A stretch of 64,000 bases of DNA from Lutimonas saemankumensis (GTDB lineage: Bacteria; Bacteroidota; Bacteroidia; Flavobacteriales; Flavobacteriaceae), in the NCBI RefSeq assembly GCF_020171465.1, contig NZ_JAIUZR010000003.1, positions 1,302,001 through 1,366,000 on the forward strand, given 5' to 3'. Positions 1 to 64,000 of the stretch are shown piece after piece. The notes beneath the pieces were generated by a model. That model made no database searches and was not told the origin of the DNA. It worked only from the letters and a program-made list of their open reading frames with translations. A program made the translations under genes and the position numbers. Within the stretch, counting starts at the first letter, position 1. The number at the start of each line of letters is the position of its first letter.

Positions 1-503
1 TTGGAATACAATACCTTGGAAAGAATTTTTTGACCCTGATGTACATCATTGTGCCATTTTCCCTGTTAATCAAGATCCCCTACCTGAATTTTGAGGGAAG
101 ATTCGATACCTCAATTATTATTGGAATTTTTATTCTCATATGGAGTAATGATGTGTTTGCATTTTTGATTGGAAAGAATTTTGGAAAACATAAACTGATC
201 GAAAGGGTTTCACCCAATAAAACGGTGGAAGGATTTTTGGGAGGATTCATTTTCACCTTTATCGCCGGTTATATTGTTGCCAAATATTGCCCGAGCATAC
301 AGCCACTCCAGTGGTTCACAATTGCCATATTGGTGAGTACTTTTGGAGTTTTAGGAGATTTGATTGAATCCATGTTTAAACGTCAGGCCAAAATCAAGGA
401 CAGCAGTAATTTACTTCCGGGTCATGGAGGTTTTCTAGATAGGCTGGATAGTGTTATCTTTGCTACTCCATTTATTTTTATTTATCTATTTCTCACTACC
501 TAA
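1..503 (+). CDS. cdsA: Phosphatidate cytidylyltransferase, 3' part (5' end outside window)
   Basis: Makes CDP-diacylglycerol from phosphatidate and CTP, the entry step of phospholipid synthesis, in the inner membrane. The open frame runs to the left edge without a stop, so the gene is cut. The visible 167 or so residues hold several membrane helices and the family signature near the C-terminus: KRQAKIKD followed by PGHGGFLDRLD. The stop codon shares one base with the psd start (TAATG), so the two are translationally coupled. The signature makes the call firm; the true start is not visible. Confidence 0.93.
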   Translation, partial: GIQYLGKNFLTLMYIIVPFSLLIKIPYLNFEGRFDTSIIIGIFILIWSNDVFAFLIGKNFGKHKLIERVSPNKTVEGFLGGFIFTFIAGYIVAKYCPSIQPLQWFTIAILVSTFGVLGDLIESMFKRQAKIKDSSNLLPGHGGFLDRLDSVIFATPFIFIYLFLTT

Positions 504-1153
504 TGTTTCATAAAGAAGGTTTCAAGATTATATTGATAAGCGCCCTCATCGTGGTGGGCGGAATTTTATTAGTTGACAATTTCATCTCAAACTACTGGCT
601 TCAAAAATCCCTGATGATTCTTCTGCTGGTTTTCTTTATACTCATCCTGCAGTTTTTTAGGGATCCCAAGAGAAATACCGTTTTGGATGACAATCATATT
701 ATTGCACCGGCTGATGGAAAAGTAGTGGTCATTGAGGAGGTTGTAGAAAAGGAATACTTCCAGGAGAAAAGACGTCAGATATCAATATTCATGTCACCAC
801 TCAATGTCCACGTAACTCGATATCCTGTTTCAGGCCTTGTAAAATACAGCAAATATCATCCAGGAAAATATCTGGTTGCCTGGCACCCGAAATCCTCTGA
901 AGAAAATGAAAGAACAACGATTGTAATTGAAAATAAAGTTTCCGGAGAAATACTTTATCGTCAAATTGCTGGAGCTCTGGCCCGAAGGATCGTAAACTAT
1001 GCGAAATCAAATAATCAGGTGATTCAGGGTGAAGATGCCGGATTTATTAAGTTTGGTTCCAGAATAGATATTTTTGTACCTTTGGAGATGAAGATTGAAG
1101 TGAAACTAGACCAAAAAACAAGAGGTGGTGAAACCATCTTGGCCTCTAAATAA
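503..1153 (+). CDS. psd: Phosphatidylserine decarboxylase proenzyme
   Basis: Converts phosphatidylserine to phosphatidylethanolamine and follows cdsA in the same pathway. At 216 residues it is the short proenzyme type. Two hydrophobic segments lie near residues 7-29 and 34-51, then the conserved MSPLNVHVTRYPVSG block. FGSRIDIF near the C-terminus holds the Gly-Ser pair expected to self-cleave and make the pyruvoyl group. The start overlaps the cdsA stop by one base and the stop overlaps the next start by one base, so three genes form one operon. Confidence 0.93.
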   Translation: MFHKEGFKIILISALIVVGGILLVDNFISNYWLQKSLMILLLVFFILILQFFRDPKRNTVLDDNHIIAPADGKVVVIEEVVEKEYFQEKRRQISIFMSPLNVHVTRYPVSGLVKYSKYHPGKYLVAWHPKSSEENERTTIVIENKVSGEILYRQIAGALARRIVNYAKSNNQVIQGEDAGFIKFGSRIDIFVPLEMKIEVKLDQKTRGGETILASK

Positions 1154-1422
1154 TGGATGATCTGGACAGAAGATTTAAAAAGGCTTTTGACATTGCATCG
1201 GCCATGACAAAAAAGTTGCCGCCAGACATCATGCTTCAATTTTATTCCTACTACAAACATGCAACCACAAAAGACTCTATGGTTATTCCATCGGGAAATG
1301 ACATGGTTCGTAACGCATTCAAATTAAACGCTTATTTTCAGATAGCCAATATATCGGCGGATGATGCGAAAAAAGAATATATAAAACTGGTTGAAAAATA
1401 TACCGGTAAAAAAGTTGAATAA
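1153..1422 (+). CDS. Acyl-CoA-binding protein
   Basis: An 89-residue soluble helical protein with the length and pattern of the acyl-CoA-binding protein family, including the central LQFYSYYKHAT block. It likely buffers long-chain acyl-CoA in the cytoplasm. Its position as the third gene of the cdsA-psd operon, coupled by a TAATG overlap, fits lipid metabolism. The family call is fairly secure; the physiological ligand is inferred. Confidence 0.85.
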   Translation: MDDLDRRFKKAFDIASAMTKKLPPDIMLQFYSYYKHATTKDSMVIPSGNDMVRNAFKLNAYFQIANISADDAKKEYIKLVEKYTGKKVE

Positions 1423-1453
1423 ATAGAATTACTACTAAATTAAAACTAAGAAA

Positions 1454-2077
1454 ATGAAAAAGATCACACACTTTTCACTTGTCATGTTTATGGCTATTTC
1501 CTTGACCTATTGTTCGAAGGAAAAAAAGGAAACAACGGATGCTGTTAAAGACGATACAGCTAAAATTTCAGTGAATAAAGATTTGTCCTCTGTTACCTGG
1601 ACTGCCTATAAAACAACTGACAAAATTCCTGTAAAGGGAACATTTAAAGAGATCAATGTTTTGAAGGCAAATAACGGATCTACCGGGGTTGAGGCACTGG
1701 AAGGATTTGAATTTGAGGTCCCTGTATCAAGTATTTATTCAAAGGATACAATACGCGACGGTAAACTTCAAAGATTCTTTTTTGCCGTAATGGAAAACTC
1801 AATGAAGTTAAAAGGTAAGTTTCAGATACAGGATGACAGCAATGGAAATATTGCATTCACGATGAATGGATTGACAAAAGACCTTCCTTTTACTTACGAG
1901 ATTGACAAAGACACAATCAATATTAATGCGACGATGGACCTGAACACATGGCAGGCACAAAAAGCAGTGGAATCCATAAATGAGGCATGCCTGGAACTTC
2001 ATACCGGGCCGGATGGAGTGAGTAAAACCTGGGATGTTGTTGGTATAGCGGCTAAAATAGTAACAAGCGCCAAATAA
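1454..2077 (+). CDS. YceI-family lipoprotein
   Basis: A 207-residue exported protein. It has a lipoprotein signal (LTYC at residues 18-21), a Lys/Glu-rich linker, and then a beta-rich domain resembling YceI proteins, which form lipocalin-like barrels that bind isoprenoids or other lipids. The motif SSVTWTAYKTTDKIPVKGTF marks the start of the domain. It probably sits lipid-anchored in the envelope. It is 31 bases after the previous gene and 1 base before the next, so it may share a transcript. Ligand unknown. Confidence 0.75.
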   Translation: MKKITHFSLVMFMAISLTYCSKEKKETTDAVKDDTAKISVNKDLSSVTWTAYKTTDKIPVKGTFKEINVLKANNGSTGVEALEGFEFEVPVSSIYSKDTIRDGKLQRFFFAVMENSMKLKGKFQIQDDSNGNIAFTMNGLTKDLPFTYEIDKDTININATMDLNTWQAQKAVESINEACLELHTGPDGVSKTWDVVGIAAKIVTSAK

Positions 2078-2078
2078 A

Positions 2079-2495
2079 ATGAAAAAGGTAACGGGAATAG
2101 GAGGAATCTTTTTTAAAAGTTCGGATCCTGAAAAAATGAAAGAATGGTACAATAAAAACCTTGGACTGGTCATTGACGCTTATGGCTCTCCTTTTGAGTT
2201 TAGAAACGCTAACGACCCAGAAAAGATCAATTACCTTCAATGGAGCCCGTTTAAAGAAGATACCTCCTATTTCGAACCTTCAAAAAAGGATTTTATGATC
2301 AATTACCGTGTAGCCAATCTGGAAGCGCTGGTGAAAGAATTAGAAAAATCCGGTGTTACCATATGTGACGAGATTGAGACTTATGAATATGGTAAATTCG
2401 TCCATATTATGGATCCTGAAGGCAATAAAATAGAATTGTGGGAGCCGGTCGATCAAGTCTTTACCGATAGCCTAAATGGCAAAACAACCAAATAA
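2079..2495 (+). CDS. VOC-family (glyoxalase/bleomycin-resistance fold) protein
   Basis: A 138-residue protein with two beta-alpha-beta-beta-beta modules typical of the vicinal oxygen chelate superfamily. It starts VTGIGGIFFKSSDPEKMKEW and ends VHIMDPEGNKIELWEP, the usual C-terminal signature with a metal-ligand glutamate. Substrate cannot be told from sequence. It follows the YceI gene by one base and converges on valS. Confidence 0.8.
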   Translation: MKKVTGIGGIFFKSSDPEKMKEWYNKNLGLVIDAYGSPFEFRNANDPEKINYLQWSPFKEDTSYFEPSKKDFMINYRVANLEALVKELEKSGVTICDEIETYEYGKFVHIMDPEGNKIELWEPVDQVFTDSLNGKTTK

Positions 2496-2519
2496 ATCTC
2501 AATTCTATTTAAAATCAGT

Positions 2520-5156
2520 TTAGCTTTTCAGGGCAGCAAGGCTTTGCTCCAGCATATTGATTTTTGCCAGTGCATCGGCCTCCTTCTTTCTCTCCATTTC
2601 AATTACCTTTTCCGGTGCATTGCTGACAAACCTTTCATTGGCCAGTTTCTTCTGTACAGATGCTAAAAACCCTTTGTGATAAGCCAATTCCTCTTCCAAT
2701 TTGGATCTTTCTTCCTCTATGTTGATTTCCTCTTTAAAAGGAATGAAAAACTCATTAGAGCCCACCCTAAAAGTTAGAGCGTTTTCTATTTTTTCGTCGA
2801 TCTCTATAAGTTTTGAAATATTGCACATCTTTCCAATCAAAGCGTAAAATCCAGTTTCAATGGATTCTTTTTTCAAAACAAAAAGATCAAGCTTTTCTTT
2901 AAAAGAAATATTCTTTTGCTTACGTAAATTCCTCACAGCTGATATAATTTCTTTTATGACTTCAAATGATTCTAAAATCGATTCGTTAAAATCTCCTTGC
3001 TCAGGGTACTTTGAAACGATCAATGCCTCATCTGTATTTCTTTCCTTAAAATATTGCCAGATTTCCTCTGATATAAATGGCATAAATGGATGAAGTATTT
3101 TAATATTGTCTTCAAAGAAGGCAACGGTGGCTTCAAATGTAGCACTGTCCATAGACTCTCCATATTGTGGTTTGACCATTTCAAGATACCACGAAGAAAA
3201 ATCATCCCAAACCAGCTTATAAATCGCGGTAAGTGCATCTGACAACCTGTATTGATCAAACTGCTCATTTACAAACTTTAAGGTCTTATTGAATTTTGCC
3301 TGATACCATTCAATGGCCATTCTCGATGAATCAGGTTGATCGGAATCTGAGTTGACTTTCCATCCCTTGACCAACCTAAAACCATTCCATATTTTATTCG
3401 CGAAATTTCTACCTTGAAGCATCAATCCTTCATCAAAAAGAAGATCATTTCCGGCTGCTGAACTCATCAATATTCCTGCTCTTACCCCGTCAGCTCCGTA
3501 AGACTCCATTAATTCAACCGGATCCGGTGAATTTCCAAGAGATTTGGACATTTTCCTTCTCTTTTTATCGCGCACCAGACCTGTCAGGTAAACATGTTCA
3601 AATGGTTTCTCATCGGCAAATTCATAACCTGCAATAATCATGCGTGCCACCCAAAAGAAAAGGATGTCAGGTCCTGTAACCAGATCATTGGTAGGGTAAT
3701 AATATTTAAAATCCTTATTTTCAGGATTATTGATTCCATCAAAGACGCTAATGGGCCATAGCCAGGACGAAAACCAGGTGTCCAGAGAGTCTTCGTCCTG
3801 CCTAATGTCTCCAGCCTTTAAGTTTTTGTTTCCTGTCTTCTCTTTAGCTATACTAAGGGCCTCTTCGGCATTTTCCGCAACGACATAATCACTGGTCCCT
3901 TCAGAATAATAATAGGCCGGAATTCTATGCCCCCAATACAATTGTCTTGAAATATTCCAGTCCCTGATATTCTCCATCCAGTGCCTGTAGGTATTCACAA
4001 ATTTATGTGGGACCAATTTTACCTCCTCTTTCTTCAGGACTGCTTCGATCGCCGGTTTTACAAGATCCTCCATTTTGAGGAACCACTGTTCTGAAATCTT
4101 TGGTTCAATGACAGCCTTGGTTCTTTCTGAGGTTCCTACTTTATGCATGTAATCTTCAGTCTTCACAAGAAAACCCTTTTCCTCAAGCTCTTTTACGATT
4201 TCTTTCCTCACCTTGAACCTGTCCATTCCTTCATAATGAAGTCCCTGCCTGTTTAAAGTTGCGTCATCATTAAAGATATCAATGACCTCCAGATTATGTT
4301 TCTCTCCTATTTCTTTGTCATTTGGATCATGTGCCGGGGTAATTTTTAAACTACCCGTTCCAAATTCTCTGTCTACATATTCATCCTCAATAATAGGGAT
4401 GGAACGGTTTACAATAGGAACGATTGCTTTTTTTCCCTTTAGATGAAAAAAACGTTCATCTTCTGGGTGGACACAAATAGCTGTATCTCCCAAAATGGTT
4501 TCAGGCCTTGTGGTAGCAATCTGAACCACCTCCTCACTGCCTTCTATGTTATAGTTGACATAATATAACTTACCGGGCTGTTCAACATAGATAACCTCTT
4601 CGTCACTTAAGGTGGTTTTTGCTTCAGGATCCCAGTTAACCATTCTGTAACCTTTGTAAATCAGCCCCTTTTCATGCAAATTGACAAACACTTTGTTCAC
4701 CGCTTTGTTGAGGTCTTCATCCATGGTAAACTTGGTTCGCTCCCAGTCGCAGGATGCTCCAAGTTTTTTCAATTGCTCAAGAATAAGACCACCATGTTCT
4801 CTTGTCCAGTCCCAGGCATGCTCAATAAATTCTTCTCTGCTCAATTCTGATTTTTCAATACCCTGGGCCTTTAATTTGGCTACCACCTTTGCTTCTGTCG
4901 CGATCGAAGCATGGTCCGTTCCCGGCACCCAGCAGGCGTTGTATCCCAGCATTCTTTTTCGACGGATCAAAACATCCTGAATGGTATTATTTAACATATG
5001 CCCCATATGCAATACACCGGTCACATTTGGAGGAGGAATAACAATGGTGTAAGGTTCCCGATCATCGGGCTCCGAATGAAAATAGTTATTTTCCATCCAG
5101 AATCGGTACCATTTCTCTTCTACCAATTGTGCATTGTATTTTGCAGGTATATTCAT
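2520..5156 (-). CDS. valS: Valine--tRNA ligase
   Basis: Class I aminoacyl-tRNA synthetase of 878 residues, full length for the family. The HIGH-type motif is HMGHM at residues 50-54, following PPPNVTGV. The KMSKS motif is [25 protein letters not shown] is the conserved core block, and the last 70 residues form the charged coiled coil typical of ValRS. It charges tRNA-Val in the cytoplasm. It converges with the VOC gene and is divergent from the DUF1573 gene. Confidence 0.98.
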
Positions 5157-5268
5157 TTGTTAAATTTTTGTCAAATAGTGTGCAAAATTACAATTTTAAG
5201 CAATAAATAGGTTGTTTTAAAGTTAGATTTATTGCAAAAAGTATTAATTTTAGCGCAAATTATTTATC

Positions 5269-5718
5269 ATGAAAAAAATACTGATTTTATTATTTATTGG
5301 AGTAATGTCTATCCCAATGAACGGACAGACAAAAGAAGATATTAAAAAAGATTACACAGGTCCTGTATTTGAATTTGAAACGAAGGTGATCGACTATGGT
5401 GAAATTGCAGCAAATTCTGATGGAAATCGTGTATTCAAATTTAAAAATATCGGGAAATCACCGTTGATTATTTCCAAGGTTAAAGGAAGCTGTGGATGTA
5501 CAGTACCAACAAAACCTGAAGAACCAATTATGCCTGGAGAAACTGGAGAAATAGGAGTAAAATACGCAACCAATAGAATCGGACCGTTTTCAAAAACCAT
5601 TACAATAAGCTCAAATGCCTATGAGCCTCAAGTGGTTTTAAAGATTAAAGGAAGAGTCCTTGAAGAAGGTTCAGGTGATCTTCAAAAGAAAAAAGCGATT
5701 GTCTCAGAATCCAACTAA
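5269..5718 (+). CDS. Exported DUF1573 domain protein
   Basis: A 149-residue protein with an N-terminal signal peptide (first 19 or so residues) and one DUF1573 domain, an immunoglobulin-like/ASPM-type beta sandwich. The diagnostic stretch is SKVKGSCGCTVPTKPEEPI, with a CxC pair, followed by PGETGEIGVKY. Such proteins are common in Bacteroidota envelopes and their role is unsettled. It is monocistronic, with a strong terminator right after the stop. Confidence 0.8.
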   Translation: MKKILILLFIGVMSIPMNGQTKEDIKKDYTGPVFEFETKVIDYGEIAANSDGNRVFKFKNIGKSPLIISKVKGSCGCTVPTKPEEPIMPGETGEIGVKYATNRIGPFSKTITISSNAYEPQVVLKIKGRVLEEGSGDLQKKKAIVSESN

Positions 5719-5720
5719 AT

Positions 5721-5747
5721 AAAAGCCCTTTTTCAAGGGCTTTTTTT
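5721..5747. terminator. Bidirectional rho-independent terminator
   Basis: A 10-bp perfect stem (AAAAGCCCTT / AAGGGCTTTT) with a TTTC loop, followed by T residues on the plus strand and preceded by A residues. It sits between the converging DUF1573 and protease genes and can serve both. Confidence 0.85.
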
Positions 5748-7074
5748 ATAGGAGGCTTTTAAGGTAAAATTCGTACCTCAGGTGTTCCCCTCTTCGATCA
5801 ACAAGTAATTTGATCTTCTTATCATCCCTGGAAGAAAACAAATAAATGATTTCTTCCATTTTTATTGAATAGGCTGGCTTGCCATTAACCTCCAGTATTA
5901 TATCACCTTCAAGTAATCCCGCCAAATGGGCAGGGGAACCATGTCTGATATTCGAAATCTTATAACTGGGCTTGTAAGTCAATCCATAGGTGTAAAAGAT
6001 ATCCGTGATATTCTGCGCCTGATTCTGATTGGGTTGGATAGGCTTGAATTGTCTATGTTCCTTCACAAGAATTTCCCCTCCATAAATCAGTTCAATTCCA
6101 CTTTTGTTATAAAGAAAGGGAGCGTTAAAATACCGGCTTACTTTCCTCAGGGTAATTTTACTTCCTGAATAATCCATAATTACCTGAAATCTTTTTAATA
6201 TCTCCGCTCCAAGCGTGCCATTGCGATCTTTGTTGGCATGAACTCTTACTATGGAGGTTGAATCCGGATAGGAAACAGTTGCATTCTCAAATTCAAATGT
6301 TCCAATTTTTAATTTTCTGATCAGACTCCTTTTACCACTTATATCACCGCTTAGTCCCCTTCCTAAAAAATCCTCAAAATAATTATCCCCGATCAAGATA
6401 TTCGGATTTGAATGAGGGAATAACCATAAGGAGTCTCCTCCTCCGGAATCGATAAGTAATTTTACCGAGAACTCCTTCCCAAGATGATTTTGTACGATTA
6501 CATCAATAAAAGGCTTGTTGTTATAAAAGTCCAGGGGGAACGTTTCACATCCTTTACATTTTGACAGGTCATAGGTGCCAGGTTTATAAAATGTCAATTT
6601 CTTGCTTCCATAATTGATCTTAATCACAAAATCTCTGAAAAGATCACCTCCAATGATTCCGTGAATATCCATTCCCATTTTCGCGGACAAGTCAAATAAT
6701 TCATCAGTGATAACAAAGACCGAAAGCGATGGGTTTACAATGCTCTTCATTTTAAAATAATTACCTCTTGAAGACAAGGCATTTATTGTACTACCCTCTC
6801 CTAACCCCTTTAATTTAAGCTGATTGACATTCTTAAGTTGAATTGAATCTTCAATTTTAAGATTAAATAACATTGTTTTTTTTACCCCCGTATCCAGTAG
6901 AAAAGAAAGTTTAGCGCCGTTGATCTCAGCGGTAACCACAATCATGTTGTTAACCAGCCTAAATGGAACCGATTCTAATTCTTTACTGTTGTCAGAAATC
7001 AAAAATCTACCTTGAGCCTGAAGAAACAGGCAGGTGGTCAAGAGTAGTATAGTCAGCGAAAATTTCTGAAACAT
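5746..7074 (-). CDS. Retropepsin-like aspartyl protease with C-terminal PDZ domain
   Basis: An exported protein of about 442 residues. I place the start at the ATG at 7074 because the MFQKFSLTILLLTTCLF stretch that follows is a normal signal peptide; an upstream ATG at 7110 would put 12 odd residues before it. There are two aspartyl-protease half-sites, LLDTGVKKT and LLIDSGGGDS, so a single chain may form the active dimer-like fold. The C-terminal 100 residues form a PDZ domain (SPAHLAGLLEGDIILEVNG). Likely periplasmic or surface proteolysis; substrate unknown. Confidence 0.8.
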   Translation of the reverse strand: MFQKFSLTILLLTTCLFLQAQGRFLISDNSKELESVPFRLVNNMIVVTAEINGAKLSFLLDTGVKKTMLFNLKIEDSIQLKNVNQLKLKGLGEGSTINALSSRGNYFKMKSIVNPSLSVFVITDELFDLSAKMGMDIHGIIGGDLFRDFVIKINYGSKKLTFYKPGTYDLSKCKGCETFPLDFYNNKPFIDVIVQNHLGKEFSVKLLIDSGGGDSLWLFPHSNPNILIGDNYFEDFLGRGLSGDISGKRSLIRKLKIGTFEFENATVSYPDSTSIVRVHANKDRNGTLGAEILKRFQVIMDYSGSKITLRKVSRYFNAPFLYNKSGIELIYGGEILVKEHRQFKPIQPNQNQAQNITDIFYTYGLTYKPSYKISNIRHGSPAHLAGLLEGDIILEVNGKPAYSIKMEEIIYLFSSRDDKKIKLLVDRRGEHLRYEFYLKSLL

Positions 7075-7170
7075 GATGGTATGTAAAATAGCAATAGGAA
7101 TGTAGTACAAAATTGAGAGATGACCATAATTTTAAGAAATATTTAGCTTTTAAGCCAAGGTCAAATCCTG

Positions 7171-7509
7171 CTATTTTTTGACATACTCGTTAATCTTCTG
7201 AAGTATAAAGGGGACCATTTCTTTAGCAATAATGAAAGCCACAAAAAACTTTCTGGTTTTCTTATTCGCCATTAAAAAAGAACTGAGCAGGTTGATTGCC
7301 GCCGATTTATAATGATCCAGTGAAACTGACTCCATAGAACTCCTGAGGGAGCTCTTAAAGGAACCTCCCTGAAGTATAGCTGCAGGAATGGAAATTATCG
7401 GATTACTAAGAATTTCTTCCTCCTGCGCTTTTATTTGAACTGACAACTTCTTTTTAGCCGCATTAAGCTCTTCGAATGTTGTAATCCGCTGGTTAAATTT
7501 ACTCCTCAT
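7171..7509 (-). CDS. Conserved hypothetical protein of a small envelope/stress operon
   Basis: A 112-residue protein I do not recognise by domain. It has a charged N-terminal helix and a moderately hydrophobic middle around residues 40-60. It overlaps the upstream membrane-protein gene by 11 bases and is the last gene of a three-gene operon with a YtxH-type protein. A role with those two at the inner membrane is likely by association only. Confidence 0.6.
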   Translation of the reverse strand: MRSKFNQRITTFEELNAAKKKLSVQIKAQEEEILSNPIISIPAAILQGGSFKSSLRSSMESVSLDHYKSAAINLLSSFLMANKKTRKFFVAFIIAKEMVPFILQKINEYVKK

Positions 7510-7849
7510 ACTCTATGGACTCGTTAAAATCATCATCATCCGTCAAAGCAGATTCGACGATCTTGTCTTTTATTTTCAACTCTATACGCTCTTTTGCAAA
7601 AGCAGCATAAACAACAAACAAAATCACATAAACCAAACCCACCAGAGCAAATCCGATGACTTCGCTTTCAAAAAAAGTAGCAAGCCAAAATGCCAGTGCA
7701 ATACTGAACATAAGCAATATCAGTAAGCCCATAACCAAAAGCAGAAACGAGCTGACTAATCCTGCTGCCACATTGGCGATTGCCCCGATAATATTAAATT
7801 TAACCAGTTGAATTCTGTTTTCAACATACTGTTTCAGCAAATCTATCAT
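7499..7849 (-). CDS. Small membrane protein, YqjE/phage-holin-like superfamily
   Basis: A 116-residue protein. Residues 1-18 are amphipathic (IDLLKQYVENRIQLVKFN) and are followed by two strong membrane helices around residues 24-50 and 65-92, then an acidic tail. This matches the YqjE / 'phage holin family' proteins found beside YtxH proteins in many Bacteroidota. It is not evidence of a prophage. Middle gene of the ytxH-like operon. Confidence 0.7.
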   Translation of the reverse strand: MIDLLKQYVENRIQLVKFNIIGAIANVAAGLVSSFLLLVMGLLILLMFSIALAFWLATFFESEVIGFALVGLVYVILFVVYAAFAKERIELKIKDKIVESALTDDDDFNESIEYEE

Positions 7850-7868
7850 CAGTTATGTCAACCTTAAA

Positions 7869-8231
7869 TTAAATTGAATTGGCATTCGCTTCAACGGTTT
7901 TGGCTTCTTTTTTCAAGGAATCGATCTTTTCTGACAATTCCTTTTCAAGATCTTTTACTTTTGCCGCCACCTGGTCGTACTTCTCTTTTACAGAAGTTTT
8001 CATGTCACTAAATTTTTCTTTAAAATCCTTTAGCGACTCATCGTCCAAATCTTTAATTTTTTTTGACAACTCATTAAATTTTTTGTCAAAATCACTCTTC
8101 AATTCTCCAGCCTTTTCAGAAAGATTTTCCCTTGTTTCCTTTCCGGAAGCGGGAGCTAGGAGCAATCCTGCCACTGCACCTGTTGCGGCTCCTAAAATGA
8201 GACCTAACAACAATTTTGAATCACTAGACAT
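7869..8231 (-). CDS. YtxH-domain protein
   Basis: A 120-residue protein with the YtxH start: a short N-terminus, a single glycine/alanine-rich membrane helix (LLLGLILGAATGAVAGLLLA) and then PASGKETRENL. The rest is a long charged coiled coil. Members of this family are often induced by general stress. It is the first gene of the three-gene operon (19 bases to the next). Confidence 0.85.
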   Translation of the reverse strand: MSSDSKLLLGLILGAATGAVAGLLLAPASGKETRENLSEKAGELKSDFDKKFNELSKKIKDLDDESLKDFKEKFSDMKTSVKEKYDQVAAKVKDLEKELSEKIDSLKKEAKTVEANANSI

Positions 8232-8356
8232 AATACATTGTTTAAGATTAGAATAATATACATAAAGATACTAAAAATCATTGAAAAAAGGGAGCTTCAA
8301 AGAGGAAAAAGTAAATTATATTTTGCAATTTTGCAGTCAGATTCAACTCATATATT

Positions 8357-9547
8357 ATGCCTGTTATTTCATCGAAAGGGTTACAAATGCCCGAGTCTCC
8401 AATAAGAAAACTCGTACCGTATGCAGAAGACGCAAAAAAGAGAGGAGTTCAAGTATTTCACCTCAATATCGGCCAACCTGATATTGAAACTCCGGAAGCT
8501 GCATTGAAGGCTGTTAAGGAGAATGATATTAAGATCTTATCCTATGCCCGAAGTGAAGGATCGGAGGAATATCGTAAAAAATTAAGCCAATATTACAGGA
8601 AAAACAATATTGAAGTCGACCACCAGGATATTATCGTGACCACAGGGGGATCAGAGGCTTTGCTGTTTACCTTAGGAAGCGTTACTGATTTTGGAGATGA
8701 AATCATCATTCCAGAGCCCTTTTATGCCAACTACAACGGCTTTTCGGTGGCGAATGGGATAAAAGTGGTTCCAATCGTCTCAAGTATCGAAGATGATTTT
8801 GCTTTACCTCCCATTGAGGATTTTGAAAAACTGATCACCGATAAAACAAAGGCCATTCTTATCTGCAACCCGGGTAACCCCACTGGTTATCTATATTCCA
8901 TTGAGGAGCTGGAAAAACTGAAGGCTCTTGCCCTGAAACACGATCTTTTTCTTATTGCTGATGAAGTATATCGAGAATTCGTTTATGACGGTATTAAACA
9001 CCATTCAATTCTCAGTCTGAAAGGCATGGAAGAACATGCCATCGTTATTGATTCTGTGTCGAAAAGGTATAGTATGTGCGGGGCAAGAATAGGATGTATC
9101 GTTTCAAAAAACAAAAATCTGATTCAGACTGCGCTTAAATATGCCCAGGCACGACTTAGTTCACCTTCGTATGCCCTTCTGGCCAGTGAGGCCGCGTTGG
9201 AAACTCCTGCAAGTTATTTTGAAAATGTCATTAAAGAATACGATGAAAGACGTAATGTTCTCATTGAGGCACTGTCAGAGATTGAAGGTGTAAAGGTATC
9301 ACGTCCAAAAGGAGCTTTTTACTGTATTGCTCAGTTGCCGGTAAAAGATGCGGATGAATTTGCCCAATGGATGCTTGAAAAATTCAGCGACAATAATCAA
9401 ACCGTCATGGTTGCCCCCGCAAGCGGATTCTATTCCACGCCTGGTTCAGGAAAAAATCAGATCAGAATCGCCTATGTTTTGAAAAAAGAAAGTTTGATAC
9501 GTTCTGTGGAATTACTCAAACTGGCACTTGAACAATACAAGGACTAA
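8357..9547 (+). CDS. Class I/II PLP-dependent aminotransferase
   Basis: A 396-residue fold-type I aminotransferase, full length. The PLP lysine lies in DSVSKRYSMCGARIG, and the substrate/cofactor motifs NPGNPTGY and DEVYREFVYDG are present. It is similar to aspartate/aromatic aminotransferases; the exact amino acid is not decidable here. The stop shares one base with the murB start, so the two are co-translated. Confidence 0.87.
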   Translation: MPVISSKGLQMPESPIRKLVPYAEDAKKRGVQVFHLNIGQPDIETPEAALKAVKENDIKILSYARSEGSEEYRKKLSQYYRKNNIEVDHQDIIVTTGGSEALLFTLGSVTDFGDEIIIPEPFYANYNGFSVANGIKVVPIVSSIEDDFALPPIEDFEKLITDKTKAILICNPGNPTGYLYSIEELEKLKALALKHDLFLIADEVYREFVYDGIKHHSILSLKGMEEHAIVIDSVSKRYSMCGARIGCIVSKNKNLIQTALKYAQARLSSPSYALLASEAALETPASYFENVIKEYDERRNVLIEALSEIEGVKVSRPKGAFYCIAQLPVKDADEFAQWMLEKFSDNNQTVMVAPASGFYSTPGSGKNQIRIAYVLKKESLIRSVELLKLALEQYKD

Positions 9548-10551
9548 TGTTTCAGAAAAACGTCTCTTTAAAACCTTACAATACCTTTGGCATTGATGTA
9601 ATTGCCGAAAAATTTGTGGAAGTCACATCTGCGGCGATGTTATCTTCGATCCTGTCTTTGAACAAGGATGTGATTATTTTAAGCGGCGGAAGTAACATCC
9701 TGTTGACGAAGGATTTGTCAAAACCTGTTGTGCTTCTCAAGAATAAAGGAATAAAGATCATTGATACATTTGAGGACCATGTGATTGTGCAGGCTGAGGC
9801 CGGCGAAAACTGGCATGATTTTGTCATTTGGTGTCTGGAAAAGGATTTCGGTGGATTGGAAAACTTGTCCCTGATACCTGGAAATGTGGGAACTTCGCCA
9901 ATGCAGAATATAGGGGCCTATGGCGTTGAAATAAAAGATTGTTTTGTTTCATTGGAGGCGATGGAGATTCAGACTGGAAATACAGTCCGCTTTACCAAAG
10001 AGGAATGTGATTTTGGCTACAGGGAATCGGTATTTAAAAACGAGTTAAAAGGTCAATATGTTATTTTGAACGTCACCTTTAAACTTACAACAATAAATCA
10101 TGCCATTTTTGACGGATACGGGGCGATAAAAGAACAGCTCAAGGAAGATGGTATCCTAAATCCTACCATACAAAATATTTCAGATGCCGTCATCAAAATA
10201 AGACAGTCAAAACTTCCCGATCCGAAAGAAATAGGAAATAGTGGAAGTTTTTTTAAAAATCCTGTGATTTCAGAAGAGCATTTCAAAAAAATTCATTCCA
10301 CCTATCCCAATATGCCTTTCTACAGAATTTCAGAAGAATTTGTAAAAGTTCCTGCAGGTTGGCTCGTTGAGATGTCAGGATTTAAGGGAAAACGATTTGG
10401 AGATGCCGGAATTCACAAAAAGCAAGCCCTGGTCCTCGTCAATTATGATAAGGCAACCGGATCAGAAATACTTGAAGTGGCACGAAAAATTCAAAAAACC
10501 GTTAAACAAAATTTCAACATCTCACTCGAAATGGAAGTTAATATCCTGTAG
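9547..10551 (+). CDS. murB: UDP-N-acetylenolpyruvoylglucosamine reductase
   Basis: Reduces enolpyruvyl-UDP-GlcNAc to UDP-MurNAc, an early cytoplasmic step of peptidoglycan synthesis, with FAD and NADPH. 334 residues, the longer type I form. FAD-binding motifs SGGSNILLT and PGNVGTSPMQNIGAYG are seen. The catalytic serine lies in GNSGSFFKNP and the catalytic glutamate near the C-terminus (SLEMEVNIL). Coupled to the aminotransferase by TAATG. Confidence 0.96.
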   Translation: MFQKNVSLKPYNTFGIDVIAEKFVEVTSAAMLSSILSLNKDVIILSGGSNILLTKDLSKPVVLLKNKGIKIIDTFEDHVIVQAEAGENWHDFVIWCLEKDFGGLENLSLIPGNVGTSPMQNIGAYGVEIKDCFVSLEAMEIQTGNTVRFTKEECDFGYRESVFKNELKGQYVILNVTFKLTTINHAIFDGYGAIKEQLKEDGILNPTIQNISDAVIKIRQSKLPDPKEIGNSGSFFKNPVISEEHFKKIHSTYPNMPFYRISEEFVKVPAGWLVEMSGFKGKRFGDAGIHKKQALVLVNYDKATGSEILEVARKIQKTVKQNFNISLEMEVNIL

Positions 10552-10714
10552 GGATTAAAAAGCCGATCCCACTGTTTATTAAAAAGTTTTTCTACGGTTT
10601 TTGGCTCTTTTTTTACAGTTGAAAAAAAATTGATATAAGAGCTAACATATGTCATAAAATACTTGTCGTATATTTTCTTAACTTTATACAAGAGAACTTC
10701 TAAAGACAATTTCC

Positions 10715-12820
10715 ATGAAAATATATGACGAAAAACACATTAAGAATGTTGCATTTGTTGGAGCCCATAACAGCGGCAAGACCACACTTGCCGAAACTAT
10801 GTTATTTGAAGCAGGATTGATCAATCGACGAGGATCTGTGGAAGATAAAAATACCGTTGCCGATTATCACGACATAGAACACGAAAGAGAAACCTCCATT
10901 TTTGCCACACCTCTTCACACTGAATGGAGAAACTACAAAATAAATATTATTGACACTCCGGGACTCGATGACTTTATAGGCGAAATAGCCTCGACCATGA
11001 GAGTTGCGGATTCTTTGGTTACCGTAGTGAACGCTCAACACGGAGTTGAAGTAGGTACAGAAATCATCTGGCAATACATCAACAGATTCAGTCGCCCTAC
11101 CTTATTCGTTGTCAATCAGATCGATCATCCTCAGGCTAATTTTGACAATAGTTATCAAAGCATCGTTGATCTTGTGGGAAACAACGCTGTGAAGATCCAG
11201 TATCCTATACTTCTTGACGGCGCTCAGTGTATTGTGGATGTACTGAAGATGAAATGTTACAAATTCAAACCAGAGGGCGGGAAACCTGAAAAACTTGAAA
11301 TTCCGGAAAGTGAATCGGAAACAGCTAACTATTTGCATAATGAACTGGTGGAAAAAGCTGCAGAAAACGATGAGGAATTGATGGAACTTTATTTTGATAA
11401 GGGAACTTTGAATGAAGATGAGATGAGACTGGGAATTCAGAAAGGTATGTTACATCACGAACTTTTCCCTGTCTTCTGTGTTTCGGCATTGAATGACATG
11501 GGAACGGGAAGATTGATGGGCTTTATTGACAATGTGGCTCCGGCTGCTTCAGACCTTAAACCTGAACAAAGCCTGGAAGGAAACGAAGTATTTTGTAAGG
11601 CCAACGAACCTACGGCCTTGTTTATTTTCAAGACATTTCATGAGCCTAATTTAGGCCAAATCACTTTTTTCAAAGTTAAATCCGGTGAAGTAAACCAAAA
11701 TGACAGATTGAAAAATTCCAGAAATGGCGAAACAGAAAGTCTGAATCAACTTTATATTATGGATGGTAAGAAAAGACATCAGGTCGAAAAACTTACTGCG
11801 GGTGACATTGGGGCCACTCTTAAACTCAAGAACACCGAAACCAATGATACCTTGAGAGATCCAGGAACTGAGATTACCATCAAACCTATAATCTTCCCTC
11901 AGCCAAGGATTAGAAAAGCGGTGGAAGCGGAAAACAAGAAAGACGAAGAAAAACTGAATGAGGTTCTTAAAAAGATGCACAGTCAGGATCCAACAATCGA
12001 AATAAAATACAGTAATGAACTCCGGCAACAGATACTGTCCTGTCAGGGGGAATTACATTTGGCAACCATTGACTGGACCTTAAAAAACCTTTATGGAATC
12101 AAGGCAATCTTTAACCAGCCAAGAGTGGCCTACAGAGAAACCATTCAGCGTGCTGCAACCCAAAGTTATAAACACAAAAAGCAATCAGGTGGTGCCGGTC
12201 AGTTTGGTGAAGTTCATTTAAAAATTGAGCCTTGGTATGAAGGAATGGATGAACCGGAAGGATTCAATATTAGAGGTAAGGAAGAAGTTGATCTGAAATG
12301 GGGCGGTAAATTGATTTTTTACAACTGTATTACAGGTGGTGTGATCGATACGCGTTATTTACCTGCCATCATGAAAGGAATTCTGGAGGTCATGGAAGAA
12401 GGCCCTCTAACCGGGTCCTATGCCCGAGACATTCGAGTAATGGTCTTTGATGGAAAAATGCACTCAGTGGATTCTAATGATATTTCTTTTAAAATCGCAG
12501 GAGCTCACGCGTTTAAAGCAGCATTCCTGGATGCAAAACCAAAATTACTCGAGCCAATCCTTGACCTGGAAGTCAAAGTGCCAGAGGAATTATTAGGAAA
12601 TGTAATGACCGATCTTCAATCTAGACGTTCCATAATAATGGGAATGGACAGCGATGGTAAACATCAGATCATAAAAGCAAAAGTACCAGAAGCGGAGATG
12701 TATAAATATTCTACAAGTCTTAGATCACAAACGCAGGGACGGGCTACTTTCAGTACGAAGTTTGCTTCTTTTGAACCGGTTCCATCAAACGTTCAAAGCG
12801 AATTGATTCAGGAGGCCTAA
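10715..12820 (+). CDS. Divergent elongation factor G paralogue (EF-G2-like)
   Basis: 701 residues with the full EF-G layout: GTPase domain, domain II, and domains III-V including YRETIQRAA and the C-terminal RRSIIMGMDSDG block. The GTPase motifs are altered. The P-loop is GAHNSGKTT. Switch I has RETS in place of RGIT. The switch II motif is DTPGLDDF, so the catalytic histidine of DTPGH is a leucine. The G4 motif is NQID in place of NKxD. Bacteroides is known to have an EF-G paralogue without GTPase activity that supports slow translation in starvation; this gene may be its counterpart. It is not a tetracycline-protection gene by any specific feature I see. Confidence 0.82.
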   Translation: MKIYDEKHIKNVAFVGAHNSGKTTLAETMLFEAGLINRRGSVEDKNTVADYHDIEHERETSIFATPLHTEWRNYKINIIDTPGLDDFIGEIASTMRVADSLVTVVNAQHGVEVGTEIIWQYINRFSRPTLFVVNQIDHPQANFDNSYQSIVDLVGNNAVKIQYPILLDGAQCIVDVLKMKCYKFKPEGGKPEKLEIPESESETANYLHNELVEKAAENDEELMELYFDKGTLNEDEMRLGIQKGMLHHELFPVFCVSALNDMGTGRLMGFIDNVAPAASDLKPEQSLEGNEVFCKANEPTALFIFKTFHEPNLGQITFFKVKSGEVNQNDRLKNSRNGETESLNQLYIMDGKKRHQVEKLTAGDIGATLKLKNTETNDTLRDPGTEITIKPIIFPQPRIRKAVEAENKKDEEKLNEVLKKMHSQDPTIEIKYSNELRQQILSCQGELHLATIDWTLKNLYGIKAIFNQPRVAYRETIQRAATQSYKHKKQSGGAGQFGEVHLKIEPWYEGMDEPEGFNIRGKEEVDLKWGGKLIFYNCITGGVIDTRYLPAIMKGILEVMEEGPLTGSYARDIRVMVFDGKMHSVDSNDISFKIAGAHAFKAAFLDAKPKLLEPILDLEVKVPEELLGNVMTDLQSRRSIIMGMDSDGKHQIIKAKVPEAEMYKYSTSLRSQTQGRATFSTKFASFEPVPSNVQSELIQEA

Positions 12821-12839
12821 ATTCTGGAATTAACTTTTA

Positions 12840-12873
12840 CCCATCAAAAATTTTTTTTGATGGGTTTTTTTTT
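12840..12873 (+). terminator. Terminator after the EF-G paralogue
   Basis: Perfect 11-bp stem CCCATCAAAAA / TTTTTGATGGG with a 3-base loop, followed by nine T residues, 20 bases after the stop. Confidence 0.88.
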
Positions 12874-12887
12874 GACCTTAGCTGCTT

Positions 12888-13655
12888 ATGAAAATATTCC
12901 GATCAGAAAGTTTTGTTGATTATAAGACCTACACTTTTAATTATGCAACTTATTGCATAAAGGAAAAGAAAAGTGAATTACCTGAAATTTATGACAAAGG
13001 ATTCCTGCCTTATTCCAATAATACAGATCTAAAAGTGGAGACTTATTATCTTGCAAGAAGCCTCAGGATTGAATTATCAGACTACAAAGAAACTTCTGAG
13101 AACAGACGCGTTGACAGGAAAATTCAGGAGATAAATCCTTCCTTCGAAGTTATCCCGGTAAAAGATTTTAATCTCAAAGACCCGGTATTCCTGTCCTATT
13201 GTTTTGATTTTGCAAACAAGCGTTTCAGCGAACCCATAAGTATGAATCGGCTGGAATATATATTTAGCGCCAAAAGTGTCAGCCATGTTTTTCGATTTAG
13301 AGCTGATGGTAAACCTGTGGGCTATGTCATTGCGATTATCGAGAATGACACCCTGCATTACTGGTTCGCATTTTTCGACCTGGACAACCCAAAATATTCT
13401 TTGGGTAAATGGATGATGTTCAGTGTTATTCGCTGGGCTTTTGAAAATGATCTTTCATATGTTTATTTAGGTACCTGTTATGGAGAAAAGTCTTTGTATA
13501 AAGTTAGAGACTTTAAGGGTTTGTCATACTTTGATGGCAATCAATGGGTTAAAAATGTAAAGTCTTTAAAATTGAAATGCAGGGCCGACGGTAATTTTGT
13601 GGTAGATACCTTCAAACAGGATACGGATTTATTCCTGGAAAATCTCAATGTTTAG
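12888..13655 (+). CDS. Aminoacyl-tRNA-protein transferase (ATE/Bpt)-like protein
   Basis: A 255-residue protein resembling the arginyl/leucyl-tRNA-protein transferases of the N-degron pathway, which have a GNAT-like fold. The C-terminal half shows the family pattern: GKPVGYVIA, then DNPKYSLGKWMMFSVIRWA and YVYLGTCYGEKSLYK. The N-terminal half keeps the spacing (DKGFLPYS, then SENRRVDRKI) but lacks the clustered cysteines of canonical ATE1 proteins, so cofactor binding there seems lost. Activity is inferred from family resemblance only. Confidence 0.65.
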   Translation: MKIFRSESFVDYKTYTFNYATYCIKEKKSELPEIYDKGFLPYSNNTDLKVETYYLARSLRIELSDYKETSENRRVDRKIQEINPSFEVIPVKDFNLKDPVFLSYCFDFANKRFSEPISMNRLEYIFSAKSVSHVFRFRADGKPVGYVIAIIENDTLHYWFAFFDLDNPKYSLGKWMMFSVIRWAFENDLSYVYLGTCYGEKSLYKVRDFKGLSYFDGNQWVKNVKSLKLKCRADGNFVVDTFKQDTDLFLENLNV

Positions 13656-13749
13656 ACATTTCGATCAGTTCTTAAAGTAATTATAAAGTGGAGCAAAAGT
13701 TTTTCTTTAAGATAGGAAATCATTAATTTTGCCCCATAATTTTTTCGAT

Positions 13750-13971
13750 ATGAAATTACTTCTTTTAAGCATAATTCTTTTAGGTCTGGGCTTTGCTGGA
13801 ATAGCGATTAAGATCTGGGCCAAAAAAGACGGTGAGTTCGACGGAACCTGTGCCGGAAAAAATGTTAGACTCAAAGCGGAAGGAATAACTTGTGGCTGTG
13901 GTAAGGAAGGGAGTTGTTCAACAAACCTTGACAACAAAGAAGCTGATCTAAGTCCAAAGAGTATAAGTTAA
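13750..13971 (+). CDS. Small membrane or secreted cysteine-rich protein
   Basis: A protein of about 73 residues starting at ATG 13750; a TTG at 13729 would add seven residues before the membrane helix and is less likely. One helix (LLLLSIILLGLGFAGIAIKI) is followed by a short domain with four cysteines, GTCAGKN then ITCGCGKEGSC. I recognise this as a recurrent Flavobacteriaceae small protein without a known role. It ends six bases before the glycosyltransferase gene. Confidence 0.65.
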   Translation: MKLLLLSIILLGLGFAGIAIKIWAKKDGEFDGTCAGKNVRLKAEGITCGCGKEGSCSTNLDNKEADLSPKSIS

Positions 13972-13976
13972 AAAAG

Positions 13977-15080
13977 ATGTTATTGCTTATAGCATTTTAC
14001 TTTATTATACTGGTTCAACTCTATTTTCATCTTTTCTTATTTCTTAAATTCTCGAATTACTCCAGGATACACGCAAAAGATCCTTCAGTTGGAGTGAGTA
14101 TCATCATTTGCGCAAAAAATGAGGCCGACAATTTAAAGGAATTACTTCCTTCACTTGCGAATCAGCAACATGAAAATTTTGAGATCATATTAGTCAATGA
14201 CGGTTCTGAGGATGAAACAATTAAGATATTTCGATCCTTTGAGAAACAATATTCCAAAGCGGTATTCACGATAAAAGTCGTTCATATAGACAAAAAAGAT
14301 TCCAAAGGCAAAAAATCTGCTTTGGCTCAAGGGATCAGTCATGCTGATCATGAATGGATTTTATTGACTGATGCTGATTGTGTTCCGGTGAGCCATCAGT
14401 GGATCACATTAATGACTTCCGCTTTAAACGAACAAACAGAAATTGTCCTGGGTTACGGCGCCTATGAAAAAATCGAAAGATCCTTTTTGAACAAACTTAT
14501 TCGTTTTGAAACCTTAGTCACCGGCATGCAGTACTTCTCCTATGCTTTGGCCGGAAAACCATATATGGGGGTGGGCAGAAATCTTGCATATAAAAAATCG
14601 AGTTTTGACAGGGTGGATGGCTTTTCAAATCATATCAATGTTAAATCCGGTGATGATGACCTGCTTATTTCGGAAATTGCCGATGATTCAAATACGCAGA
14701 TATGCTCAATCAGGGAATCGTTCACCATATCTATTGCGCCTAAATCTCTATCAGGATGGATCAAGCAAAAAAGAAGGCATATTACAACCGCGGATCATTA
14801 TAAGAATAATATCAAATTTCTCCTGGGTTTATTCTATCTTTCTCAACTTTCTTTTTACATACTTTTTGTTGCTCTCATGATTAGCGGAAATTTTCTGCCG
14901 GCAGTTATTTTTGGATTTTTCTTAAGATTCCTTTTCTGGTATTTGAACCTTTCAAAAGCCGCCTCGAAGTTAAACGAAAAAGATTTGGTCCTATTTGGAC
15001 CTTTGTATGAAATTTCAATTATATTTATGCAGTTGTATATCTATTTAAGAAATTTAGTTACTCCCCCAAAACATTGGTAA
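13977..15080 (+). CDS. Family 2 glycosyltransferase, membrane-bound
   Basis: A 367-residue GT-A fold enzyme. It has an N-terminal membrane helix, nucleotide-sugar binding motifs IICAKNEADNLKELL and ILVNDGSEDET, the metal site TDADCVP, and an acceptor-side motif KQKRRHITTADHY. C-terminal membrane helices lie around residues 280-325. Similar enzymes build envelope glycans or glycolipids. The sigma-factor gene follows 7 bases later, suggesting one transcript. Confidence 0.85.
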   Translation: MLLLIAFYFIILVQLYFHLFLFLKFSNYSRIHAKDPSVGVSIIICAKNEADNLKELLPSLANQQHENFEIILVNDGSEDETIKIFRSFEKQYSKAVFTIKVVHIDKKDSKGKKSALAQGISHADHEWILLTDADCVPVSHQWITLMTSALNEQTEIVLGYGAYEKIERSFLNKLIRFETLVTGMQYFSYALAGKPYMGVGRNLAYKKSSFDRVDGFSNHINVKSGDDDLLISEIADDSNTQICSIRESFTISIAPKSLSGWIKQKRRHITTADHYKNNIKFLLGLFYLSQLSFYILFVALMISGNFLPAVIFGFFLRFLFWYLNLSKAASKLNEKDLVLFGPLYEISIIFMQLYIYLRNLVTPPKHW

Positions 15081-15087
15081 TCAAAAC

Positions 15088-15642
15088 ATGAGCGACATAA
15101 AAGACATCAGTTTATTAATTGATCAGGCCAAAAAAGGGGAACAAAAGGCTTTTAATGACCTCCTTAACTTATATTGGAAAGAAGTTTATCTTTTTCAGTT
15201 GAACAAATGCAAGAATGAAGATGAGGCAGAGGACATCACGATAAAAGCTTTTGCCAAAGCCTTTGATAAAATTGACAGTTACGATGAAAAATTCCAGTTC
15301 AACACCTGGCTGATCACAATTGCTCAAAACCTATATATTGATCATTTGAGAAAGAAAAAAACTGAAACTGTCTCTTTAAATAAAAACCGAAAAGAATTTC
15401 ACAGAATTGTCGATGAAGATCCTTCTCCCTCGGACAAACTTATTCAGGAGCAAAATCTTGCCCAGTTAAAAGCGTATATCAGCCAGCTAAAACCGCATTA
15501 TCAGGAAGTGATCAACCTCAGGTATTTTCAGGAATTAAGTTATAAGGAAATGGCGACAAAACTTGATGAACCCATGAACAATATTAAGGTGAAACTGTTA
15601 AGGGCAAAAAAACTTCTTGCCGAGATTATTACGGGGAAATAA
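15088..15642 (+). CDS. ECF-type RNA polymerase sigma factor
   Basis: A 184-residue sigma-70 family protein with only regions 2 and 4. Region 2 spans DEAEDITIKAFAKAFDKI and NTWLITIAQNLYIDHLRKK. Region 4 is VINLRYFQELSYKEMATKL followed by VKLLRAKKLL, the helix-turn-helix for the -35 side. No anti-sigma gene is next to it; the downstream gene is a transporter. Its regulon cannot be read from the window. Confidence 0.9.
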   Translation: MSDIKDISLLIDQAKKGEQKAFNDLLNLYWKEVYLFQLNKCKNEDEAEDITIKAFAKAFDKIDSYDEKFQFNTWLITIAQNLYIDHLRKKKTETVSLNKNRKEFHRIVDEDPSPSDKLIQEQNLAQLKAYISQLKPHYQEVINLRYFQELSYKEMATKLDEPMNNIKVKLLRAKKLLAEIITGK

Positions 15643-15654
15643 TTGATCAAATTT

Positions 15655-16884
15655 ATGAAAGGGAAATTTGGCGATATCATCAAAAATCTGGGGCCAGGTT
15701 TACTTTTTGCAGGTGCTGCCATAGGAGTTTCCCATTTGGTTCAGTCGACACGCGCAGGAGCAGATTTTGGCTTTGGTCTGCTCTGGGCTTTACTTTTGGT
15801 CAATCTTTTTAAATACCCTTTTTTTCAATTTGGACCCAGATATGCCGCTGCAACGGGTGAAAGCCTCATCGATGGTTATAAAAGGCTGGGCACGTGGGTA
15901 TTGATACTCTATTATGTGCTAACTTTTTTAACCATGTTTACCATTCAGGCGGCAGTAACCATAGTGACTGCCGGACTGGCTCAAAACCTCTTCGGCCTGA
16001 CCTCAAACCTGACGATCTGGAGCCTTGTCATCACCATTATAAGTCTCGTTATTCTTCTTTTGGGGAAATATCATATCCTTGACAAAACGATGAAAATCAT
16101 TATTTCTGTTTTAGCCATAAGTTCTGTTATTGCAGTCGGTATTGCTGCCTTCAAAACAGACCAGAGTTTTTCACTCGCTCCTCAATTTCCCAAGGGAACA
16201 ATTGAGGTTGCCTTTCTTATAGCTTTCCTTGGCTGGATGCCGGCTCCCTTAGACATTTCAACCTGGCATTCCTTGTGGGCTATAGAAAAGCAAAAGGATA
16301 CGGTCAAGGATTTTAACCGGCAAAGAGCCCTCACCGATTTCAATATCGGATACATATCTACTGTTTTCCTGGGTATCTGTTTTATGAGCCTTGGAGCTTT
16401 TGTCATGTTTTATTCGTCAGAAGAAATCAGTCAGGGAGCCAGTGGATTCGCAAGTCAGCTGATCAGTCTTTACACAGATAACCTGGGAACAGGTGCAGCT
16501 GTGTTTATCGGGGTCGCTGCATTAACAACGATGTTCAGCACTACGCTAACCACCCTGGACGCATCTCCTCGTGCCATGGCCCGAAGTACTGAACTTCTAT
16601 TTAATAAAAAGAACTCTTATTATTACCTGATATGGATACTTACCTTATCGACAGGAACACTTATCATTCTTGGCTATTTTAAGGCGAGTATGATCACTTT
16701 TGTAAAAGTTGCTACAATTATTTCCTTTCTAACAGCTCCTTTTTACGCTGTAGCCAACCTTTTACTTGTTACCGGAAAACATATGCCTAAACAGGCAAAA
16801 CCATCTTTGGCTTTGAGAATTCTCAGTTATTTGGGAATCGCTTTTCTCATATTTTTCAGCATCTTTTATCTAACAAACATCTAA
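15655..16884 (+). CDS. Nramp-related membrane transporter lacking the DPGN motif
   Basis: About 409 residues and 11 or so membrane helices with the Nramp (SLC11) pattern. I prefer ATG 15655 over a TTG at 15643. In the first helix the metal-binding DPGN is replaced (LLFAGAAIGVSHLVQSTRAG), and in helix 6 the usual MPH region reads GWMPAPLDISTWHS. Canonical Nramp proteins use that Asp/Asn and Met to bind Mn/Fe. The substrate here may therefore differ, as in Nramp-related Mg or Al transporters. It follows the sigma-factor gene closely. Confidence 0.75.
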   Translation: MKGKFGDIIKNLGPGLLFAGAAIGVSHLVQSTRAGADFGFGLLWALLLVNLFKYPFFQFGPRYAAATGESLIDGYKRLGTWVLILYYVLTFLTMFTIQAAVTIVTAGLAQNLFGLTSNLTIWSLVITIISLVILLLGKYHILDKTMKIIISVLAISSVIAVGIAAFKTDQSFSLAPQFPKGTIEVAFLIAFLGWMPAPLDISTWHSLWAIEKQKDTVKDFNRQRALTDFNIGYISTVFLGICFMSLGAFVMFYSSEEISQGASGFASQLISLYTDNLGTGAAVFIGVAALTTMFSTTLTTLDASPRAMARSTELLFNKKNSYYYLIWILTLSTGTLIILGYFKASMITFVKVATIISFLTAPFYAVANLLLVTGKHMPKQAKPSLALRILSYLGIAFLIFFSIFYLTNI

Positions 16885-16933
16885 TTCAGTACTTTACGCC
16901 TTGAATTAAGTACGGGTTTATAAAAAATAGTAC

Positions 16934-16941
16934 TATCTTTG
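16934..16941 (+). promoter_or_regulatory. -7 promoter element of the cold-shock gene
   Basis: TATCTTTG matches the Bacteroidota -7 consensus TAnnTTTG exactly and lies 23 bases before the cold-shock start codon. No clear -33 TTTG is seen. Confidence 0.55.
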
Positions 16942-16964
16942 TACTTTAATTATAATTTATTACA

Positions 16965-17156
16965 ATGTTACAAGGAACAGTAAAATTCTTCAATGAATCC
17001 AAAGGTTATGGATTTATCACTGAAGAGGGTTCAAACAAAGAGCATTTTGTTCACATTTCTGGTTTAATTGACAAAGTTAAAGAAGGAGATGCAGTTGAAT
17101 TCGATTTAAAAGAAGGTAAAAAAGGATTAAACGCAGTAAATGTGAAGACCATTTAA
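16965..17156 (+). CDS. Cold-shock domain protein (CspA family)
   Basis: A 63-residue single-domain OB-fold RNA/DNA chaperone. RNP1 is KGYGFIT and RNP2 is HFVHIS, with GTVKFFNESKGY at the start. It binds single-stranded nucleic acid and is usually induced by cold or growth changes. Monocistronic, with its own promoter and terminator. Confidence 0.95.
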   Translation: MLQGTVKFFNESKGYGFITEEGSNKEHFVHISGLIDKVKEGDAVEFDLKEGKKGLNAVNVKTI

Positions 17157-17185
17157 TATTTGGCTTTAATTTTTTTAATTGACAG

Positions 17186-17212
17186 AACCTATTCGTATGA
17201 ATAGGTTTTTTT
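17186..17212 (+). terminator. Terminator of the cold-shock gene
   Basis: Perfect 9-bp stem AACCTATTC / GAATAGGTT with a GTAT loop and a T run. Confidence 0.9.
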
Positions 17213-17283
17213 GTTTAAATTTTAAATGTTTTCCCTATTTCTTAAAACATGATAAATATCAATAAATAAGAACTCTTGAATTT

Positions 17284-17291
17284 TATTTTTG
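17284..17291 (+). promoter_or_regulatory. -7 promoter element of the 601-residue unknown gene
   Basis: TATTTTTG is an exact TAnnTTTG match. It lies just before a possible GTG start (17298) and 81 bases before ATG 17373. Transcription would begin at or after the GTG, which favours the ATG as the true start. Confidence 0.5.
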
Positions 17292-17372
17292 TAGGCTGTG
17301 CGAACTGTTACCAAAAAAAGCTTGGATCAATGGTTCGAATTTACTTTACGAATACTGAAAAAAGAGAAACAA

Positions 17373-19175
17373 ATGCCTGCAAAACATACCTTTCATATCC
17401 CGGTTATGGGGACCGGTTTTACCTTGGACACCCCGTTAAAAGTATCACATTATGGAATGGATTCTGTCATATCCATCGTAGATGATGTTTTAATTGAAAA
17501 GCTCAGAAGGAGCTACTGTGAGAAGTTTGAGATTCCTTATCAGACGATTACAAACAAAATTGAAGACTTCAGAGCCAAAAGAATCACCTCCTATTTAAAT
17601 CTTTTACAGGAGCTGACTGAAGAAAAATTCAAGCAACTTAAAGAGGCCACTTATGAATCAGGCCTTGAATTGAGAAACTATTTTGACATGCTTCCCGATT
17701 CGAGTACCTTAAAAGAGCATTTTAAAACAATGCTATCTGAAAATGCTACTTGGAATGATATCAAATCCTGGGCCCATGATCATTTGAGTATGGGTAGTAT
17801 CGATGTAAATATTATGACAAAACTTGATAAGTCCAATTATCAGCATGGAGAAAAGCTGGATCAGGAATACAACGATGCTCACGCTGCTCTGAGAGGTTTT
17901 GCGAAAAGCAACCTTGAATCGTCACTGATTCTATCTGCGGGCATGAACCCGAGATTATACAGCTACATGGAAAATTTTGATGACTTTTATCCGGATGCCA
18001 ATGGATATATCAAGAAGAAAATCGTTATCAAGGTAAGCGATTACAGATCTGCCCTGATTCAGGGTAAATTTCTGGCCAAAAAAGGACTATGGGTTTCAGA
18101 ATACAGAATTGAATCCGGGCTTAATTGCGGTGGACATGCCTTTGCTACAGAGGGGTTCCTTTTGGGTCCAATATTAGAGGAATTCAAAATGAATAGAGAA
18201 GATCTTGCGAATGCAGTAAATGAGATTCTTTCAAAATCCCTGTCCGATGCGGGGCGGGTTCAGCCTAAGAAACCTCTGCCTTTAAAAATTACTGCACAGG
18301 GAGGCGTTGGAACAGATGAAGAGCATCAGTTTCTTATCGATCATTACGGCTTAGATTCTGTGGGCTGGGGAAGCCCTTTTTTACTGGTGCCTGAAGCCAC
18401 AACGGTTGACGAAGCTACTTTGACTAAATTATCTGAAGCGGAAGAAAAAGATCTTTATTTGAGCAATATTTCTCCGCTTGGAGTTCCTTTCAATAATTTA
18501 AAAGGGAATTCTAAAGATATTGAAAAGGATATTAAAACAGCTTCTGGCAAACCCGGAAGCCCTTGTCCCAAGGAATTTCTTGCCTTAAACAGTGAATTTT
18601 CTGATAGATCAATTTGTACCGCCTCAAGGCAATATCAACGAAACAAGATCAAGGAACTGGAAGCCGAAAACCTACCCAAAAAGACATTTTTAAAGCAATT
18701 TGAACGAATCGTTGAGAAATCTTGTTTATGTGTCGGTCTTGGTGCAGCTACAGAAAAGATGCACAACATCAAGACCAGCAGGACTTCAAAAGGGGTTTCA
18801 ATCTGTCCCGGACCCAACATGGCCTATTTCTCGAAAATTATGAGTTTGAAAGATATTACGGACCATATTTATGGCAGAAATAACCTTTTATCAGGAAAAG
18901 ACAGGCCTCACATGTTTTTAAAAGAACTAAAACTATATGCTGATTACCTACAGGAAAAGCTAGAAGACACAAAGGGTGAATTGAACAAAAGACAAGAGAA
19001 ATACTTTCTTTCCTTCGCCAGTAATATGAAAAACGGAATAAACTATTACCAAAATCTTTTTAACAGATTTGTGGATCGGTTTGAAGACTCTAAAAACAGT
19101 GTTACTACCGAATTGCAGCGACACATGAAAAATCTTGAGCAGTTTGAGAAAAGACTTAAATCAATGACCTCATAA
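17373..19175 (+). CDS. Large conserved protein of unknown function with TIM-barrel-like features
   Basis: About 600 residues from ATG 17373 (a GTG at 17298 is possible but follows the promoter element too closely). No signal peptide. The start HIPVMGTGFTLDTPLKVSHYG and the later block TAQGGVGTDEEHQFLIDHYG followed by VGWGSPFLLVPEATT resemble the phosphate/FMN-binding strands of nitronate-monooxygenase-like barrels. Cysteines recur in LNCGGHAFATEG, GSPCPKEF, RSICTASRQ, KSCLCVGLGA and SICPGPN, which could bind a metal or Fe-S centre. The last 100 residues are helical. I do not know its function; the barrel and flavin ideas are inference. Confidence 0.7.
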   Translation: MPAKHTFHIPVMGTGFTLDTPLKVSHYGMDSVISIVDDVLIEKLRRSYCEKFEIPYQTITNKIEDFRAKRITSYLNLLQELTEEKFKQLKEATYESGLELRNYFDMLPDSSTLKEHFKTMLSENATWNDIKSWAHDHLSMGSIDVNIMTKLDKSNYQHGEKLDQEYNDAHAALRGFAKSNLESSLILSAGMNPRLYSYMENFDDFYPDANGYIKKKIVIKVSDYRSALIQGKFLAKKGLWVSEYRIESGLNCGGHAFATEGFLLGPILEEFKMNREDLANAVNEILSKSLSDAGRVQPKKPLPLKITAQGGVGTDEEHQFLIDHYGLDSVGWGSPFLLVPEATTVDEATLTKLSEAEEKDLYLSNISPLGVPFNNLKGNSKDIEKDIKTASGKPGSPCPKEFLALNSEFSDRSICTASRQYQRNKIKELEAENLPKKTFLKQFERIVEKSCLCVGLGAATEKMHNIKTSRTSKGVSICPGPNMAYFSKIMSLKDITDHIYGRNNLLSGKDRPHMFLKELKLYADYLQEKLEDTKGELNKRQEKYFLSFASNMKNGINYYQNLFNRFVDRFEDSKNSVTTELQRHMKNLEQFEKRLKSMTS

Positions 19176-19238
19176 TGTATTGAACGCACCCCTTGGTCAT
19201 CCGGGAACTCACATTCATAATTCAATTAAATATAACCT

Positions 19239-19844
19239 TTAGGCAATGGTCCTGAAGGTTAAATTAACCCTTGGAGAAATAACCTTTTTACTTACTGGCA
19301 AACTGTGAGACCAATATGTTTGGACTGATCCTCTCATCAGGACTAAACTTCCTGGTTCCAGTTGCAACTCAACTTTCTCTTTTGACTCCTTATGCTTAAA
19401 AACAAATCTTCTGGTGGCTCCAAAACTCAAAGAAGCAATAGCTCCTTTTGGTTTTAGTTCTTTTTCATCATCACTGTGCCATCCCATGCCTTCCATGCCA
19501 CTGTGATATAAATTCAGGAGACATGAATTAAACCGTTCTCCGCATACCTCCTCGACCCTGTTTTTTAAATTTAACAATTCCTCCTTCCAGGAAAGTGCCG
19601 TTTTAAGCGACTGCGAATACGAGTATTTAAAAGGCCTGTCACCATACCAGGCCACTTTTCTCCTGGTAATTATTTTTCTTCCAAACATAAAAAGTTCATC
19701 CTGTTCCCATTGAATTTCATCCAGTAAAAAATTCAGATAGTCAGTCGCTTCGTTTGAATCGAAGATAATTCCGTAATAATTTACAATTCCATCTTTAGGC
19801 AGAAGATTTCTATCAGGATCAATTTTTTCATCAAACAGTTTCAT
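19239..19844 (-). CDS. AlkB-like 2-oxoglutarate/Fe(II) dioxygenase
   Basis: A 201-residue protein of the AlkB family, which removes alkyl lesions from DNA or RNA bases by oxidation. The iron ligands are the HxD of GWHSDDEKEL and a later His in YWSHSLPV. The 2-oxoglutarate arginines lie in SPRVNLTFR. FGATRRFVFKHK is the conserved core strand. It starts 1 base after the nudK stop, so ettA, nudK and this gene form one operon. Confidence 0.88.
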   Translation of the reverse strand: MKLFDEKIDPDRNLLPKDGIVNYYGIIFDSNEATDYLNFLLDEIQWEQDELFMFGRKIITRRKVAWYGDRPFKYSYSQSLKTALSWKEELLNLKNRVEEVCGERFNSCLLNLYHSGMEGMGWHSDDEKELKPKGAIASLSFGATRRFVFKHKESKEKVELQLEPGSLVLMRGSVQTYWSHSLPVSKKVISPRVNLTFRTIA

Positions 19845-19845
19845 C

Positions 19846-20427
19846 TTATCTCATTAAGCCAAGCAGCTTCAAATGCTGCAAAAGTATGATCGTCTTTGCA
19901 TCCCTGATCTGGCCATTGTCCATCAGGTCTAAGGCTTTACTAAAATCAAGTTCCAAAACACTGATATCCTCATGTTCTTCTTTAAGCCCCCCTCCTGTTC
20001 CAACCCGATCAGACTCCTCGTACTGTCCAATGTAGAGGTGAACCACTTCTGTTACGGCTCCCGGGGACATATAGGCCTCATAAATTTTCTCAACCTTGGA
20101 TACTCTGAATCCTGACTCCTCCTCCGCTTCTTTAATCACACAGGTTTCGGGATCATCACCATCGAGTAAACCCGCGCAGGCTTCAATCATCATTCCCGAT
20201 TCATTTCCATTCAGATAGGTTGGCATCCGAAACTGGGAAATTAATATTACGGTACTTTTCTCAATGTTGTATAGTAAAACCGCTGCACCGTTTCCCCTGT
20301 CATAGGACTCCCTTACCTGCTCCACCCAACTGCCGTCAGGCATCTGATAGTCAAATACAACCTTATGAAGTGTATACCAGTTGTCAGACAAGAGCAGCTT
20401 CCTCACATTCCTTATTCTCGGATTCAT
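19846..20427 (-). CDS. nudK: GDP-mannose pyrophosphatase, Nudix hydrolase
   Basis: A 193-residue Nudix hydrolase. The box EACAGLLDGDDPETC followed by KEAEEESGF is the shortened NudK type rather than the standard ADP-ribose hydrolase box. EAYMSPGAVTEVVHLYIGQY and NGQIRDAKTI also match the NudK pattern. It is expected to split GDP-mannose to GMP and mannose 1-phosphate in the cytoplasm, perhaps balancing nucleotide-sugar pools. It lies 5 bases downstream of ettA. The substrate comes from family resemblance. Confidence 0.82.
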   Translation of the reverse strand: MNPRIRNVRKLLLSDNWYTLHKVVFDYQMPDGSWVEQVRESYDRGNGAAVLLYNIEKSTVILISQFRMPTYLNGNESGMMIEACAGLLDGDDPETCVIKEAEEESGFRVSKVEKIYEAYMSPGAVTEVVHLYIGQYEESDRVGTGGGLKEEHEDISVLELDFSKALDLMDNGQIRDAKTIILLQHLKLLGLMR

Positions 20428-20432
20428 AGGTT

Positions 20433-22124
20433 TTATCGAATCAGCTTTTTGTATTTTATCCGCTTTGGAATCATATCTCCGCCAAGCCTTTTTTTCTTAT
20501 TTTCTTCATATTCAGAAAAACTACCTTCAAAAAAGTAGACCTGAGAATCTCCTTCGAAGGCCAGAATATGGGTACATACCCTATCGAGGAACCAACGGTC
20601 ATGAGAAATGATCACAGCGCAGCCTGCAAAATTTTCAAGCCCTTCCTCTAATGCTCTTAACGTATTTACATCCAGGTCATTAGTTGGTTCATCTAAAAGC
20701 AATACATTACCTTCTTCCTTGAGTGTCATGGCCAGATGAAGCCTGTTTCTTTCCCCACCGGACAAGGCCGAAACTTTCTTGTTTTGCTCGGATCCGCTAT
20801 AATTAAACCTGCCCAGGTAGGCTCTGGAATTTACCATCTTACCTCCCATCATGATCAGCTCCTGTTCATCTGAAAAGTTTTGCCAGATCGATTTATCAGG
20901 ATCAATATTCGAATGACTTTGGTCCACATAAGCAACCTTGGCGGTTTCCCCCACCTTGAATTCTCCTTTGTCAGGTTGTTCCTCTCCCATGATCATTTTA
21001 AATATCGTCGTTTTACCGGCTCCATTGGGTCCAATTATTCCTACGATACCATTGGGTGGCAATTTGAAATTAAGATCATCATATAAAAGCTTTTCTCCAA
21101 AAGCCTTCGCCACTCCCACTGCATCTATTACGTTATTTCCTAACCTCGGCCCGTTTGGTATGTAGATCTCCAGTTTCTCTTCCTTTTGCTTTTGATCCTG
21201 ACTCATCAACTTATCATAACTTGATAATCTGGCCTTTGATTTGGCATGTCTCCCCTTGGGAGCCATACGAACCCATTCCAGTTCTCGCTGTAAGGTTTTT
21301 TGCCTCTTTGAAGCTGATTTTTCTTCTTTTGCAAGACGATCGGATTTTTGTTCCAGCCATGAAGAATAATTTCCCTTCCAGGGAATTCCTTCACCTCTGT
21401 CAAGTTCAAGAATCCATCCCGCCACGTTATCGAGAAAGTAACGGTCATGGGTGACCGCTATCACCGTTCCTTTGTACTGAGCCAGGTGATGTTCGAGCCA
21501 GTGAACAGATTCTGCATCCAAATGGTTTGTGGGTTCATCGAGTAACAAGACATCCGGCTGTTTCAAAAGCAAGCGGCATAAGGCAACCCTCCTCCTTTCT
21601 CCTCCAGAAAGATTTTTTATCAAGGCATCTCCCTCGGGGGTCCTGAGGGCATCCATGGCAATTTCAAGCTGTGTATCCAGCTCCCACGCATTAAGCGCAT
21701 CTATCTTATCCTGAAGATCTGCCTGTTTGGCCATTAATTTTTCCATTTTATCCGCATCAGAATACACCTCTTCCAGTCCAAACATATCATTGATCTTATT
21801 GTATTCCTCTAAAATCTCCACAGTTTCTGAAACTCCCTCCTTTACGACCTCCATAACGGTTTTTGAGTCGTCCAGTTCCGGTTCCTGCGCAAGATATCCA
21901 ACGGTATAATTCGGTGCAAAAACAACATCGCCCTGATAGTTTTTATCAAGACCGGCAATTATTCTTAACAAAGTGGATTTTCCCGATCCATTCAAACCCA
22001 GTATTCCGATCTTCGCTCCATAAAAGAAGCTTAAATAAATATTCTTAAGTACCTGCTTATTGGTTCCCTGGTAAGATTTACTCACTCCGGACATGGAGAA
22101 AATGACTTTTTTATCGTCTGACAT
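20433..22124 (-). CDS. ettA: Energy-dependent translational throttle protein, ABC-F ATPase
   Basis: A 563-residue ABC-F protein with two ATPase domains and no membrane segment. Walker A motifs are GLNGSGKST and GPNGAGKTT; signatures are LSGGERRRVALCRL and LSGGERNRLHLAM; Walker B is LLLDEPTNHLD and LLLDEPTNDLD. The full-length alignment to EttA, with the arm and linker region KGRHAKSKARLSSYDKL, supports binding at the ribosomal E site, where it gates translation by ATP/ADP ratio. First gene of the operon with nudK and the AlkB-like gene. Confidence 0.94.
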   Translation of the reverse strand: MSDDKKVIFSMSGVSKSYQGTNKQVLKNIYLSFFYGAKIGILGLNGSGKSTLLRIIAGLDKNYQGDVVFAPNYTVGYLAQEPELDDSKTVMEVVKEGVSETVEILEEYNKINDMFGLEEVYSDADKMEKLMAKQADLQDKIDALNAWELDTQLEIAMDALRTPEGDALIKNLSGGERRRVALCRLLLKQPDVLLLDEPTNHLDAESVHWLEHHLAQYKGTVIAVTHDRYFLDNVAGWILELDRGEGIPWKGNYSSWLEQKSDRLAKEEKSASKRQKTLQRELEWVRMAPKGRHAKSKARLSSYDKLMSQDQKQKEEKLEIYIPNGPRLGNNVIDAVGVAKAFGEKLLYDDLNFKLPPNGIVGIIGPNGAGKTTIFKMIMGEEQPDKGEFKVGETAKVAYVDQSHSNIDPDKSIWQNFSDEQELIMMGGKMVNSRAYLGRFNYSGSEQNKKVSALSGGERNRLHLAMTLKEEGNVLLLDEPTNDLDVNTLRALEEGLENFAGCAVIISHDRWFLDRVCTHILAFEGDSQVYFFEGSFSEYEENKKKRLGGDMIPKRIKYKKLIR

Positions 22125-22272
22125 ATTTGATGATTTTTAGTTTTTGCTGTTTCTGTTACCCGTTTTCTAAATTCAATTAGGATATCTTTGATTTGGAAAA
22201 CTCCATTTTGATAAAGAGCTACAAATATAATAGGATTTGTTATTTTTAGGGCAATAACTAATTAAACCTGAC

Positions 22273-23796
22273 ATGAAATATTTGGTATATTGCCTGTTTT
22301 TTCTGCTTTCCTTTGCAAGTTTACAATCCCAGTCAACGGGTCACAGCCTTTCTGTTGAGGTATCCGTTGATGAAGGGATACTCAATTCTTTTAGCAGATC
22401 CGGACGTCTATTTATCTTTTTAACAAAAAATCCTGATCTGGAACCAAGGAATCAAACCTGGCCAAACCCCTATAGCAAAACTCATATTTTTGCCATCAAT
22501 AAAAATGATTTCCCCCAAGACAGAGCATTGCTATTTGGCCCCGATCAAAACTGGACCAAAACTACAGAATGGGGATTATCGAATGTTCCGGAAGGAATTT
22601 ATTATATGCAGGCCCTGTGGGATCAGGATACAAAAGAGAGCAGAACCGGTGCTCCCGGAAACCTCTATAGTTCAAAAAAGAAAATAGAGATCAATTCCTC
22701 GAAGAAGGTTGCTGTCTTACTAAACCAGCAAATCGAAAAAAGATCCCTTCAAGAACATCCTCTTGCAAAATTAATTGACCTAAAAAGTGATACACTTTCA
22801 AGCTGGTGGAACAAAGAAATGCGCGTCAAGGCTTCAATCCTACTTCCTTATGGGTATCAGGAAGGGAAAAGTTATCCGATTCGTTATAATGTCGCAGGAT
22901 ACGGCGGGCGTTACACGCGTTTGAACCGATTATTGGCTAATAAAAAATTTATGGAATGGTGGGAGTCTGATCAGGCTCCAAAGGTCATCAATGTTTTTCT
23001 TGACGGAGAAGGCCCTTTTGGAGATTCCTATCAAATGGATTCAGACAACAGCGGCCCCTATGGATATTCCCTGATCCATGAAGTTATTCCGAAAATAGAA
23101 TCTGAATACAGAGGAAGTAATGATATGAGAACACGATTTGTTGACGGCTGCTCAACCGGTGGTTGGGTTTCACTTGGACTACAGCTGTATTATCCAGACA
23201 TCTTTAACGGTGTTTACGCTTACAGCCCTGATGCTATTGATTTTAAATACTATCAACTCATTAATATTTATAAGGAAAAAAATGCCTTTTACAATGAATA
23301 TGGCTATTTAAGGCCAATCATGCGCGATCAATACGGAGAACCCATGTTGTCCATGAAAGAGTTTATCGCTTATGAAAACGTCTTTGGGGCCTCAGACACC
23401 TATCTTGATTCCGGAGGCCAGTTTAGTGCACATACGGCTTTATACAGCCCAAAAGGTAAGGATGGCCTTCCCCAGCCCATGTTTGACCACTTGACCGGTG
23501 AAATAGACTCACTGGTTGCAAAATCCTGGGAGAAATATGACTTTAAAAAATATGCTGAAAAAAACTGGAAAACCCTGGGGCCAAAATTACAAGGAAAAAT
23601 ATATATCTGGATGGGAGATATGGACCACTTCTATCTCAATACAGGAACCAGAGGCTTTGAAAATTTTATAAAAAACACCAAGGACCCCAAATCGGATGCT
23701 ATCATTGAGTTTAGTCCCATGGAAGGGCATTGCTCCTTGTTCTCTCACAAGGAAATATTGCTTAAAATAAAAGAAAGGCTTAAAAAATCGGAATAG
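22273..23796 (+). CDS. Exported alpha/beta-hydrolase, esterase-D / enterochelin-esterase-like
   Basis: A 507-residue protein with a signal peptide (LVYCLFFLLSFASLQSQ). The N-terminal 150 residues look like a beta-sandwich. The catalytic domain has the nucleophile elbow DGCSTGGWVSLGLQ (serine between Cys and Thr) and a C-terminal histidine in EGHCSLF. Such enzymes hydrolyse esters, sometimes of siderophores or carbohydrates; substrate unknown. Monocistronic. Confidence 0.8.
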   Translation: MKYLVYCLFFLLSFASLQSQSTGHSLSVEVSVDEGILNSFSRSGRLFIFLTKNPDLEPRNQTWPNPYSKTHIFAINKNDFPQDRALLFGPDQNWTKTTEWGLSNVPEGIYYMQALWDQDTKESRTGAPGNLYSSKKKIEINSSKKVAVLLNQQIEKRSLQEHPLAKLIDLKSDTLSSWWNKEMRVKASILLPYGYQEGKSYPIRYNVAGYGGRYTRLNRLLANKKFMEWWESDQAPKVINVFLDGEGPFGDSYQMDSDNSGPYGYSLIHEVIPKIESEYRGSNDMRTRFVDGCSTGGWVSLGLQLYYPDIFNGVYAYSPDAIDFKYYQLINIYKEKNAFYNEYGYLRPIMRDQYGEPMLSMKEFIAYENVFGASDTYLDSGGQFSAHTALYSPKGKDGLPQPMFDHLTGEIDSLVAKSWEKYDFKKYAEKNWKTLGPKLQGKIYIWMGDMDHFYLNTGTRGFENFIKNTKDPKSDAIIEFSPMEGHCSLFSHKEILLKIKERLKKSE

Positions 23797-23813
23797 ATAT
23801 AAATAACAACCCA

Positions 23814-23844
23814 TAAAAAAACCCACTTTTCGGTGGGTTTTTTT
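23814..23844. terminator. Bidirectional terminator
   Basis: Stem ACCCAC / GTGGGT with a TTTTCG loop, flanked by A7 and T7. It serves the esterase gene and the converging DUF349 gene. Confidence 0.87.
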
Positions 23845-23845
23845 G

Positions 23846-25942
23846 CTAATATTCCATTTTCTTTAAATACGAAAGTTTTCTTTTCCAGACCTCCAGTGAT
23901 TTCTTATGTCCCTTTATGTTCTTGTAAACATTCTTAACCAGTGGATTATCTTCTGATGCATTTGAAATAAAACTAATATTATTTTCAAGTTGTTTTATCT
24001 CCTTGGTAATATCGTCAATCTTTCTTCGAATAAACAGTTGTTCACTGTCAAGTTTTCTCGTACTTTTTTGATCCAACATGGCATCAACAGAATTTTTAAA
24101 CCGTAAAAAATCTGCCTCATCCTTATCAATATTCAATTTTTTATATGCAGCGTCTAACACCTTATTAAATTTTATATCCAGGTGCTTGACCTTCTGAGGT
24201 AATACCCCCAGAGCCCTCCATTGTTCAAGTGCTTTATGAACCAAATCAGCGCTGATATCTTTTCCTTTTTCGATTTCTTGTTTTAGTGTTTCGATAAACT
24301 CTTTTTTCTTATCGATCAAAGCGGACTGGTCCTTATCAATATTGTTTTGTTTCTCATGAAGGCGATCAAAATAATAATTGCATGCCTCCTTAAAACGTTT
24401 CCAAATCTTGTCCGAATCCTTCCTTGGTACATGGCCTATTGTTTTCCATTCAGCCTGAATCTTTTTATAGATTTCTGTAGCCTCTGCCCAGTTATCACTA
24501 TCCTTGTGCTCCTCTGCTTTTTCAACAAGGGAAAGTTTCATTTTCAGATTTTCAGCCTGGCCTTTTTTAATATTCTTGTAGAAGGCATTTTTCTCAGCAT
24601 TAAACTTCCTTGTGGCTTCTCTGAACAATTGCCAGACTTCTTCATTTTTTGATTTTGGGACTTTCCCAATAGCAAAAAATTCATCCCTCAGTTTATCAAG
24701 CTCTTTAATACTGATTTGCCAATCTTTATGTGTTTGATTCTTTTCAAAATCGAGACTGTTAATTTTCTCGATAACGGCCAGTTTTAAACCCACATTGGCC
24801 CTGTACCTCTCATCCAGGATCTCCTGAAACTCATGTCTCTTTTTATGAATTTTCTTCGTTGCTTCACTGAATTTGTGCCATACCTCTTCTCTTAACTCCC
24901 GGGCAACCGGACCTATTTCCTCTTTCCACATTCTGTGAAGGACCTGTAATTCCTTAAAAGCATGGTTCACATCCTCCTCTTCAGTCAGTGCTTCCGCTTT
25001 TTCAATGAGTTTCGTCTTTTCCTCAAGATTATGTTTAAAATCCAGATCTCTAAAATCATTGTTCAAATGCAGCAAATCATAAAACCGCTCCACGTGGTGA
25101 TGATAGGTCCTCCATATATCGTTATATTTTGCATGAGGAATCTGTCCCACTTCTCTCCATCTCTCCTGAAGGTTTCTAAACTTCTTGTACATGGTTGAAG
25201 CCTCTGCATTGTCTATCAGCTGCTTTAATTCCTCTATAAGCTTCAGTCTTAACTCAAGGTTTTCTTTTTGAATACGCTCAATATCACGATAAAACTGTTG
25301 ACGTTTCCTTTTGTAAATACTGAGCTGTTCATCAAATTTGTTTTTAACCGTTGCGTTATAGAAAAAATCTTCAGCCTTCCCACCTGACTTAACAAATTCC
25401 TCCTTTTTTTCTTGAATAAAAGCCTTAAATTTCTTTAAAAAATCGATTCTAAGATCTTCTATCTGCTGTTTGATCTCCTGGATATCGAACTCTTCCAACA
25501 GACTTTTCATGGTATCAACGACCCCTTCAAGTGTTAGTGTTGAAAGATCTATTTCCGGGAGCTTATTTTTAGTTTCCTCCTCCTTCTTTTCCTCAACGTC
25601 CTGACCAGATTTAGCTTCAGTATCCTCTTCGTCTTTCACTTCTTCTTTTTCTTCGATCTTATCTTCGACCTTATCTTCTGCCTTTTCCACTGATTTAGCG
25701 TTAGATTTTACTTCTGCTTTCTCCTTGGGCTCAAGTTCCTTAACTGCTTCTTCAGATTCAGATTCAATCGTATCCGTTGTCTCAACTTCATTTATCTCAG
25801 GTGCTTCCTGAGTTTCCTTAATTTCTTCCTTTACAGCATCGCTATTGTCTTTCTTCGCTTTTACAGATTTAATTTCCTGTTTTCCTTCTTCTCCGTCTGC
25901 CATTGAATCGGATGATAACTGATCATTATTTACGTCTAACAT
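23846..25942 (-). CDS. DUF349 repeat protein
   Basis: A 698-residue soluble protein. The first 140 or so residues are a very charged Glu/Lys-rich low-complexity region. After it come about five DUF349 repeats, each with a tryptophan pattern: RWREVGQIP, RMWKEEIGP, DEFFAIGKVP, EWKTIGHVP and QWRALGVLP, each followed by a helical pair. The family is widespread in Bacteroidota and its role is not established. Predicted to be cytoplasmic and elongated. Confidence 0.88.
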   Translation of the reverse strand: MLDVNNDQLSSDSMADGEEGKQEIKSVKAKKDNSDAVKEEIKETQEAPEINEVETTDTIESESEEAVKELEPKEKAEVKSNAKSVEKAEDKVEDKIEEKEEVKDEEDTEAKSGQDVEEKKEEETKNKLPEIDLSTLTLEGVVDTMKSLLEEFDIQEIKQQIEDLRIDFLKKFKAFIQEKKEEFVKSGGKAEDFFYNATVKNKFDEQLSIYKRKRQQFYRDIERIQKENLELRLKLIEELKQLIDNAEASTMYKKFRNLQERWREVGQIPHAKYNDIWRTYHHHVERFYDLLHLNNDFRDLDFKHNLEEKTKLIEKAEALTEEEDVNHAFKELQVLHRMWKEEIGPVARELREEVWHKFSEATKKIHKKRHEFQEILDERYRANVGLKLAVIEKINSLDFEKNQTHKDWQISIKELDKLRDEFFAIGKVPKSKNEEVWQLFREATRKFNAEKNAFYKNIKKGQAENLKMKLSLVEKAEEHKDSDNWAEATEIYKKIQAEWKTIGHVPRKDSDKIWKRFKEACNYYFDRLHEKQNNIDKDQSALIDKKKEFIETLKQEIEKGKDISADLVHKALEQWRALGVLPQKVKHLDIKFNKVLDAAYKKLNIDKDEADFLRFKNSVDAMLDQKSTRKLDSEQLFIRRKIDDITKEIKQLENNISFISNASEDNPLVKNVYKNIKGHKKSLEVWKRKLSYLKKMEY

Positions 25943-26073
25943 TGTTTCATGTTTAAGGTTCCTAAAATTTTACTTTAAAAAAGTTGTGAAAGATACTAAT
26001 AGCCCAACAAAGCGCAAAATTATGTTTATAATAAGATGCTTAAATTTTAAAAGGTTGCAGCTCCCTGTATTAT

Positions 26074-26820
26074 CTACGAATTCCAGATTTCCCAAGCCTT
26101 TTCTGCCTGATAGACCAGCATGGAATACCCATTAATAACCAGTGATCCTGCTTTCTCACCCATTTTCATAAAGGTGGTTTTTTCGGGATTGTAAATCAGG
26201 TCAAATAGTAAATGCTTTTCGGTGAGATACTCATAGGGCAATTTGGGACAATCTTCCACATTGGGAAAGGTTCCAACCGGGCTACAATTAATGATCAATT
26301 CATGTGCAGTTATAATATCCATATCGAGATCGTCATAGGTGATGGTAAAATCGTTTCCCTTTTTTCTCGATACGTATAAAAACTCAATTCCCGTTTTGTG
26401 CAAAACGTGGGCTATGGCTTTAGACGCCCCACCTGTTCCCAGGATCAGGGCCCTTTTTTCCGAACCCCTCCAGATCGATTTCAGCGCCTTTTCAAAACCA
26501 TAAGCATCAGTATTATAGCCTTTTAATTTATTACCTGGTAAAATTTTAATCGTGTTTACTGCACCAATATTCAATGCCTCCGCATCAATTTCATCTAAAA
26601 AAGGAATTATTTCCTCTTTGTAAGGAATCGTAACATTCAAGCCTCTTAAAATGGCCTGATCTCTTTGTAACTCATTTCTCAAATCATTGATGTCCTCAAG
26701 ATCATAATTCACATATTCATGATCTTTCAAATTCAACGTCTTGAATTTATCATTGAAATAGTTTCTGGAAAACGAATACGATATATTCCTTCCAATTAAG
26801 CCAAACCTTTTTTTATCCAC
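26074..26820 (-). CDS. aroE: Shikimate dehydrogenase
   Basis: A 248-residue enzyme reducing 3-dehydroshikimate with NADPH in the aromatic amino acid pathway. The substrate-binding motifs are SYSRNYFNDKF and NVTIPYKE (catalytic Lys), with NTDAYGFEKAL following. The nucleotide-binding loop is GTGGASKAIAHVL. Slightly short but typical for Bacteroidota AroE. It lies 71 bases after murQ on the same strand. Confidence 0.93.
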   Translation of the reverse strand: MDKKRFGLIGRNISYSFSRNYFNDKFKTLNLKDHEYVNYDLEDINDLRNELQRDQAILRGLNVTIPYKEEIIPFLDEIDAEALNIGAVNTIKILPGNKLKGYNTDAYGFEKALKSIWRGSEKRALILGTGGASKAIAHVLHKTGIEFLYVSRKKGNDFTITYDDLDMDIITAHELIINCSPVGTFPNVEDCPKLPYEYLTEKHLLFDLIYNPEKTTFMKMGEKAGSLVINGYSMLVYQAEKAWEIWNS

Positions 26821-26891
26821 TTCTAAAATCTTCTAATCTTAAAAAAACTTACTGTTGAACCCGCAAAAGAGAGCACAACGATTGGGTTGAT

Positions 26892-27704
26892 TTATTTCTT
26901 ATAGTTATCTATTGCCGCTCTGACACTCTTATATTTTAACAATAACTCCTGAGCCAGACCCTCATCTATACCCAATTCCGAAGCCACCATCCTTGTTCCC
27001 CGGATTACAAGTTTTTCATTACTCAACTGCATATCGACCATTTTATTTCCTCTCACCCTGCCCAGTTTAATCATCACCGAAGTCGAAATCATGTTCAAAA
27101 CCAGTTTTTGTGCCGTTCCGGACTTCATTCTTGTACTTCCGGTTACAAATTCAGACCCCACGACCACTTCGATGGGGTAAACAGCCTCCTGTGCCACTTC
27201 AGACCCTACATTACACGTAACACATGCCGTTAATACATTATTTTTATTGGCGTCTCTTAATCCTCCAATAACATAAGGGGTCCGTCCCGAGGCAGCGATT
27301 CCAACCAAAACATCATTTTCATTGATATCAAAATCCTTTAAGTCATGCCACGCCTGTTGAAAATCATCCTCGGCATTTTCAACTGCCTTGCGAAGAGCTC
27401 CATCTCCTCCTGCAATAAGTCCTATAACCCAGGTATCCGGAACTCCGTAAGTTGGAGGGCATTCCGAAGCATCTAAAACACCAAGGCGTCCACTTGTGCC
27501 TGCTCCAATATAAAAGAGTCTTCCCCCTTTTTTAAATCGTTTCACAATTTCACCTACTAAAGGTTCAATCTGAGGAATGGCTTCCTGAACTGCCAGCGCA
27601 ACTTTTTTATCCTCATTGTTCATGTTTACCAATAGGTCCCGAACACTCATCTTCTCCAAATCGTCATAGTACGATGATTGTTCAGTAGTGGATCCTTCTC
27701 TCAT
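26892..27704 (-). CDS. murQ: N-acetylmuramic acid 6-phosphate etherase
   Basis: A 270-residue SIS-domain enzyme that splits the lactyl ether of MurNAc-6-phosphate to give GlcNAc-6-phosphate in peptidoglycan recycling. GAGTSGRLGVLDASECPPTYG, here cited in two parts (GAGTSGRLGVLD and ASECPPTYG), is diagnostic, and SGRTPYVIGG and TGSTRMKSGTAQK also match. The start overlaps the symporter stop by 4 bases, so uptake and catabolism are probably linked. No MurNAc kinase gene is seen in the window. Confidence 0.95.
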   Translation of the reverse strand: MREGSTTEQSSYYDDLEKMSVRDLLVNMNNEDKKVALAVQEAIPQIEPLVGEIVKRFKKGGRLFYIGAGTSGRLGVLDASECPPTYGVPDTWVIGLIAGGDGALRKAVENAEDDFQQAWHDLKDFDINENDVLVGIAASGRTPYVIGGLRDANKNNVLTACVTCNVGSEVAQEAVYPIEVVVGSEFVTGSTRMKSGTAQKLVLNMISTSVMIKLGRVRGNKMVDMQLSNEKLVIRGTRMVASELGIDEGLAQELLLKYKSVRAAIDNYKK

Positions 27705-29161
27705 TTCTGTTCTTTTTGTTTAATTAACAATAAACCTATTATCGTGATTAAAGCATTAACTGCAATACTTATAAATCCGAAGTCAAAATTAAAACTATTT
27801 TTCAGGTAAATACTCAGTCCATAAGTCAAAGCCGGTGCCATAACACAAATTAAAGGAACCCATCTGTCCTTTACAGTCACCTCAGAAAACATTCCGAGCA
27901 AAAACAATCCCAGTAAGGGTCCATAAGTATAGCCTGCCACCTTAAATATTAAAGAAATTACATCTCCCCGGCTTGCTGAAAAAGACATGATGATTAAAAA
28001 TACCACCAGTGAAAACCCAAAAAGCACTCTGTTTTTCAATTTTCTTTTTTCATCCCCTGACTTATGTGAAATATCCATGAAATCGTAAGTAAATGAAGTC
28101 GTAAGCGCCGTGAGTGCCGAATCAACACTTGAAAATGAGGCCGCAATGATTCCCAGCAGGAAACTCACTCCGGTGATCAACCCGAGATGATTGATAGCCA
28201 GATTGGGGAATAAGGTATCCGTATCCAGGTATTGTCCTTGTTCACCCACTGGTAAGGTAACTTGAATGGCATCCGCATAGATATAGAGAAGTATCCCCAA
28301 TCCAAGAAATAAGAATTGCGTCAAGGCCAGTATGAGGCTAAAGGTAAGCGTATTTTTTTGCGCATCCCATTGGTTCTTACAAGTCAGTGTTTTTTGCATC
28401 ATATTCTGGTCGAGCCCCATCATGGCAATAGCAATCAGAATTCCAGCCACAAATTGTTTAAAAAAATTATTTCCTGACCTTCCATCCCAGTTAAATACCT
28501 TAAAAAAATCATGTTGGAGCACCCTGCTTACGGACTCTCCTACAGAAAGGTTCATGGCTGAGGTTATCGAATAAATGGTGACCACAGCAGCGAGGATCAA
28601 AAATGTAGTTTGCATGGTATCGGTCCAGACAATGGTTTTTATACCCGATTTATTGGTATAAAGCCAGACGAGTAATAATATGATTATCACAGTTAAATAA
28701 AAAGGAACTCCCAGCTTTTCAAAAAACGCAAATTGTAAAATTTTTGCGGCGAGCAGCAATCTTAAAGAGGCCCCAAAAGACTGGGAAATAAGAAAGAATA
28801 AAGAGCCCGTTTTATAAGTGGTATTTCCGAATCGATCCTTTAAATACCCATAAATAGAGACAAGCTTCAGTCTGTAATACAATGGTATTAAAACAAAAGT
28901 TATAAAAAGATAACCCACCACATTACCAAGAATGAACTGAAAAAAATAGAAGCTATTGTTGCCCACCATGCCGGGAACTGATACAAAAGTAACCCCGGAA
29001 AGGGCTGCTCCTACCATTCCAAAAGCTACCAGAAACCACGGAGACTGCCTGTCACCGGTAAAAAATGACTCATCACTTCTGTTCCTGGAAGTGAAATAAG
29101 AAATGGCCATGATAAAGCCAAAATAAACGACAATAATTGCGAAAATCAGAATTGTACTCAA
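27701..29161 (-). CDS. Sodium:solute symporter (SSS family)
   Basis: A 486-residue inner-membrane transporter with about 13 helices. It shows SSS family features: RNRSDESFFTGDRQSPWFLVA cut to RSDESFFTGDR, then GFGMVGAALSG-like AFGMVGAALSGVTFVSVPG, and the sodium-site region SSVDSALTALTTSF. Stop and start overlap with murQ by 4 bases. The substrate may be MurNAc, sialic acid or another amino sugar by context, but this is inference. Confidence 0.88.
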   Translation of the reverse strand: MSTILIFAIIVVYFGFIMAISYFTSRNRSDESFFTGDRQSPWFLVAFGMVGAALSGVTFVSVPGMVGNNSFYFFQFILGNVVGYLFITFVLIPLYYRLKLVSIYGYLKDRFGNTTYKTGSLFFLISQSFGASLRLLLAAKILQFAFFEKLGVPFYLTVIIILLLVWLYTNKSGIKTIVWTDTMQTTFLILAAVVTIYSITSAMNLSVGESVSRVLQHDFFKVFNWDGRSGNNFFKQFVAGILIAIAMMGLDQNMMQKTLTCKNQWDAQKNTLTFSLILALTQFLFLGLGILLYIYADAIQVTLPVGEQGQYLDTDTLFPNLAINHLGLITGVSFLLGIIAASFSSVDSALTALTTSFTYDFMDISHKSGDEKRKLKNRVLFGFSLVVFLIIMSFSASRGDVISLIFKVAGYTYGPLLGLFLLGMFSEVTVKDRWVPLICVMAPALTYGLSIYLKNSFNFDFGFISIAVNALITIIGLLLIKQKEQK

Positions 29162-29348
29162 GCTTTTCTATTAAGGATTCCGTTCAAAAATAGGCTCAGT
29201 TATCCGTAAATAAAAACGAAATGTAAATTATTTTAAAATGTACAGCATGGAGTAGTTTCTCAGGCTACCCCATATGCTATACCAACTCAAATAAAAACTT
29301 AAAATCTATCTGTAATTTGAATAATTCAAAATAACTAAATCCAGGAGT

Positions 29349-30650
29349 TTACCTCCAAGATTTAATCTTATGCCCTTTTAATGCATATAAGAAGATTATG
29401 ATATATGCGGGAAGGAGGATCCAATATCCCTGATTAGCCGATTGAGAAGTCGCTAAAACTTCCTCCATGCCTTCCGCCAGATACACTTCTTTCAAGTAAT
29501 CTACCAATCTTCCGTAAAGTGGCGTAAGTATTGCTCCACCTGAAATTGCCATGATCAGAAATGCGGCTCCTGTTTTTGTAAACTTCCCTAAACCATCAAT
29601 AGCCAATGGCCAAATTGCGGGCCAGACCAGGGCATTAGCGATACCCAATGCGGCAACAAGCAGAACCGAAGTAAAACCGGTAGTATTGACAATAACAAGA
29701 CTTAAAACAATACCCAGCAACCCACTAAGTCTTAAAGCAGTCGTCTGGCTCATATATTTTGGTATTAATATAACCCCAAGCGCATAAGTTCCAACCATTG
29801 CAAACAAAGTAAAAGTGGTAAACCATTTGGCCTGTGAAACTGGAAGTCCAAGTGATAAACCGTAAGCGATAATAGAATCTCCGGCAATCACCTCAACACC
29901 AACATACATAAACAAGGCTATAACCCCTAATATTAATTGTGGAAACTGAAAAATACTGGTTTTTACTGATTTAGCTCCTTCTTCCTCTTTTATTGGTTCA
30001 GCTTCAACATGAGGAAGCGGGGCTTTGCGTATTAAAATTCCCAATACAAAGAGAACAACTGCCATAATAATATAAGGCACAAAAACACTGTCAGCCATCG
30101 TATCGAGTAACTGGTTTTTTTCCTCTCCGGTAACCGTTTTTAGTTTCTCATTCACCTCATCAATTCCTGATAAAAGAAGTGCTCCAAATATCAAAGATCC
30201 TAAAGCCCCTGCAACTTTATTGGCTATACCCATGACGGAAATCCTCTTCGCAGCGCTTTCAATGGGTCCCAGGATGGTTACATAAGGATTCGCAGCGGTT
30301 TGCAATAAAGTCATTCCCGCTCCCTGAATAAAAATTCCTAAGAGGAACACCCAGTACGTTCTTGCATTAGCTGCGGGAATAAAAACCAAGGCTCCTAATG
30401 CCATAACGAACAGGCCAATAGACATACCTTTTCTGTATCCCGTCTTCGCTAAAATTGCTGATGAAGGCAAAGCCATAACAACGAAAGAAATATAAGAGGC
30501 AGATGCCACCAGATAAGACTGGGCAGCGGTAAGTTCATTGATAGTTTTCATGAATGGGATCAAGGCTCCGTTTATCCATGTTACAAAACCAAAGATAAAG
30601 AACAAGGCTGCGATGATCATTAAGGGCACAAGAGATGATTGTTTGGACAT
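29349..30650 (-). CDS. Sugar permease, FucP-like major facilitator
   Basis: A 433-residue permease with 12 predicted helices, similar to the fucose/glucose/galactose:proton symporters. The start SLVPLMIIAALFFIFGFVTW and INGALIPFMKTINEL are typical. The block GAGMTLLQTAANPYVTILGP is diagnostic of FucP-like proteins. Alone in its transcription unit, 187 bases upstream of the symporter gene on the same strand. Substrate not resolved. Confidence 0.88.
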   Translation of the reverse strand: MSKQSSLVPLMIIAALFFIFGFVTWINGALIPFMKTINELTAAQSYLVASASYISFVVMALPSSAILAKTGYRKGMSIGLFVMALGALVFIPAANARTYWVFLLGIFIQGAGMTLLQTAANPYVTILGPIESAAKRISVMGIANKVAGALGSLIFGALLLSGIDEVNEKLKTVTGEEKNQLLDTMADSVFVPYIIMAVVLFVLGILIRKAPLPHVEAEPIKEEEGAKSVKTSIFQFPQLILGVIALFMYVGVEVIAGDSIIAYGLSLGLPVSQAKWFTTFTLFAMVGTYALGVILIPKYMSQTTALRLSGLLGIVLSLVIVNTTGFTSVLLVAALGIANALVWPAIWPLAIDGLGKFTKTGAAFLIMAISGGAILTPLYGRLVDYLKEVYLAEGMEEVLATSQSANQGYWILLPAYIIIFLYALKGHKIKSWR

Positions 30651-30811
30651 ATCCTAAAATTTAATGTAACTAATTAAGTTCTTTTTTGGGGGGAACCGGC
30701 AATAAAAATAGTATTTATTAAAAACTACTCATGTAATTTTCTACAAAATACAACAATCCTTAGATAAATAACCGTTTTTCGGCATAGAAAAGAAGTTGTC
30801 AGAATAGCATA

Positions 30812-33800
30812 TTAATTTCCTTTTTTAGCGGATTGAGCTCTTACCTCCTTATATTCCTGTCTAATAAGTTTCTTTTCAGCTCTCACGCTATCCCTCTGCC
30901 CCTTGGTCATCTCTTTTTCCTCAGCCGTCTTTTTTAAACCAAGCTTTTCCATGAACTCTCTTCCATTATTGAAATCAAATCTGTAAGATATTCCAACACC
31001 CTGGGTATACCCTTCTCCTTCAGTTGGGTCAAAATAAATCTCATTTTGCCTGTTATAAACTTTGGCCTGAAACGTTTCAGCTTCATTCAGAGGCACCTTG
31101 ACTTCAACTTCTCCAATAACACTTGAATTGGTATTTGAACCAACAGGAACTCCTACCTTTCCGCTTACTATGACCTTGTCCGCAATTCTTCCTGAAACTT
31201 CCAGACCAAGCTGATCATCTGTAATTACGTCCTGAACGCCCGATTCAACCCCAATGTCGTAAGTAACCCCGACCTCAAAATTTTCGTTATCGCTCTCCAA
31301 CATGTTTGAAAGGAGTTGGGATGCCTTTTGAGCAAGGGTTCCTGCAATAGCGGCATTCCCGTCAAAATTTGTCCTGTTATTCTCGGTTCTGGCAAAGGCA
31401 CCAGTGGCTAAAAGTGAAAAGTACTGCGTTAGCTTTTCATCCTCATTTCTTAGTTTGAAATCAAGTTCGCTCGCAACATCAGAACTGGCATTCGGTATTT
31501 TAATGTCAAAATCCAGATCAGGTGCCGAAAGATTTCCGGAAATATTGGTATACAACTCAACGTCAAGTTTTCTCGAACTGGCTATGGCATCAAGCCAGAC
31601 GGAAGGGTTCGCTTTTGCGTAGTGGATGGCGGTGATATCAAGTTGAGCGTCATATGGATTCCCTTCCCAGATAATGGTTCCACCTTTTTGAACGATAAAA
31701 TCCTTATTCACAATATTCTTGAACTGATATTCACCATTGTCCACGACTAGATTTCCAAACATTTCAAATTTACCTTTGGTGTCAATATTCAAAACCAGAT
31801 TTCCATCTCCTGAGCCCTTTAATATACTACCAGTAGCCCTGTCCAGGACAATTTGAGCAACGGCCTCTTTGGTTACCTTTAATTTAAAATTGAGATTCAA
31901 TCCTTTCAGCTTTTCAAATACAATACTTTCCCGGTAATTCTCTTCCTCCTCTTCGGTTTCAAAAGTTTCAAAATGAATCAACCTGGAGGTATTGACTGTA
32001 CTGACATTTCCTAACGGAACGTAAAAGGCTGTTCCAGCTTTGGTGGTAGCATTTACATTAATGGTAAGATTATCCGTATACCCCTTTAAGGTTGTTGTCC
32101 CTGCCATAAGTCCTGTACCATAGTAAAGGGCTCCTTCTTTATCTTCTGTATTCAGAATCAACAGATTATCGGTTCTTAAAACCAGGTCCAAATTCCATTT
32201 CTTAAAAGAACGATGTGTTATGGTCCCATCAATAATACCTGTTGTTCCCATAGCTTTATCCCTAACTCTAAAATCTTGAAAATCAAATGTCTGACCATAA
32301 AGTTTTACCACTGATTCTCCTGAGAAATCGTAATCAACATTTAAATATGGCAACATCAATCCGGAATCCACCAAGGTAATTTCACCCTGGATATCAGGAT
32401 TTGACAACCTGCCCGTGACCGTAGCTTCTCCCGAAGCCATTCCTCGCAATTTTGACAGTACATTTTTTCCAAGAGGGCTAAATCCATTAATCCTGAACCT
32501 GTCAAATTTTGCCGTAGCCAAAATTGTTGGGGCATTGGACGTCAGGTCAATTTCTCCCTGAGACTGTACTGTCCTTAATCCACCGTTATCCAGAAAAAGA
32601 TCATAAGTGTAGTTGCGAATATTATTGTCAGAAGTAGCCTTGAATTTCAAATCACCGTAGTAATCATTGTTAATACTGAAATAATTGATATCCATGTCGG
32701 CAATGGGTAAGGTCTTTCCGTTAACTGTTCTTAAGTTGACGGTACCATTAACTTTTCCATCAAGGGAAACACTGTCAATCGAAGGCGTAATATCTTCAAG
32801 GTTCACGTTTTGAAGGCTCAAATCGAGGTTTTTATCCTGATCTGTGGTAATGAGACCTGCCAGGTGAATTCTCTGATCACCACTCACCATATTGAAATTA
32901 TCAAATGCAAAGGTTCTTATCTCCTTATCGTAAACCACCTTATTTTGATTGTTATTCTCAGGATTGATCAACCACTGGTTGTCCTTAAAAATCAGTTCTG
33001 ATCTTTTCATTCCGAGAACAGATTGATTATTTTCATTAATGGTATGATAAAAACTAAAGGTGTATTTCTCTCTTTTTTCTTTACCTCCAATCATTTCAGC
33101 ACGTACAAACAAGGTATCCTTCAACATGACATTAACCATGTTTATATCTGCAAGACTATAATATTTATGATCAATTTCATCAATGCTCAATAAAGTATTG
33201 TACAAAGGATTCTGATTATCTACCTGAAGGTTAATCTTGTCTACAGCGTAATCAAAGGCCTCAATCTTGGGAGACTTGATGGTGAGATTAAAAATATCAC
33301 GATCCGAATCCACAGAACCTTTTATAAAAGAATTCGGGCCAAGTTGAATGTCAGGAATAAAAACATCTATGATTTTGCTGTAAATACTGAATCTAAAATC
33401 CAGAAACTGTCCTGCTTCGACTTTCTCCTTTTCAAAATTGACAAACAGGCTGCCCAGGGAATTGACTCCCAGTTTTTTAAGATCCCTGAATCTAAAATTT
33501 CCCTTAATGTATCCATTGACTATTTCTGAAGAATTTACCTTTATTTCCCTTATGGTATCCTTGTTCTCCGCTGTTATCGTAAAGTCCTTAAAAAAATAAT
33601 CGTCATTTTGATTTGAATACGAAGCATCCTTAAAGCTGATAACCCCCTCCATATTATCCAAACTGCTTCCCGTAAGATCCATCTGGATCTCACCCTTTAA
33701 AATTGATTTTTCATCCCTTGTAAAAAGGTTTAGCTTCAAGAAATCGGCATAATCTACATCAGCGTTAAAATTAAACTTTTTATCATCCCCAAGTTCAGCT

Positions 33801-35092
33801 AAACCTCTGAATTCTAGATTTATGTTTGGGTCGTTCACACGTAAATAGCCATCAAACTCCTTATCTCTCAAAACTCCGTTAATATCAATATTTGAATACG
33901 TGTAACCTTTATACTGATGTTTTGAAATATGACCATTCACCTTTACACTGATGTTGTCAATTGAAAATCCCTGCCCTTCAACCTCTCCGATCATGGAAAA
34001 TTCGCCAATTAGAGAATCCCTTACAAATTCCCCAAGTTTAAAATCAACAAGTTCTACCTTTCCTTTATAAGAAACGAGATCTCCCTTATCAATATCTTTC
34101 AAACTCAAATCAACATCTGACAATCCCAGCTGAGCAATGGTTCTCAACTGGATATCGATATCTGATTTTGTGATATCAACTTTTCCTCTACTCGAAAAAT
34201 ATCCTATTTTTTCAAGTTCCTTTGGAATTCTGGCCCCAAGTAGATCAGGCAATAAATTAACCAAATGATCATAATTTGAACTAATTTCCCTGATATTTCC
34301 TTTCAATCTGAATTTCTCAGGATAAAGGACATTCTTAAGATGCACGGTTCCTCTCAATGAAGACTGTCTGTCAGATTCAAGATCAATATCCTCTACAACA
34401 AAATCATTAATTGTTCCTTTAGCCTTTGCTGTGAAATGTATAGCATCATTCTTTCCAAACTGGCCGTAAAATTTTTTAAGATCAGACAAAACTACGTCGC
34501 CTTTCTTAAAATCTGCTTCTATCTGTACCTTATTGGTGAAATCCGACAGATCGTCCAATTCATAAGTAAATACAATGTCTGCCTCCAAATTCGATCCTCG
34601 GGTTGCCAGCCGGGTATCCAGGAATTCCATACGAGAATTGGAGTATTTGAAATTTGTCGAGAAATTTGTTACCGAAACATCATGATTTTCAATCACTCTT
34701 AAATCATGAATATTTGCACTAACATTGGATCCTTCTACCTTGAAATCATCAAAATCGCCATAAATATTCTTGTAGAAAACAATGGGTCCCTCCCTCTTAT
34801 TCTCATTGAACAATACAAAATCTACATTCTCAGCGATAATGGAAGACGCATACATTTTAAACTGTCGTCCTTCTCTTGTACTGTCTTTTTTAAATTTCTT
34901 TACAAATACTGTAAGATTGTTTTTTTCCTCACCCTTGTAGGTTTTCATTAACAAAGCCCCGTCATCGAGATAAATCTCGCCAAAATCCAGCTGGCTCGTA
35001 AATAAATTCCGATAATTCAATATTGAGGTTTCAATGCTTCCGGCTGAAATCAAGGTATCGCCATGATGATCTTTAATCAAAACGTTGTCCAA
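30812..35092 (-). CDS. tamB: TamB-family translocation/assembly protein
   Basis: A protein of at least 1426 residues, almost wholly repeated beta strands, ending in the DUF490/TamB domain (GAFARTENNRTNFDGNAA, then DYDIGVESGVQ-like VTYDIGVESGVQDV). TamB spans the periplasm as a long groove for lipid or protein transfer to the outer membrane. The only standard start codon for this frame is a TTG at 35092, but it would remove the N-terminal membrane anchor. The frame stays open upstream to a TAG at 35300-35302 and encodes a good anchor there. The real start is therefore probably a non-standard codon upstream, or the gene carries an early nonsense mutation. Confidence 0.85.
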   Translation of the reverse strand: MDNVLIKDHHGDTLISAGSIETSILNYRNLFTSQLDFGEIYLDDGALLMKTYKGEEKNNLTVFVKKFKKDSTREGRQFKMYASSIIAENVDFVLFNENKREGPIVFYKNIYGDFDDFKVEGSNVSANIHDLRVIENHDVSVTNFSTNFKYSNSRMEFLDTRLATRGSNLEADIVFTYELDDLSDFTNKVQIEADFKKGDVVLSDLKKFYGQFGKNDAIHFTAKAKGTINDFVVEDIDLESDRQSSLRGTVHLKNVLYPEKFRLKGNIREISSNYDHLVNLLPDLLGARIPKELEKIGYFSSRGKVDITKSDIDIQLRTIAQLGLSDVDLSLKDIDKGDLVSYKGKVELVDFKLGEFVRDSLIGEFSMIGEVEGQGFSIDNISVKVNGHISKHQYKGYTYSNIDINGVLRDKEFDGYLRVNDPNINLEFRGLAELGDDKKFNFNADVDYADFLKLNLFTRDEKSILKGEIQMDLTGSSLDNMEGVISFKDASYSNQNDDYFFKDFTITAENKDTIREIKVNSSEIVNGYIKGNFRFRDLKKLGVNSLGSLFVNFEKEKVEAGQFLDFRFSIYSKIIDVFIPDIQLGPNSFIKGSVDSDRDIFNLTIKSPKIEAFDYAVDKINLQVDNQNPLYNTLLSIDEIDHKYYSLADINMVNVMLKDTLFVRAEMIGGKEKREKYTFSFYHTINENNQSVLGMKRSELIFKDNQWLINPENNNQNKVVYDKEIRTFAFDNFNMVSGDQRIHLAGLITTDQDKNLDLSLQNVNLEDITPSIDSVSLDGKVNGTVNLRTVNGKTLPIADMDINYFSINNDYYGDLKFKATSDNNIRNYTYDLFLDNGGLRTVQSQGEIDLTSNAPTILATAKFDRFRINGFSPLGKNVLSKLRGMASGEATVTGRLSNPDIQGEITLVDSGLMLPYLNVDYDFSGESVVKLYGQTFDFQDFRVRDKAMGTTGIIDGTITHRSFKKWNLDLVLRTDNLLILNTEDKEGALYYGTGLMAGTTTLKGYTDNLTINVNATTKAGTAFYVPLGNVSTVNTSRLIHFETFETEEEEENYRESIVFEKLKGLNLNFKLKVTKEAVAQIVLDRATGSILKGSGDGNLVLNIDTKGKFEMFGNLVVDNGEYQFKNIVNKDFIVQKGGTIIWEGNPYDAQLDITAIHYAKANPSVWLDAIASSRKLDVELYTNISGNLSAPDLDFDIKIPNASSDVASELDFKLRNEDEKLTQYFSLLATGAFARTENNRTNFDGNAAIAGTLAQKASQLLSNMLESDNENFEVGVTYDIGVESGVQDVITDDQLGLEVSGRIADKVIVSGKVGVPVGSNTNSSVIGEVEVKVPLNEAETFQAKVYNRQNEIYFDPTEGEGYTQGVGISYRFDFNNGREFMEKLGLKKTAEEKEMTKGQRDSVRAEKKLIRQEYKEVRAQSAKKGN

Positions 35093-35299
35093 GGAAATGT
35101 TTCGTATGGAAGATAAGTCGAGTTTTTCAATGTTTATATTGGTGTCATACCTCGCATTAACCCTGTTGGTAACAACTTTTGCCAGGCCGGTCTGAACACT
35201 TGAAAAAGAGAAGATAATACTTAACAGAACCAGTAAAAAACTGCCTATTAGAAAAATACGAATTGCTATTCTTTTTAACCGCCTGATAATAAAATATTT
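35093..35299 (-). other. tamB: Probable N-terminal anchor segment of TamB without a standard start codon
   Basis: The tamB frame continues 69 codons upstream of TTG 35092. It reads a basic stretch (RRLKRIAIR), a membrane helix (IFLIGSFLLVLLSIIF) and then SVQTGLAKVVTNRVN and NINIEKLDL, which is the usual TamB N-terminus. No ATG, GTG or TTG lies in this part. An in-frame ATG at 35311 is followed after two codons by TAG. Confidence 0.7.
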
Positions 35300-35347
35300 C
35301 TAAATTTGCATGTTTAAAAGTACAATATTTGTGCCTAAATTTTTGAC

Positions 35348-36379
35348 ATGTCAAAAAAAACTATTCACATACTTGCTATAGAGTCATCTTGTGATGATAC
35401 AGGGGCATCTGTGCTAAAAAACAACAGGGTTCTATCCAATGAAGTTGCCGGACAAAAGGTCCATGCCGCATATGGAGGAGTGGTTCCTGAGCTTGCATCC
35501 AGGGCCCATCAGCAGAACATTGTTCCAGTAGTGGATCAGGCTTTGAAAATTGCAAATGTTGACAAGAGTGAACTTGACGCCATTGCATTTACAAGAGGCC
35601 CCGGATTGATGGGGTCATTACTGGTGGGAACATCATTTGCAAAATCCCTTTCCATTGCGCTGGATATCCCACTGATACCGGTAAATCACATGCAAGCCCA
35701 TGTTCTGGCTCATTTTATAGAGGACGAGTCACAGAAACAACCGCCGTTTCCATTTCTTTGTATGACTATAAGTGGAGGACATACCCAGATATTGAGGGTA
35801 AACAGCCATGAGGATTTTGAGATACTTGGTGAAACCATTGATGACGCAGTAGGAGAAGCTTTTGATAAAACGGCAAAATTACTGGGGCTACCTTATCCTG
35901 GTGGTCCTTTGATTGATAAAAATTCAAAAAAAGGAAACCCTTTGGCATTTAGCTTTTCAGAACCTAAAACCCCGAATCCACTGGACTTTAGCTTTAGCGG
36001 ATTTAAAACAGCAATTCTTTATTTTCTTCAAAGGGAACAAAAAAAGGATTCAGATTTCATTAAAAATAACATCAATGACATTTGTGCTTCTGTTCAACGC
36101 AGCCTTGTTAATATACTGATGAACAGATTAAAATTGGCAGCGGAAAAATCCGGTATTAAACACGTGGCCATTGCCGGAGGCGTTTCTGCTAACTCTGAGA
36201 TCAGGTCGACGCTCAAGGCCATGGAAAAAGAATTGGGTTGGATCACCTATATTCCTAAATTTGAATATACAACAGACAACGCAGCCATGATTGGTATCGT
36301 AGGCTATTACAAATACCTGAGTAAAGATTTCTCAAGCGAAAATGTTATTGCCACATCAAGACTTGACATTAATAAATAA
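35348..36379 (+). CDS. tsaD: tRNA N6-threonylcarbamoyladenosine transferase
   Basis: A 343-residue ASKHA-fold enzyme that transfers the threonylcarbamoyl group to A37 of ANN-decoding tRNAs. It has AIESSCDDTGASVL, the metal-binding HMQAHVLAHF, SGGHTQILRV, GEAFDKTAKLLGL, and GVSANSEIR near the C-terminus. Divergent from tamB, with about 45 bases between the tamB anchor frame and its start. Confidence 0.97.
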   Translation: MSKKTIHILAIESSCDDTGASVLKNNRVLSNEVAGQKVHAAYGGVVPELASRAHQQNIVPVVDQALKIANVDKSELDAIAFTRGPGLMGSLLVGTSFAKSLSIALDIPLIPVNHMQAHVLAHFIEDESQKQPPFPFLCMTISGGHTQILRVNSHEDFEILGETIDDAVGEAFDKTAKLLGLPYPGGPLIDKNSKKGNPLAFSFSEPKTPNPLDFSFSGFKTAILYFLQREQKKDSDFIKNNINDICASVQRSLVNILMNRLKLAAEKSGIKHVAIAGGVSANSEIRSTLKAMEKELGWITYIPKFEYTTDNAAMIGIVGYYKYLSKDFSSENVIATSRLDINK

Positions 36380-36392
36380 AACGCCACAAAGT

Positions 36393-36428
36393 AAAAAAAG
36401 CCGAAGAAAGTATCTTCGGCTTTTTTTT
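36393..36428. terminator. Bidirectional terminator
   Basis: Stem GCCGAAGA / TCTTCGGC with an AAGTA loop, preceded by A7 and followed by T8, between the converging tsaD and PLP-transferase genes. Confidence 0.9.
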
Positions 36429-36444
36429 ATTGATTTGAGCTATA

Positions 36445-37689
36445 TCACATAAGTGAAGCTGCGATTCTCTTGTAAAATCCTTTTTTAAGTTTTTCTCTTA
36501 TAGAAGAAAATGCTTCAATCGTTTCGGCAACATCATCCAAATTGTGCGCTGCAGTAGGAATCAATCTTAACAAGATCATTCCCTTTGGAATAACCGGATA
36601 TACAACAATAGAACAGAATATTCGGTAATTCTCTCTGAGGTCATTTACCATGGCCATTGCTTCAGGAATGTCTCCTTCCAAAAATACAGGGGTCACACAG
36701 GTGTTCGTTTTACCAATATTAAATCCTTTTTCAACAAGGCCATTCTGCAAGGCATTAACATTTTCCCAAAGTTTTGTTCTCAACTCCGGCATTGTCCTGA
36801 TCATATCCAATCGCTTCAATGCTCCTTTTACCATGGCCATTGGCAAGGACTTGGCAAACATCTGAGATCGCATATTGTATTGTAAATATTTAATTACATC
36901 TTCATTTCCTGCGAAAAAAGCACCGATTCCTGCCATGGATTTTGCAAACGTTGCAAAATAAACATCAATGGCGTCCTGAACCCCTTGTTCCTCGCCTGCA
37001 CCCGCACCGGTTTTCCCTAAAGTACCAAATCCATGGGCGTCATCAACGAGCAATCTAAAATTGTATTTTTCCTTAAGAGCTGCAATTTCCTTCAATTTAC
37101 CCTGCTCTCCTCGCATACCAAAAACACCTTCACTTATCACAAGAATACCTCCATTAGATTCTTCGGCTTTCTTTGAGGCTCTTATAAGGTTTTTCTCAAA
37201 GCTTTCCATATCGTTATGACGGAAAGTAAATCTTTTACCCTGATGCAATCTGGCTCCGTCAATGATGCATGCATGTGAATCCATATCATAAACCACTACA
37301 TCATTCTTCGTAACCAAGGCATCAATGGCAGAAACCATTCCCTGATAGCCAAAATTTACCAGATAGGCTGCCTCTTTACCAACAAATTCAGCACATTCAC
37401 GCTCTAATTGTTCATGATAATCAGTATGTCCACTCATCATTCTGGCTCCCATTGGGTAAGCCATTCCATGTTCCTTTGCAGCCTCGGCATCAACCTTCAT
37501 AACTTCAGGGTGATTAGCCAGACCCAAATAATCATTGATACTCCAGGTAATTACCTCCTTACCATTGAATTTCATTCGGTTGGAAATATTTCCTTCTAAT
37601 TTTGGAAACACATAATATCCTTCAGCCTGCTTTGCCCACTTGCCAAGCGGCCCTTTATCCTTAGTAATTCTCTCAAATAAGTCTTTCAT
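36445..37689 (-). CDS. Alpha-oxoamine synthase / serine-palmitoyltransferase-like PLP enzyme
   Basis: A 414-residue PLP enzyme of the SPT/AONS/KBL family, which condenses an amino acid with an acyl thioester. Cofactor residues are seen in VDDAHGFGTLG and TFAKSMAGIGAF (Schiff-base Lys), with YLGLANHPEV near the start. In Flavobacteriia such enzymes make either 3-ketosphinganine or, using cysteate, the sulfonolipid capnine. The upstream neighbour is a cysteine-synthase-like gene on the same strand, which favours the cysteate route. SPT or glycine C-acyltransferase activity is the alternative. Confidence 0.82.
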   Translation of the reverse strand: MKDLFERITKDKGPLGKWAKQAEGYYVFPKLEGNISNRMKFNGKEVITWSINDYLGLANHPEVMKVDAEAAKEHGMAYPMGARMMSGHTDYHEQLERECAEFVGKEAAYLVNFGYQGMVSAIDALVTKNDVVVYDMDSHACIIDGARLHQGKRFTFRHNDMESFEKNLIRASKKAEESNGGILVISEGVFGMRGEQGKLKEIAALKEKYNFRLLVDDAHGFGTLGKTGAGAGEEQGVQDAIDVYFATFAKSMAGIGAFFAGNEDVIKYLQYNMRSQMFAKSLPMAMVKGALKRLDMIRTMPELRTKLWENVNALQNGLVEKGFNIGKTNTCVTPVFLEGDIPEAMAMVNDLRENYRIFCSIVVYPVIPKGMILLRLIPTAAHNLDDVAETIEAFSSIREKLKKGFYKRIAASLM

Positions 37690-37802
37690 AAATCTGTCTA
37701 ATTTCTATAGCCAATCATTTAAATCGCCTATTTTAAATTATTTGCAAAAATAGAAAAAATACTTAAGCAACAATTTCTATGTTCACAGTTTTTAAAAAAA
37801 AG

Positions 37803-37834
37803 AAAAGGCCGCTTTGAATTCAAGCAGCCTTTTT
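37803..37834. terminator. Terminator between the PLP-enzyme genes
   Basis: Imperfect stem AAAAGGC-C-GCTT / AAGC-A-GCCTTTT with one C-A mismatch, and T or A runs on both sides. On the minus strand it follows the cysteine-synthase-like gene by about 20 bases, so the next gene may depend on read-through or its own promoter. Confidence 0.7.
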
Positions 37835-37852
37835 ATTAAATCTTCATAATAA

Positions 37853-38890
37853 TTATCTTATAATCTCCAAGGAATTCGTCTCTTGCTTTTTTGCATCAAA
37901 AAAGCCTTGCTCCCTCATCCAGTCATCACTGTATACCTTTTCCATATAACGTGATCCATGATCCGGCAAAATCATGACAACCATTGAATCTTTGTCAAAA
38001 TAGCCCTGATCAGCATACTGCATCGTGGCCTGTACCACCGCACCACTTGTATATCCGGTAAAAAGCCCTTCCTCAAGAGCTAACTGTCTGGCTTTATGGG
38101 CAGCATCTTCATCAGTTACTTTTTCAAAAACATCAATCACCTCAAAATTTGTCGCCGTAGGAATTAAGTTTTTTCCCAATCCTTCAATTCTGTAAGGATA
38201 AATCTCTTCGGTATCGAAATCAGAAGTTTCGTGGAATTTTTTCAGTATTGAACCGTAGGCATCTACACCCAAAACTTTAATGTTTGGATTCTTTTCTTTC
38301 AAATATTTACCAACCCCGGAGATTGTTCCTCCAGTACCACTTGCCACAACAACATGTGTAAGTTTACCTTCCGTCTGCTCCCAGATTTCCGGCCCTGTAG
38401 ACAAATAATGAGCCTCTGAATTCAGTTCATTAAAATATTGATTGATATATACAGAATCCGCTGTTTCGTCGTGAAGCCTCTTGGCAACCTGATAATAAGA
38501 TCTTGGGTCATCTGCACTTACATTGGCCGGGCAAACATATACCTTTGCTCCCATGGCTCTCAACATATTGATCTTTCCCTTGGAGGCCTTGGAATTGACC
38601 GCTAAAATGCATTCATATCCTTTTATGATGCAAACCAAGGCAACACTAAATCCTGTATTCCCGGAAGTCGTCTCTATAACCTTGCTGCCTTTTTTAAGGA
38701 TTCCCTTTCTCTCGGCCTGCTCCACAATATGTGTAGCAATTCTATCTTTCATCGAATGGCCCGGATTAAAGGCTTCATATTTTGCTAAGAACTGACCGTC
38801 TAACTCTTTTGTAATTCTATTTAATCTAACCAATGGGGTATTACCGACTAAATCTAATATATTATTAGTTATACCGTTATGTTTTTTCAT
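37853..38890 (-). CDS. Cysteine-synthase/CBS-like PLP enzyme, possible cysteate synthase
   Basis: A 345-residue fold-type II PLP enzyme. [10 protein letters not shown], the Schiff-base lysine in [22 protein letters not shown] and the phosphate-binding [15 protein letters not shown] are seen. The C-terminal [18 protein letters not shown] resembles the cystathionine beta-synthase branch. It lies upstream of the SPT-like gene on the same strand. This pairing is consistent with making L-cysteate from O-phosphoserine and sulfite for capnine-type sulfonolipids. Plain O-acetylserine sulfhydrylase activity remains possible. Confidence 0.8.
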
Positions 38891-39014
38891 AAAAATATAA
38901 TGCTTTGATTATAAAAACCGGGGGCAAATTTAAGTAATTTTTTTAAACTACTACTTATTATCTCCATAAGATTGAAGCAAAGGTTCTTTAAGTTACAATA
39001 ATACAAAAAAATAA

Positions 39015-41171
39015 TTATTCGGTAATCCCTTCAAGATCAAGTAAAAAACAATAATCACGGGCAACTTCCTTTAGAGCATCAAACCTCCCGGAGGCACCGC
39101 CATGACCTGTTTCCATATTGGTATAAAGGAGTAATTTATTGTCATCTGTTTTGTTCACCCTTAGCTTGGCCACCCATTTGGCAGGTTCAAAATACTGCAC
39201 CTGGGAGTCATGTAAACCTGTCGTGACCAGCATATGCGGATAGTCTTGTTTTTTTACATTATCATAGGGTGAATAAGAAAGCATATATTCATATGAATCC
39301 TTATTCTTTGGATTCCCCCATTCATCAAACTCTCCCGTGGTGAGTGGAATATCTTCATCAAGCATGGTAGTCACCACATCCACGAAAGGAACCGCCGCAA
39401 TTATACCGTTAAAAATTTCAGGATTAAGATTAATTACAGCACCCATGAGTAAACCTCCTGCGGAGCCGCCCTCTGCGTAAAGATGTGATGCGGAGCTGTA
39501 CTTTTGCTCGATCAAAAATTTCCCGACATCGATAAAATCATAAAAGGTATTTATCTTATTGAACATCTTACCATCTTCGTACCAGGCACGACCGAGGTAT
39601 TCACCTCCCCTGATATGAGCAATAGCATAGACAAAACCCCTGTCGAGCAAACTCAGTCTCACCGAACTGAAACGATCACTGACTATACTACCATATGATC
39701 CATAACCATAAAGTAACAAAGGGGTATTTTCATTGATTTCAGTTGATTTTCTATAAACAAGTGAAACGGCAACTTTTTTACCATCACGGGCGGTGGCCCA
39801 TAACCTTTCACTGGTATAATTATTCTTGTCAAAATTGCCTCCTAGAACTTCCTGTTCCTTTTTTACCTCTTTGGATTTATCGTCAACGTTAAAATCGATC
39901 ACTGAATTCGGGGTTGTCAATGAGTTATAACTGTAGCGGATGATATGGGTATCAAATTCAGGATTGTTGTAAACCGATGCCGTATAGGTTTCCTCATCAA
40001 ATGGCAAATAAAAATCTTCTTCATCATGCCATCTTTTGATTCTGATTTTGTTCAGTCCGTTGGTCCTTTCTTCAAGCACTAAAAAATCCTTAAAAATAGA
40101 TATATCCTCCAGTAAGGTGTTCTCACGGTGAGGAATTACATCTACCCAGTTTTCCTGTCCCGTTTTTTCGACAGGGGTTTTCATCAGTTTAAAATTCGTT
40201 GCTCCCCCGTGATTTGTAAGTATATAAAAGTCATCCCCATAGTGAGCCACGCTGTATTCCAGCTCTCGTTGGCGAGGCTGAATGATCCTGAAACTTTCTT
40301 CCGGTTTGTCAGCATCCAGAAATCTGTATTCAGTTGATAAGGTACTATAGGACCCAATGATTATATATTTTTGGGATTTTGACTTGTAGACAAAAGTCCA
40401 GAAGGTTTCATCCTGTTCCTCAAAAATCAACTCATCCTCGGATGCGTCGGTTCCTAAAATATGTTTGTAAATCTTATCACTTCGAAGGGTAACAGGATCT
40501 TTTTTCGCATAAAAAACAGTTTTATTGTCATTTGACCAGGCTGTGCTTCCTGTCGTATTCTTAATAACCTCTGGAAATAATCTACCGTTTTCCAGATTTT
40601 TGAACATGATGTCATACTGCCTGCGGCTTATAGTATCCACTCCAAAAGCAGCTACATTGTTAGCTCTGTTGACATTCAGGCTTGTGAGGGCATAATACTC
40701 ATGCCCTTTGGCAAGCTCATTAACATCCACAATGATCTCTTCTTTGGCCTCCAGATTCTCTTTTTTTCTTGTATATACAGGATACTGGCTACCCTTTTCG
40801 TATCTGGTAATATAAAAGTAGCCGTTCTTTTTATAAGGTACCGACTCATCATCTTCTTTAATCCTGGATTTCATTTCCTCAAAAAGATCTTCCTGAAACT
40901 TTTTTGTATGTCCGGTTACTGAATCATAATAATCATTTTCGGCATTCAAATAGTCGATAACCTTCTTGTTTTCACGTTCATTCAACCAATAATAATCATC
41001 TATTCTCACATCACCGTGAATCTCCATTTTTTTTGGAATCCTTTCAGCTACTGGAGGTTTTAACCCCTTGTTTGGCATATTTCTAACTTTTTTGTTATCC
41101 AACTTTTCATTGTTACAGGAAAATGCAAAAGTAATAGATAAAATAATGACACTAACATTTAATTTCTTCAT
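39015..41171 (-). CDS. S9 prolyl oligopeptidase / oligopeptidase B-like lipoprotein
   Basis: A 718-residue serine peptidase with a lipoprotein signal (FAFSC at residues 15-19). The N-terminal two thirds is the beta-propeller. The catalytic domain carries YGYGSYG, the nucleophile in AEGGSAGGLLMG, the aspartate in GLHDSQVQYFEP and the histidine in ETGHGGASGR. It most resembles PtrB/oligopeptidase B, which cleaves after basic residues, but it is exported and lipid-anchored. Monocistronic, divergent from the YbaB gene. Confidence 0.9.
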   Translation of the reverse strand: MKKLNVSVIILSITFAFSCNNEKLDNKKVRNMPNKGLKPPVAERIPKKMEIHGDVRIDDYYWLNERENKKVIDYLNAENDYYDSVTGHTKKFQEDLFEEMKSRIKEDDESVPYKKNGYFYITRYEKGSQYPVYTRKKENLEAKEEIIVDVNELAKGHEYYALTSLNVNRANNVAAFGVDTISRRQYDIMFKNLENGRLFPEVIKNTTGSTAWSNDNKTVFYAKKDPVTLRSDKIYKHILGTDASEDELIFEEQDETFWTFVYKSKSQKYIIIGSYSTLSTEYRFLDADKPEESFRIIQPRQRELEYSVAHYGDDFYILTNHGGATNFKLMKTPVEKTGQENWVDVIPHRENTLLEDISIFKDFLVLEERTNGLNKIRIKRWHDEEDFYLPFDEETYTASVYNNPEFDTHIIRYSYNSLTTPNSVIDFNVDDKSKEVKKEQEVLGGNFDKNNYTSERLWATARDGKKVAVSLVYRKSTEINENTPLLLYGYGSYGSIVSDRFSSVRLSLLDRGFVYAIAHIRGGEYLGRAWYEDGKMFNKINTFYDFIDVGKFLIEQKYSSASHLYAEGGSAGGLLMGAVINLNPEIFNGIIAAVPFVDVVTTMLDEDIPLTTGEFDEWGNPKNKDSYEYMLSYSPYDNVKKQDYPHMLVTTGLHDSQVQYFEPAKWVAKLRVNKTDDNKLLLYTNMETGHGGASGRFDALKEVARDYCFLLDLEGITE

Positions 41172-41253
41172 TTAAAATCGCCGTATCTCTTTAATTCGTA
41201 ATTTTGTTTTCCCACGAAAATACAAATCAATTCTAACTTTAAAAGAAATAATT

Positions 41254-41577
41254 ATGTTTGGAGATATGGAGGGCATGATGGCAAAATTGAAAGAGGCCCA
41301 GGCGAAAATTGAAGAGACCAAGAGCAGATTGAATACCGTAATGGTTGATGGAGATGCAGGTAATGGAATGGTCATTGTTACCATTACCGCCAATAGGGAG
41401 GTAAAGAATATTGCAATCGATGATGAGTTGCTGGAGGATAAAGAGGCTTTGGAAGATTATCTGATCCTGGCACTGAACAAAGCCATTGAAAAAGCAAACA
41501 AAATAAATGAAGCTGAGATGGCTGCTGCCGCAAAGGGAGGGCTGCCTGACATTCCGGGAATGGACATGTTCAAATAA
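41254..41577 (+). CDS. YbaB/EbfC nucleoid-associated protein
   Basis: A 107-residue DNA-binding protein with the family layout: an N-terminal helix ([19 protein letters not shown]), a central strand pair ([19 protein letters not shown]) and a C-terminal helix with [10 protein letters not shown]. Homodimers form a tweezer on DNA. Usually found with dnaX and recR, but not here. It converges on the lysoplasmalogenase gene with one base between the stops. Confidence 0.9.
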
Positions 41578-41578
41578 T

Positions 41579-42247
41579 TTATTTCCTCACCTTTTCAAGT
41601 TGTATCATATAATGCGTAATCAGAAACTGAGCTGATATATAGGTCACCATAATCAGAAGGCCATAGGAAGGCTTTTCTGAGTGAAATTTATGAAGCGCGA
41701 TCATGGAGTCAGAGATAATGAACAAAATGGCTCCTACTAATAAATACAGCGTTATTTCTCTGTTTCCGGCGAGAAAATTCACCAAACTTACAACCCCAAA
41801 AACAGAAATTGCAAATCCGTATACAAGTACCGGGACCAGAAATGGGCCCAGGCCCGGATATAAAAACCATATCAGTACAATATAGAATCCCATAAACGGG
41901 ATAGAAGATTTTACCCGGATATCCCGGGAACTTTGCTTCAGTCCTTTGGAGAATAAAAAAATATAGAGCAGCTGGGTAATTAAAAATGCAGCGATTCCAT
42001 ACAAGAACAATTTATTCTTATCCAGAAGCAGGACATCACCCAAAAAGGAGAAAAAAAGAGCCAAAAGGAAAAGTTTGTTCTTTTGATCTGAAACAGAAAG
42101 GTAAAATGCAATTAGCGAAGGAATAATCAAAGGTTTAAAAAGCGTCTGCCAAAAAATGTTATTGAATAGTATGGCAAGTAGGTCAGCCAAAGAAACAATA
42201 AGAAAAATCGATAGAAATAATCGTGAAGCCGGCCTGGTTGAACTCAT
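41579..42247 (-). CDS. YhhN/TMEM86-family lysoplasmalogenase-like membrane protein
   Basis: A 222-residue membrane protein with about eight helices and the YhhN family pattern: LFFSFLGDVLLL with acidic residue, then ISDSMIALHKF near the C-terminus. Family members hydrolyse lysoplasmalogens. It begins 4 bases after the stop of the multihaem cytochrome gene, so it is probably on the same transcript. No functional link between the two is obvious. Confidence 0.75.
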   Translation of the reverse strand: MSSTRPASRLFLSIFLIVSLADLLAILFNNIFWQTLFKPLIIPSLIAFYLSVSDQKNKLFLLALFFSFLGDVLLLDKNKLFLYGIAAFLITQLLYIFLFSKGLKQSSRDIRVKSSIPFMGFYIVLIWFLYPGLGPFLVPVLVYGFAISVFGVVSLVNFLAGNREITLYLLVGAILFIISDSMIALHKFHSEKPSYGLLIMVTYISAQFLITHYMIQLEKVRK

Positions 42248-42251
42248 AAAA

Positions 42252-44117
42252 TTAAAAGTCAGGTAAAATACAGTTTTCTGATAGATTCAAAAGTAATGGA
42301 TTTAGTCCTTCCTTCAACGCCCTTGTCATAACTTTTGAAGATTCCTCATGACACTCAAGGCAGGCCCCTACCTTAAGAACATGTTTCTGTTCTTCAATAT
42401 TCAAGGGCCTGAAGTCTTTACGAGTTGACACTTTTCCATCTGATTCCCCCTCCAGGAAGCCTATCCATGCATCTTCAGGTTTGCCATCGATAGGGTTATC
42501 AGCATAATCCGGTTCAAAACTCCATTTTCCTGTATTTCCATGGATCGTGTATATAAGTTTCCCTTTGCCATAACCCAGGGCTGAAGGATCCTTATGGCAG
42601 GAAGCACAGCTTCTTGCGCCCTTGCCCGTGGTATGGGGGGCATTAGCCGCATAGAGTCTTTCAAACTTTTCTTCATCCCCTGCCTCTATGGACAAGATCA
42701 TTCCCGGTATGGCCGGTTGGTATTTTTTGCCTTCTTTAACCTCTCTCACTCCAAGTGAAGGAAGCCCTGTTTCAAATTCGAAGACATGCTCTACCCAGGT
42801 TCCACGTGTCAATTGTTTATCCAGCAGATCATATCCTCTTTGCGTCTCATTGTAAGTATTATGACATCCGATACAGCGTGGAGCCCACTGAGAGTGACAT
42901 GTGGAACAACTCAATTCGGAATGCGCAAGATCTCTGGCACAAGTCTCTGCCTGAGGTTTAATTAAGTGTTTCTTTCCGTCCTTTTTACCTATCAGATAAA
43001 GATTTTTATTTTCATCGAGATAAGTGTTCACCAAAGGGTGCCCATCATCTTTAACACGTAACATTTTATGGTCCTGATGCGAATATTCCCGGTGCATAAA
43101 CACGAGTAAGGATTCCTTATCAAGGTCTTCATAATTTACTGTTAGCGGTTCCTCCTGATAATGACAATCATCACAGCGCAACGAAACCGCGTCTTCCTCG
43201 TGTATATACCTGTTCCCATCCCCCATCACCTCGTGTGAACTATGGCAATCAATACATAACAAACCTTTGGAATGATGCACATCTTCCCCCTTGAATTCAT
43301 AGACCCTTTTGTCCTGAAATACCTTGTACTTTAAGGTGTCCTTAACCTCATCCTCTTCCAGTAAGGTTTCGTGCCATCCCATATAGTTGGATGAAATTCT
43401 GGAGGACCTGCTGTGACATCCGAAACAATGTTCATCCTGCACAAAAATATCTGTTGAGGGATGAACCGTAGGTAATTCTTTTTTTGAAGATGAAAGATAG
43501 TTATGTAAATGATTCTCGGCCTGATCTGAATAGTTTAAATGACATGCGTTACATCCACCTCCCCTGCTGAGTTGATCAATTTTTCCCAATTCGGTTTTCT
43601 CTGCCCCCAGATGACAATTCGCACAAAGGTTTCTTAAATGTTCATCTGAAGAATCATACCCGAGATTTCTTATATCATAATGAAGATCGGGGCTGTCCGT
43701 TTCACCAAAAACATATTTATCTACTGCAACAATACCGCTATTGGTGGTCATCAAAGATTGACTGACCTTATACAGTTCATCAGGATGACAGGACCCACAG
43801 GTCTGTTCTGCATTACTCAGATTTCCCGGAATCAGGACCATATCCTGATGGGCTTTCTTTTTGTCGGTTTCGCTTCCGTTGCCAAGGTGACAAACTACAC
43901 AACCTATTAAACCCGGATCGTGATATTTTGAAAAGCCTTCTACCCGGATGTGGCATTCCATACAGGATTCTTTTGACTCGTCGATTTTATCATAGGCATA
44001 TTCAACTGTGTTTTCCAACTCTTTGTCAAAATGTTTCAACACCTGCCATATTGATACAAAGATCAGTATGATCATTGCGGGCCAGCTCCTGCTGAAATAT
44101 TTACGGAAAGCACTCAT
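42252..44117 (-). CDS. Membrane-anchored dodecahaem cytochrome c
   Basis: A 621-residue protein with one N-terminal helix (residues 13-28) and no cleavage site, then a periplasmic region with twelve CxxCH haem-binding motifs. In order: CMECH (52-56), CVVCH (73-77), CGSCH, CANCH, CNACH, CFGCH, CIDCH, CDDCH, CSTCH, CIGCH, CASCH and CLECH. It is divergent from the molybdoenzyme genes and shares their control region. It probably moves electrons between the quinone pool and the periplasm. The last motifs resemble cytochromes of the octahaem tetrathionate/hydroxylamine group, but I cannot assign an activity. No matching c-haem maturation genes are in the window. Confidence 0.9.
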   Translation of the reverse strand: MSAFRKYFSRSWPAMIILIFVSIWQVLKHFDKELENTVEYAYDKIDESKESCMECHIRVEGFSKYHDPGLIGCVVCHLGNGSETDKKKAHQDMVLIPGNLSNAEQTCGSCHPDELYKVSQSLMTTNSGIVAVDKYVFGETDSPDLHYDIRNLGYDSSDEHLRNLCANCHLGAEKTELGKIDQLSRGGGCNACHLNYSDQAENHLHNYLSSSKKELPTVHPSTDIFVQDEHCFGCHSRSSRISSNYMGWHETLLEEDEVKDTLKYKVFQDKRVYEFKGEDVHHSKGLLCIDCHSSHEVMGDGNRYIHEEDAVSLRCDDCHYQEEPLTVNYEDLDKESLLVFMHREYSHQDHKMLRVKDDGHPLVNTYLDENKNLYLIGKKDGKKHLIKPQAETCARDLAHSELSCSTCHSQWAPRCIGCHNTYNETQRGYDLLDKQLTRGTWVEHVFEFETGLPSLGVREVKEGKKYQPAIPGMILSIEAGDEEKFERLYAANAPHTTGKGARSCASCHKDPSALGYGKGKLIYTIHGNTGKWSFEPDYADNPIDGKPEDAWIGFLEGESDGKVSTRKDFRPLNIEEQKHVLKVGACLECHEESSKVMTRALKEGLNPLLLNLSENCILPDF

Positions 44118-44141
44118 CTTTACTTTTCAGCTAATTCTCAA

Positions 44142-44149
44142 CAAAACTA
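44142..44149 (-). promoter_or_regulatory. -7 promoter element of the cytochrome gene
   Basis: On the minus strand the bases read TAGTTTTG, an exact match to TAnnTTTG, 25 bases before the cytochrome start codon. No good -33 element is seen, as expected of a promoter needing an activator. Confidence 0.55.
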
Positions 44150-44200
44150 CGACCACCATTTTTTTTAAATTATGAGCAATGACAGTTTTTTGACTCTGAT

Positions 44201-44218
44201 ATGTGACCGGAGTCACAT
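44201..44218. promoter_or_regulatory. Perfect Crp/Fnr-type palindrome between cytochrome and molybdoenzyme genes
   Basis: ATGTGACCGGAGTCACAT has perfect 7-bp arms around a 4-base centre, and its core TGTGA-N6-TCACA is the classic Crp geometry. It fits the pattern GTNAC-N4-GTNAC, also seen before the third rhodanese gene, the regulator gene and sqr. It lies between divergent promoters and could serve both. The likely binder is the Crp/Fnr-family protein encoded at 54306. Confidence 0.7.
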
Positions 44219-44225
44219 TTCAATA

Positions 44226-44237
44226 TGATTTTTATCA
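44226..44237. promoter_or_regulatory. Fnr-like site TGAT-N4-ATCA before the molybdoenzyme gene
   Basis: TGATTTTTATCA has the Fnr core half-sites. Its centre (44231.5) lies 29.5 bases upstream of the TA of a -7-like element, which equals about -41.5 from the transcription start, a class II activator position. The same spacing is found before sqr. Confidence 0.55.
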
Positions 44238-44260
44238 GCTAATCAACTCCTTCTCAGCTC

Positions 44261-44268
44261 TAATTTTA
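44261..44268 (+). promoter_or_regulatory. -7-like promoter element of the molybdoenzyme operon
   Basis: TAATTTTA matches TAnnTTTG except for the last base, 62 bases before the start codon. No -33 TTTG is seen, so dependence on the upstream activator site is plausible. Confidence 0.4.
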
Positions 44269-44329
44269 CAATTGAAACAAGAGGGAAAAATTCATTCATG
44301 CATTTTCAATTCCATAAATTTCAATCGAG

Positions 44330-46573
44330 ATGAACAATTCACGCAGGTCATTTATCAAGCTTTCTGCCCTGGGAGCAAGTGGTGTGGCTTTATCTTCTGC
44401 AGCATTTAGTGCAATTCCCATAAAAGACACAATAAATTCCGGAGTAGCTAAAATCGATCCTTTGCCGCTCAAAAGAACGGCTACTTATTGTGAGGTCTGT
44501 TTTTGGAAATGTGCAGCCTGGGCTTTTTCTGATGAACAAGGCACGATTCATAAGATCATTGGAAATCAAAATGACCCCCATTGTTTTGGGCGTTTGTGCC
44601 CAAGAGGAACCGGTGGGGTTGGAATGTACAGTGACAAGGACCGGTTAAAACACCCCTTGATTCGAACCGAAATCAATGGCAAACAGGAATTTAAAGAGGC
44701 CAGCTGGGAAGAGGCCCTGAATTTAGTTGCCAGTAAAATGCAAACCATAAAAGACCAATACGGGCCCGAATCTATGGCTTTGATCAAACACGGCTCGCCC
44801 GGAAGTCACCTTGAACACCTATTTAAGGCATATGGTTCTGACACAATCGCTGAGCCCGCTTATGCCCAGTGTAGGGGCCCACGAGAAACTGGTTTTGGAC
44901 TGACTTTTGGTTCCTGGGTAGGTTCTCCCGAACCCACTGATATCAGAGATACAAAATGTCTCGTACTCATTGGCTCTCATTTAGGTGAAAATATGCATAA
45001 CAGTCAGGTTCAGGAAATGTCCGATGCCATTGACAACGGAGCAAAGATCATAACAGTGGATCCAAGGTTCTCAACGGTTGCCAGTAAATCACAGTTTTGG
45101 CTCCCTATCAAACCGTCTACGGATATAGCGCTCCTCCTCTCATGGATGCATGTTTTGATTTATGAGGATCTCTACAACAAAGAGTATGTAGAAAAATATG
45201 GTCATGGTTTTAAAGCGCTTAAAAAGCATGTCAAACCATTCAGCCCGGAATGGGCCTATGGTATCACGGCCATTAAACCTGATCAAATCAGGAAAACTGC
45301 AAGAGCCATGGCCGCCGCGGCACCTTCAACAATTGTTCATCCCGGTAGGCATGTTACCTGGTACGGAGATGATTCCCAACGTGCAAGAGCCGTTGCCATT
45401 CTTAATGGCCTTCTGGGATCATGGGGAAACAAGGGTGGCTTTTATTTTAAAGAAAAAATCAAAATTCCAAAATACCCACATCCAAAATACCCACATCCAA
45501 AATGGGGATGGAAAGAGATCGGCGAAAAATTTCCATTTGCCGAAATGGGAAATACAACCGAAGTTATCAAAGCTTCTATAGCATCTGAAAATCAAAAATA
45601 TCCCATTAAGGGATGGTTTGTGGCAGGAACAAATCTGGTTGCTTCCGTACCTCAAAAAAACATCATTGAGAAAGCCGTTGAATCACTCGAATTTATTGTG
45701 GTTATGGATACCATGCCCATGGAAATTACAGGCTATGCAGATGTAATACTCCCGGAATGCACCTATCTGGAACGCTATGACGGGTTGCGATCATCTCCTA
45801 ACAGAGAACCTTCAGTTGCTTTAAGAGCCCCTGCCGTGGAACCTCAATACAACACGAAGCCTGCCTGGTGGATGGCGAAAGAATTAGGAAATCGTCTTGG
45901 GCTAGCCGATTATTTTGACTTTGAAAATATTGAAGAAGTGCTGGACTGGCAACTTAAGCAGATCGGCAGCTCGCTTAAAGAAATGAAAAAAATTGGTGTG
46001 AAAAATTTCAAGAGAAAATCGGGCCCTCTCTATCTGGAAAAAGGGAAACCTTATGAATTTCCGACCCAATCAGGAAAAATCGAATTTTATTCAGAGGAAC
46101 TGGCCGGCATGGGACTTGATCCAATGCCCGTATACACTCCTCATGAAACGCCTGATTCCGGATTTTACAGACTTAACTATGGAAGATCTCCAATGCACAC
46201 CTTCAGCAGAACCATCAACAATCCGAATCTAAGCGACTTAACGGATGAAAATACACTTTGGGTGAACCCAAAGGTTGCAAGAATAGAAAATTTGAAAAAG
46301 GGCCAGGAAGTCTGGCTCGAAAATCAGGATGGAATAGTATCGCAGTTTCCGATTAAAGTTCGCGTTACGGAAAGAATTCGATGGGACTCGGTTTATATGT
46401 ACCATGGTTTTGGACATAATAATAAAAAATTATCCAGAGCCCATGGAAAAGGAATCAGCGATACTGATATGATAACAAGAATCAAGGTTGATCCGCTAAT
46501 GGGTGGAACAGGCATGCGAGGTAATTTTGTAAAAATCCATGCTGAAAACCCGGCAAAAGAAGTACTGATATGA
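44330..46573 (+). CDS. Molybdopterin oxidoreductase, PsrA/PhsA type catalytic subunit
   Basis: A 747-residue protein of the DMSO-reductase superfamily. A twin-arginine signal (SRRSFIKLSA) sends it folded to the periplasm. C54-x2-C57-x3-C61 with C90 forms the Fe-S site, and C181 in AYAQCRGPRETGF is at the place of the cysteine molybdenum ligand of polysulfide and thiosulfate reductases. The length matches PsrA/PhsA (about 760) better than TtrA or SoeA (near 1000). Residues around 380-390 include a short in-frame repeat (KYPHP twice). The B-subunit gene overlaps it by 4 bases. The likely substrate is polysulfide, thiosulfate or tetrathionate; the direction of reaction is not known. Confidence 0.88.
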   Translation: MNNSRRSFIKLSALGASGVALSSAAFSAIPIKDTINSGVAKIDPLPLKRTATYCEVCFWKCAAWAFSDEQGTIHKIIGNQNDPHCFGRLCPRGTGGVGMYSDKDRLKHPLIRTEINGKQEFKEASWEEALNLVASKMQTIKDQYGPESMALIKHGSPGSHLEHLFKAYGSDTIAEPAYAQCRGPRETGFGLTFGSWVGSPEPTDIRDTKCLVLIGSHLGENMHNSQVQEMSDAIDNGAKIITVDPRFSTVASKSQFWLPIKPSTDIALLLSWMHVLIYEDLYNKEYVEKYGHGFKALKKHVKPFSPEWAYGITAIKPDQIRKTARAMAAAAPSTIVHPGRHVTWYGDDSQRARAVAILNGLLGSWGNKGGFYFKEKIKIPKYPHPKYPHPKWGWKEIGEKFPFAEMGNTTEVIKASIASENQKYPIKGWFVAGTNLVASVPQKNIIEKAVESLEFIVVMDTMPMEITGYADVILPECTYLERYDGLRSSPNREPSVALRAPAVEPQYNTKPAWWMAKELGNRLGLADYFDFENIEEVLDWQLKQIGSSLKEMKKIGVKNFKRKSGPLYLEKGKPYEFPTQSGKIEFYSEELAGMGLDPMPVYTPHETPDSGFYRLNYGRSPMHTFSRTINNPNLSDLTDENTLWVNPKVARIENLKKGQEVWLENQDGIVSQFPIKVRVTERIRWDSVYMYHGFGHNNKKLSRAHGKGISDTDMITRIKVDPLMGGTGMRGNFVKIHAENPAKEVLI
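45467..45503 (+). repeat. In-frame 15-bp tandem duplication inside the molybdoenzyme gene
   Basis: The unit CCAAAATACCCACAT occurs twice in direct succession (45467-45481 and 45482-45496), with a partial third copy CCAAAAT. It adds five residues (KYPHP) twice in a surface-like, Lys/Pro-rich part of the protein. Confidence 0.9.
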
Positions 46574-47103
46574 AATATGCAATGGTCATAGACACCTTAA
46601 AATGTGTGGGTTGCAGCGATTGTGTCGTTGCATGTCAAACTGAAAACCAGGTTCCTGTCGGTTATTGTCGTGACTGGGTTACTGAATCTGTAAACGGAAG
46701 TTATCCGAAGCTCAATTTGGAATTAAAATCAGAACGTTGTAATCAATGTGACAATGCACCTTGTGTCCGTTGTTGCCCAACCGGTGCAAGTCATAAAACT
46801 GAAGGAGGAATAGTTTTGGTTAAGGCTGATGAATGTATTGGTTGCGGTGCCTGTATCGCTTCTTGTCCTTATGATGCCAGATATCAGCACCCTGATGGCT
46901 ACGTTGACAAATGTACTTTTTGTGCCCACAGGCTCAAAGAAGGCCAACTCCCCGCCTGTGTGTCTGTCTGTCCTACAAAATGCATGTATTTTGGAGATAT
47001 TGAAGATCCTACCAGCAAAGTTTCTCATCTCCTAAAATCCAGAAAATATAAAGTTCTGGCTCCTGAAGCCGGAACCAAACCGAATGTTTATTATCTAATT
47101 TGA
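46570..47103 (+). CDS. Four-cluster ferredoxin-like electron-transfer subunit, PsrB/PhsB type
   Basis: A 177-residue Fe-S protein with four cysteine clusters: CVGCSDCVVAC, CNQCDNAPCVRCC, CIGCGACIASCPYDAR, and CTFCAHRLKEGQLPAC with later CPTKC. These carry four [4Fe-4S] centres that connect the catalytic subunit to the membrane subunit. No signal peptide; it is expected to be exported with the Tat-bearing partner. It overlaps the upstream gene by 4 bases and lies 11 bases before the membrane subunit gene. Confidence 0.93.
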   Translation: MKYAMVIDTLKCVGCSDCVVACQTENQVPVGYCRDWVTESVNGSYPKLNLELKSERCNQCDNAPCVRCCPTGASHKTEGGIVLVKADECIGCGACIASCPYDARYQHPDGYVDKCTFCAHRLKEGQLPACVSVCPTKCMYFGDIEDPTSKVSHLLKSRKYKVLAPEAGTKPNVYYLI

Positions 47104-47114
47104 CATATTGAATC

Positions 47115-48056
47115 ATGCAAGAAGAACTATTCATAAGCGGAAGAAATATACCAAAGATCGATCCATCCCTGGAGGTCTGGCATTTTCCGATATCCCTCTA
47201 TCTATTCTTAGGGGGCATGGCAGCCGGAATCATTTTCTTTGCTTCGCTTTTTACAATCCTGGGAAAAGAAAAAAAAGTGCAAACAGCCATAAAACCCGCA
47301 ATGATCATTGTACTATTTGCCCTAAGTATCGGCTTAATTGCATTATTTTATGACCTTACCCACAAACTATATGTTTGGAGGCTATATACTACCCTAAGAG
47401 TTGAATCCCCGATGTCCTGGGGGGCCTGGGTACTTTTGTTTGTCACAGTCGCCAGCTTCTTATGGGTATTCAGCTATTTTTCCGAATTGTTCCCAAAGTG
47501 GTCCATTAAAACAGGTTGGCTTAAAAACTTTGAACGCTACCTGATCAATCACAGGAAGCAACTGGCGATCATACTGTTGCCTCTTTCTATAATTCTGGGA
47601 ATCTACACGGGGATACTGCTGTCTGCATTTAATGCAAGGCCTTTATGGAATAATGCCATTTTGGGGCCTTTGTTTCTTGTTTCGGGCTTGTCAACCGGAG
47701 CTGCCTGTATCATTTTATTCTCCCGAGATCATATTGAAAGAAAGCTGTTCAGTAAAATAGACCTGGCTTTAATCATTATTGAACTTGCCCTTATTGCTCA
47801 TATGCTAATGGGAATGTATGCGGGTTCAGCAGTTCAACTCGAAGCCCTTGACATACTGATTAGAGGAGAATATACCGTCATGTTTTTTGTATTTGTCATC
47901 TTATTAGGGTTGATGGTTCCAGCCCTCCTTGAAAGTATTGAGTTATTAGGATTTAAAGTTCCGGTGGCCATTCCCGCGCTATTAATCCTAATTGGAGGAC
48001 TGATATTCAGGATGGTAATGATCGAAGCAGGTCAGTTAACTAGATACTTATATTGA
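47115..48056 (+). CDS. NrfD/PsrC-family membrane quinone subunit
   Basis: A 313-residue protein with eight or so membrane helices. It begins with a periplasmic-side segment and WHFPISLYLFLGGMAAGI, the usual NrfD/PsrC start. It couples quinone oxidation or reduction to the Fe-S subunit. The length is close to PsrC (317), supporting a PsrABC-type complex without a b-type haem subunit. The next gene begins 3 bases later. Confidence 0.9.
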   Translation: MQEELFISGRNIPKIDPSLEVWHFPISLYLFLGGMAAGIIFFASLFTILGKEKKVQTAIKPAMIIVLFALSIGLIALFYDLTHKLYVWRLYTTLRVESPMSWGAWVLLFVTVASFLWVFSYFSELFPKWSIKTGWLKNFERYLINHRKQLAIILLPLSIILGIYTGILLSAFNARPLWNNAILGPLFLVSGLSTGAACIILFSRDHIERKLFSKIDLALIIIELALIAHMLMGMYAGSAVQLEALDILIRGEYTVMFFVFVILLGLMVPALLESIELLGFKVPVAIPALLILIGGLIFRMVMIEAGQLTRYLY

Positions 48057-48059
48057 GAC

Positions 48060-48590
48060 ATGGAAAAGAAAGAAAATCAAAATCGGCACATATACTGGAA
48101 CCCTTATTTCGGTGGCTTCCTTTTAGGTCTGCTTATCCTGTTCACCTTTTATGTAACCGGGAGAGGTCTTGGAGCCAGTGGAGCTTTAAAAAGCAGCGTT
48201 GTAACAGTTGTCAATAAAGTATCTCCCGAGCACAGTGAAAGTAACGCCTACTACAGCAAGTTTCTGAAAGGATCAAATTCTCCGATGAATAACTGGCTTG
48301 TCTTTGAGGCGATAGGTGTAATCATGGGAGCTTTTCTTTCAGGTGTACTTACCGGAAGAATTCAATGGCGAACCCAGCATTCCCCTAAAATTACAGCCAG
48401 AAGGCGCCTGGTATTTGCCTTGATAGGTGGATTGCTGTTCGGGTTTGGAGCGCAAATCACAAGAGGATGTACCAGTGGAGCCGCTTTGAGTGGTATTTCC
48501 ATGATGGCAACTGCAGGATTTATAAGTATGCTATCCATATTCGGTACCGGATATCTGGTAGCATATTTTTTTAGAAAAAACTGGATATAA
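48060..48590 (+). CDS. YeeE/YedE-family half-size transporter, first copy
   Basis: A 176-residue membrane protein with four or so helices. The key motif is ITRGCTSGAALSG with C137, matching the cysteine motifs that pass thiosulfate in the structurally known YeeE transporter. Full-size YeeE proteins hold two such halves; here the halves are separate genes 17 bases apart. Likely imports thiosulfate or another sulfur species, perhaps as a heterodimer with the next protein. Confidence 0.87.
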   Translation: MEKKENQNRHIYWNPYFGGFLLGLLILFTFYVTGRGLGASGALKSSVVTVVNKVSPEHSESNAYYSKFLKGSNSPMNNWLVFEAIGVIMGAFLSGVLTGRIQWRTQHSPKITARRRLVFALIGGLLFGFGAQITRGCTSGAALSGISMMATAGFISMLSIFGTGYLVAYFFRKNWI

Positions 48591-48607
48591 ACCACAAAAA
48601 AGAAATT

Positions 48608-49198
48608 ATGGGACCACTTATTCCAAATGAAATCATACCCGTTGAATGGAACTTTGTATTGGCAATTCTGATAGGAATGGCTTTTGGCTTCATCATGGAA
48701 GCGTCAGGATTTTCTTCCTCGAGGAAACTTGTCGGAGTTTTTTACGGTTATGACTTTGCCGTCCTTAAGGTATTTCTAACTGCCTGTCTGGTTTCTTTGA
48801 TTGGCCTGAGTTATATGAATTATCTGAACTGGATTGACCTGGATCAACTCTTTGTCCAGCCTACTTTTTTATGGGCATCCTTGATAGGAGGTGTTACAAT
48901 GGGAGTCGGATTTCTTGCAGGTGGATTTTGCCCCGGAACCAGTCTTTGCGCCGTTGGGATAGGAAAAATTGACGGGATTATATTTACTATCGGCCTTTTT
49001 ATAGGAATTTTAGTGTTTTCCGAATTATTTCATTGGATCGAACCCATTTATGAAGACTTTAATCTGGGACATGTTACCCTGGATGAAACTCTCGGAATAT
49101 CCAGAGAAACCATAATTTTTGGATTTACGCTGTTAGCCATACTTGCTTTTGCCGTTTCAGATCGAATCAGAAAACGTACAAAAAAAATATTCTACTAA
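48608..49198 (+). CDS. YeeE/YedE-family half-size transporter, second copy
   Basis: A 196-residue membrane protein with five or so helices. GFIMEASGFSSSRKLVG and GGFCPGTSLCAVGIGKIDG are the conserved motifs, with C108 and C114. It complements the previous half-size protein. The rhodanese-fold gene follows 11 bases later, so sulfur uptake and sulfur-carrier proteins are made together. Confidence 0.87.
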   Translation: MGPLIPNEIIPVEWNFVLAILIGMAFGFIMEASGFSSSRKLVGVFYGYDFAVLKVFLTACLVSLIGLSYMNYLNWIDLDQLFVQPTFLWASLIGGVTMGVGFLAGGFCPGTSLCAVGIGKIDGIIFTIGLFIGILVFSELFHWIEPIYEDFNLGHVTLDETLGISRETIIFGFTLLAILAFAVSDRIRKRTKKIFY

Positions 49199-49209
49199 AA
49201 CAAAACATC

Positions 49210-49878
49210 ATGTCTGCCACATACAAAACCAAAAGAATCCTTGTCAAAAGAAGCTATCAATTCCTGGCTGTTTTATTGATTCTTCTTGCAGCGGGCCTTT
49301 TTCTGCTTCCGGATATACAAAAACATGAAGGCCTTTCCCCGGAACACTATGTTAAGAACATGTTGAGCTCAGAAAGATATATAAGTTCTGATGAACTTGC
49401 TGACCGGATAATCAATCAGGATCCCGCTTTGCTCATTATAGATACAAGATCCCCCGAAGCATTTGAAAAATACAGTCTTCCGAATGCCATCAATATTCCG
49501 GTATCAGAAATATTCAACCCGGAAAACAATATGTATCTGGATCAGGAAGTATACGATATTGTTTTGTATTCAAATGATCATTTTTTTGCCGAAGAGGTAT
49601 GGATGATTGGAAACAGACTAGGATACCAAAGATTGTATGTGCTTCAAGGAGGCCTTAATGCCTGGTTTAATACGATCATCAAACCTCCGTTTCCGGATCA
49701 GACCATGCCTAATAAAGCTTTTGAATTGTATAATTTCAGAAAAGCAGCAGGCAAGTATTTTGGAGTTAATATGGATACCATTGAGGTCATAACAAAAATT
49801 AAAGTGGCTCCAGAACCTAAAAAAAAGGTGGTTCCAAAACCGAAGAAAAAGAAACGGATGCCTGAGGGTGGATGTTAG
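49210..49878 (+). CDS. Membrane-anchored degenerate rhodanese with C-terminal MPEGGC, copy 1
   Basis: A 222-residue protein with an N-terminal anchor (FLAVLLILLAAGLFLL, residues 18-33) and a rhodanese domain (LLIIDTRSPEAFEKYSLPNAINIP). The catalytic loop reads VLYSNDHFFAEEV, so the cysteine is gone. The chain ends in a Lys/Pro-rich arm and MPEGGC; C222 is the only cysteine in the protein. The arm is expected in the periplasm. By design it looks like a tethered single-thiol carrier, perhaps of sulfane sulfur, but this is inference. Confidence 0.82.
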   Translation: MSATYKTKRILVKRSYQFLAVLLILLAAGLFLLPDIQKHEGLSPEHYVKNMLSSERYISSDELADRIINQDPALLIIDTRSPEAFEKYSLPNAINIPVSEIFNPENNMYLDQEVYDIVLYSNDHFFAEEVWMIGNRLGYQRLYVLQGGLNAWFNTIIKPPFPDQTMPNKAFELYNFRKAAGKYFGVNMDTIEVITKIKVAPEPKKKVVPKPKKKKRMPEGGC

Positions 49879-49929
49879 AAACAATAAGATATATGAATTG
49901 AATGATTTAGCTTACTCCAATAATAGATT

Positions 49930-50556
49930 ATGAAAGAATTAGAAAAAACCAAGAGAATATCAATTTCAGCAATTCTCTTTTTACTCGTCCTCGTTGTTGG
50001 TTTCGTAACGATTAGAAAACCTGATGTGTTTTTCACGAAGGACTCAGATCACACCCTTCAGTTTTTAAATGATGACGCTTATATTATTCAGCTTGATTCG
50101 CTTGCTTTAATGGAGAAAGGGTCTTATTTGTTGATCGACAATAGAAGTAATTTTGAATACACAAAAGGACATATGGTCGATGCTGTTAATATTCCCCAAA
50201 ATCAGATTTTAAAAAAAGAGTATCTCGATGTTATAAAAAATGCCGCGGCAAACAATAAAACGATCATTATATATAATGAAACTCCTGAGATAGCTAACAA
50301 TTCATGTCTGCTTTTGTATCAGCTTGGCATTGAGAATTTAAAGCTACTTGCAGTAGATGCCTATTACCAGAGTGAAACCTTTAAAATTGTCGACAACACA
50401 ATTGAGGATCCATTGTACGATTATGCTCAAACCATGAAAGAAGCGGGAATTGCCCCGGTGAAGAAAATAATACAAAAACAAAAAACTTTACCTCAAAAGA
50501 AAAAAGTTGTTACGAAACCCAAAAAGAAGAAGAAAATGCCGGAAGGAGGATGTTAA
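49930..50556 (+). CDS. Membrane-anchored degenerate rhodanese with C-terminal MPEGGC, copy 2
   Basis: A 208-residue paralogue of the preceding protein in plan, not in close sequence: an anchor (residues 11-28), a rhodanese domain (LIDNRSNFEYTKGHMVDAVNIP), a Lys-rich arm and MPEGGC. The catalytic loop is IIYNETPEIA, without cysteine. Apart from C208 there is one cysteine, C126, in a helix. It ends the operon; a strong terminator follows. Function as in copy 1, inferred. Confidence 0.82.
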   Translation: MKELEKTKRISISAILFLLVLVVGFVTIRKPDVFFTKDSDHTLQFLNDDAYIIQLDSLALMEKGSYLLIDNRSNFEYTKGHMVDAVNIPQNQILKKEYLDVIKNAAANNKTIIIYNETPEIANNSCLLLYQLGIENLKLLAVDAYYQSETFKIVDNTIEDPLYDYAQTMKEAGIAPVKKIIQKQKTLPQKKKVVTKPKKKKKMPEGGC

Positions 50557-50597
50557 AATGCGAATCCTTAGGCTAAGTTAGTTGATTGTTTTGTTAA

Positions 50598-50630
50598 ATG
50601 CCCTGCTCTTTGCAGGGCATTTTTTTTTTA
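50598..50630 (+). terminator. Terminator of the molybdoenzyme-YeeE-rhodanese operon
   Basis: Perfect 9-bp GC-rich stem ATGCCCTGC / GCAGGGCAT with a 5-base loop and a run of nine T, about 40 bases after the last stop. It ends a seven-gene operon that starts at 44330. Confidence 0.93.
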
Positions 50631-50810
50631 AAAAAAATTGAAAGAACAGAGCCTGATTCGCCGATTTCTAAGTCAATTTTTAGTGTATAATTTTGGATTG
50701 TTTAGCCATGAACCCATGGAATGAAACCTTATCTCATATCAGATTATACCCATTGCTGTATCAAGGTAAATAATATCTAAACAATTGCCTTCTAAGCAAC
50801 TGATTATATG

Positions 50811-50852
50811 GTTGTTACATACTGTTCATAAGGAATTAAAAGAAGTAACAAC
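50811..50852. repeat. Inverted repeat GTTGTTAC / GTAACAAC
   Basis: Two perfect 8-bp arms 26 bases apart. Each arm contains the GTTAC/GTAAC half-site seen in the Crp/Fnr-like palindromes, so they may be isolated half-sites for the same protein. Confidence 0.5.
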
Positions 50853-50866
50853 GGTATCTTTTTTAT

Positions 50867-50880
50867 GTAACCTATGCTAC
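50867..50880. promoter_or_regulatory. Crp/Fnr-like site before the exported rhodanese genes
   Basis: GTAACCTATGCTAC fits GTNAC-N4-GTNAC with one mismatch (GCTAC for GTTAC). It compares with GTAACAAATGTTAC before the regulator gene. 120 bases before the start codon. Confidence 0.5.
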
Positions 50881-50897
50881 TAAGCAAACTCATTCTG

Positions 50898-50930
50898 TAT
50901 TAACATTTCATGAGAAATATCATGTTAATA
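50898..50930. repeat. Inverted repeat TATTAACAT / ATGTTAATA
   Basis: Perfect 9-bp arms with a 15-base spacer, itself partly self-complementary. Its centre lies 32 bases before a -7-like element, close to an activator or operator position. Could also form an RNA hairpin if transcribed. Confidence 0.5.
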
Positions 50931-50999
50931 TGCTTACTCCAAAATTATTTTTAGGTCAAGTATAAACAGATAAATTATTGAATTTTAAAATTTTACATC

Positions 51000-52001
51000 A
51001 TGAGAAAACTATCTTTTATTCTCGTAATTATGCTTTTGCCTGCTTGGATTTTACTAAGCGGATTTAAAGCAACCAATAGCAATTCTCTTACCGCAATTAA
51101 TCCCCCTGGTGAATTTGAAACCTTGTTGGCATATTTAGAATCCAACAGGCCATTCATCAATACCGATGCTGCACCTGCCCTGATATCGGCTGATGAGGTT
51201 AAAAAGAATCTCAAAAATCCGAAATATCAAATCATTGACATTCGAAGTGAAAGCTGGTTCGAATACGGTCACGTAAAAAATGCCGTAAATGTTCATCCCA
51301 CTCAACTTCTGAATCATTTTGAAAGCAGTATAGTTCCTTCCGATTTTGATAAAATCGTGCTAATCTGTTATTCAGGGCAGTCTGCAGCATATTTTACTAG
51401 TTTACTGAGAATTGCCGGGTATGACAATGTCTACAGTATGAACTGGGGAATGAGCTCATGGAGAGTGGATTTTGCTGAAAACTCCTGGTTGAAAAACACC
51501 TCTGACAGTTTTGTTTCCAAACTGGAAACCACCACAAATGATAAAGCTGAAAAGAATTCTAAACCTTCAATTAACACGGGTCAGAGTGAGGGTGAAAAGA
51601 TCTTAAGAGACCGTCTTCAAAAAGCCTTTGAAACTCCCTATAAGGAGTACATCGTGAAATCAAGTGATGTGTTTGAAAATCCTGACAAATATTACATCGT
51701 TGACTATACGGGATCAGAAAATTATGCCAAGGGTCATATACCTTCAGCTGTTCAGTACGACCCACAGGGATCTTTAAGTTCTGCCAATGATTTATTAACA
51801 CTTCCAACGGATAAAAGAATATTAGTATATGGTCCAACCGGCCAGGAAACAGCCTACGTAGTAGCCTATTTAAACATCCTGGGCTATGACGCTGGCAACC
51901 TTGCATATGGTGCCAACAGTTTTATGCACAAATCCTTAAAAGAAAATAACAGGGAAGCCTTCACTAAAAAACAAGTGAACATGTACCCGGTAATTGAATA
52001 A
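51000..52001 (+). CDS. Exported tandem rhodanese, first domain active-type
   Basis: A 333-residue protein with a signal peptide (residues 1-20 or so) and two rhodanese domains. Domain 1 has IIDIRSESWFEYGHVKNAVNVHP and the catalytic loop ICYSGQSAAY with C123. Domain 2 has IVDYTGSENYAKGHIPSAV, but its loop is VYGPTGQETAY, with glycine 278 in place of cysteine. So one active and one inactive domain, as in classic thiosulfate sulfurtransferases but in reverse order. Periplasmic; expected to move sulfane sulfur from thiosulfate or polysulfide to a thiol acceptor. Confidence 0.85.
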   Translation: MRKLSFILVIMLLPAWILLSGFKATNSNSLTAINPPGEFETLLAYLESNRPFINTDAAPALISADEVKKNLKNPKYQIIDIRSESWFEYGHVKNAVNVHPTQLLNHFESSIVPSDFDKIVLICYSGQSAAYFTSLLRIAGYDNVYSMNWGMSSWRVDFAENSWLKNTSDSFVSKLETTTNDKAEKNSKPSINTGQSEGEKILRDRLQKAFETPYKEYIVKSSDVFENPDKYYIVDYTGSENYAKGHIPSAVQYDPQGSLSSANDLLTLPTDKRILVYGPTGQETAYVVAYLNILGYDAGNLAYGANSFMHKSLKENNREAFTKKQVNMYPVIE

Positions 52002-52037
52002 GAAAAACTCAAAATACTATCTATAAATAAAATAATT

Positions 52038-53054
52038 ATGAAAAAAATAAATCTATTCGTCTTAGCATTATTATGTATACCGGCAATATTGCTCAGTTCC
52101 TGTGACAGAGGTGACGATATCAATCCGGAAAATCCAATTATGGAACCTGCATTTGATGTCATGAAAAGATATATGCTTGATAATCAACTGGATCTTGGGA
52201 ATATATTGAGCGGACCTGGTGGAGAGGTCAAATTTGTTGCCGGTGCACCTGCCGAAGCTGATTTAGATGCCTTCCTAAACAAATATACGATTCTAGATAT
52301 ACGCTCAACGGAAGCGTTTAATTCCGGGCATATTCAGGGAGCAAAAAACATTGCATTTGCTGATATTCTCACCGAAGGTGATGCAGCTTCCAAAAGGATT
52401 CTTGTAGTTTGTTACACAGGCCAAACAGCTTGCTTTGCAACCTCCTTATTACGTCTTGCGGGCCATAGTGATGCTCAGGCACTAAAATGGGGAATGTCCG
52501 GCTGGAACGCAGATACATCGGGTCCATGGTATTCAAAAACAGGAGACGAAGCAAAAGGTCATACCAACTGGGCTGCACATAGTGCTCCTTCTAAAATCAC
52601 TTACGAGGATCCGTTCATTGATATCTATTCTGCAGACGGAGCTGATATTTTAAAACAAAGAATTGAAGCAGTAGTTGCAGGAGGATTCAAAACCGCAAAA
52701 GGAACGGATGTATTGAATAACCCATCTAATTACTTTATCAATAATTATTTCAGCGATACGGATTATGGAAACTTCGGACATATTCAGGATGCATTCAGAA
52801 TTAAAGAAGAATTAAAACTGGAAGGAAATGGAACCAACTATTTAAATCCGGAAAACAATGCAAAAGTCATCACATACTGCTATACCGGTCAAACTTCTGC
52901 TGTAATTACAGCTTGGTTGCAGGTACTTGGTTATGATGCCTACAGTATGACCTTTGGAATGAATGGTATCTATCATTCTAATCCGGCATGGGGACCAAAT
53001 CAGTGGGGTGTAGGATCTTCTGTTCCTAAGAACTTACCATTGATCAAAAATTAA
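52038..53054 (+). CDS. Tandem rhodanese lipoprotein, both domains active-type
   Basis: A 338-residue lipoprotein (lipobox LLSSC, C22) with two rhodanese domains. Both carry an intact loop: VCYTGQTACF (C125) and YCYTGQTSAV (C281). ILDIRSTEAFNSGHIQGAKN marks domain 1. It is related to the upstream gene and follows it by 36 bases. Both domains could take up a persulfide, unlike the asymmetric neighbour. Faces the periplasm or the outer membrane. Confidence 0.87.
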   Translation: MKKINLFVLALLCIPAILLSSCDRGDDINPENPIMEPAFDVMKRYMLDNQLDLGNILSGPGGEVKFVAGAPAEADLDAFLNKYTILDIRSTEAFNSGHIQGAKNIAFADILTEGDAASKRILVVCYTGQTACFATSLLRLAGHSDAQALKWGMSGWNADTSGPWYSKTGDEAKGHTNWAAHSAPSKITYEDPFIDIYSADGADILKQRIEAVVAGGFKTAKGTDVLNNPSNYFINNYFSDTDYGNFGHIQDAFRIKEELKLEGNGTNYLNPENNAKVITYCYTGQTSAVITAWLQVLGYDAYSMTFGMNGIYHSNPAWGPNQWGVGSSVPKNLPLIKN

Positions 53055-53071
53055 TCTTCAATTCTGACATT

Positions 53072-54124
53072 ATGAAAAACATCATTTCGATTTTTATCGT
53101 ACTAGTCCTTGTTATGCTCAGCTCTCAGGTACAAGCCCAGGGTTGTGACGCAGAGGACCCTAATGACACCATAGCACCGCCAAAGATCAAACTTTTTGGT
53201 TTTATTCAACCCGAATACAATTACACCTTTTCTGACCCAGCTGAAAGCACTTTTAAGTTCAGAAGAGCAAGAATAGGTGTAAGAGGTCGATTGTTCGAAG
53301 ATTTTACTTATTATTTCATGTTGGAAACAAGTCCATTTATTAATGGTGGAAATGAAGGAAGAGCATACCTGATGGATGCCTTTGTTACCTGGGACAAATA
53401 CAACTGGGCCAGAATTGCAGTAGGTTCCTACAAACAGCCTTTTGGACTTGAAGTTCAAACCGCATGTAACGCATTAATCACCATTGACCGTGCCATTGTT
53501 TCGGACCAGCTTGTTGTCCCTCAAAGGGATTATGGTATCTCTGTCTGGGGTGGTAATGTGAATACCCGACTAAATTATGCAGTTGCCCTTATGAATGGTA
53601 AGGGATTACTCACAACAGATAACAACAATAAAAAGGATATCGTTGGGCGCGTAACCTACAAGCTTTTTGATTTTGTTACCATTGGAGGTAGTTTCAGATA
53701 TGGTTACCCAAAGCTTAACAATGACGAAGACAGTAGAACCACTTATGGTGGGGAAATCCTTTTTGACATCAATAATCTTCATATACAAGGGGAATATATC
53801 TATGACGAGGGTGCTTATGACCCCGGAGCAGATGCCGGCTGTGGAGGTGAACCACTTGCCTTGGGAGAAAAAAGAGACGGAGCTTATGGCATGATCTGGT
53901 ATGATACCAAGTGGAACCTGCAACCTGTTTTTAAATATGAGTTCTTTGATCAGGATCTTGACCTTAAGGATGTTCCTTATCGTTACAGCGAAAGAATGAC
54001 TCTAGGCCTCAATTATTACTTTAACAAAGCCGTACGATTACAAGTCAATTATCAGGCCAACATTGAAACTGTAATCAATCAGGACAACGATAAATTCTTG
54101 GCACAAATTCAAGTAGTTTTCTAA
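53072..54124 (+). CDS. Outer-membrane porin, phosphate-selective (OprP/OprO)-like
   Basis: A 350-residue beta-barrel protein with a signal peptide ending near SSQVQAQG. IKLFGFIQPEYNYTFSD, then FKFRRARIGVRGRLFEDF, match the OprO/OprP porin family. The chain ends in a phenylalanine (QIQVVF), as outer-membrane barrels do. Being 17 bases after the rhodanese gene, it probably admits the oxyanion substrate of the system. Anion choice is inferred. Confidence 0.83.
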   Translation: MKNIISIFIVLVLVMLSSQVQAQGCDAEDPNDTIAPPKIKLFGFIQPEYNYTFSDPAESTFKFRRARIGVRGRLFEDFTYYFMLETSPFINGGNEGRAYLMDAFVTWDKYNWARIAVGSYKQPFGLEVQTACNALITIDRAIVSDQLVVPQRDYGISVWGGNVNTRLNYAVALMNGKGLLTTDNNNKKDIVGRVTYKLFDFVTIGGSFRYGYPKLNNDEDSRTTYGGEILFDINNLHIQGEYIYDEGAYDPGADAGCGGEPLALGEKRDGAYGMIWYDTKWNLQPVFKYEFFDQDLDLKDVPYRYSERMTLGLNYYFNKAVRLQVNYQANIETVINQDNDKFLAQIQVVF

Positions 54125-54170
54125 GTATTTTATTTGTTTTGCTTGAATTCAGCCGGAATCGATTTTGGTG

Positions 54171-54204
54171 AAAACTCCCTGGTAAATTGCCAGGGAGTTT
54201 TTTT
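54171..54204 (+). terminator. Terminator of the rhodanese-porin operon
   Basis: Perfect 10-bp stem AACTCCCTGG / CCAGGGAGTT with a 7-base loop, followed by a T run. It sits just before the operator of the regulator gene. Confidence 0.92.
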
Positions 54205-54206
54205 AG

Positions 54207-54220
54207 GTAACAAATGTTAC
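54207..54220. promoter_or_regulatory. Palindromic site before the Crp/Fnr-family regulator gene
   Basis: GTAACAAATGTTAC has perfect 6-bp arms with a 2-base centre and fits GTNAC-N4-GTNAC. Lying about 58 bases upstream of the expected transcription start of the regulator gene, it suggests autoregulation. Confidence 0.65.
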
Positions 54221-54238
54221 AGTATGATAAATGTTCTA

Positions 54239-54267
54239 TTTGCTCCTGTTTTTTTCATTTAATTTTG
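54239..54267 (+). promoter_or_regulatory. Bacteroidota-type promoter of the regulator gene
   Basis: TTTG (54239-54242), 17 bases, then TAATTTTG (54260-54267), matching the -33 TTTG and -7 TAnnTTTG consensus with normal spacing. Start codon is 39 bases downstream. Confidence 0.72.
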
Positions 54268-54305
54268 ACTGAAACAATTTAACTTACTGCAGATCAACGA
54301 GAACA

Positions 54306-54959
54306 ATGAATACACAGGAATTAATTTTAAGGGAAAAAATAGCTGAATATTATGGCTCTATTTTTGAAAAGGAGCTTGTCGAAGAAATCGTCAAAGTAGG
54401 ATTTATCGATAAATACAAGCACGGTGAAATCCTTGTCGATATTGGTGAGAACATGACACATATCCCTCTAATACTCAACGGGGCTGTAAAGATCATAAGG
54501 AAGGAAAAAGAAGGCGAGGAACTCGTTTTATATTTTCTTGAAAAAGGAGATACCTGTGCCATTTCATTTATTAATTGTATCAATAGAAAAGAAAGTATCT
54601 TCAGGGCCGTGGTTGAAAATGATACAGAAGCCATTTTTTTACCGGTGGAATACATTGATGACTGGCTGGCCCTTTATAAAACCTGGAGACATTTTATCAT
54701 TGACAGTTATCACTTCAGGCTTATTGAAATGGTCGAATCCATTGACGGACTTGCCTTTATGAATATGAACCAGCGACTGATGAAATATCTTGGGGACAAG
54801 GCCAAAATCAATCAAGATGTAAATCTTGAGATCACACATCAGGAAATTGCTGATGATCTCAACACTTCAAGAGTTGTTGTTACTCGTTTGCTGAAGCAAT
54901 TGCACAATGAAGGTAAAGTTTATTCCACAAGAAATAAAGTACAGGTTCTTGAACTGTAA
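54306..54959 (+). CDS. Crp/Fnr-family transcriptional regulator
   Basis: A 217-residue protein: a cyclic-nucleotide-binding-type sensor barrel, a dimerisation helix, and a winged helix-turn-helix at the C-terminus (ITHQEIADDLNTSRVVVTRL). It has only two cysteines, C84 and C91, in GDTCAISFINC of the sensor domain, and no N-terminal Fe-S cysteines, so it is not an oxygen-type Fnr. By position and by palindromes before its own gene and three sulfur promoters, it probably controls the sulfur island. A thiol or persulfide signal is possible, but this cysteine pair is also common in other flavobacterial Crp-type proteins. Confidence 0.85.
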   Translation: MNTQELILREKIAEYYGSIFEKELVEEIVKVGFIDKYKHGEILVDIGENMTHIPLILNGAVKIIRKEKEGEELVLYFLEKGDTCAISFINCINRKESIFRAVVENDTEAIFLPVEYIDDWLALYKTWRHFIIDSYHFRLIEMVESIDGLAFMNMNQRLMKYLGDKAKINQDVNLEITHQEIADDLNTSRVVVTRLLKQLHNEGKVYSTRNKVQVLEL

Positions 54960-54985
54960 TTAAGCTCTGTAATGATAAATTTGCT

Positions 54986-56995
<2,010 letters not shown>

Positions 56996-57075
56996 TTAGG
57001 CACTAAAAATAATCTTTTTTTTATTTTTTTTTAATTTGAATACAGGTCTTATATAAAAAATACCTCAGCCTTTGT

Positions 57076-57089
57076 GTCACTTAAGTTAC
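57076..57089. promoter_or_regulatory. Crp/Fnr-like site before sqr
   Basis: GTCACTTAAGTTAC fits GTNAC-N4-GTNAC. Its arms are not fully complementary, so it is a weaker site than those at 44201 and 54207. About 100 bases before the start codon. Confidence 0.45.
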
Positions 57090-57118
57090 TGAAAATAGTG
57101 ACTTTACGATCAAAAATA

Positions 57119-57130
57119 TGATTTAAATCA
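57119..57130. promoter_or_regulatory. Fnr-like palindrome TGAT-TTAA-ATCA before sqr
   Basis: TGATTTAAATCA is a perfect 12-bp palindrome with the Fnr half-site core. Its centre (57124.5) is 29.5 bases upstream of the TA of the -7 element, the same as at the molybdoenzyme promoter; both are also preceded by AATA. Confidence 0.6.
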
Positions 57131-57153
57131 CATATTGAAAAAAAACCTCGCTC

Positions 57154-57161
57154 TATCTTTG
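57154..57161 (+). promoter_or_regulatory. -7 promoter element of the sqr operon
   Basis: TATCTTTG is an exact TAnnTTTG match, 26 bases before the start codon. A possible TTG lies 16 bases upstream (57135-57137). Confidence 0.6.
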
Positions 57162-57187
57162 TGCTATAATTAATTAAGACAAATATT

Positions 57188-58426
57188 ATGAAGAAGCTAG
57201 TGATTTTAGGAGCTGGAACAGCCGGAACAATGATGCTGAACAAATTGCATCATGAACTCGATAGAGAGGAATGGGAAATCACAATTGTAGATCAGTACAA
57301 AACGCATTATTATCAACCCGGGTTTTTATTTATTCCATTTGGAATTTATAACAAGAAAGATGTCATTAAACCCAAATATGACTTTTTCCCTCCAGGTGTA
57401 AACGTGATCTTCAGCCCGATCGATAAAATTGTAGGTGAAGAGAACAAGGTATTGCTCGAGGATGGAAAAGTACTGAATTACGATTTTTTGATCATCGCAA
57501 CGGGTACGGAGACAAGACCTTCTGAAACGGAAGGGTTACAAGACAAATTATGGTATAAAGACATTTTTGACTTTTATACGGTTGAAGGTGCAGTCGCCTT
57601 GCAAAAGCGCTTTAAAGACTGGGAAGGTGGAAAACTGGTTATGTGTATTCCTGAATTACCCTATAAGTGTCCCGTGGCACCCATAGAGTTTGTATGTCTT
57701 GCGGAAGCCTATTTTGCTGAACGTGGAATGAGAGATAAAGTAGACATTACTTATGTTACTTTAATGTCAGGTGCTTTCACAAAACCCGTAGCGTCAAAAG
57801 TACTGGGAGATCTTTTAGAAGAAAAGAACATTAAGGTAGAAGCTGATTTCTATTTAAGTCATGTAGATAACGAAAACAAAAAGATTGTCTCTTACGATGA
57901 CCGGGAAATTGATTTTGATATTTTAACCATTGTTCCCGTAAATATGGGATCAGATATGATCGAAAGAAGTGGATTAGGTGATGACATGAATTATGTTCCC
58001 ACGGACAAACATACCTTACAATCAAAACAATTTGAAAATATCTTTGTCATTGGAGATGCCTCAAATATTCCAACGTCAAAAGCAGGATCTGTAGCACATT
58101 TCGCTGCTGAAATCCTAACAGAGAACATCTTAGCCGCCGTAGAAGGACGAGAATTACCTGCTAAGTTTGATGGTCACGCTAACTGTTATATTGAAACAGG
58201 TTACGGAAAAGGAGCATTGATCGATTTCAATTATGAAACTGAGCCCCTTCCAGGGACCTTCCCTTTACCTGGAATCGGACCCTTTGGATTATTGAAGAAC
58301 ACCAAAATGAACCACTACGGGAAAATCTTGTTTAGATGGATCTACTGGCACATTTTGCTCAAGGGAAGAGAATTACCCATTGAAGCCGATATGACCATGG
58401 CCGGTAAAAAAAGAGTGACAGCATGA
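57188..58426 (+). CDS. sqr: Sulfide:quinone oxidoreductase-like flavoprotein
   Basis: A 412-residue FAD enzyme of the SQR/FCC group. The ADP-binding loop is VILGAGTAGTMM, then LIIATGTETRP and the FAD block NIFVIGDASNIPTSKAGSVAH. Two of the three SQR redox cysteines are seen: C161 in LPYKCPVAP and C333 in HANCYIETGYGKG. The first, near residue 128, is absent. The C-terminal helices (NHYGKILFRWIYWHILL) probably dip into the inner membrane. Oxidises sulfide to persulfide or polysulfide and reduces quinone. Overlaps the next gene by 4 bases. Confidence 0.85.
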   Translation: MKKLVILGAGTAGTMMLNKLHHELDREEWEITIVDQYKTHYYQPGFLFIPFGIYNKKDVIKPKYDFFPPGVNVIFSPIDKIVGEENKVLLEDGKVLNYDFLIIATGTETRPSETEGLQDKLWYKDIFDFYTVEGAVALQKRFKDWEGGKLVMCIPELPYKCPVAPIEFVCLAEAYFAERGMRDKVDITYVTLMSGAFTKPVASKVLGDLLEEKNIKVEADFYLSHVDNENKKIVSYDDREIDFDILTIVPVNMGSDMIERSGLGDDMNYVPTDKHTLQSKQFENIFVIGDASNIPTSKAGSVAHFAAEILTENILAAVEGRELPAKFDGHANCYIETGYGKGALIDFNYETEPLPGTFPLPGIGPFGLLKNTKMNHYGKILFRWIYWHILLKGRELPIEADMTMAGKKRVTA

Positions 58427-59112
58427 AAACGATAGCAGAAGATACAAATATTCAAATGCAGATTGATGCACTTGATAAAAAAATGGACATGATACTGGGC
58501 TATGTCCAGCAACAAAATTCGCAATCAAGAATGATTGAGGATCTTGTTAGCGACCTCAGTATCGTTGGAAAGGATGCTTATGAATCAACAGTTGCTGAGC
58601 TTGACAAAAGACAGGTTGAACTGGATCCGTCCGAACTGACAGGATTGGCCGTATCGTTTCTTAGAAATGTAGGGAATATTAAAGCCGTAATGGATACCCT
58701 TGAGATGGCAGTGGACCTGGGTAAAGAAGTTGGCCCAATAGCGAATGAGGTAATCATTGACTTTACAAAACAAATGAATTCTCTCGAGGAAAAAGGATAT
58801 TTTGACTTTATACGAGAAATCGGGCCTGTGGTAGACAATATTGTTCAGGGATTCAGTCCTCAGGACCTAAAGGAACTTGCCAATAGCATCGTTTCAATTC
58901 TAAACATTGTCAAAGAAATGACCCAGCCCGAGGTTTTAAATACCATGCAAAATGCCATTAAAGCATTTAACAGTATGGAAACTGAAAGCGTTCCTTCCTA
59001 CTCAGTCTGGAAACTGATGAGAGAAATGAACAGCCCCGAAATGCAAAAAGCACTGGGTTACGGAATAACTTTTATGAAAAATGTCTCTAGAGACGTAAGT
59101 ATAGAAAAATAA
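58423..59112 (+). CDS. DUF1641 protein, partner of SQR
   Basis: A 229-residue, largely helical protein of the DUF1641 family without membrane segments (KMDMILGYVQQQNSQ near the start, VSFLRNVGNIKAVMDTL in the middle). Such proteins are often next to SQR-like flavoproteins or formate dehydrogenase genes. Its 4-base overlap with sqr points to a complex or accessory role. Molecular function not known. Confidence 0.8.
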   Translation: MKTIAEDTNIQMQIDALDKKMDMILGYVQQQNSQSRMIEDLVSDLSIVGKDAYESTVAELDKRQVELDPSELTGLAVSFLRNVGNIKAVMDTLEMAVDLGKEVGPIANEVIIDFTKQMNSLEEKGYFDFIREIGPVVDNIVQGFSPQDLKELANSIVSILNIVKEMTQPEVLNTMQNAIKAFNSMETESVPSYSVWKLMREMNSPEMQKALGYGITFMKNVSRDVSIEK

Positions 59113-59144
59113 ACAATTAAATAAATAACTTAAATAATAATATT

Positions 59145-59456
59145 ATGGCTTTACAAACAATCGCAGGAGCACAGATCAATGTATCAGAAGATGGATATCT
59201 TGAAAATATGAATGAATGGAATGAAGACGTTGCAAGAGAAATCGCCAGTGAAATTGGTATCGAGTTAACGGATAAACATTTCGAGGTTTTGAACTATTTA
59301 AGAGACAAAACTGAAGCAGGTGAATCTTTAACAATAAGAAAGGTCGGGAAATCAGGAATAACTGACATCAAAGGACTTTACAAACTTTTCCCTAAAGGGC
59401 CTCTAAAATACTCAGCAAGAATCGCTGGTATTCCAAAACCCGCAAGTTGTGTGTAA
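59145..59456 (+). CDS. DsrC/TusE-family sulfur-carrier protein lacking the second cysteine
   Basis: A 103-residue protein of the DsrC/TusE/DsvC family. EDGYLENMNEWNEDVAREIA and GGLxKLFPKGP-like IKGLYKLFPKGPLKY match the family. The C-terminal arm ends PKPASCV with the carrier cysteine C102. The partner cysteine that dissimilatory DsrC proteins have 11 residues earlier is an alanine here (A91, in SARIAGIPKP), so it cannot form the DsrC trisulfide and works with one thiol, like TusE. Cytoplasmic. Followed by dsrE-like gene after 33 bases. Confidence 0.88.
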   Translation: MALQTIAGAQINVSEDGYLENMNEWNEDVAREIASEIGIELTDKHFEVLNYLRDKTEAGESLTIRKVGKSGITDIKGLYKLFPKGPLKYSARIAGIPKPASCV

Positions 59457-59489
59457 AAGATCAATTCCTTCAATGTAAAATATAGAATT

Positions 59490-59993
59490 ATGAGTACAGA
59501 AGAAAAAAAACCATTAGAAAAAGTATGTATTATTTGCGCCAAAGGATCTTTGGAAGATGTATATGCAACATTAGTAATGGCAAACGGTGCCGTTATGGAA
59601 GGTATTGAAACAAACGTATTCTTTACTTTCTTCGGACTGGATGGAATTACTAAGGAACGTCTGAACAGCTTACATACAGCTACAACCGGAAATCCGGCCA
59701 TGCGAATGCCGGGAGGGCTTCCATTCCCAACCATGCTTGGAGGTTTGCCTGGAGTTGAAGCAGGGGTGTCTAAAATGATGCGTAATCAGATGGAAGAACT
59801 GGATATTCCTCCTGTTGATGAGTTCCTTGAAATGATTACGGCAGGTGGTGGAACAATTTATGCCTGTAAACTGGCTGTGGATATGTTCAAACTGGAAAAA
59901 GAGGACCTTCATGAAGAAGTAGATTCGATCATCACGATTGGAGATTTCTACGGACTTTGCGATGGTGACAGAACACAAATTATCTTTACATAA
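59490..59993 (+). CDS. DsrE/DsrF/DrsH-like (DsrE2-type) sulfurtransferase
   Basis: A 167-residue protein with the DsrE fold. KVCIICAKGSLEDVYATLVM begins the domain and the conserved cysteine C126 is in GTIYACKLAVDM. This is the usual carrier cysteine of DsrE-type proteins. It likely exchanges persulfide with the DsrC-like protein just upstream. It closes the sqr-DUF1641-dsrC-dsrE unit. Confidence 0.87.
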   Translation: MSTEEKKPLEKVCIICAKGSLEDVYATLVMANGAVMEGIETNVFFTFFGLDGITKERLNSLHTATTGNPAMRMPGGLPFPTMLGGLPGVEAGVSKMMRNQMEELDIPPVDEFLEMITAGGGTIYACKLAVDMFKLEKEDLHEEVDSIITIGDFYGLCDGDRTQIIFT

Positions 59994-60000
59994 AAATATT

Positions 60001-60029
60001 AATCCCTGGCAATCCATACCAGGGATTTT
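60001..60029 (+). terminator. Hairpin after the dsrE-like gene
   Basis: Perfect 9-bp stem AATCCCTGG / CCAGGGATT with a 9-base loop but only four T after it. Weak alone; a stronger one follows at 60052. Confidence 0.6.
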
Positions 60030-60051
60030 GTGTTGATTTTTTTAGCAAGAG

Positions 60052-60079
60052 CGGCTGCAGTAAAATGCGGCCGTTTTTT
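60052..60079 (+). terminator. Second terminator of the sqr operon
   Basis: Stem CGGCTGCA / TGCGGCCG with one T-G wobble and a 6-base loop, followed by T6. It separates the sqr operon from the converging efflux operon. Confidence 0.75.
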
Positions 60080-60089
60080 ATTGGTCCGT

Positions 60090-61682
60090 TTAATTGGCTG
60101 ATTGTCTTGCGGCCTTGCGCATTTCACGCTCTTTACGATTCAGTTCCTTTCGTTGTTCCTTACGTTGTTGTTCCTGTTCAGGTGTCAAATAATAATCCAC
60201 TAACTGGCCTGCATAATAAAGGCTGTCCCGATCAATCTCAGACTCATCAACATTTAATTCATCTGCCAATTGAAGGGCGTATTTTTCAAGTTCGGCCTCG
60301 GTAACCCAACCTCCTCCAAGGGATTTATAAAGTCCTATGTAAGCACTGAGCAATCGCTGATAATTTTCAGAGTAACTAAGTCGGGCTTCGAATTCCTGTC
60401 GCTGGTTTTCAATCACTTCAAGATAACTGGTTACCCCTTGAAAGTATCTCTGCCTTGACAAGTAACTCGCATTTTCAGCAGCTGCCAGTTTATATTCATT
60501 CGCTGCAAGCTCATCCCGTAAAGTCTGCAAAGAGATTAAGGAATTATCTACTTCCAGAAGCGCCGTTAAAACGGTATTCTCATAAGAAAAAAGGGACTGC
60601 CTGGCAAGTTCGCGCTCGATATCCACGCGACGAACATTTTTTCCCCATTCGAATAATGGCCCTAAAAGACTTGCCCCTGCGCTCCATCCTAATCCATTAT
60701 CCAATAAGTTCGAAAGATCATTGGATCCAACGCCTAAGGCTCCGGTAAGGCTAATCGCCGGAAACCTCATCGCCTGTGCCACACCAATTCGGGCATTTTG
60801 TGCTCTATATAGCTGTGCAGCCTCCATAACATCGGGCCTTCTTGCCAATAATTCCGACGGGATTCCGTGAGGTACAGAATCAGGAACACTGTACTCAATA
60901 AGCGTCTTTGGAGTTAAAATTCCTCCCGGGTTTTTTCCCAATAGTATACTTAAATTATTCTCAGCAAAACCAATCTCACGACGGAACGTAGGAACAGAAA
61001 CCTCTGCAATAGCTTTCTGGATCTCAGCCTGGTTCACATCAATAATATGCGTATAACCCTCATCAAAACGAGCCTGAATGATCTGTAACGAGGTGTCACG
61101 AGAGGCCAGCGTTTTCTCTGAAATATCGAGTCTTGTCTTGAAATCTAGCAATTGAAAATAATTAATGGCGACCTCACTGATCAACGCAACCTCTATGGCA
61201 CGCTTCCCGTAAAAAGAGGCCATTAATTCAGCCTGGGCGGCCTCATTACCTCTTCGGAACTTTCCCCAGAAATCCAGTTCCCAATTCACAGTGCCATTCA
61301 CTCCATAGGTCTCGAGATTTTGATCAAGGGGCTGGCCAAATAACTGATTTTGAACCGAGGCATCCGCCTGTACACCAAATTTTGGACCCATATCCGCCTT
61401 ATTGAATTTGTAATTTGCACGAGCCTGCTCGATTCGACTTGCAGCGATCAAAAGGTTTTTATTTTCGCGTAGGGCAACATGAATCAGTGTATCAAGTGTA
61501 GGGTCATTAAAGATCTCCCACCATTTGAAATTGATGATACTATCCGTTTTTTTTGTGGCAAACCTAAAATCAGCCGGAGTTGTGTCTTCAGGTTCCACAT
61601 AGTTTGGCCCCACCTTACACGAAACCACAAACAACATAGTCATCAAGCCCAGCGTACCGTATGTAATAAGTTTCTTAGTCAT
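60090..61682 (-). CDS. Efflux outer-membrane lipoprotein (TolC/CusC/NodT type)
   Basis: About 530 residues. I use the ATG at 61682, because MTKKLITYGTLG and VVSCKVGPNYVEP form a lipoprotein signal and lipobox; an ATG at 61742 would precede it with 20 charged residues. The helical coiled coils of the family follow, with the block ARRPDVMEAAQLYRAQNARIG. It forms the exit channel of an RND pump. The start overlaps the permease stop by 8 bases. Confidence 0.92.
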   Translation of the reverse strand: MTKKLITYGTLGLMTMLFVVSCKVGPNYVEPEDTTPADFRFATKKTDSIINFKWWEIFNDPTLDTLIHVALRENKNLLIAASRIEQARANYKFNKADMGPKFGVQADASVQNQLFGQPLDQNLETYGVNGTVNWELDFWGKFRRGNEAAQAELMASFYGKRAIEVALISEVAINYFQLLDFKTRLDISEKTLASRDTSLQIIQARFDEGYTHIIDVNQAEIQKAIAEVSVPTFRREIGFAENNLSILLGKNPGGILTPKTLIEYSVPDSVPHGIPSELLARRPDVMEAAQLYRAQNARIGVAQAMRFPAISLTGALGVGSNDLSNLLDNGLGWSAGASLLGPLFEWGKNVRRVDIERELARQSLFSYENTVLTALLEVDNSLISLQTLRDELAANEYKLAAAENASYLSRQRYFQGVTSYLEVIENQRQEFEARLSYSENYQRLLSAYIGLYKSLGGGWVTEAELEKYALQLADELNVDESEIDRDSLYYAGQLVDYYLTPEQEQQRKEQRKELNRKEREMRKAARQSAN

Positions 61683-64000
61683 TGCTTTCTGTTGATTTTT
61701 GTTCCAAGGCCATTGCCTTTTCACGTTGTTTTTCATAGCCAAATAATTTTCCGATCAAAACAAATAGCATTGGGTATAGAAATACTCCAAGAAATGTTGC
61801 TATCGTCATTCCTCCCAGTAGGGCCATTCCCATCACTTTTCTTGCCTCTGCACCCGATCCGGAGGCCACTACCAAGGGCAACACTCCAAGAATAAAAGAG
61901 AAGGCAGTCATTAATATCGGCCTGAAACGGGATTTAGCAGCTTCCATAGCCGAATCGAAAAGGCTTTTTCCCGTGGCAAATTCTTCATTCGCGAATTCAA
62001 TGATCAGGATGGCGTTCTTGGCAGCCATTCCGATAAGCATCACAAAGGAAACCTGGGCAAAGATGTTGTTCTCGAAAGAAGGGCTGATAAATCTGGATAC
62101 CCATAAAAAGAACAAAGCTCCAAAGATGGCAAATGGTGTTCCCATCAAGATCGATAAAGGAAGAGACCAGCTTTCATACTGAGCGGCAAGTATCAGAAAT
62201 ACAAATACCAAAGAAAAAATCAAGATGGTCCCTAAAGAGCCTGAAGCCTTCTTTTCCTGAAAGGACATGGCATTCCAGCTGTAGGTCATATCTGCCGGTA
62301 AAGTTTCAGCCGCAACTCGTTCCAATGCTTCCATGGCCTGTGCTGATGTATAACCCGGAGCCGGAACCCCGGTCACTTCAACCGCCCTGAACAAATTAAA
62401 TCGATTCGTATAATCAGGTCCGTAAACAGGCTTAATACTTACTATTGTTCCCAAAGGAACCATATCACCATCCTTATTGGGGACAAAGAATTTATTAATT
62501 TGACTTTCATCAACGCGATATTCAGGTTCAGCCTGAATATAGGTCTTGTACAGACGTCCAAAACGCGTGAAATCGTTGACGTAGGAGCCTCCCATAAATG
62601 ATCCAATCGTCTGGTAAAGATCATTCAGTGACACCCCTAATTTCAAGGCCTTCTCTTTGTCAATATCCATATAACGCTGAGGAACGGTAGACTGAAAAGG
62701 TGTGAAAGCATTAAACACTTCCGGCTGTTCTGCCGCAGCCCTCACGAATTTCATGGCATTTTCCTGAAGGTAATTGGCGGAATTACCTCCTCTGTCCTGA
62801 ATCATGATGCTGTATCCCGATCCATTACCCAATCCCGGAATAGCAGGTGGACCAAACGAAAACGCCTGTGCTCCTTTGATCTGAACAGCCAGCCTGGCAT
62901 TTAGTTTCTGAATCACCTCATCAGCTGTTAAATCACGCTCACTCCAATCCTTTAAAGAAAGAAAAAAGAAGCCATTATTAGGAACCATTGACCCCGAAAG
63001 CAAACTATACCCAGTAGCGGTAGTTGTATACTCCACTTCAGGCATACTCATTAAAATTTCTTCTATCTCTTTTGCAATCTCATCAGATCTTTGAATTGAC
63101 GAGGCATTAGGAAGTTGTACATTGACATAGAAATAACCCATATCCTCCTCCGGGATAAATCCGCCGGGCACCAGTTTGAAGAAGACCCCTGCCGCAATTG
63201 TCATGATCAGGATAAAGGCAACACTTCGCTTTAGCTTTCTAGTTACAACATTGGTAAAACTCATATAACCCTCAGTTGAGCGTTCCATGCCCTGGTTGAA
63301 CTTGCCGAAAAACCAGCCCAAGGGCCCTTTATAGGGTTTAGGTTCCTTCAACAATATCGAACAAAGAGCCGGACTCAAAGTCAGGGCATTCACCGATGAC
63401 ACAAGTACAGATACTACAATCGTAATCGCAAATTGTTGATATAAAATACCCGTAATTCCTGCCATACCCGCAACAGGTACAAACACTGCTACTAAAACAA
63501 GCGTTGTGGCAATAACGGGAGCTGTAACTTTTGCCATAGCATCATTCGTCGCCTCCTTCGTGCTCATCCCTTTTTCAATATTCACCTGCACTGCTTCAAC
63601 CACAACGATAGCATCATCTACCACGATACCAATAGCAAGTACCAATCCAAGCAAGGACAATACATTAATCGTGAATCCCAGCATTGGGAAAAAAGCAAAG
63701 GCACCTATCAGTGATACAGGAATTGCCAGGGTAGGAATGATTGTTGCCCGCCAGTCTTGAATAAAAATAAATACCACAAGTATCACCAAAACTAAAGCGA
63801 TAAACAGCGTTGTGATAATCTCCTGGATTCCTGCCGTAATGGCTGTAGTGGTATCCAGCGAGAGGTCATATTTCATTCCTTCCGGAAAATCTTTCTCCAA
63901 CTCATTCATCTGTGCGGTAATGGTTTCAACCAGGTTCACGGCATTTGCTCCAGGTGCCTGATAAATCGCTACAATAGCGCAAGTCTCCTTGTTCAGGCGA
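61675..64000 (-). CDS. RND multidrug efflux permease (AcrB/HAE1 family), 5' end outside window
   Basis: At least 774 residues of an AcrB-like permease; the frame is open to the right edge, so about 280 N-terminal residues are missing. The proton-relay pair is in GIVVDDAIVVVEAV, and IYQAPGANAVNLVET lies near the edge. Periplasmic loops and a second six-helix set follow, with VMLIGMAAKNAILIIEFANE near the C-terminus. Pumps hydrophobic drugs with the outer-membrane factor next to it; a membrane-fusion gene is expected beyond the window. Confidence 0.95.
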   Translation of the reverse strand, partial: RLNKETCAIVAIYQAPGANAVNLVETITAQMNELEKDFPEGMKYDLSLDTTTAITAGIQEIITTLFIALVLVILVVFIFIQDWRATIIPTLAIPVSLIGAFAFFPMLGFTINVLSLLGLVLAIGIVVDDAIVVVEAVQVNIEKGMSTKEATNDAMAKVTAPVIATTLVLVAVFVPVAGMAGITGILYQQFAITIVVSVLVSSVNALTLSPALCSILLKEPKPYKGPLGWFFGKFNQGMERSTEGYMSFTNVVTRKLKRSVAFILIMTIAAGVFFKLVPGGFIPEEDMGYFYVNVQLPNASSIQRSDEIAKEIEEILMSMPEVEYTTTATGYSLLSGSMVPNNGFFFLSLKDWSERDLTADEVIQKLNARLAVQIKGAQAFSFGPPAIPGLGNGSGYSIMIQDRGGNSANYLQENAMKFVRAAAEQPEVFNAFTPFQSTVPQRYMDIDKEKALKLGVSLNDLYQTIGSFMGGSYVNDFTRFGRLYKTYIQAEPEYRVDESQINKFFVPNKDGDMVPLGTIVSIKPVYGPDYTNRFNLFRAVEVTGVPAPGYTSAQAMEALERVAAETLPADMTYSWNAMSFQEKKASGSLGTILIFSLVFVFLILAAQYESWSLPLSILMGTPFAIFGALFFLWVSRFISPSFENNIFAQVSFVMLIGMAAKNAILIIEFANEEFATGKSLFDSAMEAAKSRFRPILMTAFSFILGVLPLVVASGSGAEARKVMGMALLGGMTIATFLGVFLYPMLFVLIGKLFGYEKQREKAMALEQKSTESND

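Follow-up and report, generated by a model that had tools for sequence, protein, structure and literature searches.

A sulfur gene island of Lutimonas saemankumensis with predicted membrane-anchored rhodanese folds ending in cysteine beside PsrABC and a split YeeE

The sulfur carrier SoxY ends in a GGCGG tail, and Gly-Gly-Cys on this flexible tail is its proposed sulfur arm. Other described systems resemble parts of the locus presented here. In Geobacter, the cluster extHIJKLMNOPQS brings together a rhodanese (ExtH), a porin (ExtI), a 12-haem cytochrome (ExtM), a Rieske protein (ExtO) and a cytochrome b (ExtP), and the accessible part of its description mentions neither Psr nor YeeE (PMC5877670). 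Desulfurivibrio dismutans has Psr with rhodanese lipoproteins and an exported multi-domain rhodanese, as well as a porin co-located with rhodaneses and YeeE/YedE, and polysulfide reduction and sulfur import have been proposed for it in the available text (PMC12142623). It differs in belonging to the Desulfobacterota and in having the Dsr pathway, and the same text makes no mention of a GGC-tailed rhodanese with split YeeE, of a 12-haem cytochrome or of an SQR cassette. The PmpA/PmpB transporters consist of a separate N-half and C-half of about 130 aa, each with one conserved cysteine, as far as the accessible account goes (PMC11582611). Sub-combinations of the island are already in print. Beyond these parts, a search mostly of papers open without subscription found neither the island nor a GGC-tailed rhodanese with YeeE described in print.

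We analysed a window of 64,000 nucleotides, in which an earlier note had seen a sulfur-metabolism island. All the sulfur-related families named there were recovered by ORF and family-profile scans (Table 1). The island has two halves, and ligA (the gene name is that of the earlier note) lies between them on the opposite strand. The four rhodanese-fold proteins hold six domain copies, one each in rhdA and rhdB and two each in rhdC and rhdD. The order psrABC-yeeE1-yeeE2-rhdA-rhdB was found repeatedly across Bacteroidota, so the combination is not confined to a single flavobacterium. The view of a coherent sulfur island fared better: the two halves adjoin in other genomes too, and in the window both have similar Crp-type palindromes upstream. 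The G+C content across the island (37-42%) falls among the values seen elsewhere in the window and gives no compositional sign of acquisition as a block.

Table 1. Features of the island, with positions in the window.
Feature	Position	Strand	Remark
cyt12, 12-haem c-type cytochrome	42252..44117	-	one N-terminal TM helix; ExtM homologue below cut-off
Crp/Fnr-type palindrome TGTGACCGGAGTCACA	44202..44217	.	between cytochrome and psrA
psrA, molybdoenzyme catalytic subunit	44330..46573	+	twin-arginine start, conserved Cys181
psrB, 4Fe-4S subunit	46570..47103	+	family profiles (Fer4_11)
psrC, NrfD-type membrane subunit	47115..48056	+	family profiles
yeeE1, C-terminal half of split YeeE, PmpA-like	48060..48590	+	profile 175-309, conserved Cys137
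yeeE2, N-terminal half of split YeeE, PmpB-like/DUF6691	48608..49198	+	profile 10-154, conserved Cys108
rhdA, TM-anchored rhodanese fold lacking catalytic Cys; Lys-rich tail ends in GGC	49210..49878	+	
rhdB, second rhdA-type protein, same tail type, ending GGC	49930..50556	+	
G+C-rich hairpin, then T-run; likely terminator of psrA-rhdB unit	50597..50621	+	
rhdC, exported two-domain rhodanese, single Cys123 in domain 1	51000..52001	+	
rhdD, two-domain rhodanese lipoprotein (LSSC, then DRGDD), CYTGQT in both domains	52038..53054	+	
Porin_O_P outer-membrane porin, ExtI homologue below cut-off	53072..54124	+	
Hairpin, then T-run; likely terminator after porin	54174..54198	+	
Crp/Fnr-type palindrome, 1 mismatch, upstream of crp	54206..54221	.	
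crp, Crp/Fnr-family regulator	54306..54959	+	family profiles
Crp/Fnr-type palindrome, 1 mismatch, upstream of sqr	57075..57090	.	
sqr, type III sulfide:quinone oxidoreductase (Cys161, Cys333)	57188..58426	+	648 bits, cut-off 525
DUF1641 protein	58423..59112	+	family profile
DsrC/TusE-family sulfur carrier, sole Cys is penultimate Cys102	59145..59456	+	
DsrE2-like sulfurtransferase	59490..59993	+	90 bits vs cut-off 210; Cys126 in 9/9 aligned
Hairpin after dsrE2, possible terminator	60002..60026	+	

The three Psr subunits belong to the Molybdopterin, Fer4_11 and NrfD families, the subunit set of a PsrABC/PhsABC enzyme. PsrA matches the catalytic subunit of Thermus thermophilus PsrABC (PDB 2vpw) over its length with an E of 7e-192, a likeness of sequence only. 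Cys181, invariant in 16/16 aligned proteins, aligns with the cysteine of 2vpw chain A that we take to be the Mo ligand. PsrA scores 483 bits against the PhsA equivalog model, whose cut-off is 694, and according to the accessible part of one study Psr, Phs and Sre are not separable by sequence (PMC8359478). In our phylum survey PsrA was present in 43 of 395 sampled genomes. The cytochrome was present in 13, all of which were also PsrA-positive (Fisher p 5e-14, only indicative because the genomes are related). It has 621 aa and 12 CXXCH motifs, is the sole multihaem frame in the window, keeps 12 conserved haem sites in the alignment and was modelled with a pLDDT of 85. A fold search with this model gave 0 matches at E<=0.001, and no sequence relative was found in the PDB at E<=0.01.

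The new element of the island, as we read the sequences, is the pair rhdA/rhdB: predicted TM-anchored rhodanese folds which lack the catalytic cysteine and end in GGC or EGC. Cys222 is the only cysteine of rhdA and its last residue. Not counting the window, 92 of 94 distinct rhdA ORFs end in GC, the exceptions being one contig end and one truncated ORF, and the same ending was seen in 64 of 67 rhdB ORFs. The catalytic cysteine is missing in 91/94 rhdA and in 66/66 rhdB ending in GC, so these are not active rhodaneses; it is present in the first domain of the window's rhdC and in both domains of its rhdD. The rhdA alignment comprises 45 rows picked from ORFs ending in GC, so that the invariant GC there is by choice. 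Matches to rhdA at E<=1e-47, all reaching the profile end, came from 26 genomes in the phylum search, and 26/26 were PsrA-positive. Pfam assigns only Rhodanese to rhdA and rhdB, and GGC stands at the very end, which is not a SoxY fold with a GGCGG tail. The likeness to SoxY would thus be one of working only: both have Gly-Gly-Cys on a flexible tail, but there is no homology, and rhdA/rhdB have a rhodanese fold, a membrane anchor, a mostly Lys-rich tail and the cysteine as last residue.

The two tails agree within a genome. At 64 loci the rhdA and rhdB tails were 88% alike, compared to 54% after shuffling (maximum 59%), and the bodies showed no such within-genome agreement (26.5 vs 26.7%, n=64). 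Of 655 identical tail positions, 388 (59%) also shared the codon, where pooled usage would predict 45%. Gene conversion may be behind part of this agreement.

The transporter genes yeeE1 and yeeE2 encode two halves of Sulf_transp (PF04143), a split PmpAB-type protein, with the conserved cysteines Cys137 in 95/97 and Cys108 in 95/95 aligned sequences. The window halves are longer than PmpA and PmpB (176 and 196 aa), and such halves usually have a rhodanese with terminal GGC as a neighbour or, elsewhere, as a fusion partner, a difference judged on the part of the PmpA/PmpB account open to us. Among the 42 PsrA genomes besides the window's own, 40 supplied genomic regions (all but G044 and G241). 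ORF calling misses genes, chiefly in G+C-rich loci, and both yeeE halves were called in 21/28 regions outside f18, a family with a distant PsrA; in G135 the missed yeeE pair was found adjoining psr on closer search. However, of 93 loci with both psrC and rhdA, 6 (in 5 genomes) have rhdA directly after psrC and no YeeE half, with tails still ending in GGC or EGC, and G296, a 99% complete genome of the window's family, combines Psr and the arm without any YeeE match genome-wide. These psr-rhdA-rhdB loci rule out that rhdA is always a YeeE subunit, and therefore the constant partner of the arm in psr clusters may be Psr.

A second setting of the same domain was found in genomes mostly without PsrA, where an rhdA-type domain is fused to YeeE2 (30/37 fetched loci). 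Of these fusions 24 end in GGC and 6 have one residue beyond it. GGC was invariant, with no cysteine at the catalytic position, in all 28 that were aligned, two with longer N-termini being left out. The fusion sits behind octahaem tetrathionate reductase (OTR) and b561 in 20/20 regions read, drawn from the 30 fusion genomes; OTR identity was checked on a related OTR. In the predicted structure of one fusion, the rhodanese domain has pLDDT blocks of 78-93 and the tail 30-48. Since the membrane half of this model is poor (pTM 0.52), sidedness rests on our reading of the charge distribution. A plasmid search with one fusion protein gave 2 records, each covering the YeeE part only. Both PsrABC and OTR are followed by such an arm, in most cases together with YeeE, and this suggests that OTR here works on sulfur and not on nitrogen compounds.

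In our reading, the tail is an arm that carries sulfur between periplasmic sulfur oxidoreductases and the split YeeE channel, if the latter is present. That a catalytically dead periplasmic rhodanese with a terminal GGC persulfide arm and split YeeE serves two unrelated quinol-linked enzymes, PsrABC and OTR/b561, is a tentative proposal which we hold somewhat more doubtful than probable. The terminal cysteine could instead be a structural, metal-binding or attachment site. If the arm device is real, periplasmic sulfur respiration and sulfur import would be one coupled process, a periplasmic sulfur carrier unrelated to SoxY would be added, and the YeeE-less loci (G296 and four other genomes) would be a stripped form with the arm serving Psr alone. 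The arm reading narrows to one cysteine whose change is testable, and it gives a concrete handle on the Psr-like genes of Bacteroidota, hitherto unreadable as to function.

For the whole island, our best explanation is a dissimilatory sulfur system with PsrABC, the sulfur arm, YeeE import and SQR, and we put its chances a little short of even. Sulfur would enter through the porin and be handled by the rhdD lipoprotein and exported rhdC. PsrABC, as a menaquinone-linked periplasmic molybdoenzyme, would most likely reduce polysulfide/sulfur or thiosulfate at low oxygen. On rhdA and rhdB, as periplasmic platforms, the terminal cysteine on its flexible basic tail would swing persulfide between Psr or a rhodanese and the channel of yeeE1 and yeeE2, which would move sulfane sulfur or thiosulfate through the inner membrane. 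DsrE2 and the one-cysteine DsrC would accept it in the cytoplasm; the other cysteine of the DsrC structure 1yx3 aligns with alanine here, so this is not the two-cysteine dissimilatory type. The SQR, assigned by a type III model named 'selenoprotein subtype', has Cys161 and Cys333 aligned with cysteines of the sulfide:quinone oxidoreductase structure 8dhk which are presumably catalytic. It would re-oxidise sulfide and pass the electrons back to the quinone pool, and the Crp/Fnr regulator would probably govern both halves. A point against this explanation is that SQR would consume the sulfide that a reductive Psr makes. The likeliest use of the island is polysulfide/thiosulfate respiration.

The direction of the pathway is not readable from the sequence, as the earlier note had said. 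Sulfur disproportionation, one of its suggestions, uses DsrAB, Apr and Sat in the Dsr route, and this route is without support, with no dsrA above cut-off in the island's own 3.58-Mb genome. No SoxB model passed its cut-off there either, so that for dsrA and SoxB the note's remark that none is in view extends to the whole genome. The dsrA, SoxB and OTR searches covered the 29 PsrA genomes outside f18 (14 of the 43 belong to f18). YTD disproportionation clusters combine yedE, tusA, dsrE and conserved hypotheticals; no TusA domain was found among the island ORFs scanned, and the island is not such a cluster.

Psr could also run in reverse, oxidising sulfide to polysulfide and reducing menaquinone, with YeeE importing sulfane sulfur and with oxygen (cbb3), nitrate (Nap) or the 12-haem cytochrome receiving the electrons. 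The island would then serve sulfide oxidation or detoxification. We consider this unlikely. In its favour, SQR lies inside the island, ccoN and napA are above cut-off in the own genome, and psr-like enzymes of sulfur oxidisers may run backwards, according to the accessible text (PMC8359478). Of the named loci (80 best, from at least 556 relatives), 21 have the cytochrome fused to cytochrome b and 23 have a Rieske gene nearby, an ext-like arrangement in other Bacteroidota which would give a chain from quinol to cytochrome. However, the related YeeE-arm module stands behind OTR with b561, a reductase by name, and sulfide oxidation is already possible by SQR alone.

Next to the preferred dissimilatory system stands a reading which we regard as rather improbable: two unrelated neighbouring modules without a shared pathway, one a Psr-YeeE respiratory set and the other an SQR cassette for sulfide detoxification. 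The SQR-DUF1641-DsrC-DsrE2 half is a separate cassette: dsrC and dsrE2 adjoin sqr in 30/30 SQR loci (the 30 best matches, window included), and in G134, of the window's family, psr and the cassette are 0.74 Mb apart. With a cut of E<1e-100, type III SQR was found in 5/29 PsrA genomes outside f18, where 38 genomes have SQR (p 0.22; f18 genomes with neither gene were counted as non-f18). It was found in 17/43 with f18 included (p 0.012) and in 5/13 cytochrome-positive genomes (p 0.009). Co-occurrence of the halves, the test proposed in the earlier note, is therefore weak phylum-wide and the halves are separable modules. As neighbours they nevertheless recur: at 8 of the 80 named loci the complete cassette lies within about 10 kb of psrA, arranged in two other ways.

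The palindromes also argue against unrelated modules. A match within 1 mismatch stands before psrA, crp and sqr, among 6 matches in the window of which 3 are inside genes. An E. coli-CRP-like consensus was used first and was noisy; the refined pattern was then applied to 37 regions between cytochrome and psrA, where 18 had a similar palindrome against a shuffled mean of 0.08, an enrichment flattered by a pattern partly shaped on the same sequences. Upstream of sqr at 30 loci, TGTNACN4GTNACA matched perfectly in 3 (two same-class genomes and G134), with 1 mismatch in 2 (the window and one same-class genome) and with two to four in 25, as raw counts. The motif may instead be that of a global regulator.

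Reduction of selenite or tellurite by the cytochrome-porin-rhodanese part, with sulfur incidental, as proposed for Geobacter ext, where the accessible text reports an extI mutant impaired in this conversion (PMC5877670), is very improbable: the cytochrome matches ExtM (240 bits), the porin matches ExtI (61.5 bits) and the SQR model name speaks of selenoproteins, but both matches fall far short of the curated cut-offs (800 and 150 bits), it is Psr and YeeE that are conserved as neighbours, and the window has no second multihaem frame, unlike ext. To judge by the 80 named loci, Psr-like genes are common in Bacteroidota from groundwater and from marine sediments.

All genes and families that the earlier note had listed for the island were recovered in the window by ORF calling and by Pfam and NCBIfam scans (the family scans took in every listed gene except ligA). 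PsrA aligned over its full length with the Thermus polysulfide reductase (PDB 2vpw, E 7e-192), and the SQR scored 648 bits against a cut-off of 525 for the NCBIfam type III model. Hairpins with T-runs lie 3' of rhdB and 3' of the porin gene, and a hairpin lies 3' of dsrE2. Their positions suggest the predicted units psrA-rhdB, rhdC-porin, crp and sqr-dsrE2, plus the divergent cytochrome gene. RhdD has a lipobox followed by DRGDD. Asp-rich starts recur among its relatives (lipobox in 21 of 22), which we take to be reminiscent of Bacteroidota surface-lipoprotein signals.

Coordinates of the features discussed (window positions unless a genome or region is named)
Feature	Position	Remark
Sulfur island	42252-59993	
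12-haem cytochrome	42252-44117	
rhdA and rhdB	49210-50556	
rhdD	52038-53054	
Second YeeE-type pair in the window's own genome	G000:C4:555202-556171	Sulf_transp matches, outside the island
12-haem cytochrome with N-terminal cytochrome b	L037:2236-5350	beside a Rieske gene; also in fetched regions L150, L162 and others
dsrA in another sampled genome	G357:C6:19486-20646	over cut-off (582 bits), ~10 kb from psrA; sole case in 29 genomes tested

The island is real and recurrent in Bacteroidota, and it combines known parts with one element for which we found no description. PsrA (E<=1e-100) was present in 43 of the 395 sampled Bacteroidota genomes and the 12-haem cytochrome (E<=1e-30) in 13, all of them PsrA-positive. 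Outside f18, a family of smaller genomes, there were 29 PsrA genomes; in 21 of their 28 fetched regions the ORF calls placed the two yeeE halves next to psr, and the other seven reflect contig ends, ORFs that were missed, or true absences. The f18 loci (among L058-L070) have a distant PsrABC (43-45% identity), with neither YeeE nor rhodanese genes called next to it in the fetched regions. Among the 80 named loci, the best of at least 556 relatives and many of them cut by contig ends, 76 had psrA, psrB and psrC all called, 68 had the two halves of yeeE, and 66 had rhdA with rhdB. The cytochrome was unfused in 37 and fused to cytochrome b in 21; a Rieske gene was called in 23, and rhdD together with the porin in 21. 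Carriers among the matches listed include Mangrovimonas, Tamlana, Salinimicrobium, Winogradskyella, Lutibacter, Maribacter, Draconibacterium and many MAGs; Salinimicrobium sediminis and Draconibacterium mangrovi are carriers in culture. One contig binned as Candidatus Gracilibacteria (L117) carries a Flavobacteriaceae-like psr cluster at 76% identity; this placement is probably a binning error.

Several parts have counterparts in the available text of published work. In D. dismutans, a rhodanese lipoprotein accompanies Psr, and a porin is co-located with rhodaneses and YeeE (PMC12142623), all of which the window shares. The Geobacter ext genes include a rhodanese, a porin, a 12-haem cytochrome, a Rieske protein and a cytochrome b (PMC5877670). 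The first three are also found in the window, but its cytochrome (12 CXXCH motifs) and porin are distant relatives of ExtM and ExtI, far under the curated NCBIfam cut-offs. Psr, SQR and rhodaneses occur in cable bacteria together with the YTD cluster (PMC13047784), candidates for disproportionation have been compared (PMC12998232), and Psr, Phs and Sre are described as indistinguishable by sequence (PMC8359478). The accessible parts of these papers, that on D. dismutans included, and of PMC11976967 and PMC9088280 yielded no description of a GGC tail or a YeeE2-rhodanese fusion, and the last two brought no decisive point.

This element was seen in RhdA and RhdB, both of them TM-anchored proteins with a rhodanese fold. 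In the window RhdA, Cys222 is the last residue and the sole cysteine. Of 94 distinct rhdA ORFs outside the window, 92 had a GC end (the exceptions are one contig end and one truncated ORF), and so had 64 of 67 rhdB ORFs (exceptions L123, a contig end, L124 and L145). The catalytic cysteine was missing in 91 of 94 rhdA and 66 of 66 rhdB ORFs ending in GC. Over 64 loci the two tails agree within genomes (88% vs 54% when shuffled), whereas the bodies do not (26.5 vs 26.7%); the tails evolve in concert. Codons differ at 41% of the identical tail residues, and recent gene conversion alone therefore does not explain the agreement.

At E<=1e-15 the rhdA profile had matches in 61 of the 395 genomes. 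Matches at E<=1e-47 span to the profile end and come from 26 genomes, all with PsrA. The weaker matches pointed to different genomes; 34 of 37 lacked PsrA. There, YeeE2 is fused to such a rhodanese domain in 30 of the 37 loci fetched; 24 of these proteins end in GGC and six extend one residue further. In six other loci the rhodanese is a protein of its own next to the two YeeE halves (tails MGC in four, GGC and FQC in one each), and one locus is a fragment without YeeE. GGC is invariant in 28 aligned fusions despite the diverged rhodanese part, and none of the 28 has a cysteine at the catalytic position. In all 20 larger regions examined (L264-L283) the fusion lies 3' of OTR and b561; yeeE1 stands between them in 19, and in the twentieth a yeeE1 match lies beside the fusion. 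At a related locus the octahaem protein matches PF11783 and PDB 1sp3 (E 3e-123), which we take to be the Shewanella OTR. When one fusion was modelled, confidence was good for the rhodanese domain, the membrane part was not reliable, and the tail had a pLDDT of 30-48, as it would be for a flexible arm.

Gene order, the unvarying tail and the fusion to YeeE2 point to RhdA as a likely go-between, linking the periplasmic enzyme with the YeeE channel. Lys/Arg residues before the TM helix, by the positive-inside rule, give a reading of the rhodanese domain as periplasmic. With a single cysteine at its end, preceded by Gly-Gly, the tail resembles the sulfur arm of SoxY. The available text of PMC11582611 describes YeeE proteins as transporters of thiosulfate or zero-valent sulfur that have essential cysteines. 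From the likeness to SoxY and this transport we infer that the terminal cysteine of RhdA and RhdB would carry a persulfide. In six of 93 psrC+rhdA loci, from five genomes (L032 and L141 from one, L138, L154, L163, L174), rhdA lies 15-142 bases behind psrC, neither YeeE half is present, and the tail is still GGC or EGC. G296, the genome of L032 (99% complete and from the same family as the window), gave no YeeE match anywhere at E<=0.001. Thus the arm may work with Psr alone, and a link to YeeE is usual but not obligatory.

Both PsrABC and OTR-b561 bear the name of reductases and appear to be periplasmic enzymes linked to quinol, so a reductive role is favoured. Use of Psr in reverse is possible, since napA and ccoN are over cut-off in the window's own genome and OTR, dsrA and SoxB are not. 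The absence of dsr and sox genes reported from the window thus extends, for the dsrA and SoxB models, to the whole genome.

The earlier note had joined the psr half and the SQR genes in one pathway. We found dsrC and dsrE2 adjoining sqr in all of the best 30 SQR loci (window included), which makes the cassette a unit of its own. Type III SQR (E<1e-100) occurs in 17 of 43 PsrA genomes, f18 included (p 0.012), in 5 of 13 cytochrome genomes (p 0.009) and, outside f18, in five genomes with PsrA (of 29 PsrA and 38 SQR genomes, p 0.22), the p values being only indicative as the genomes are related. The full sqr-duf1641-dsrC-dsrE2 cassette adjoins psr in 8 of the best 80 of at least 556 relatives, upstream in L150, L178, L179 and L184 and downstream of rhdB in L161, L165, L169 and L176. 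Across the phylum co-occurrence of the halves is weak (not significant for PsrA outside f18), and by the criterion of the earlier note they are separable modules. In G134, from the window's family, the halves are 0.74 Mb apart.

The palindrome TGTNACN4GTNACA (<=1 mismatch) has six matches in the window (chance mean 0.98; 1 of 100 shuffles gave as many), three in promoter regions (cyt/psrA, crp, sqr) and three inside genes. A degenerate form, shaped partly on the same sequences, occurs in 18 of 37 divergent cyt/psrA regions (shuffled mean 0.08, maximum 2), and a perfect one lies 5' of sqr in 3 of 30 SQR loci, G134 included. We take these matches as a sign of common Crp/Fnr-type control, which could come from a global regulator. 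Putative MerR-like regulators with a Cys-rich C-terminus precede psrA, OTR and sqr modules in several other Bacteroidota loci, directly upstream of the OTR module in 7 of the 20 regions L264-L283; the window has its Crp/Fnr gene in that place.

Twelve haem sites are common to 40 aligned cytochrome relatives. The cytochrome b-fused forms have CX4CH instead of CXXCH as the third haem motif and usually a Rieske gene nearby, and the Flavobacteriaceae form has a TM anchor only. Outside the haem sites, one further cysteine close to the C-terminus (Cys616) is invariant in the family.
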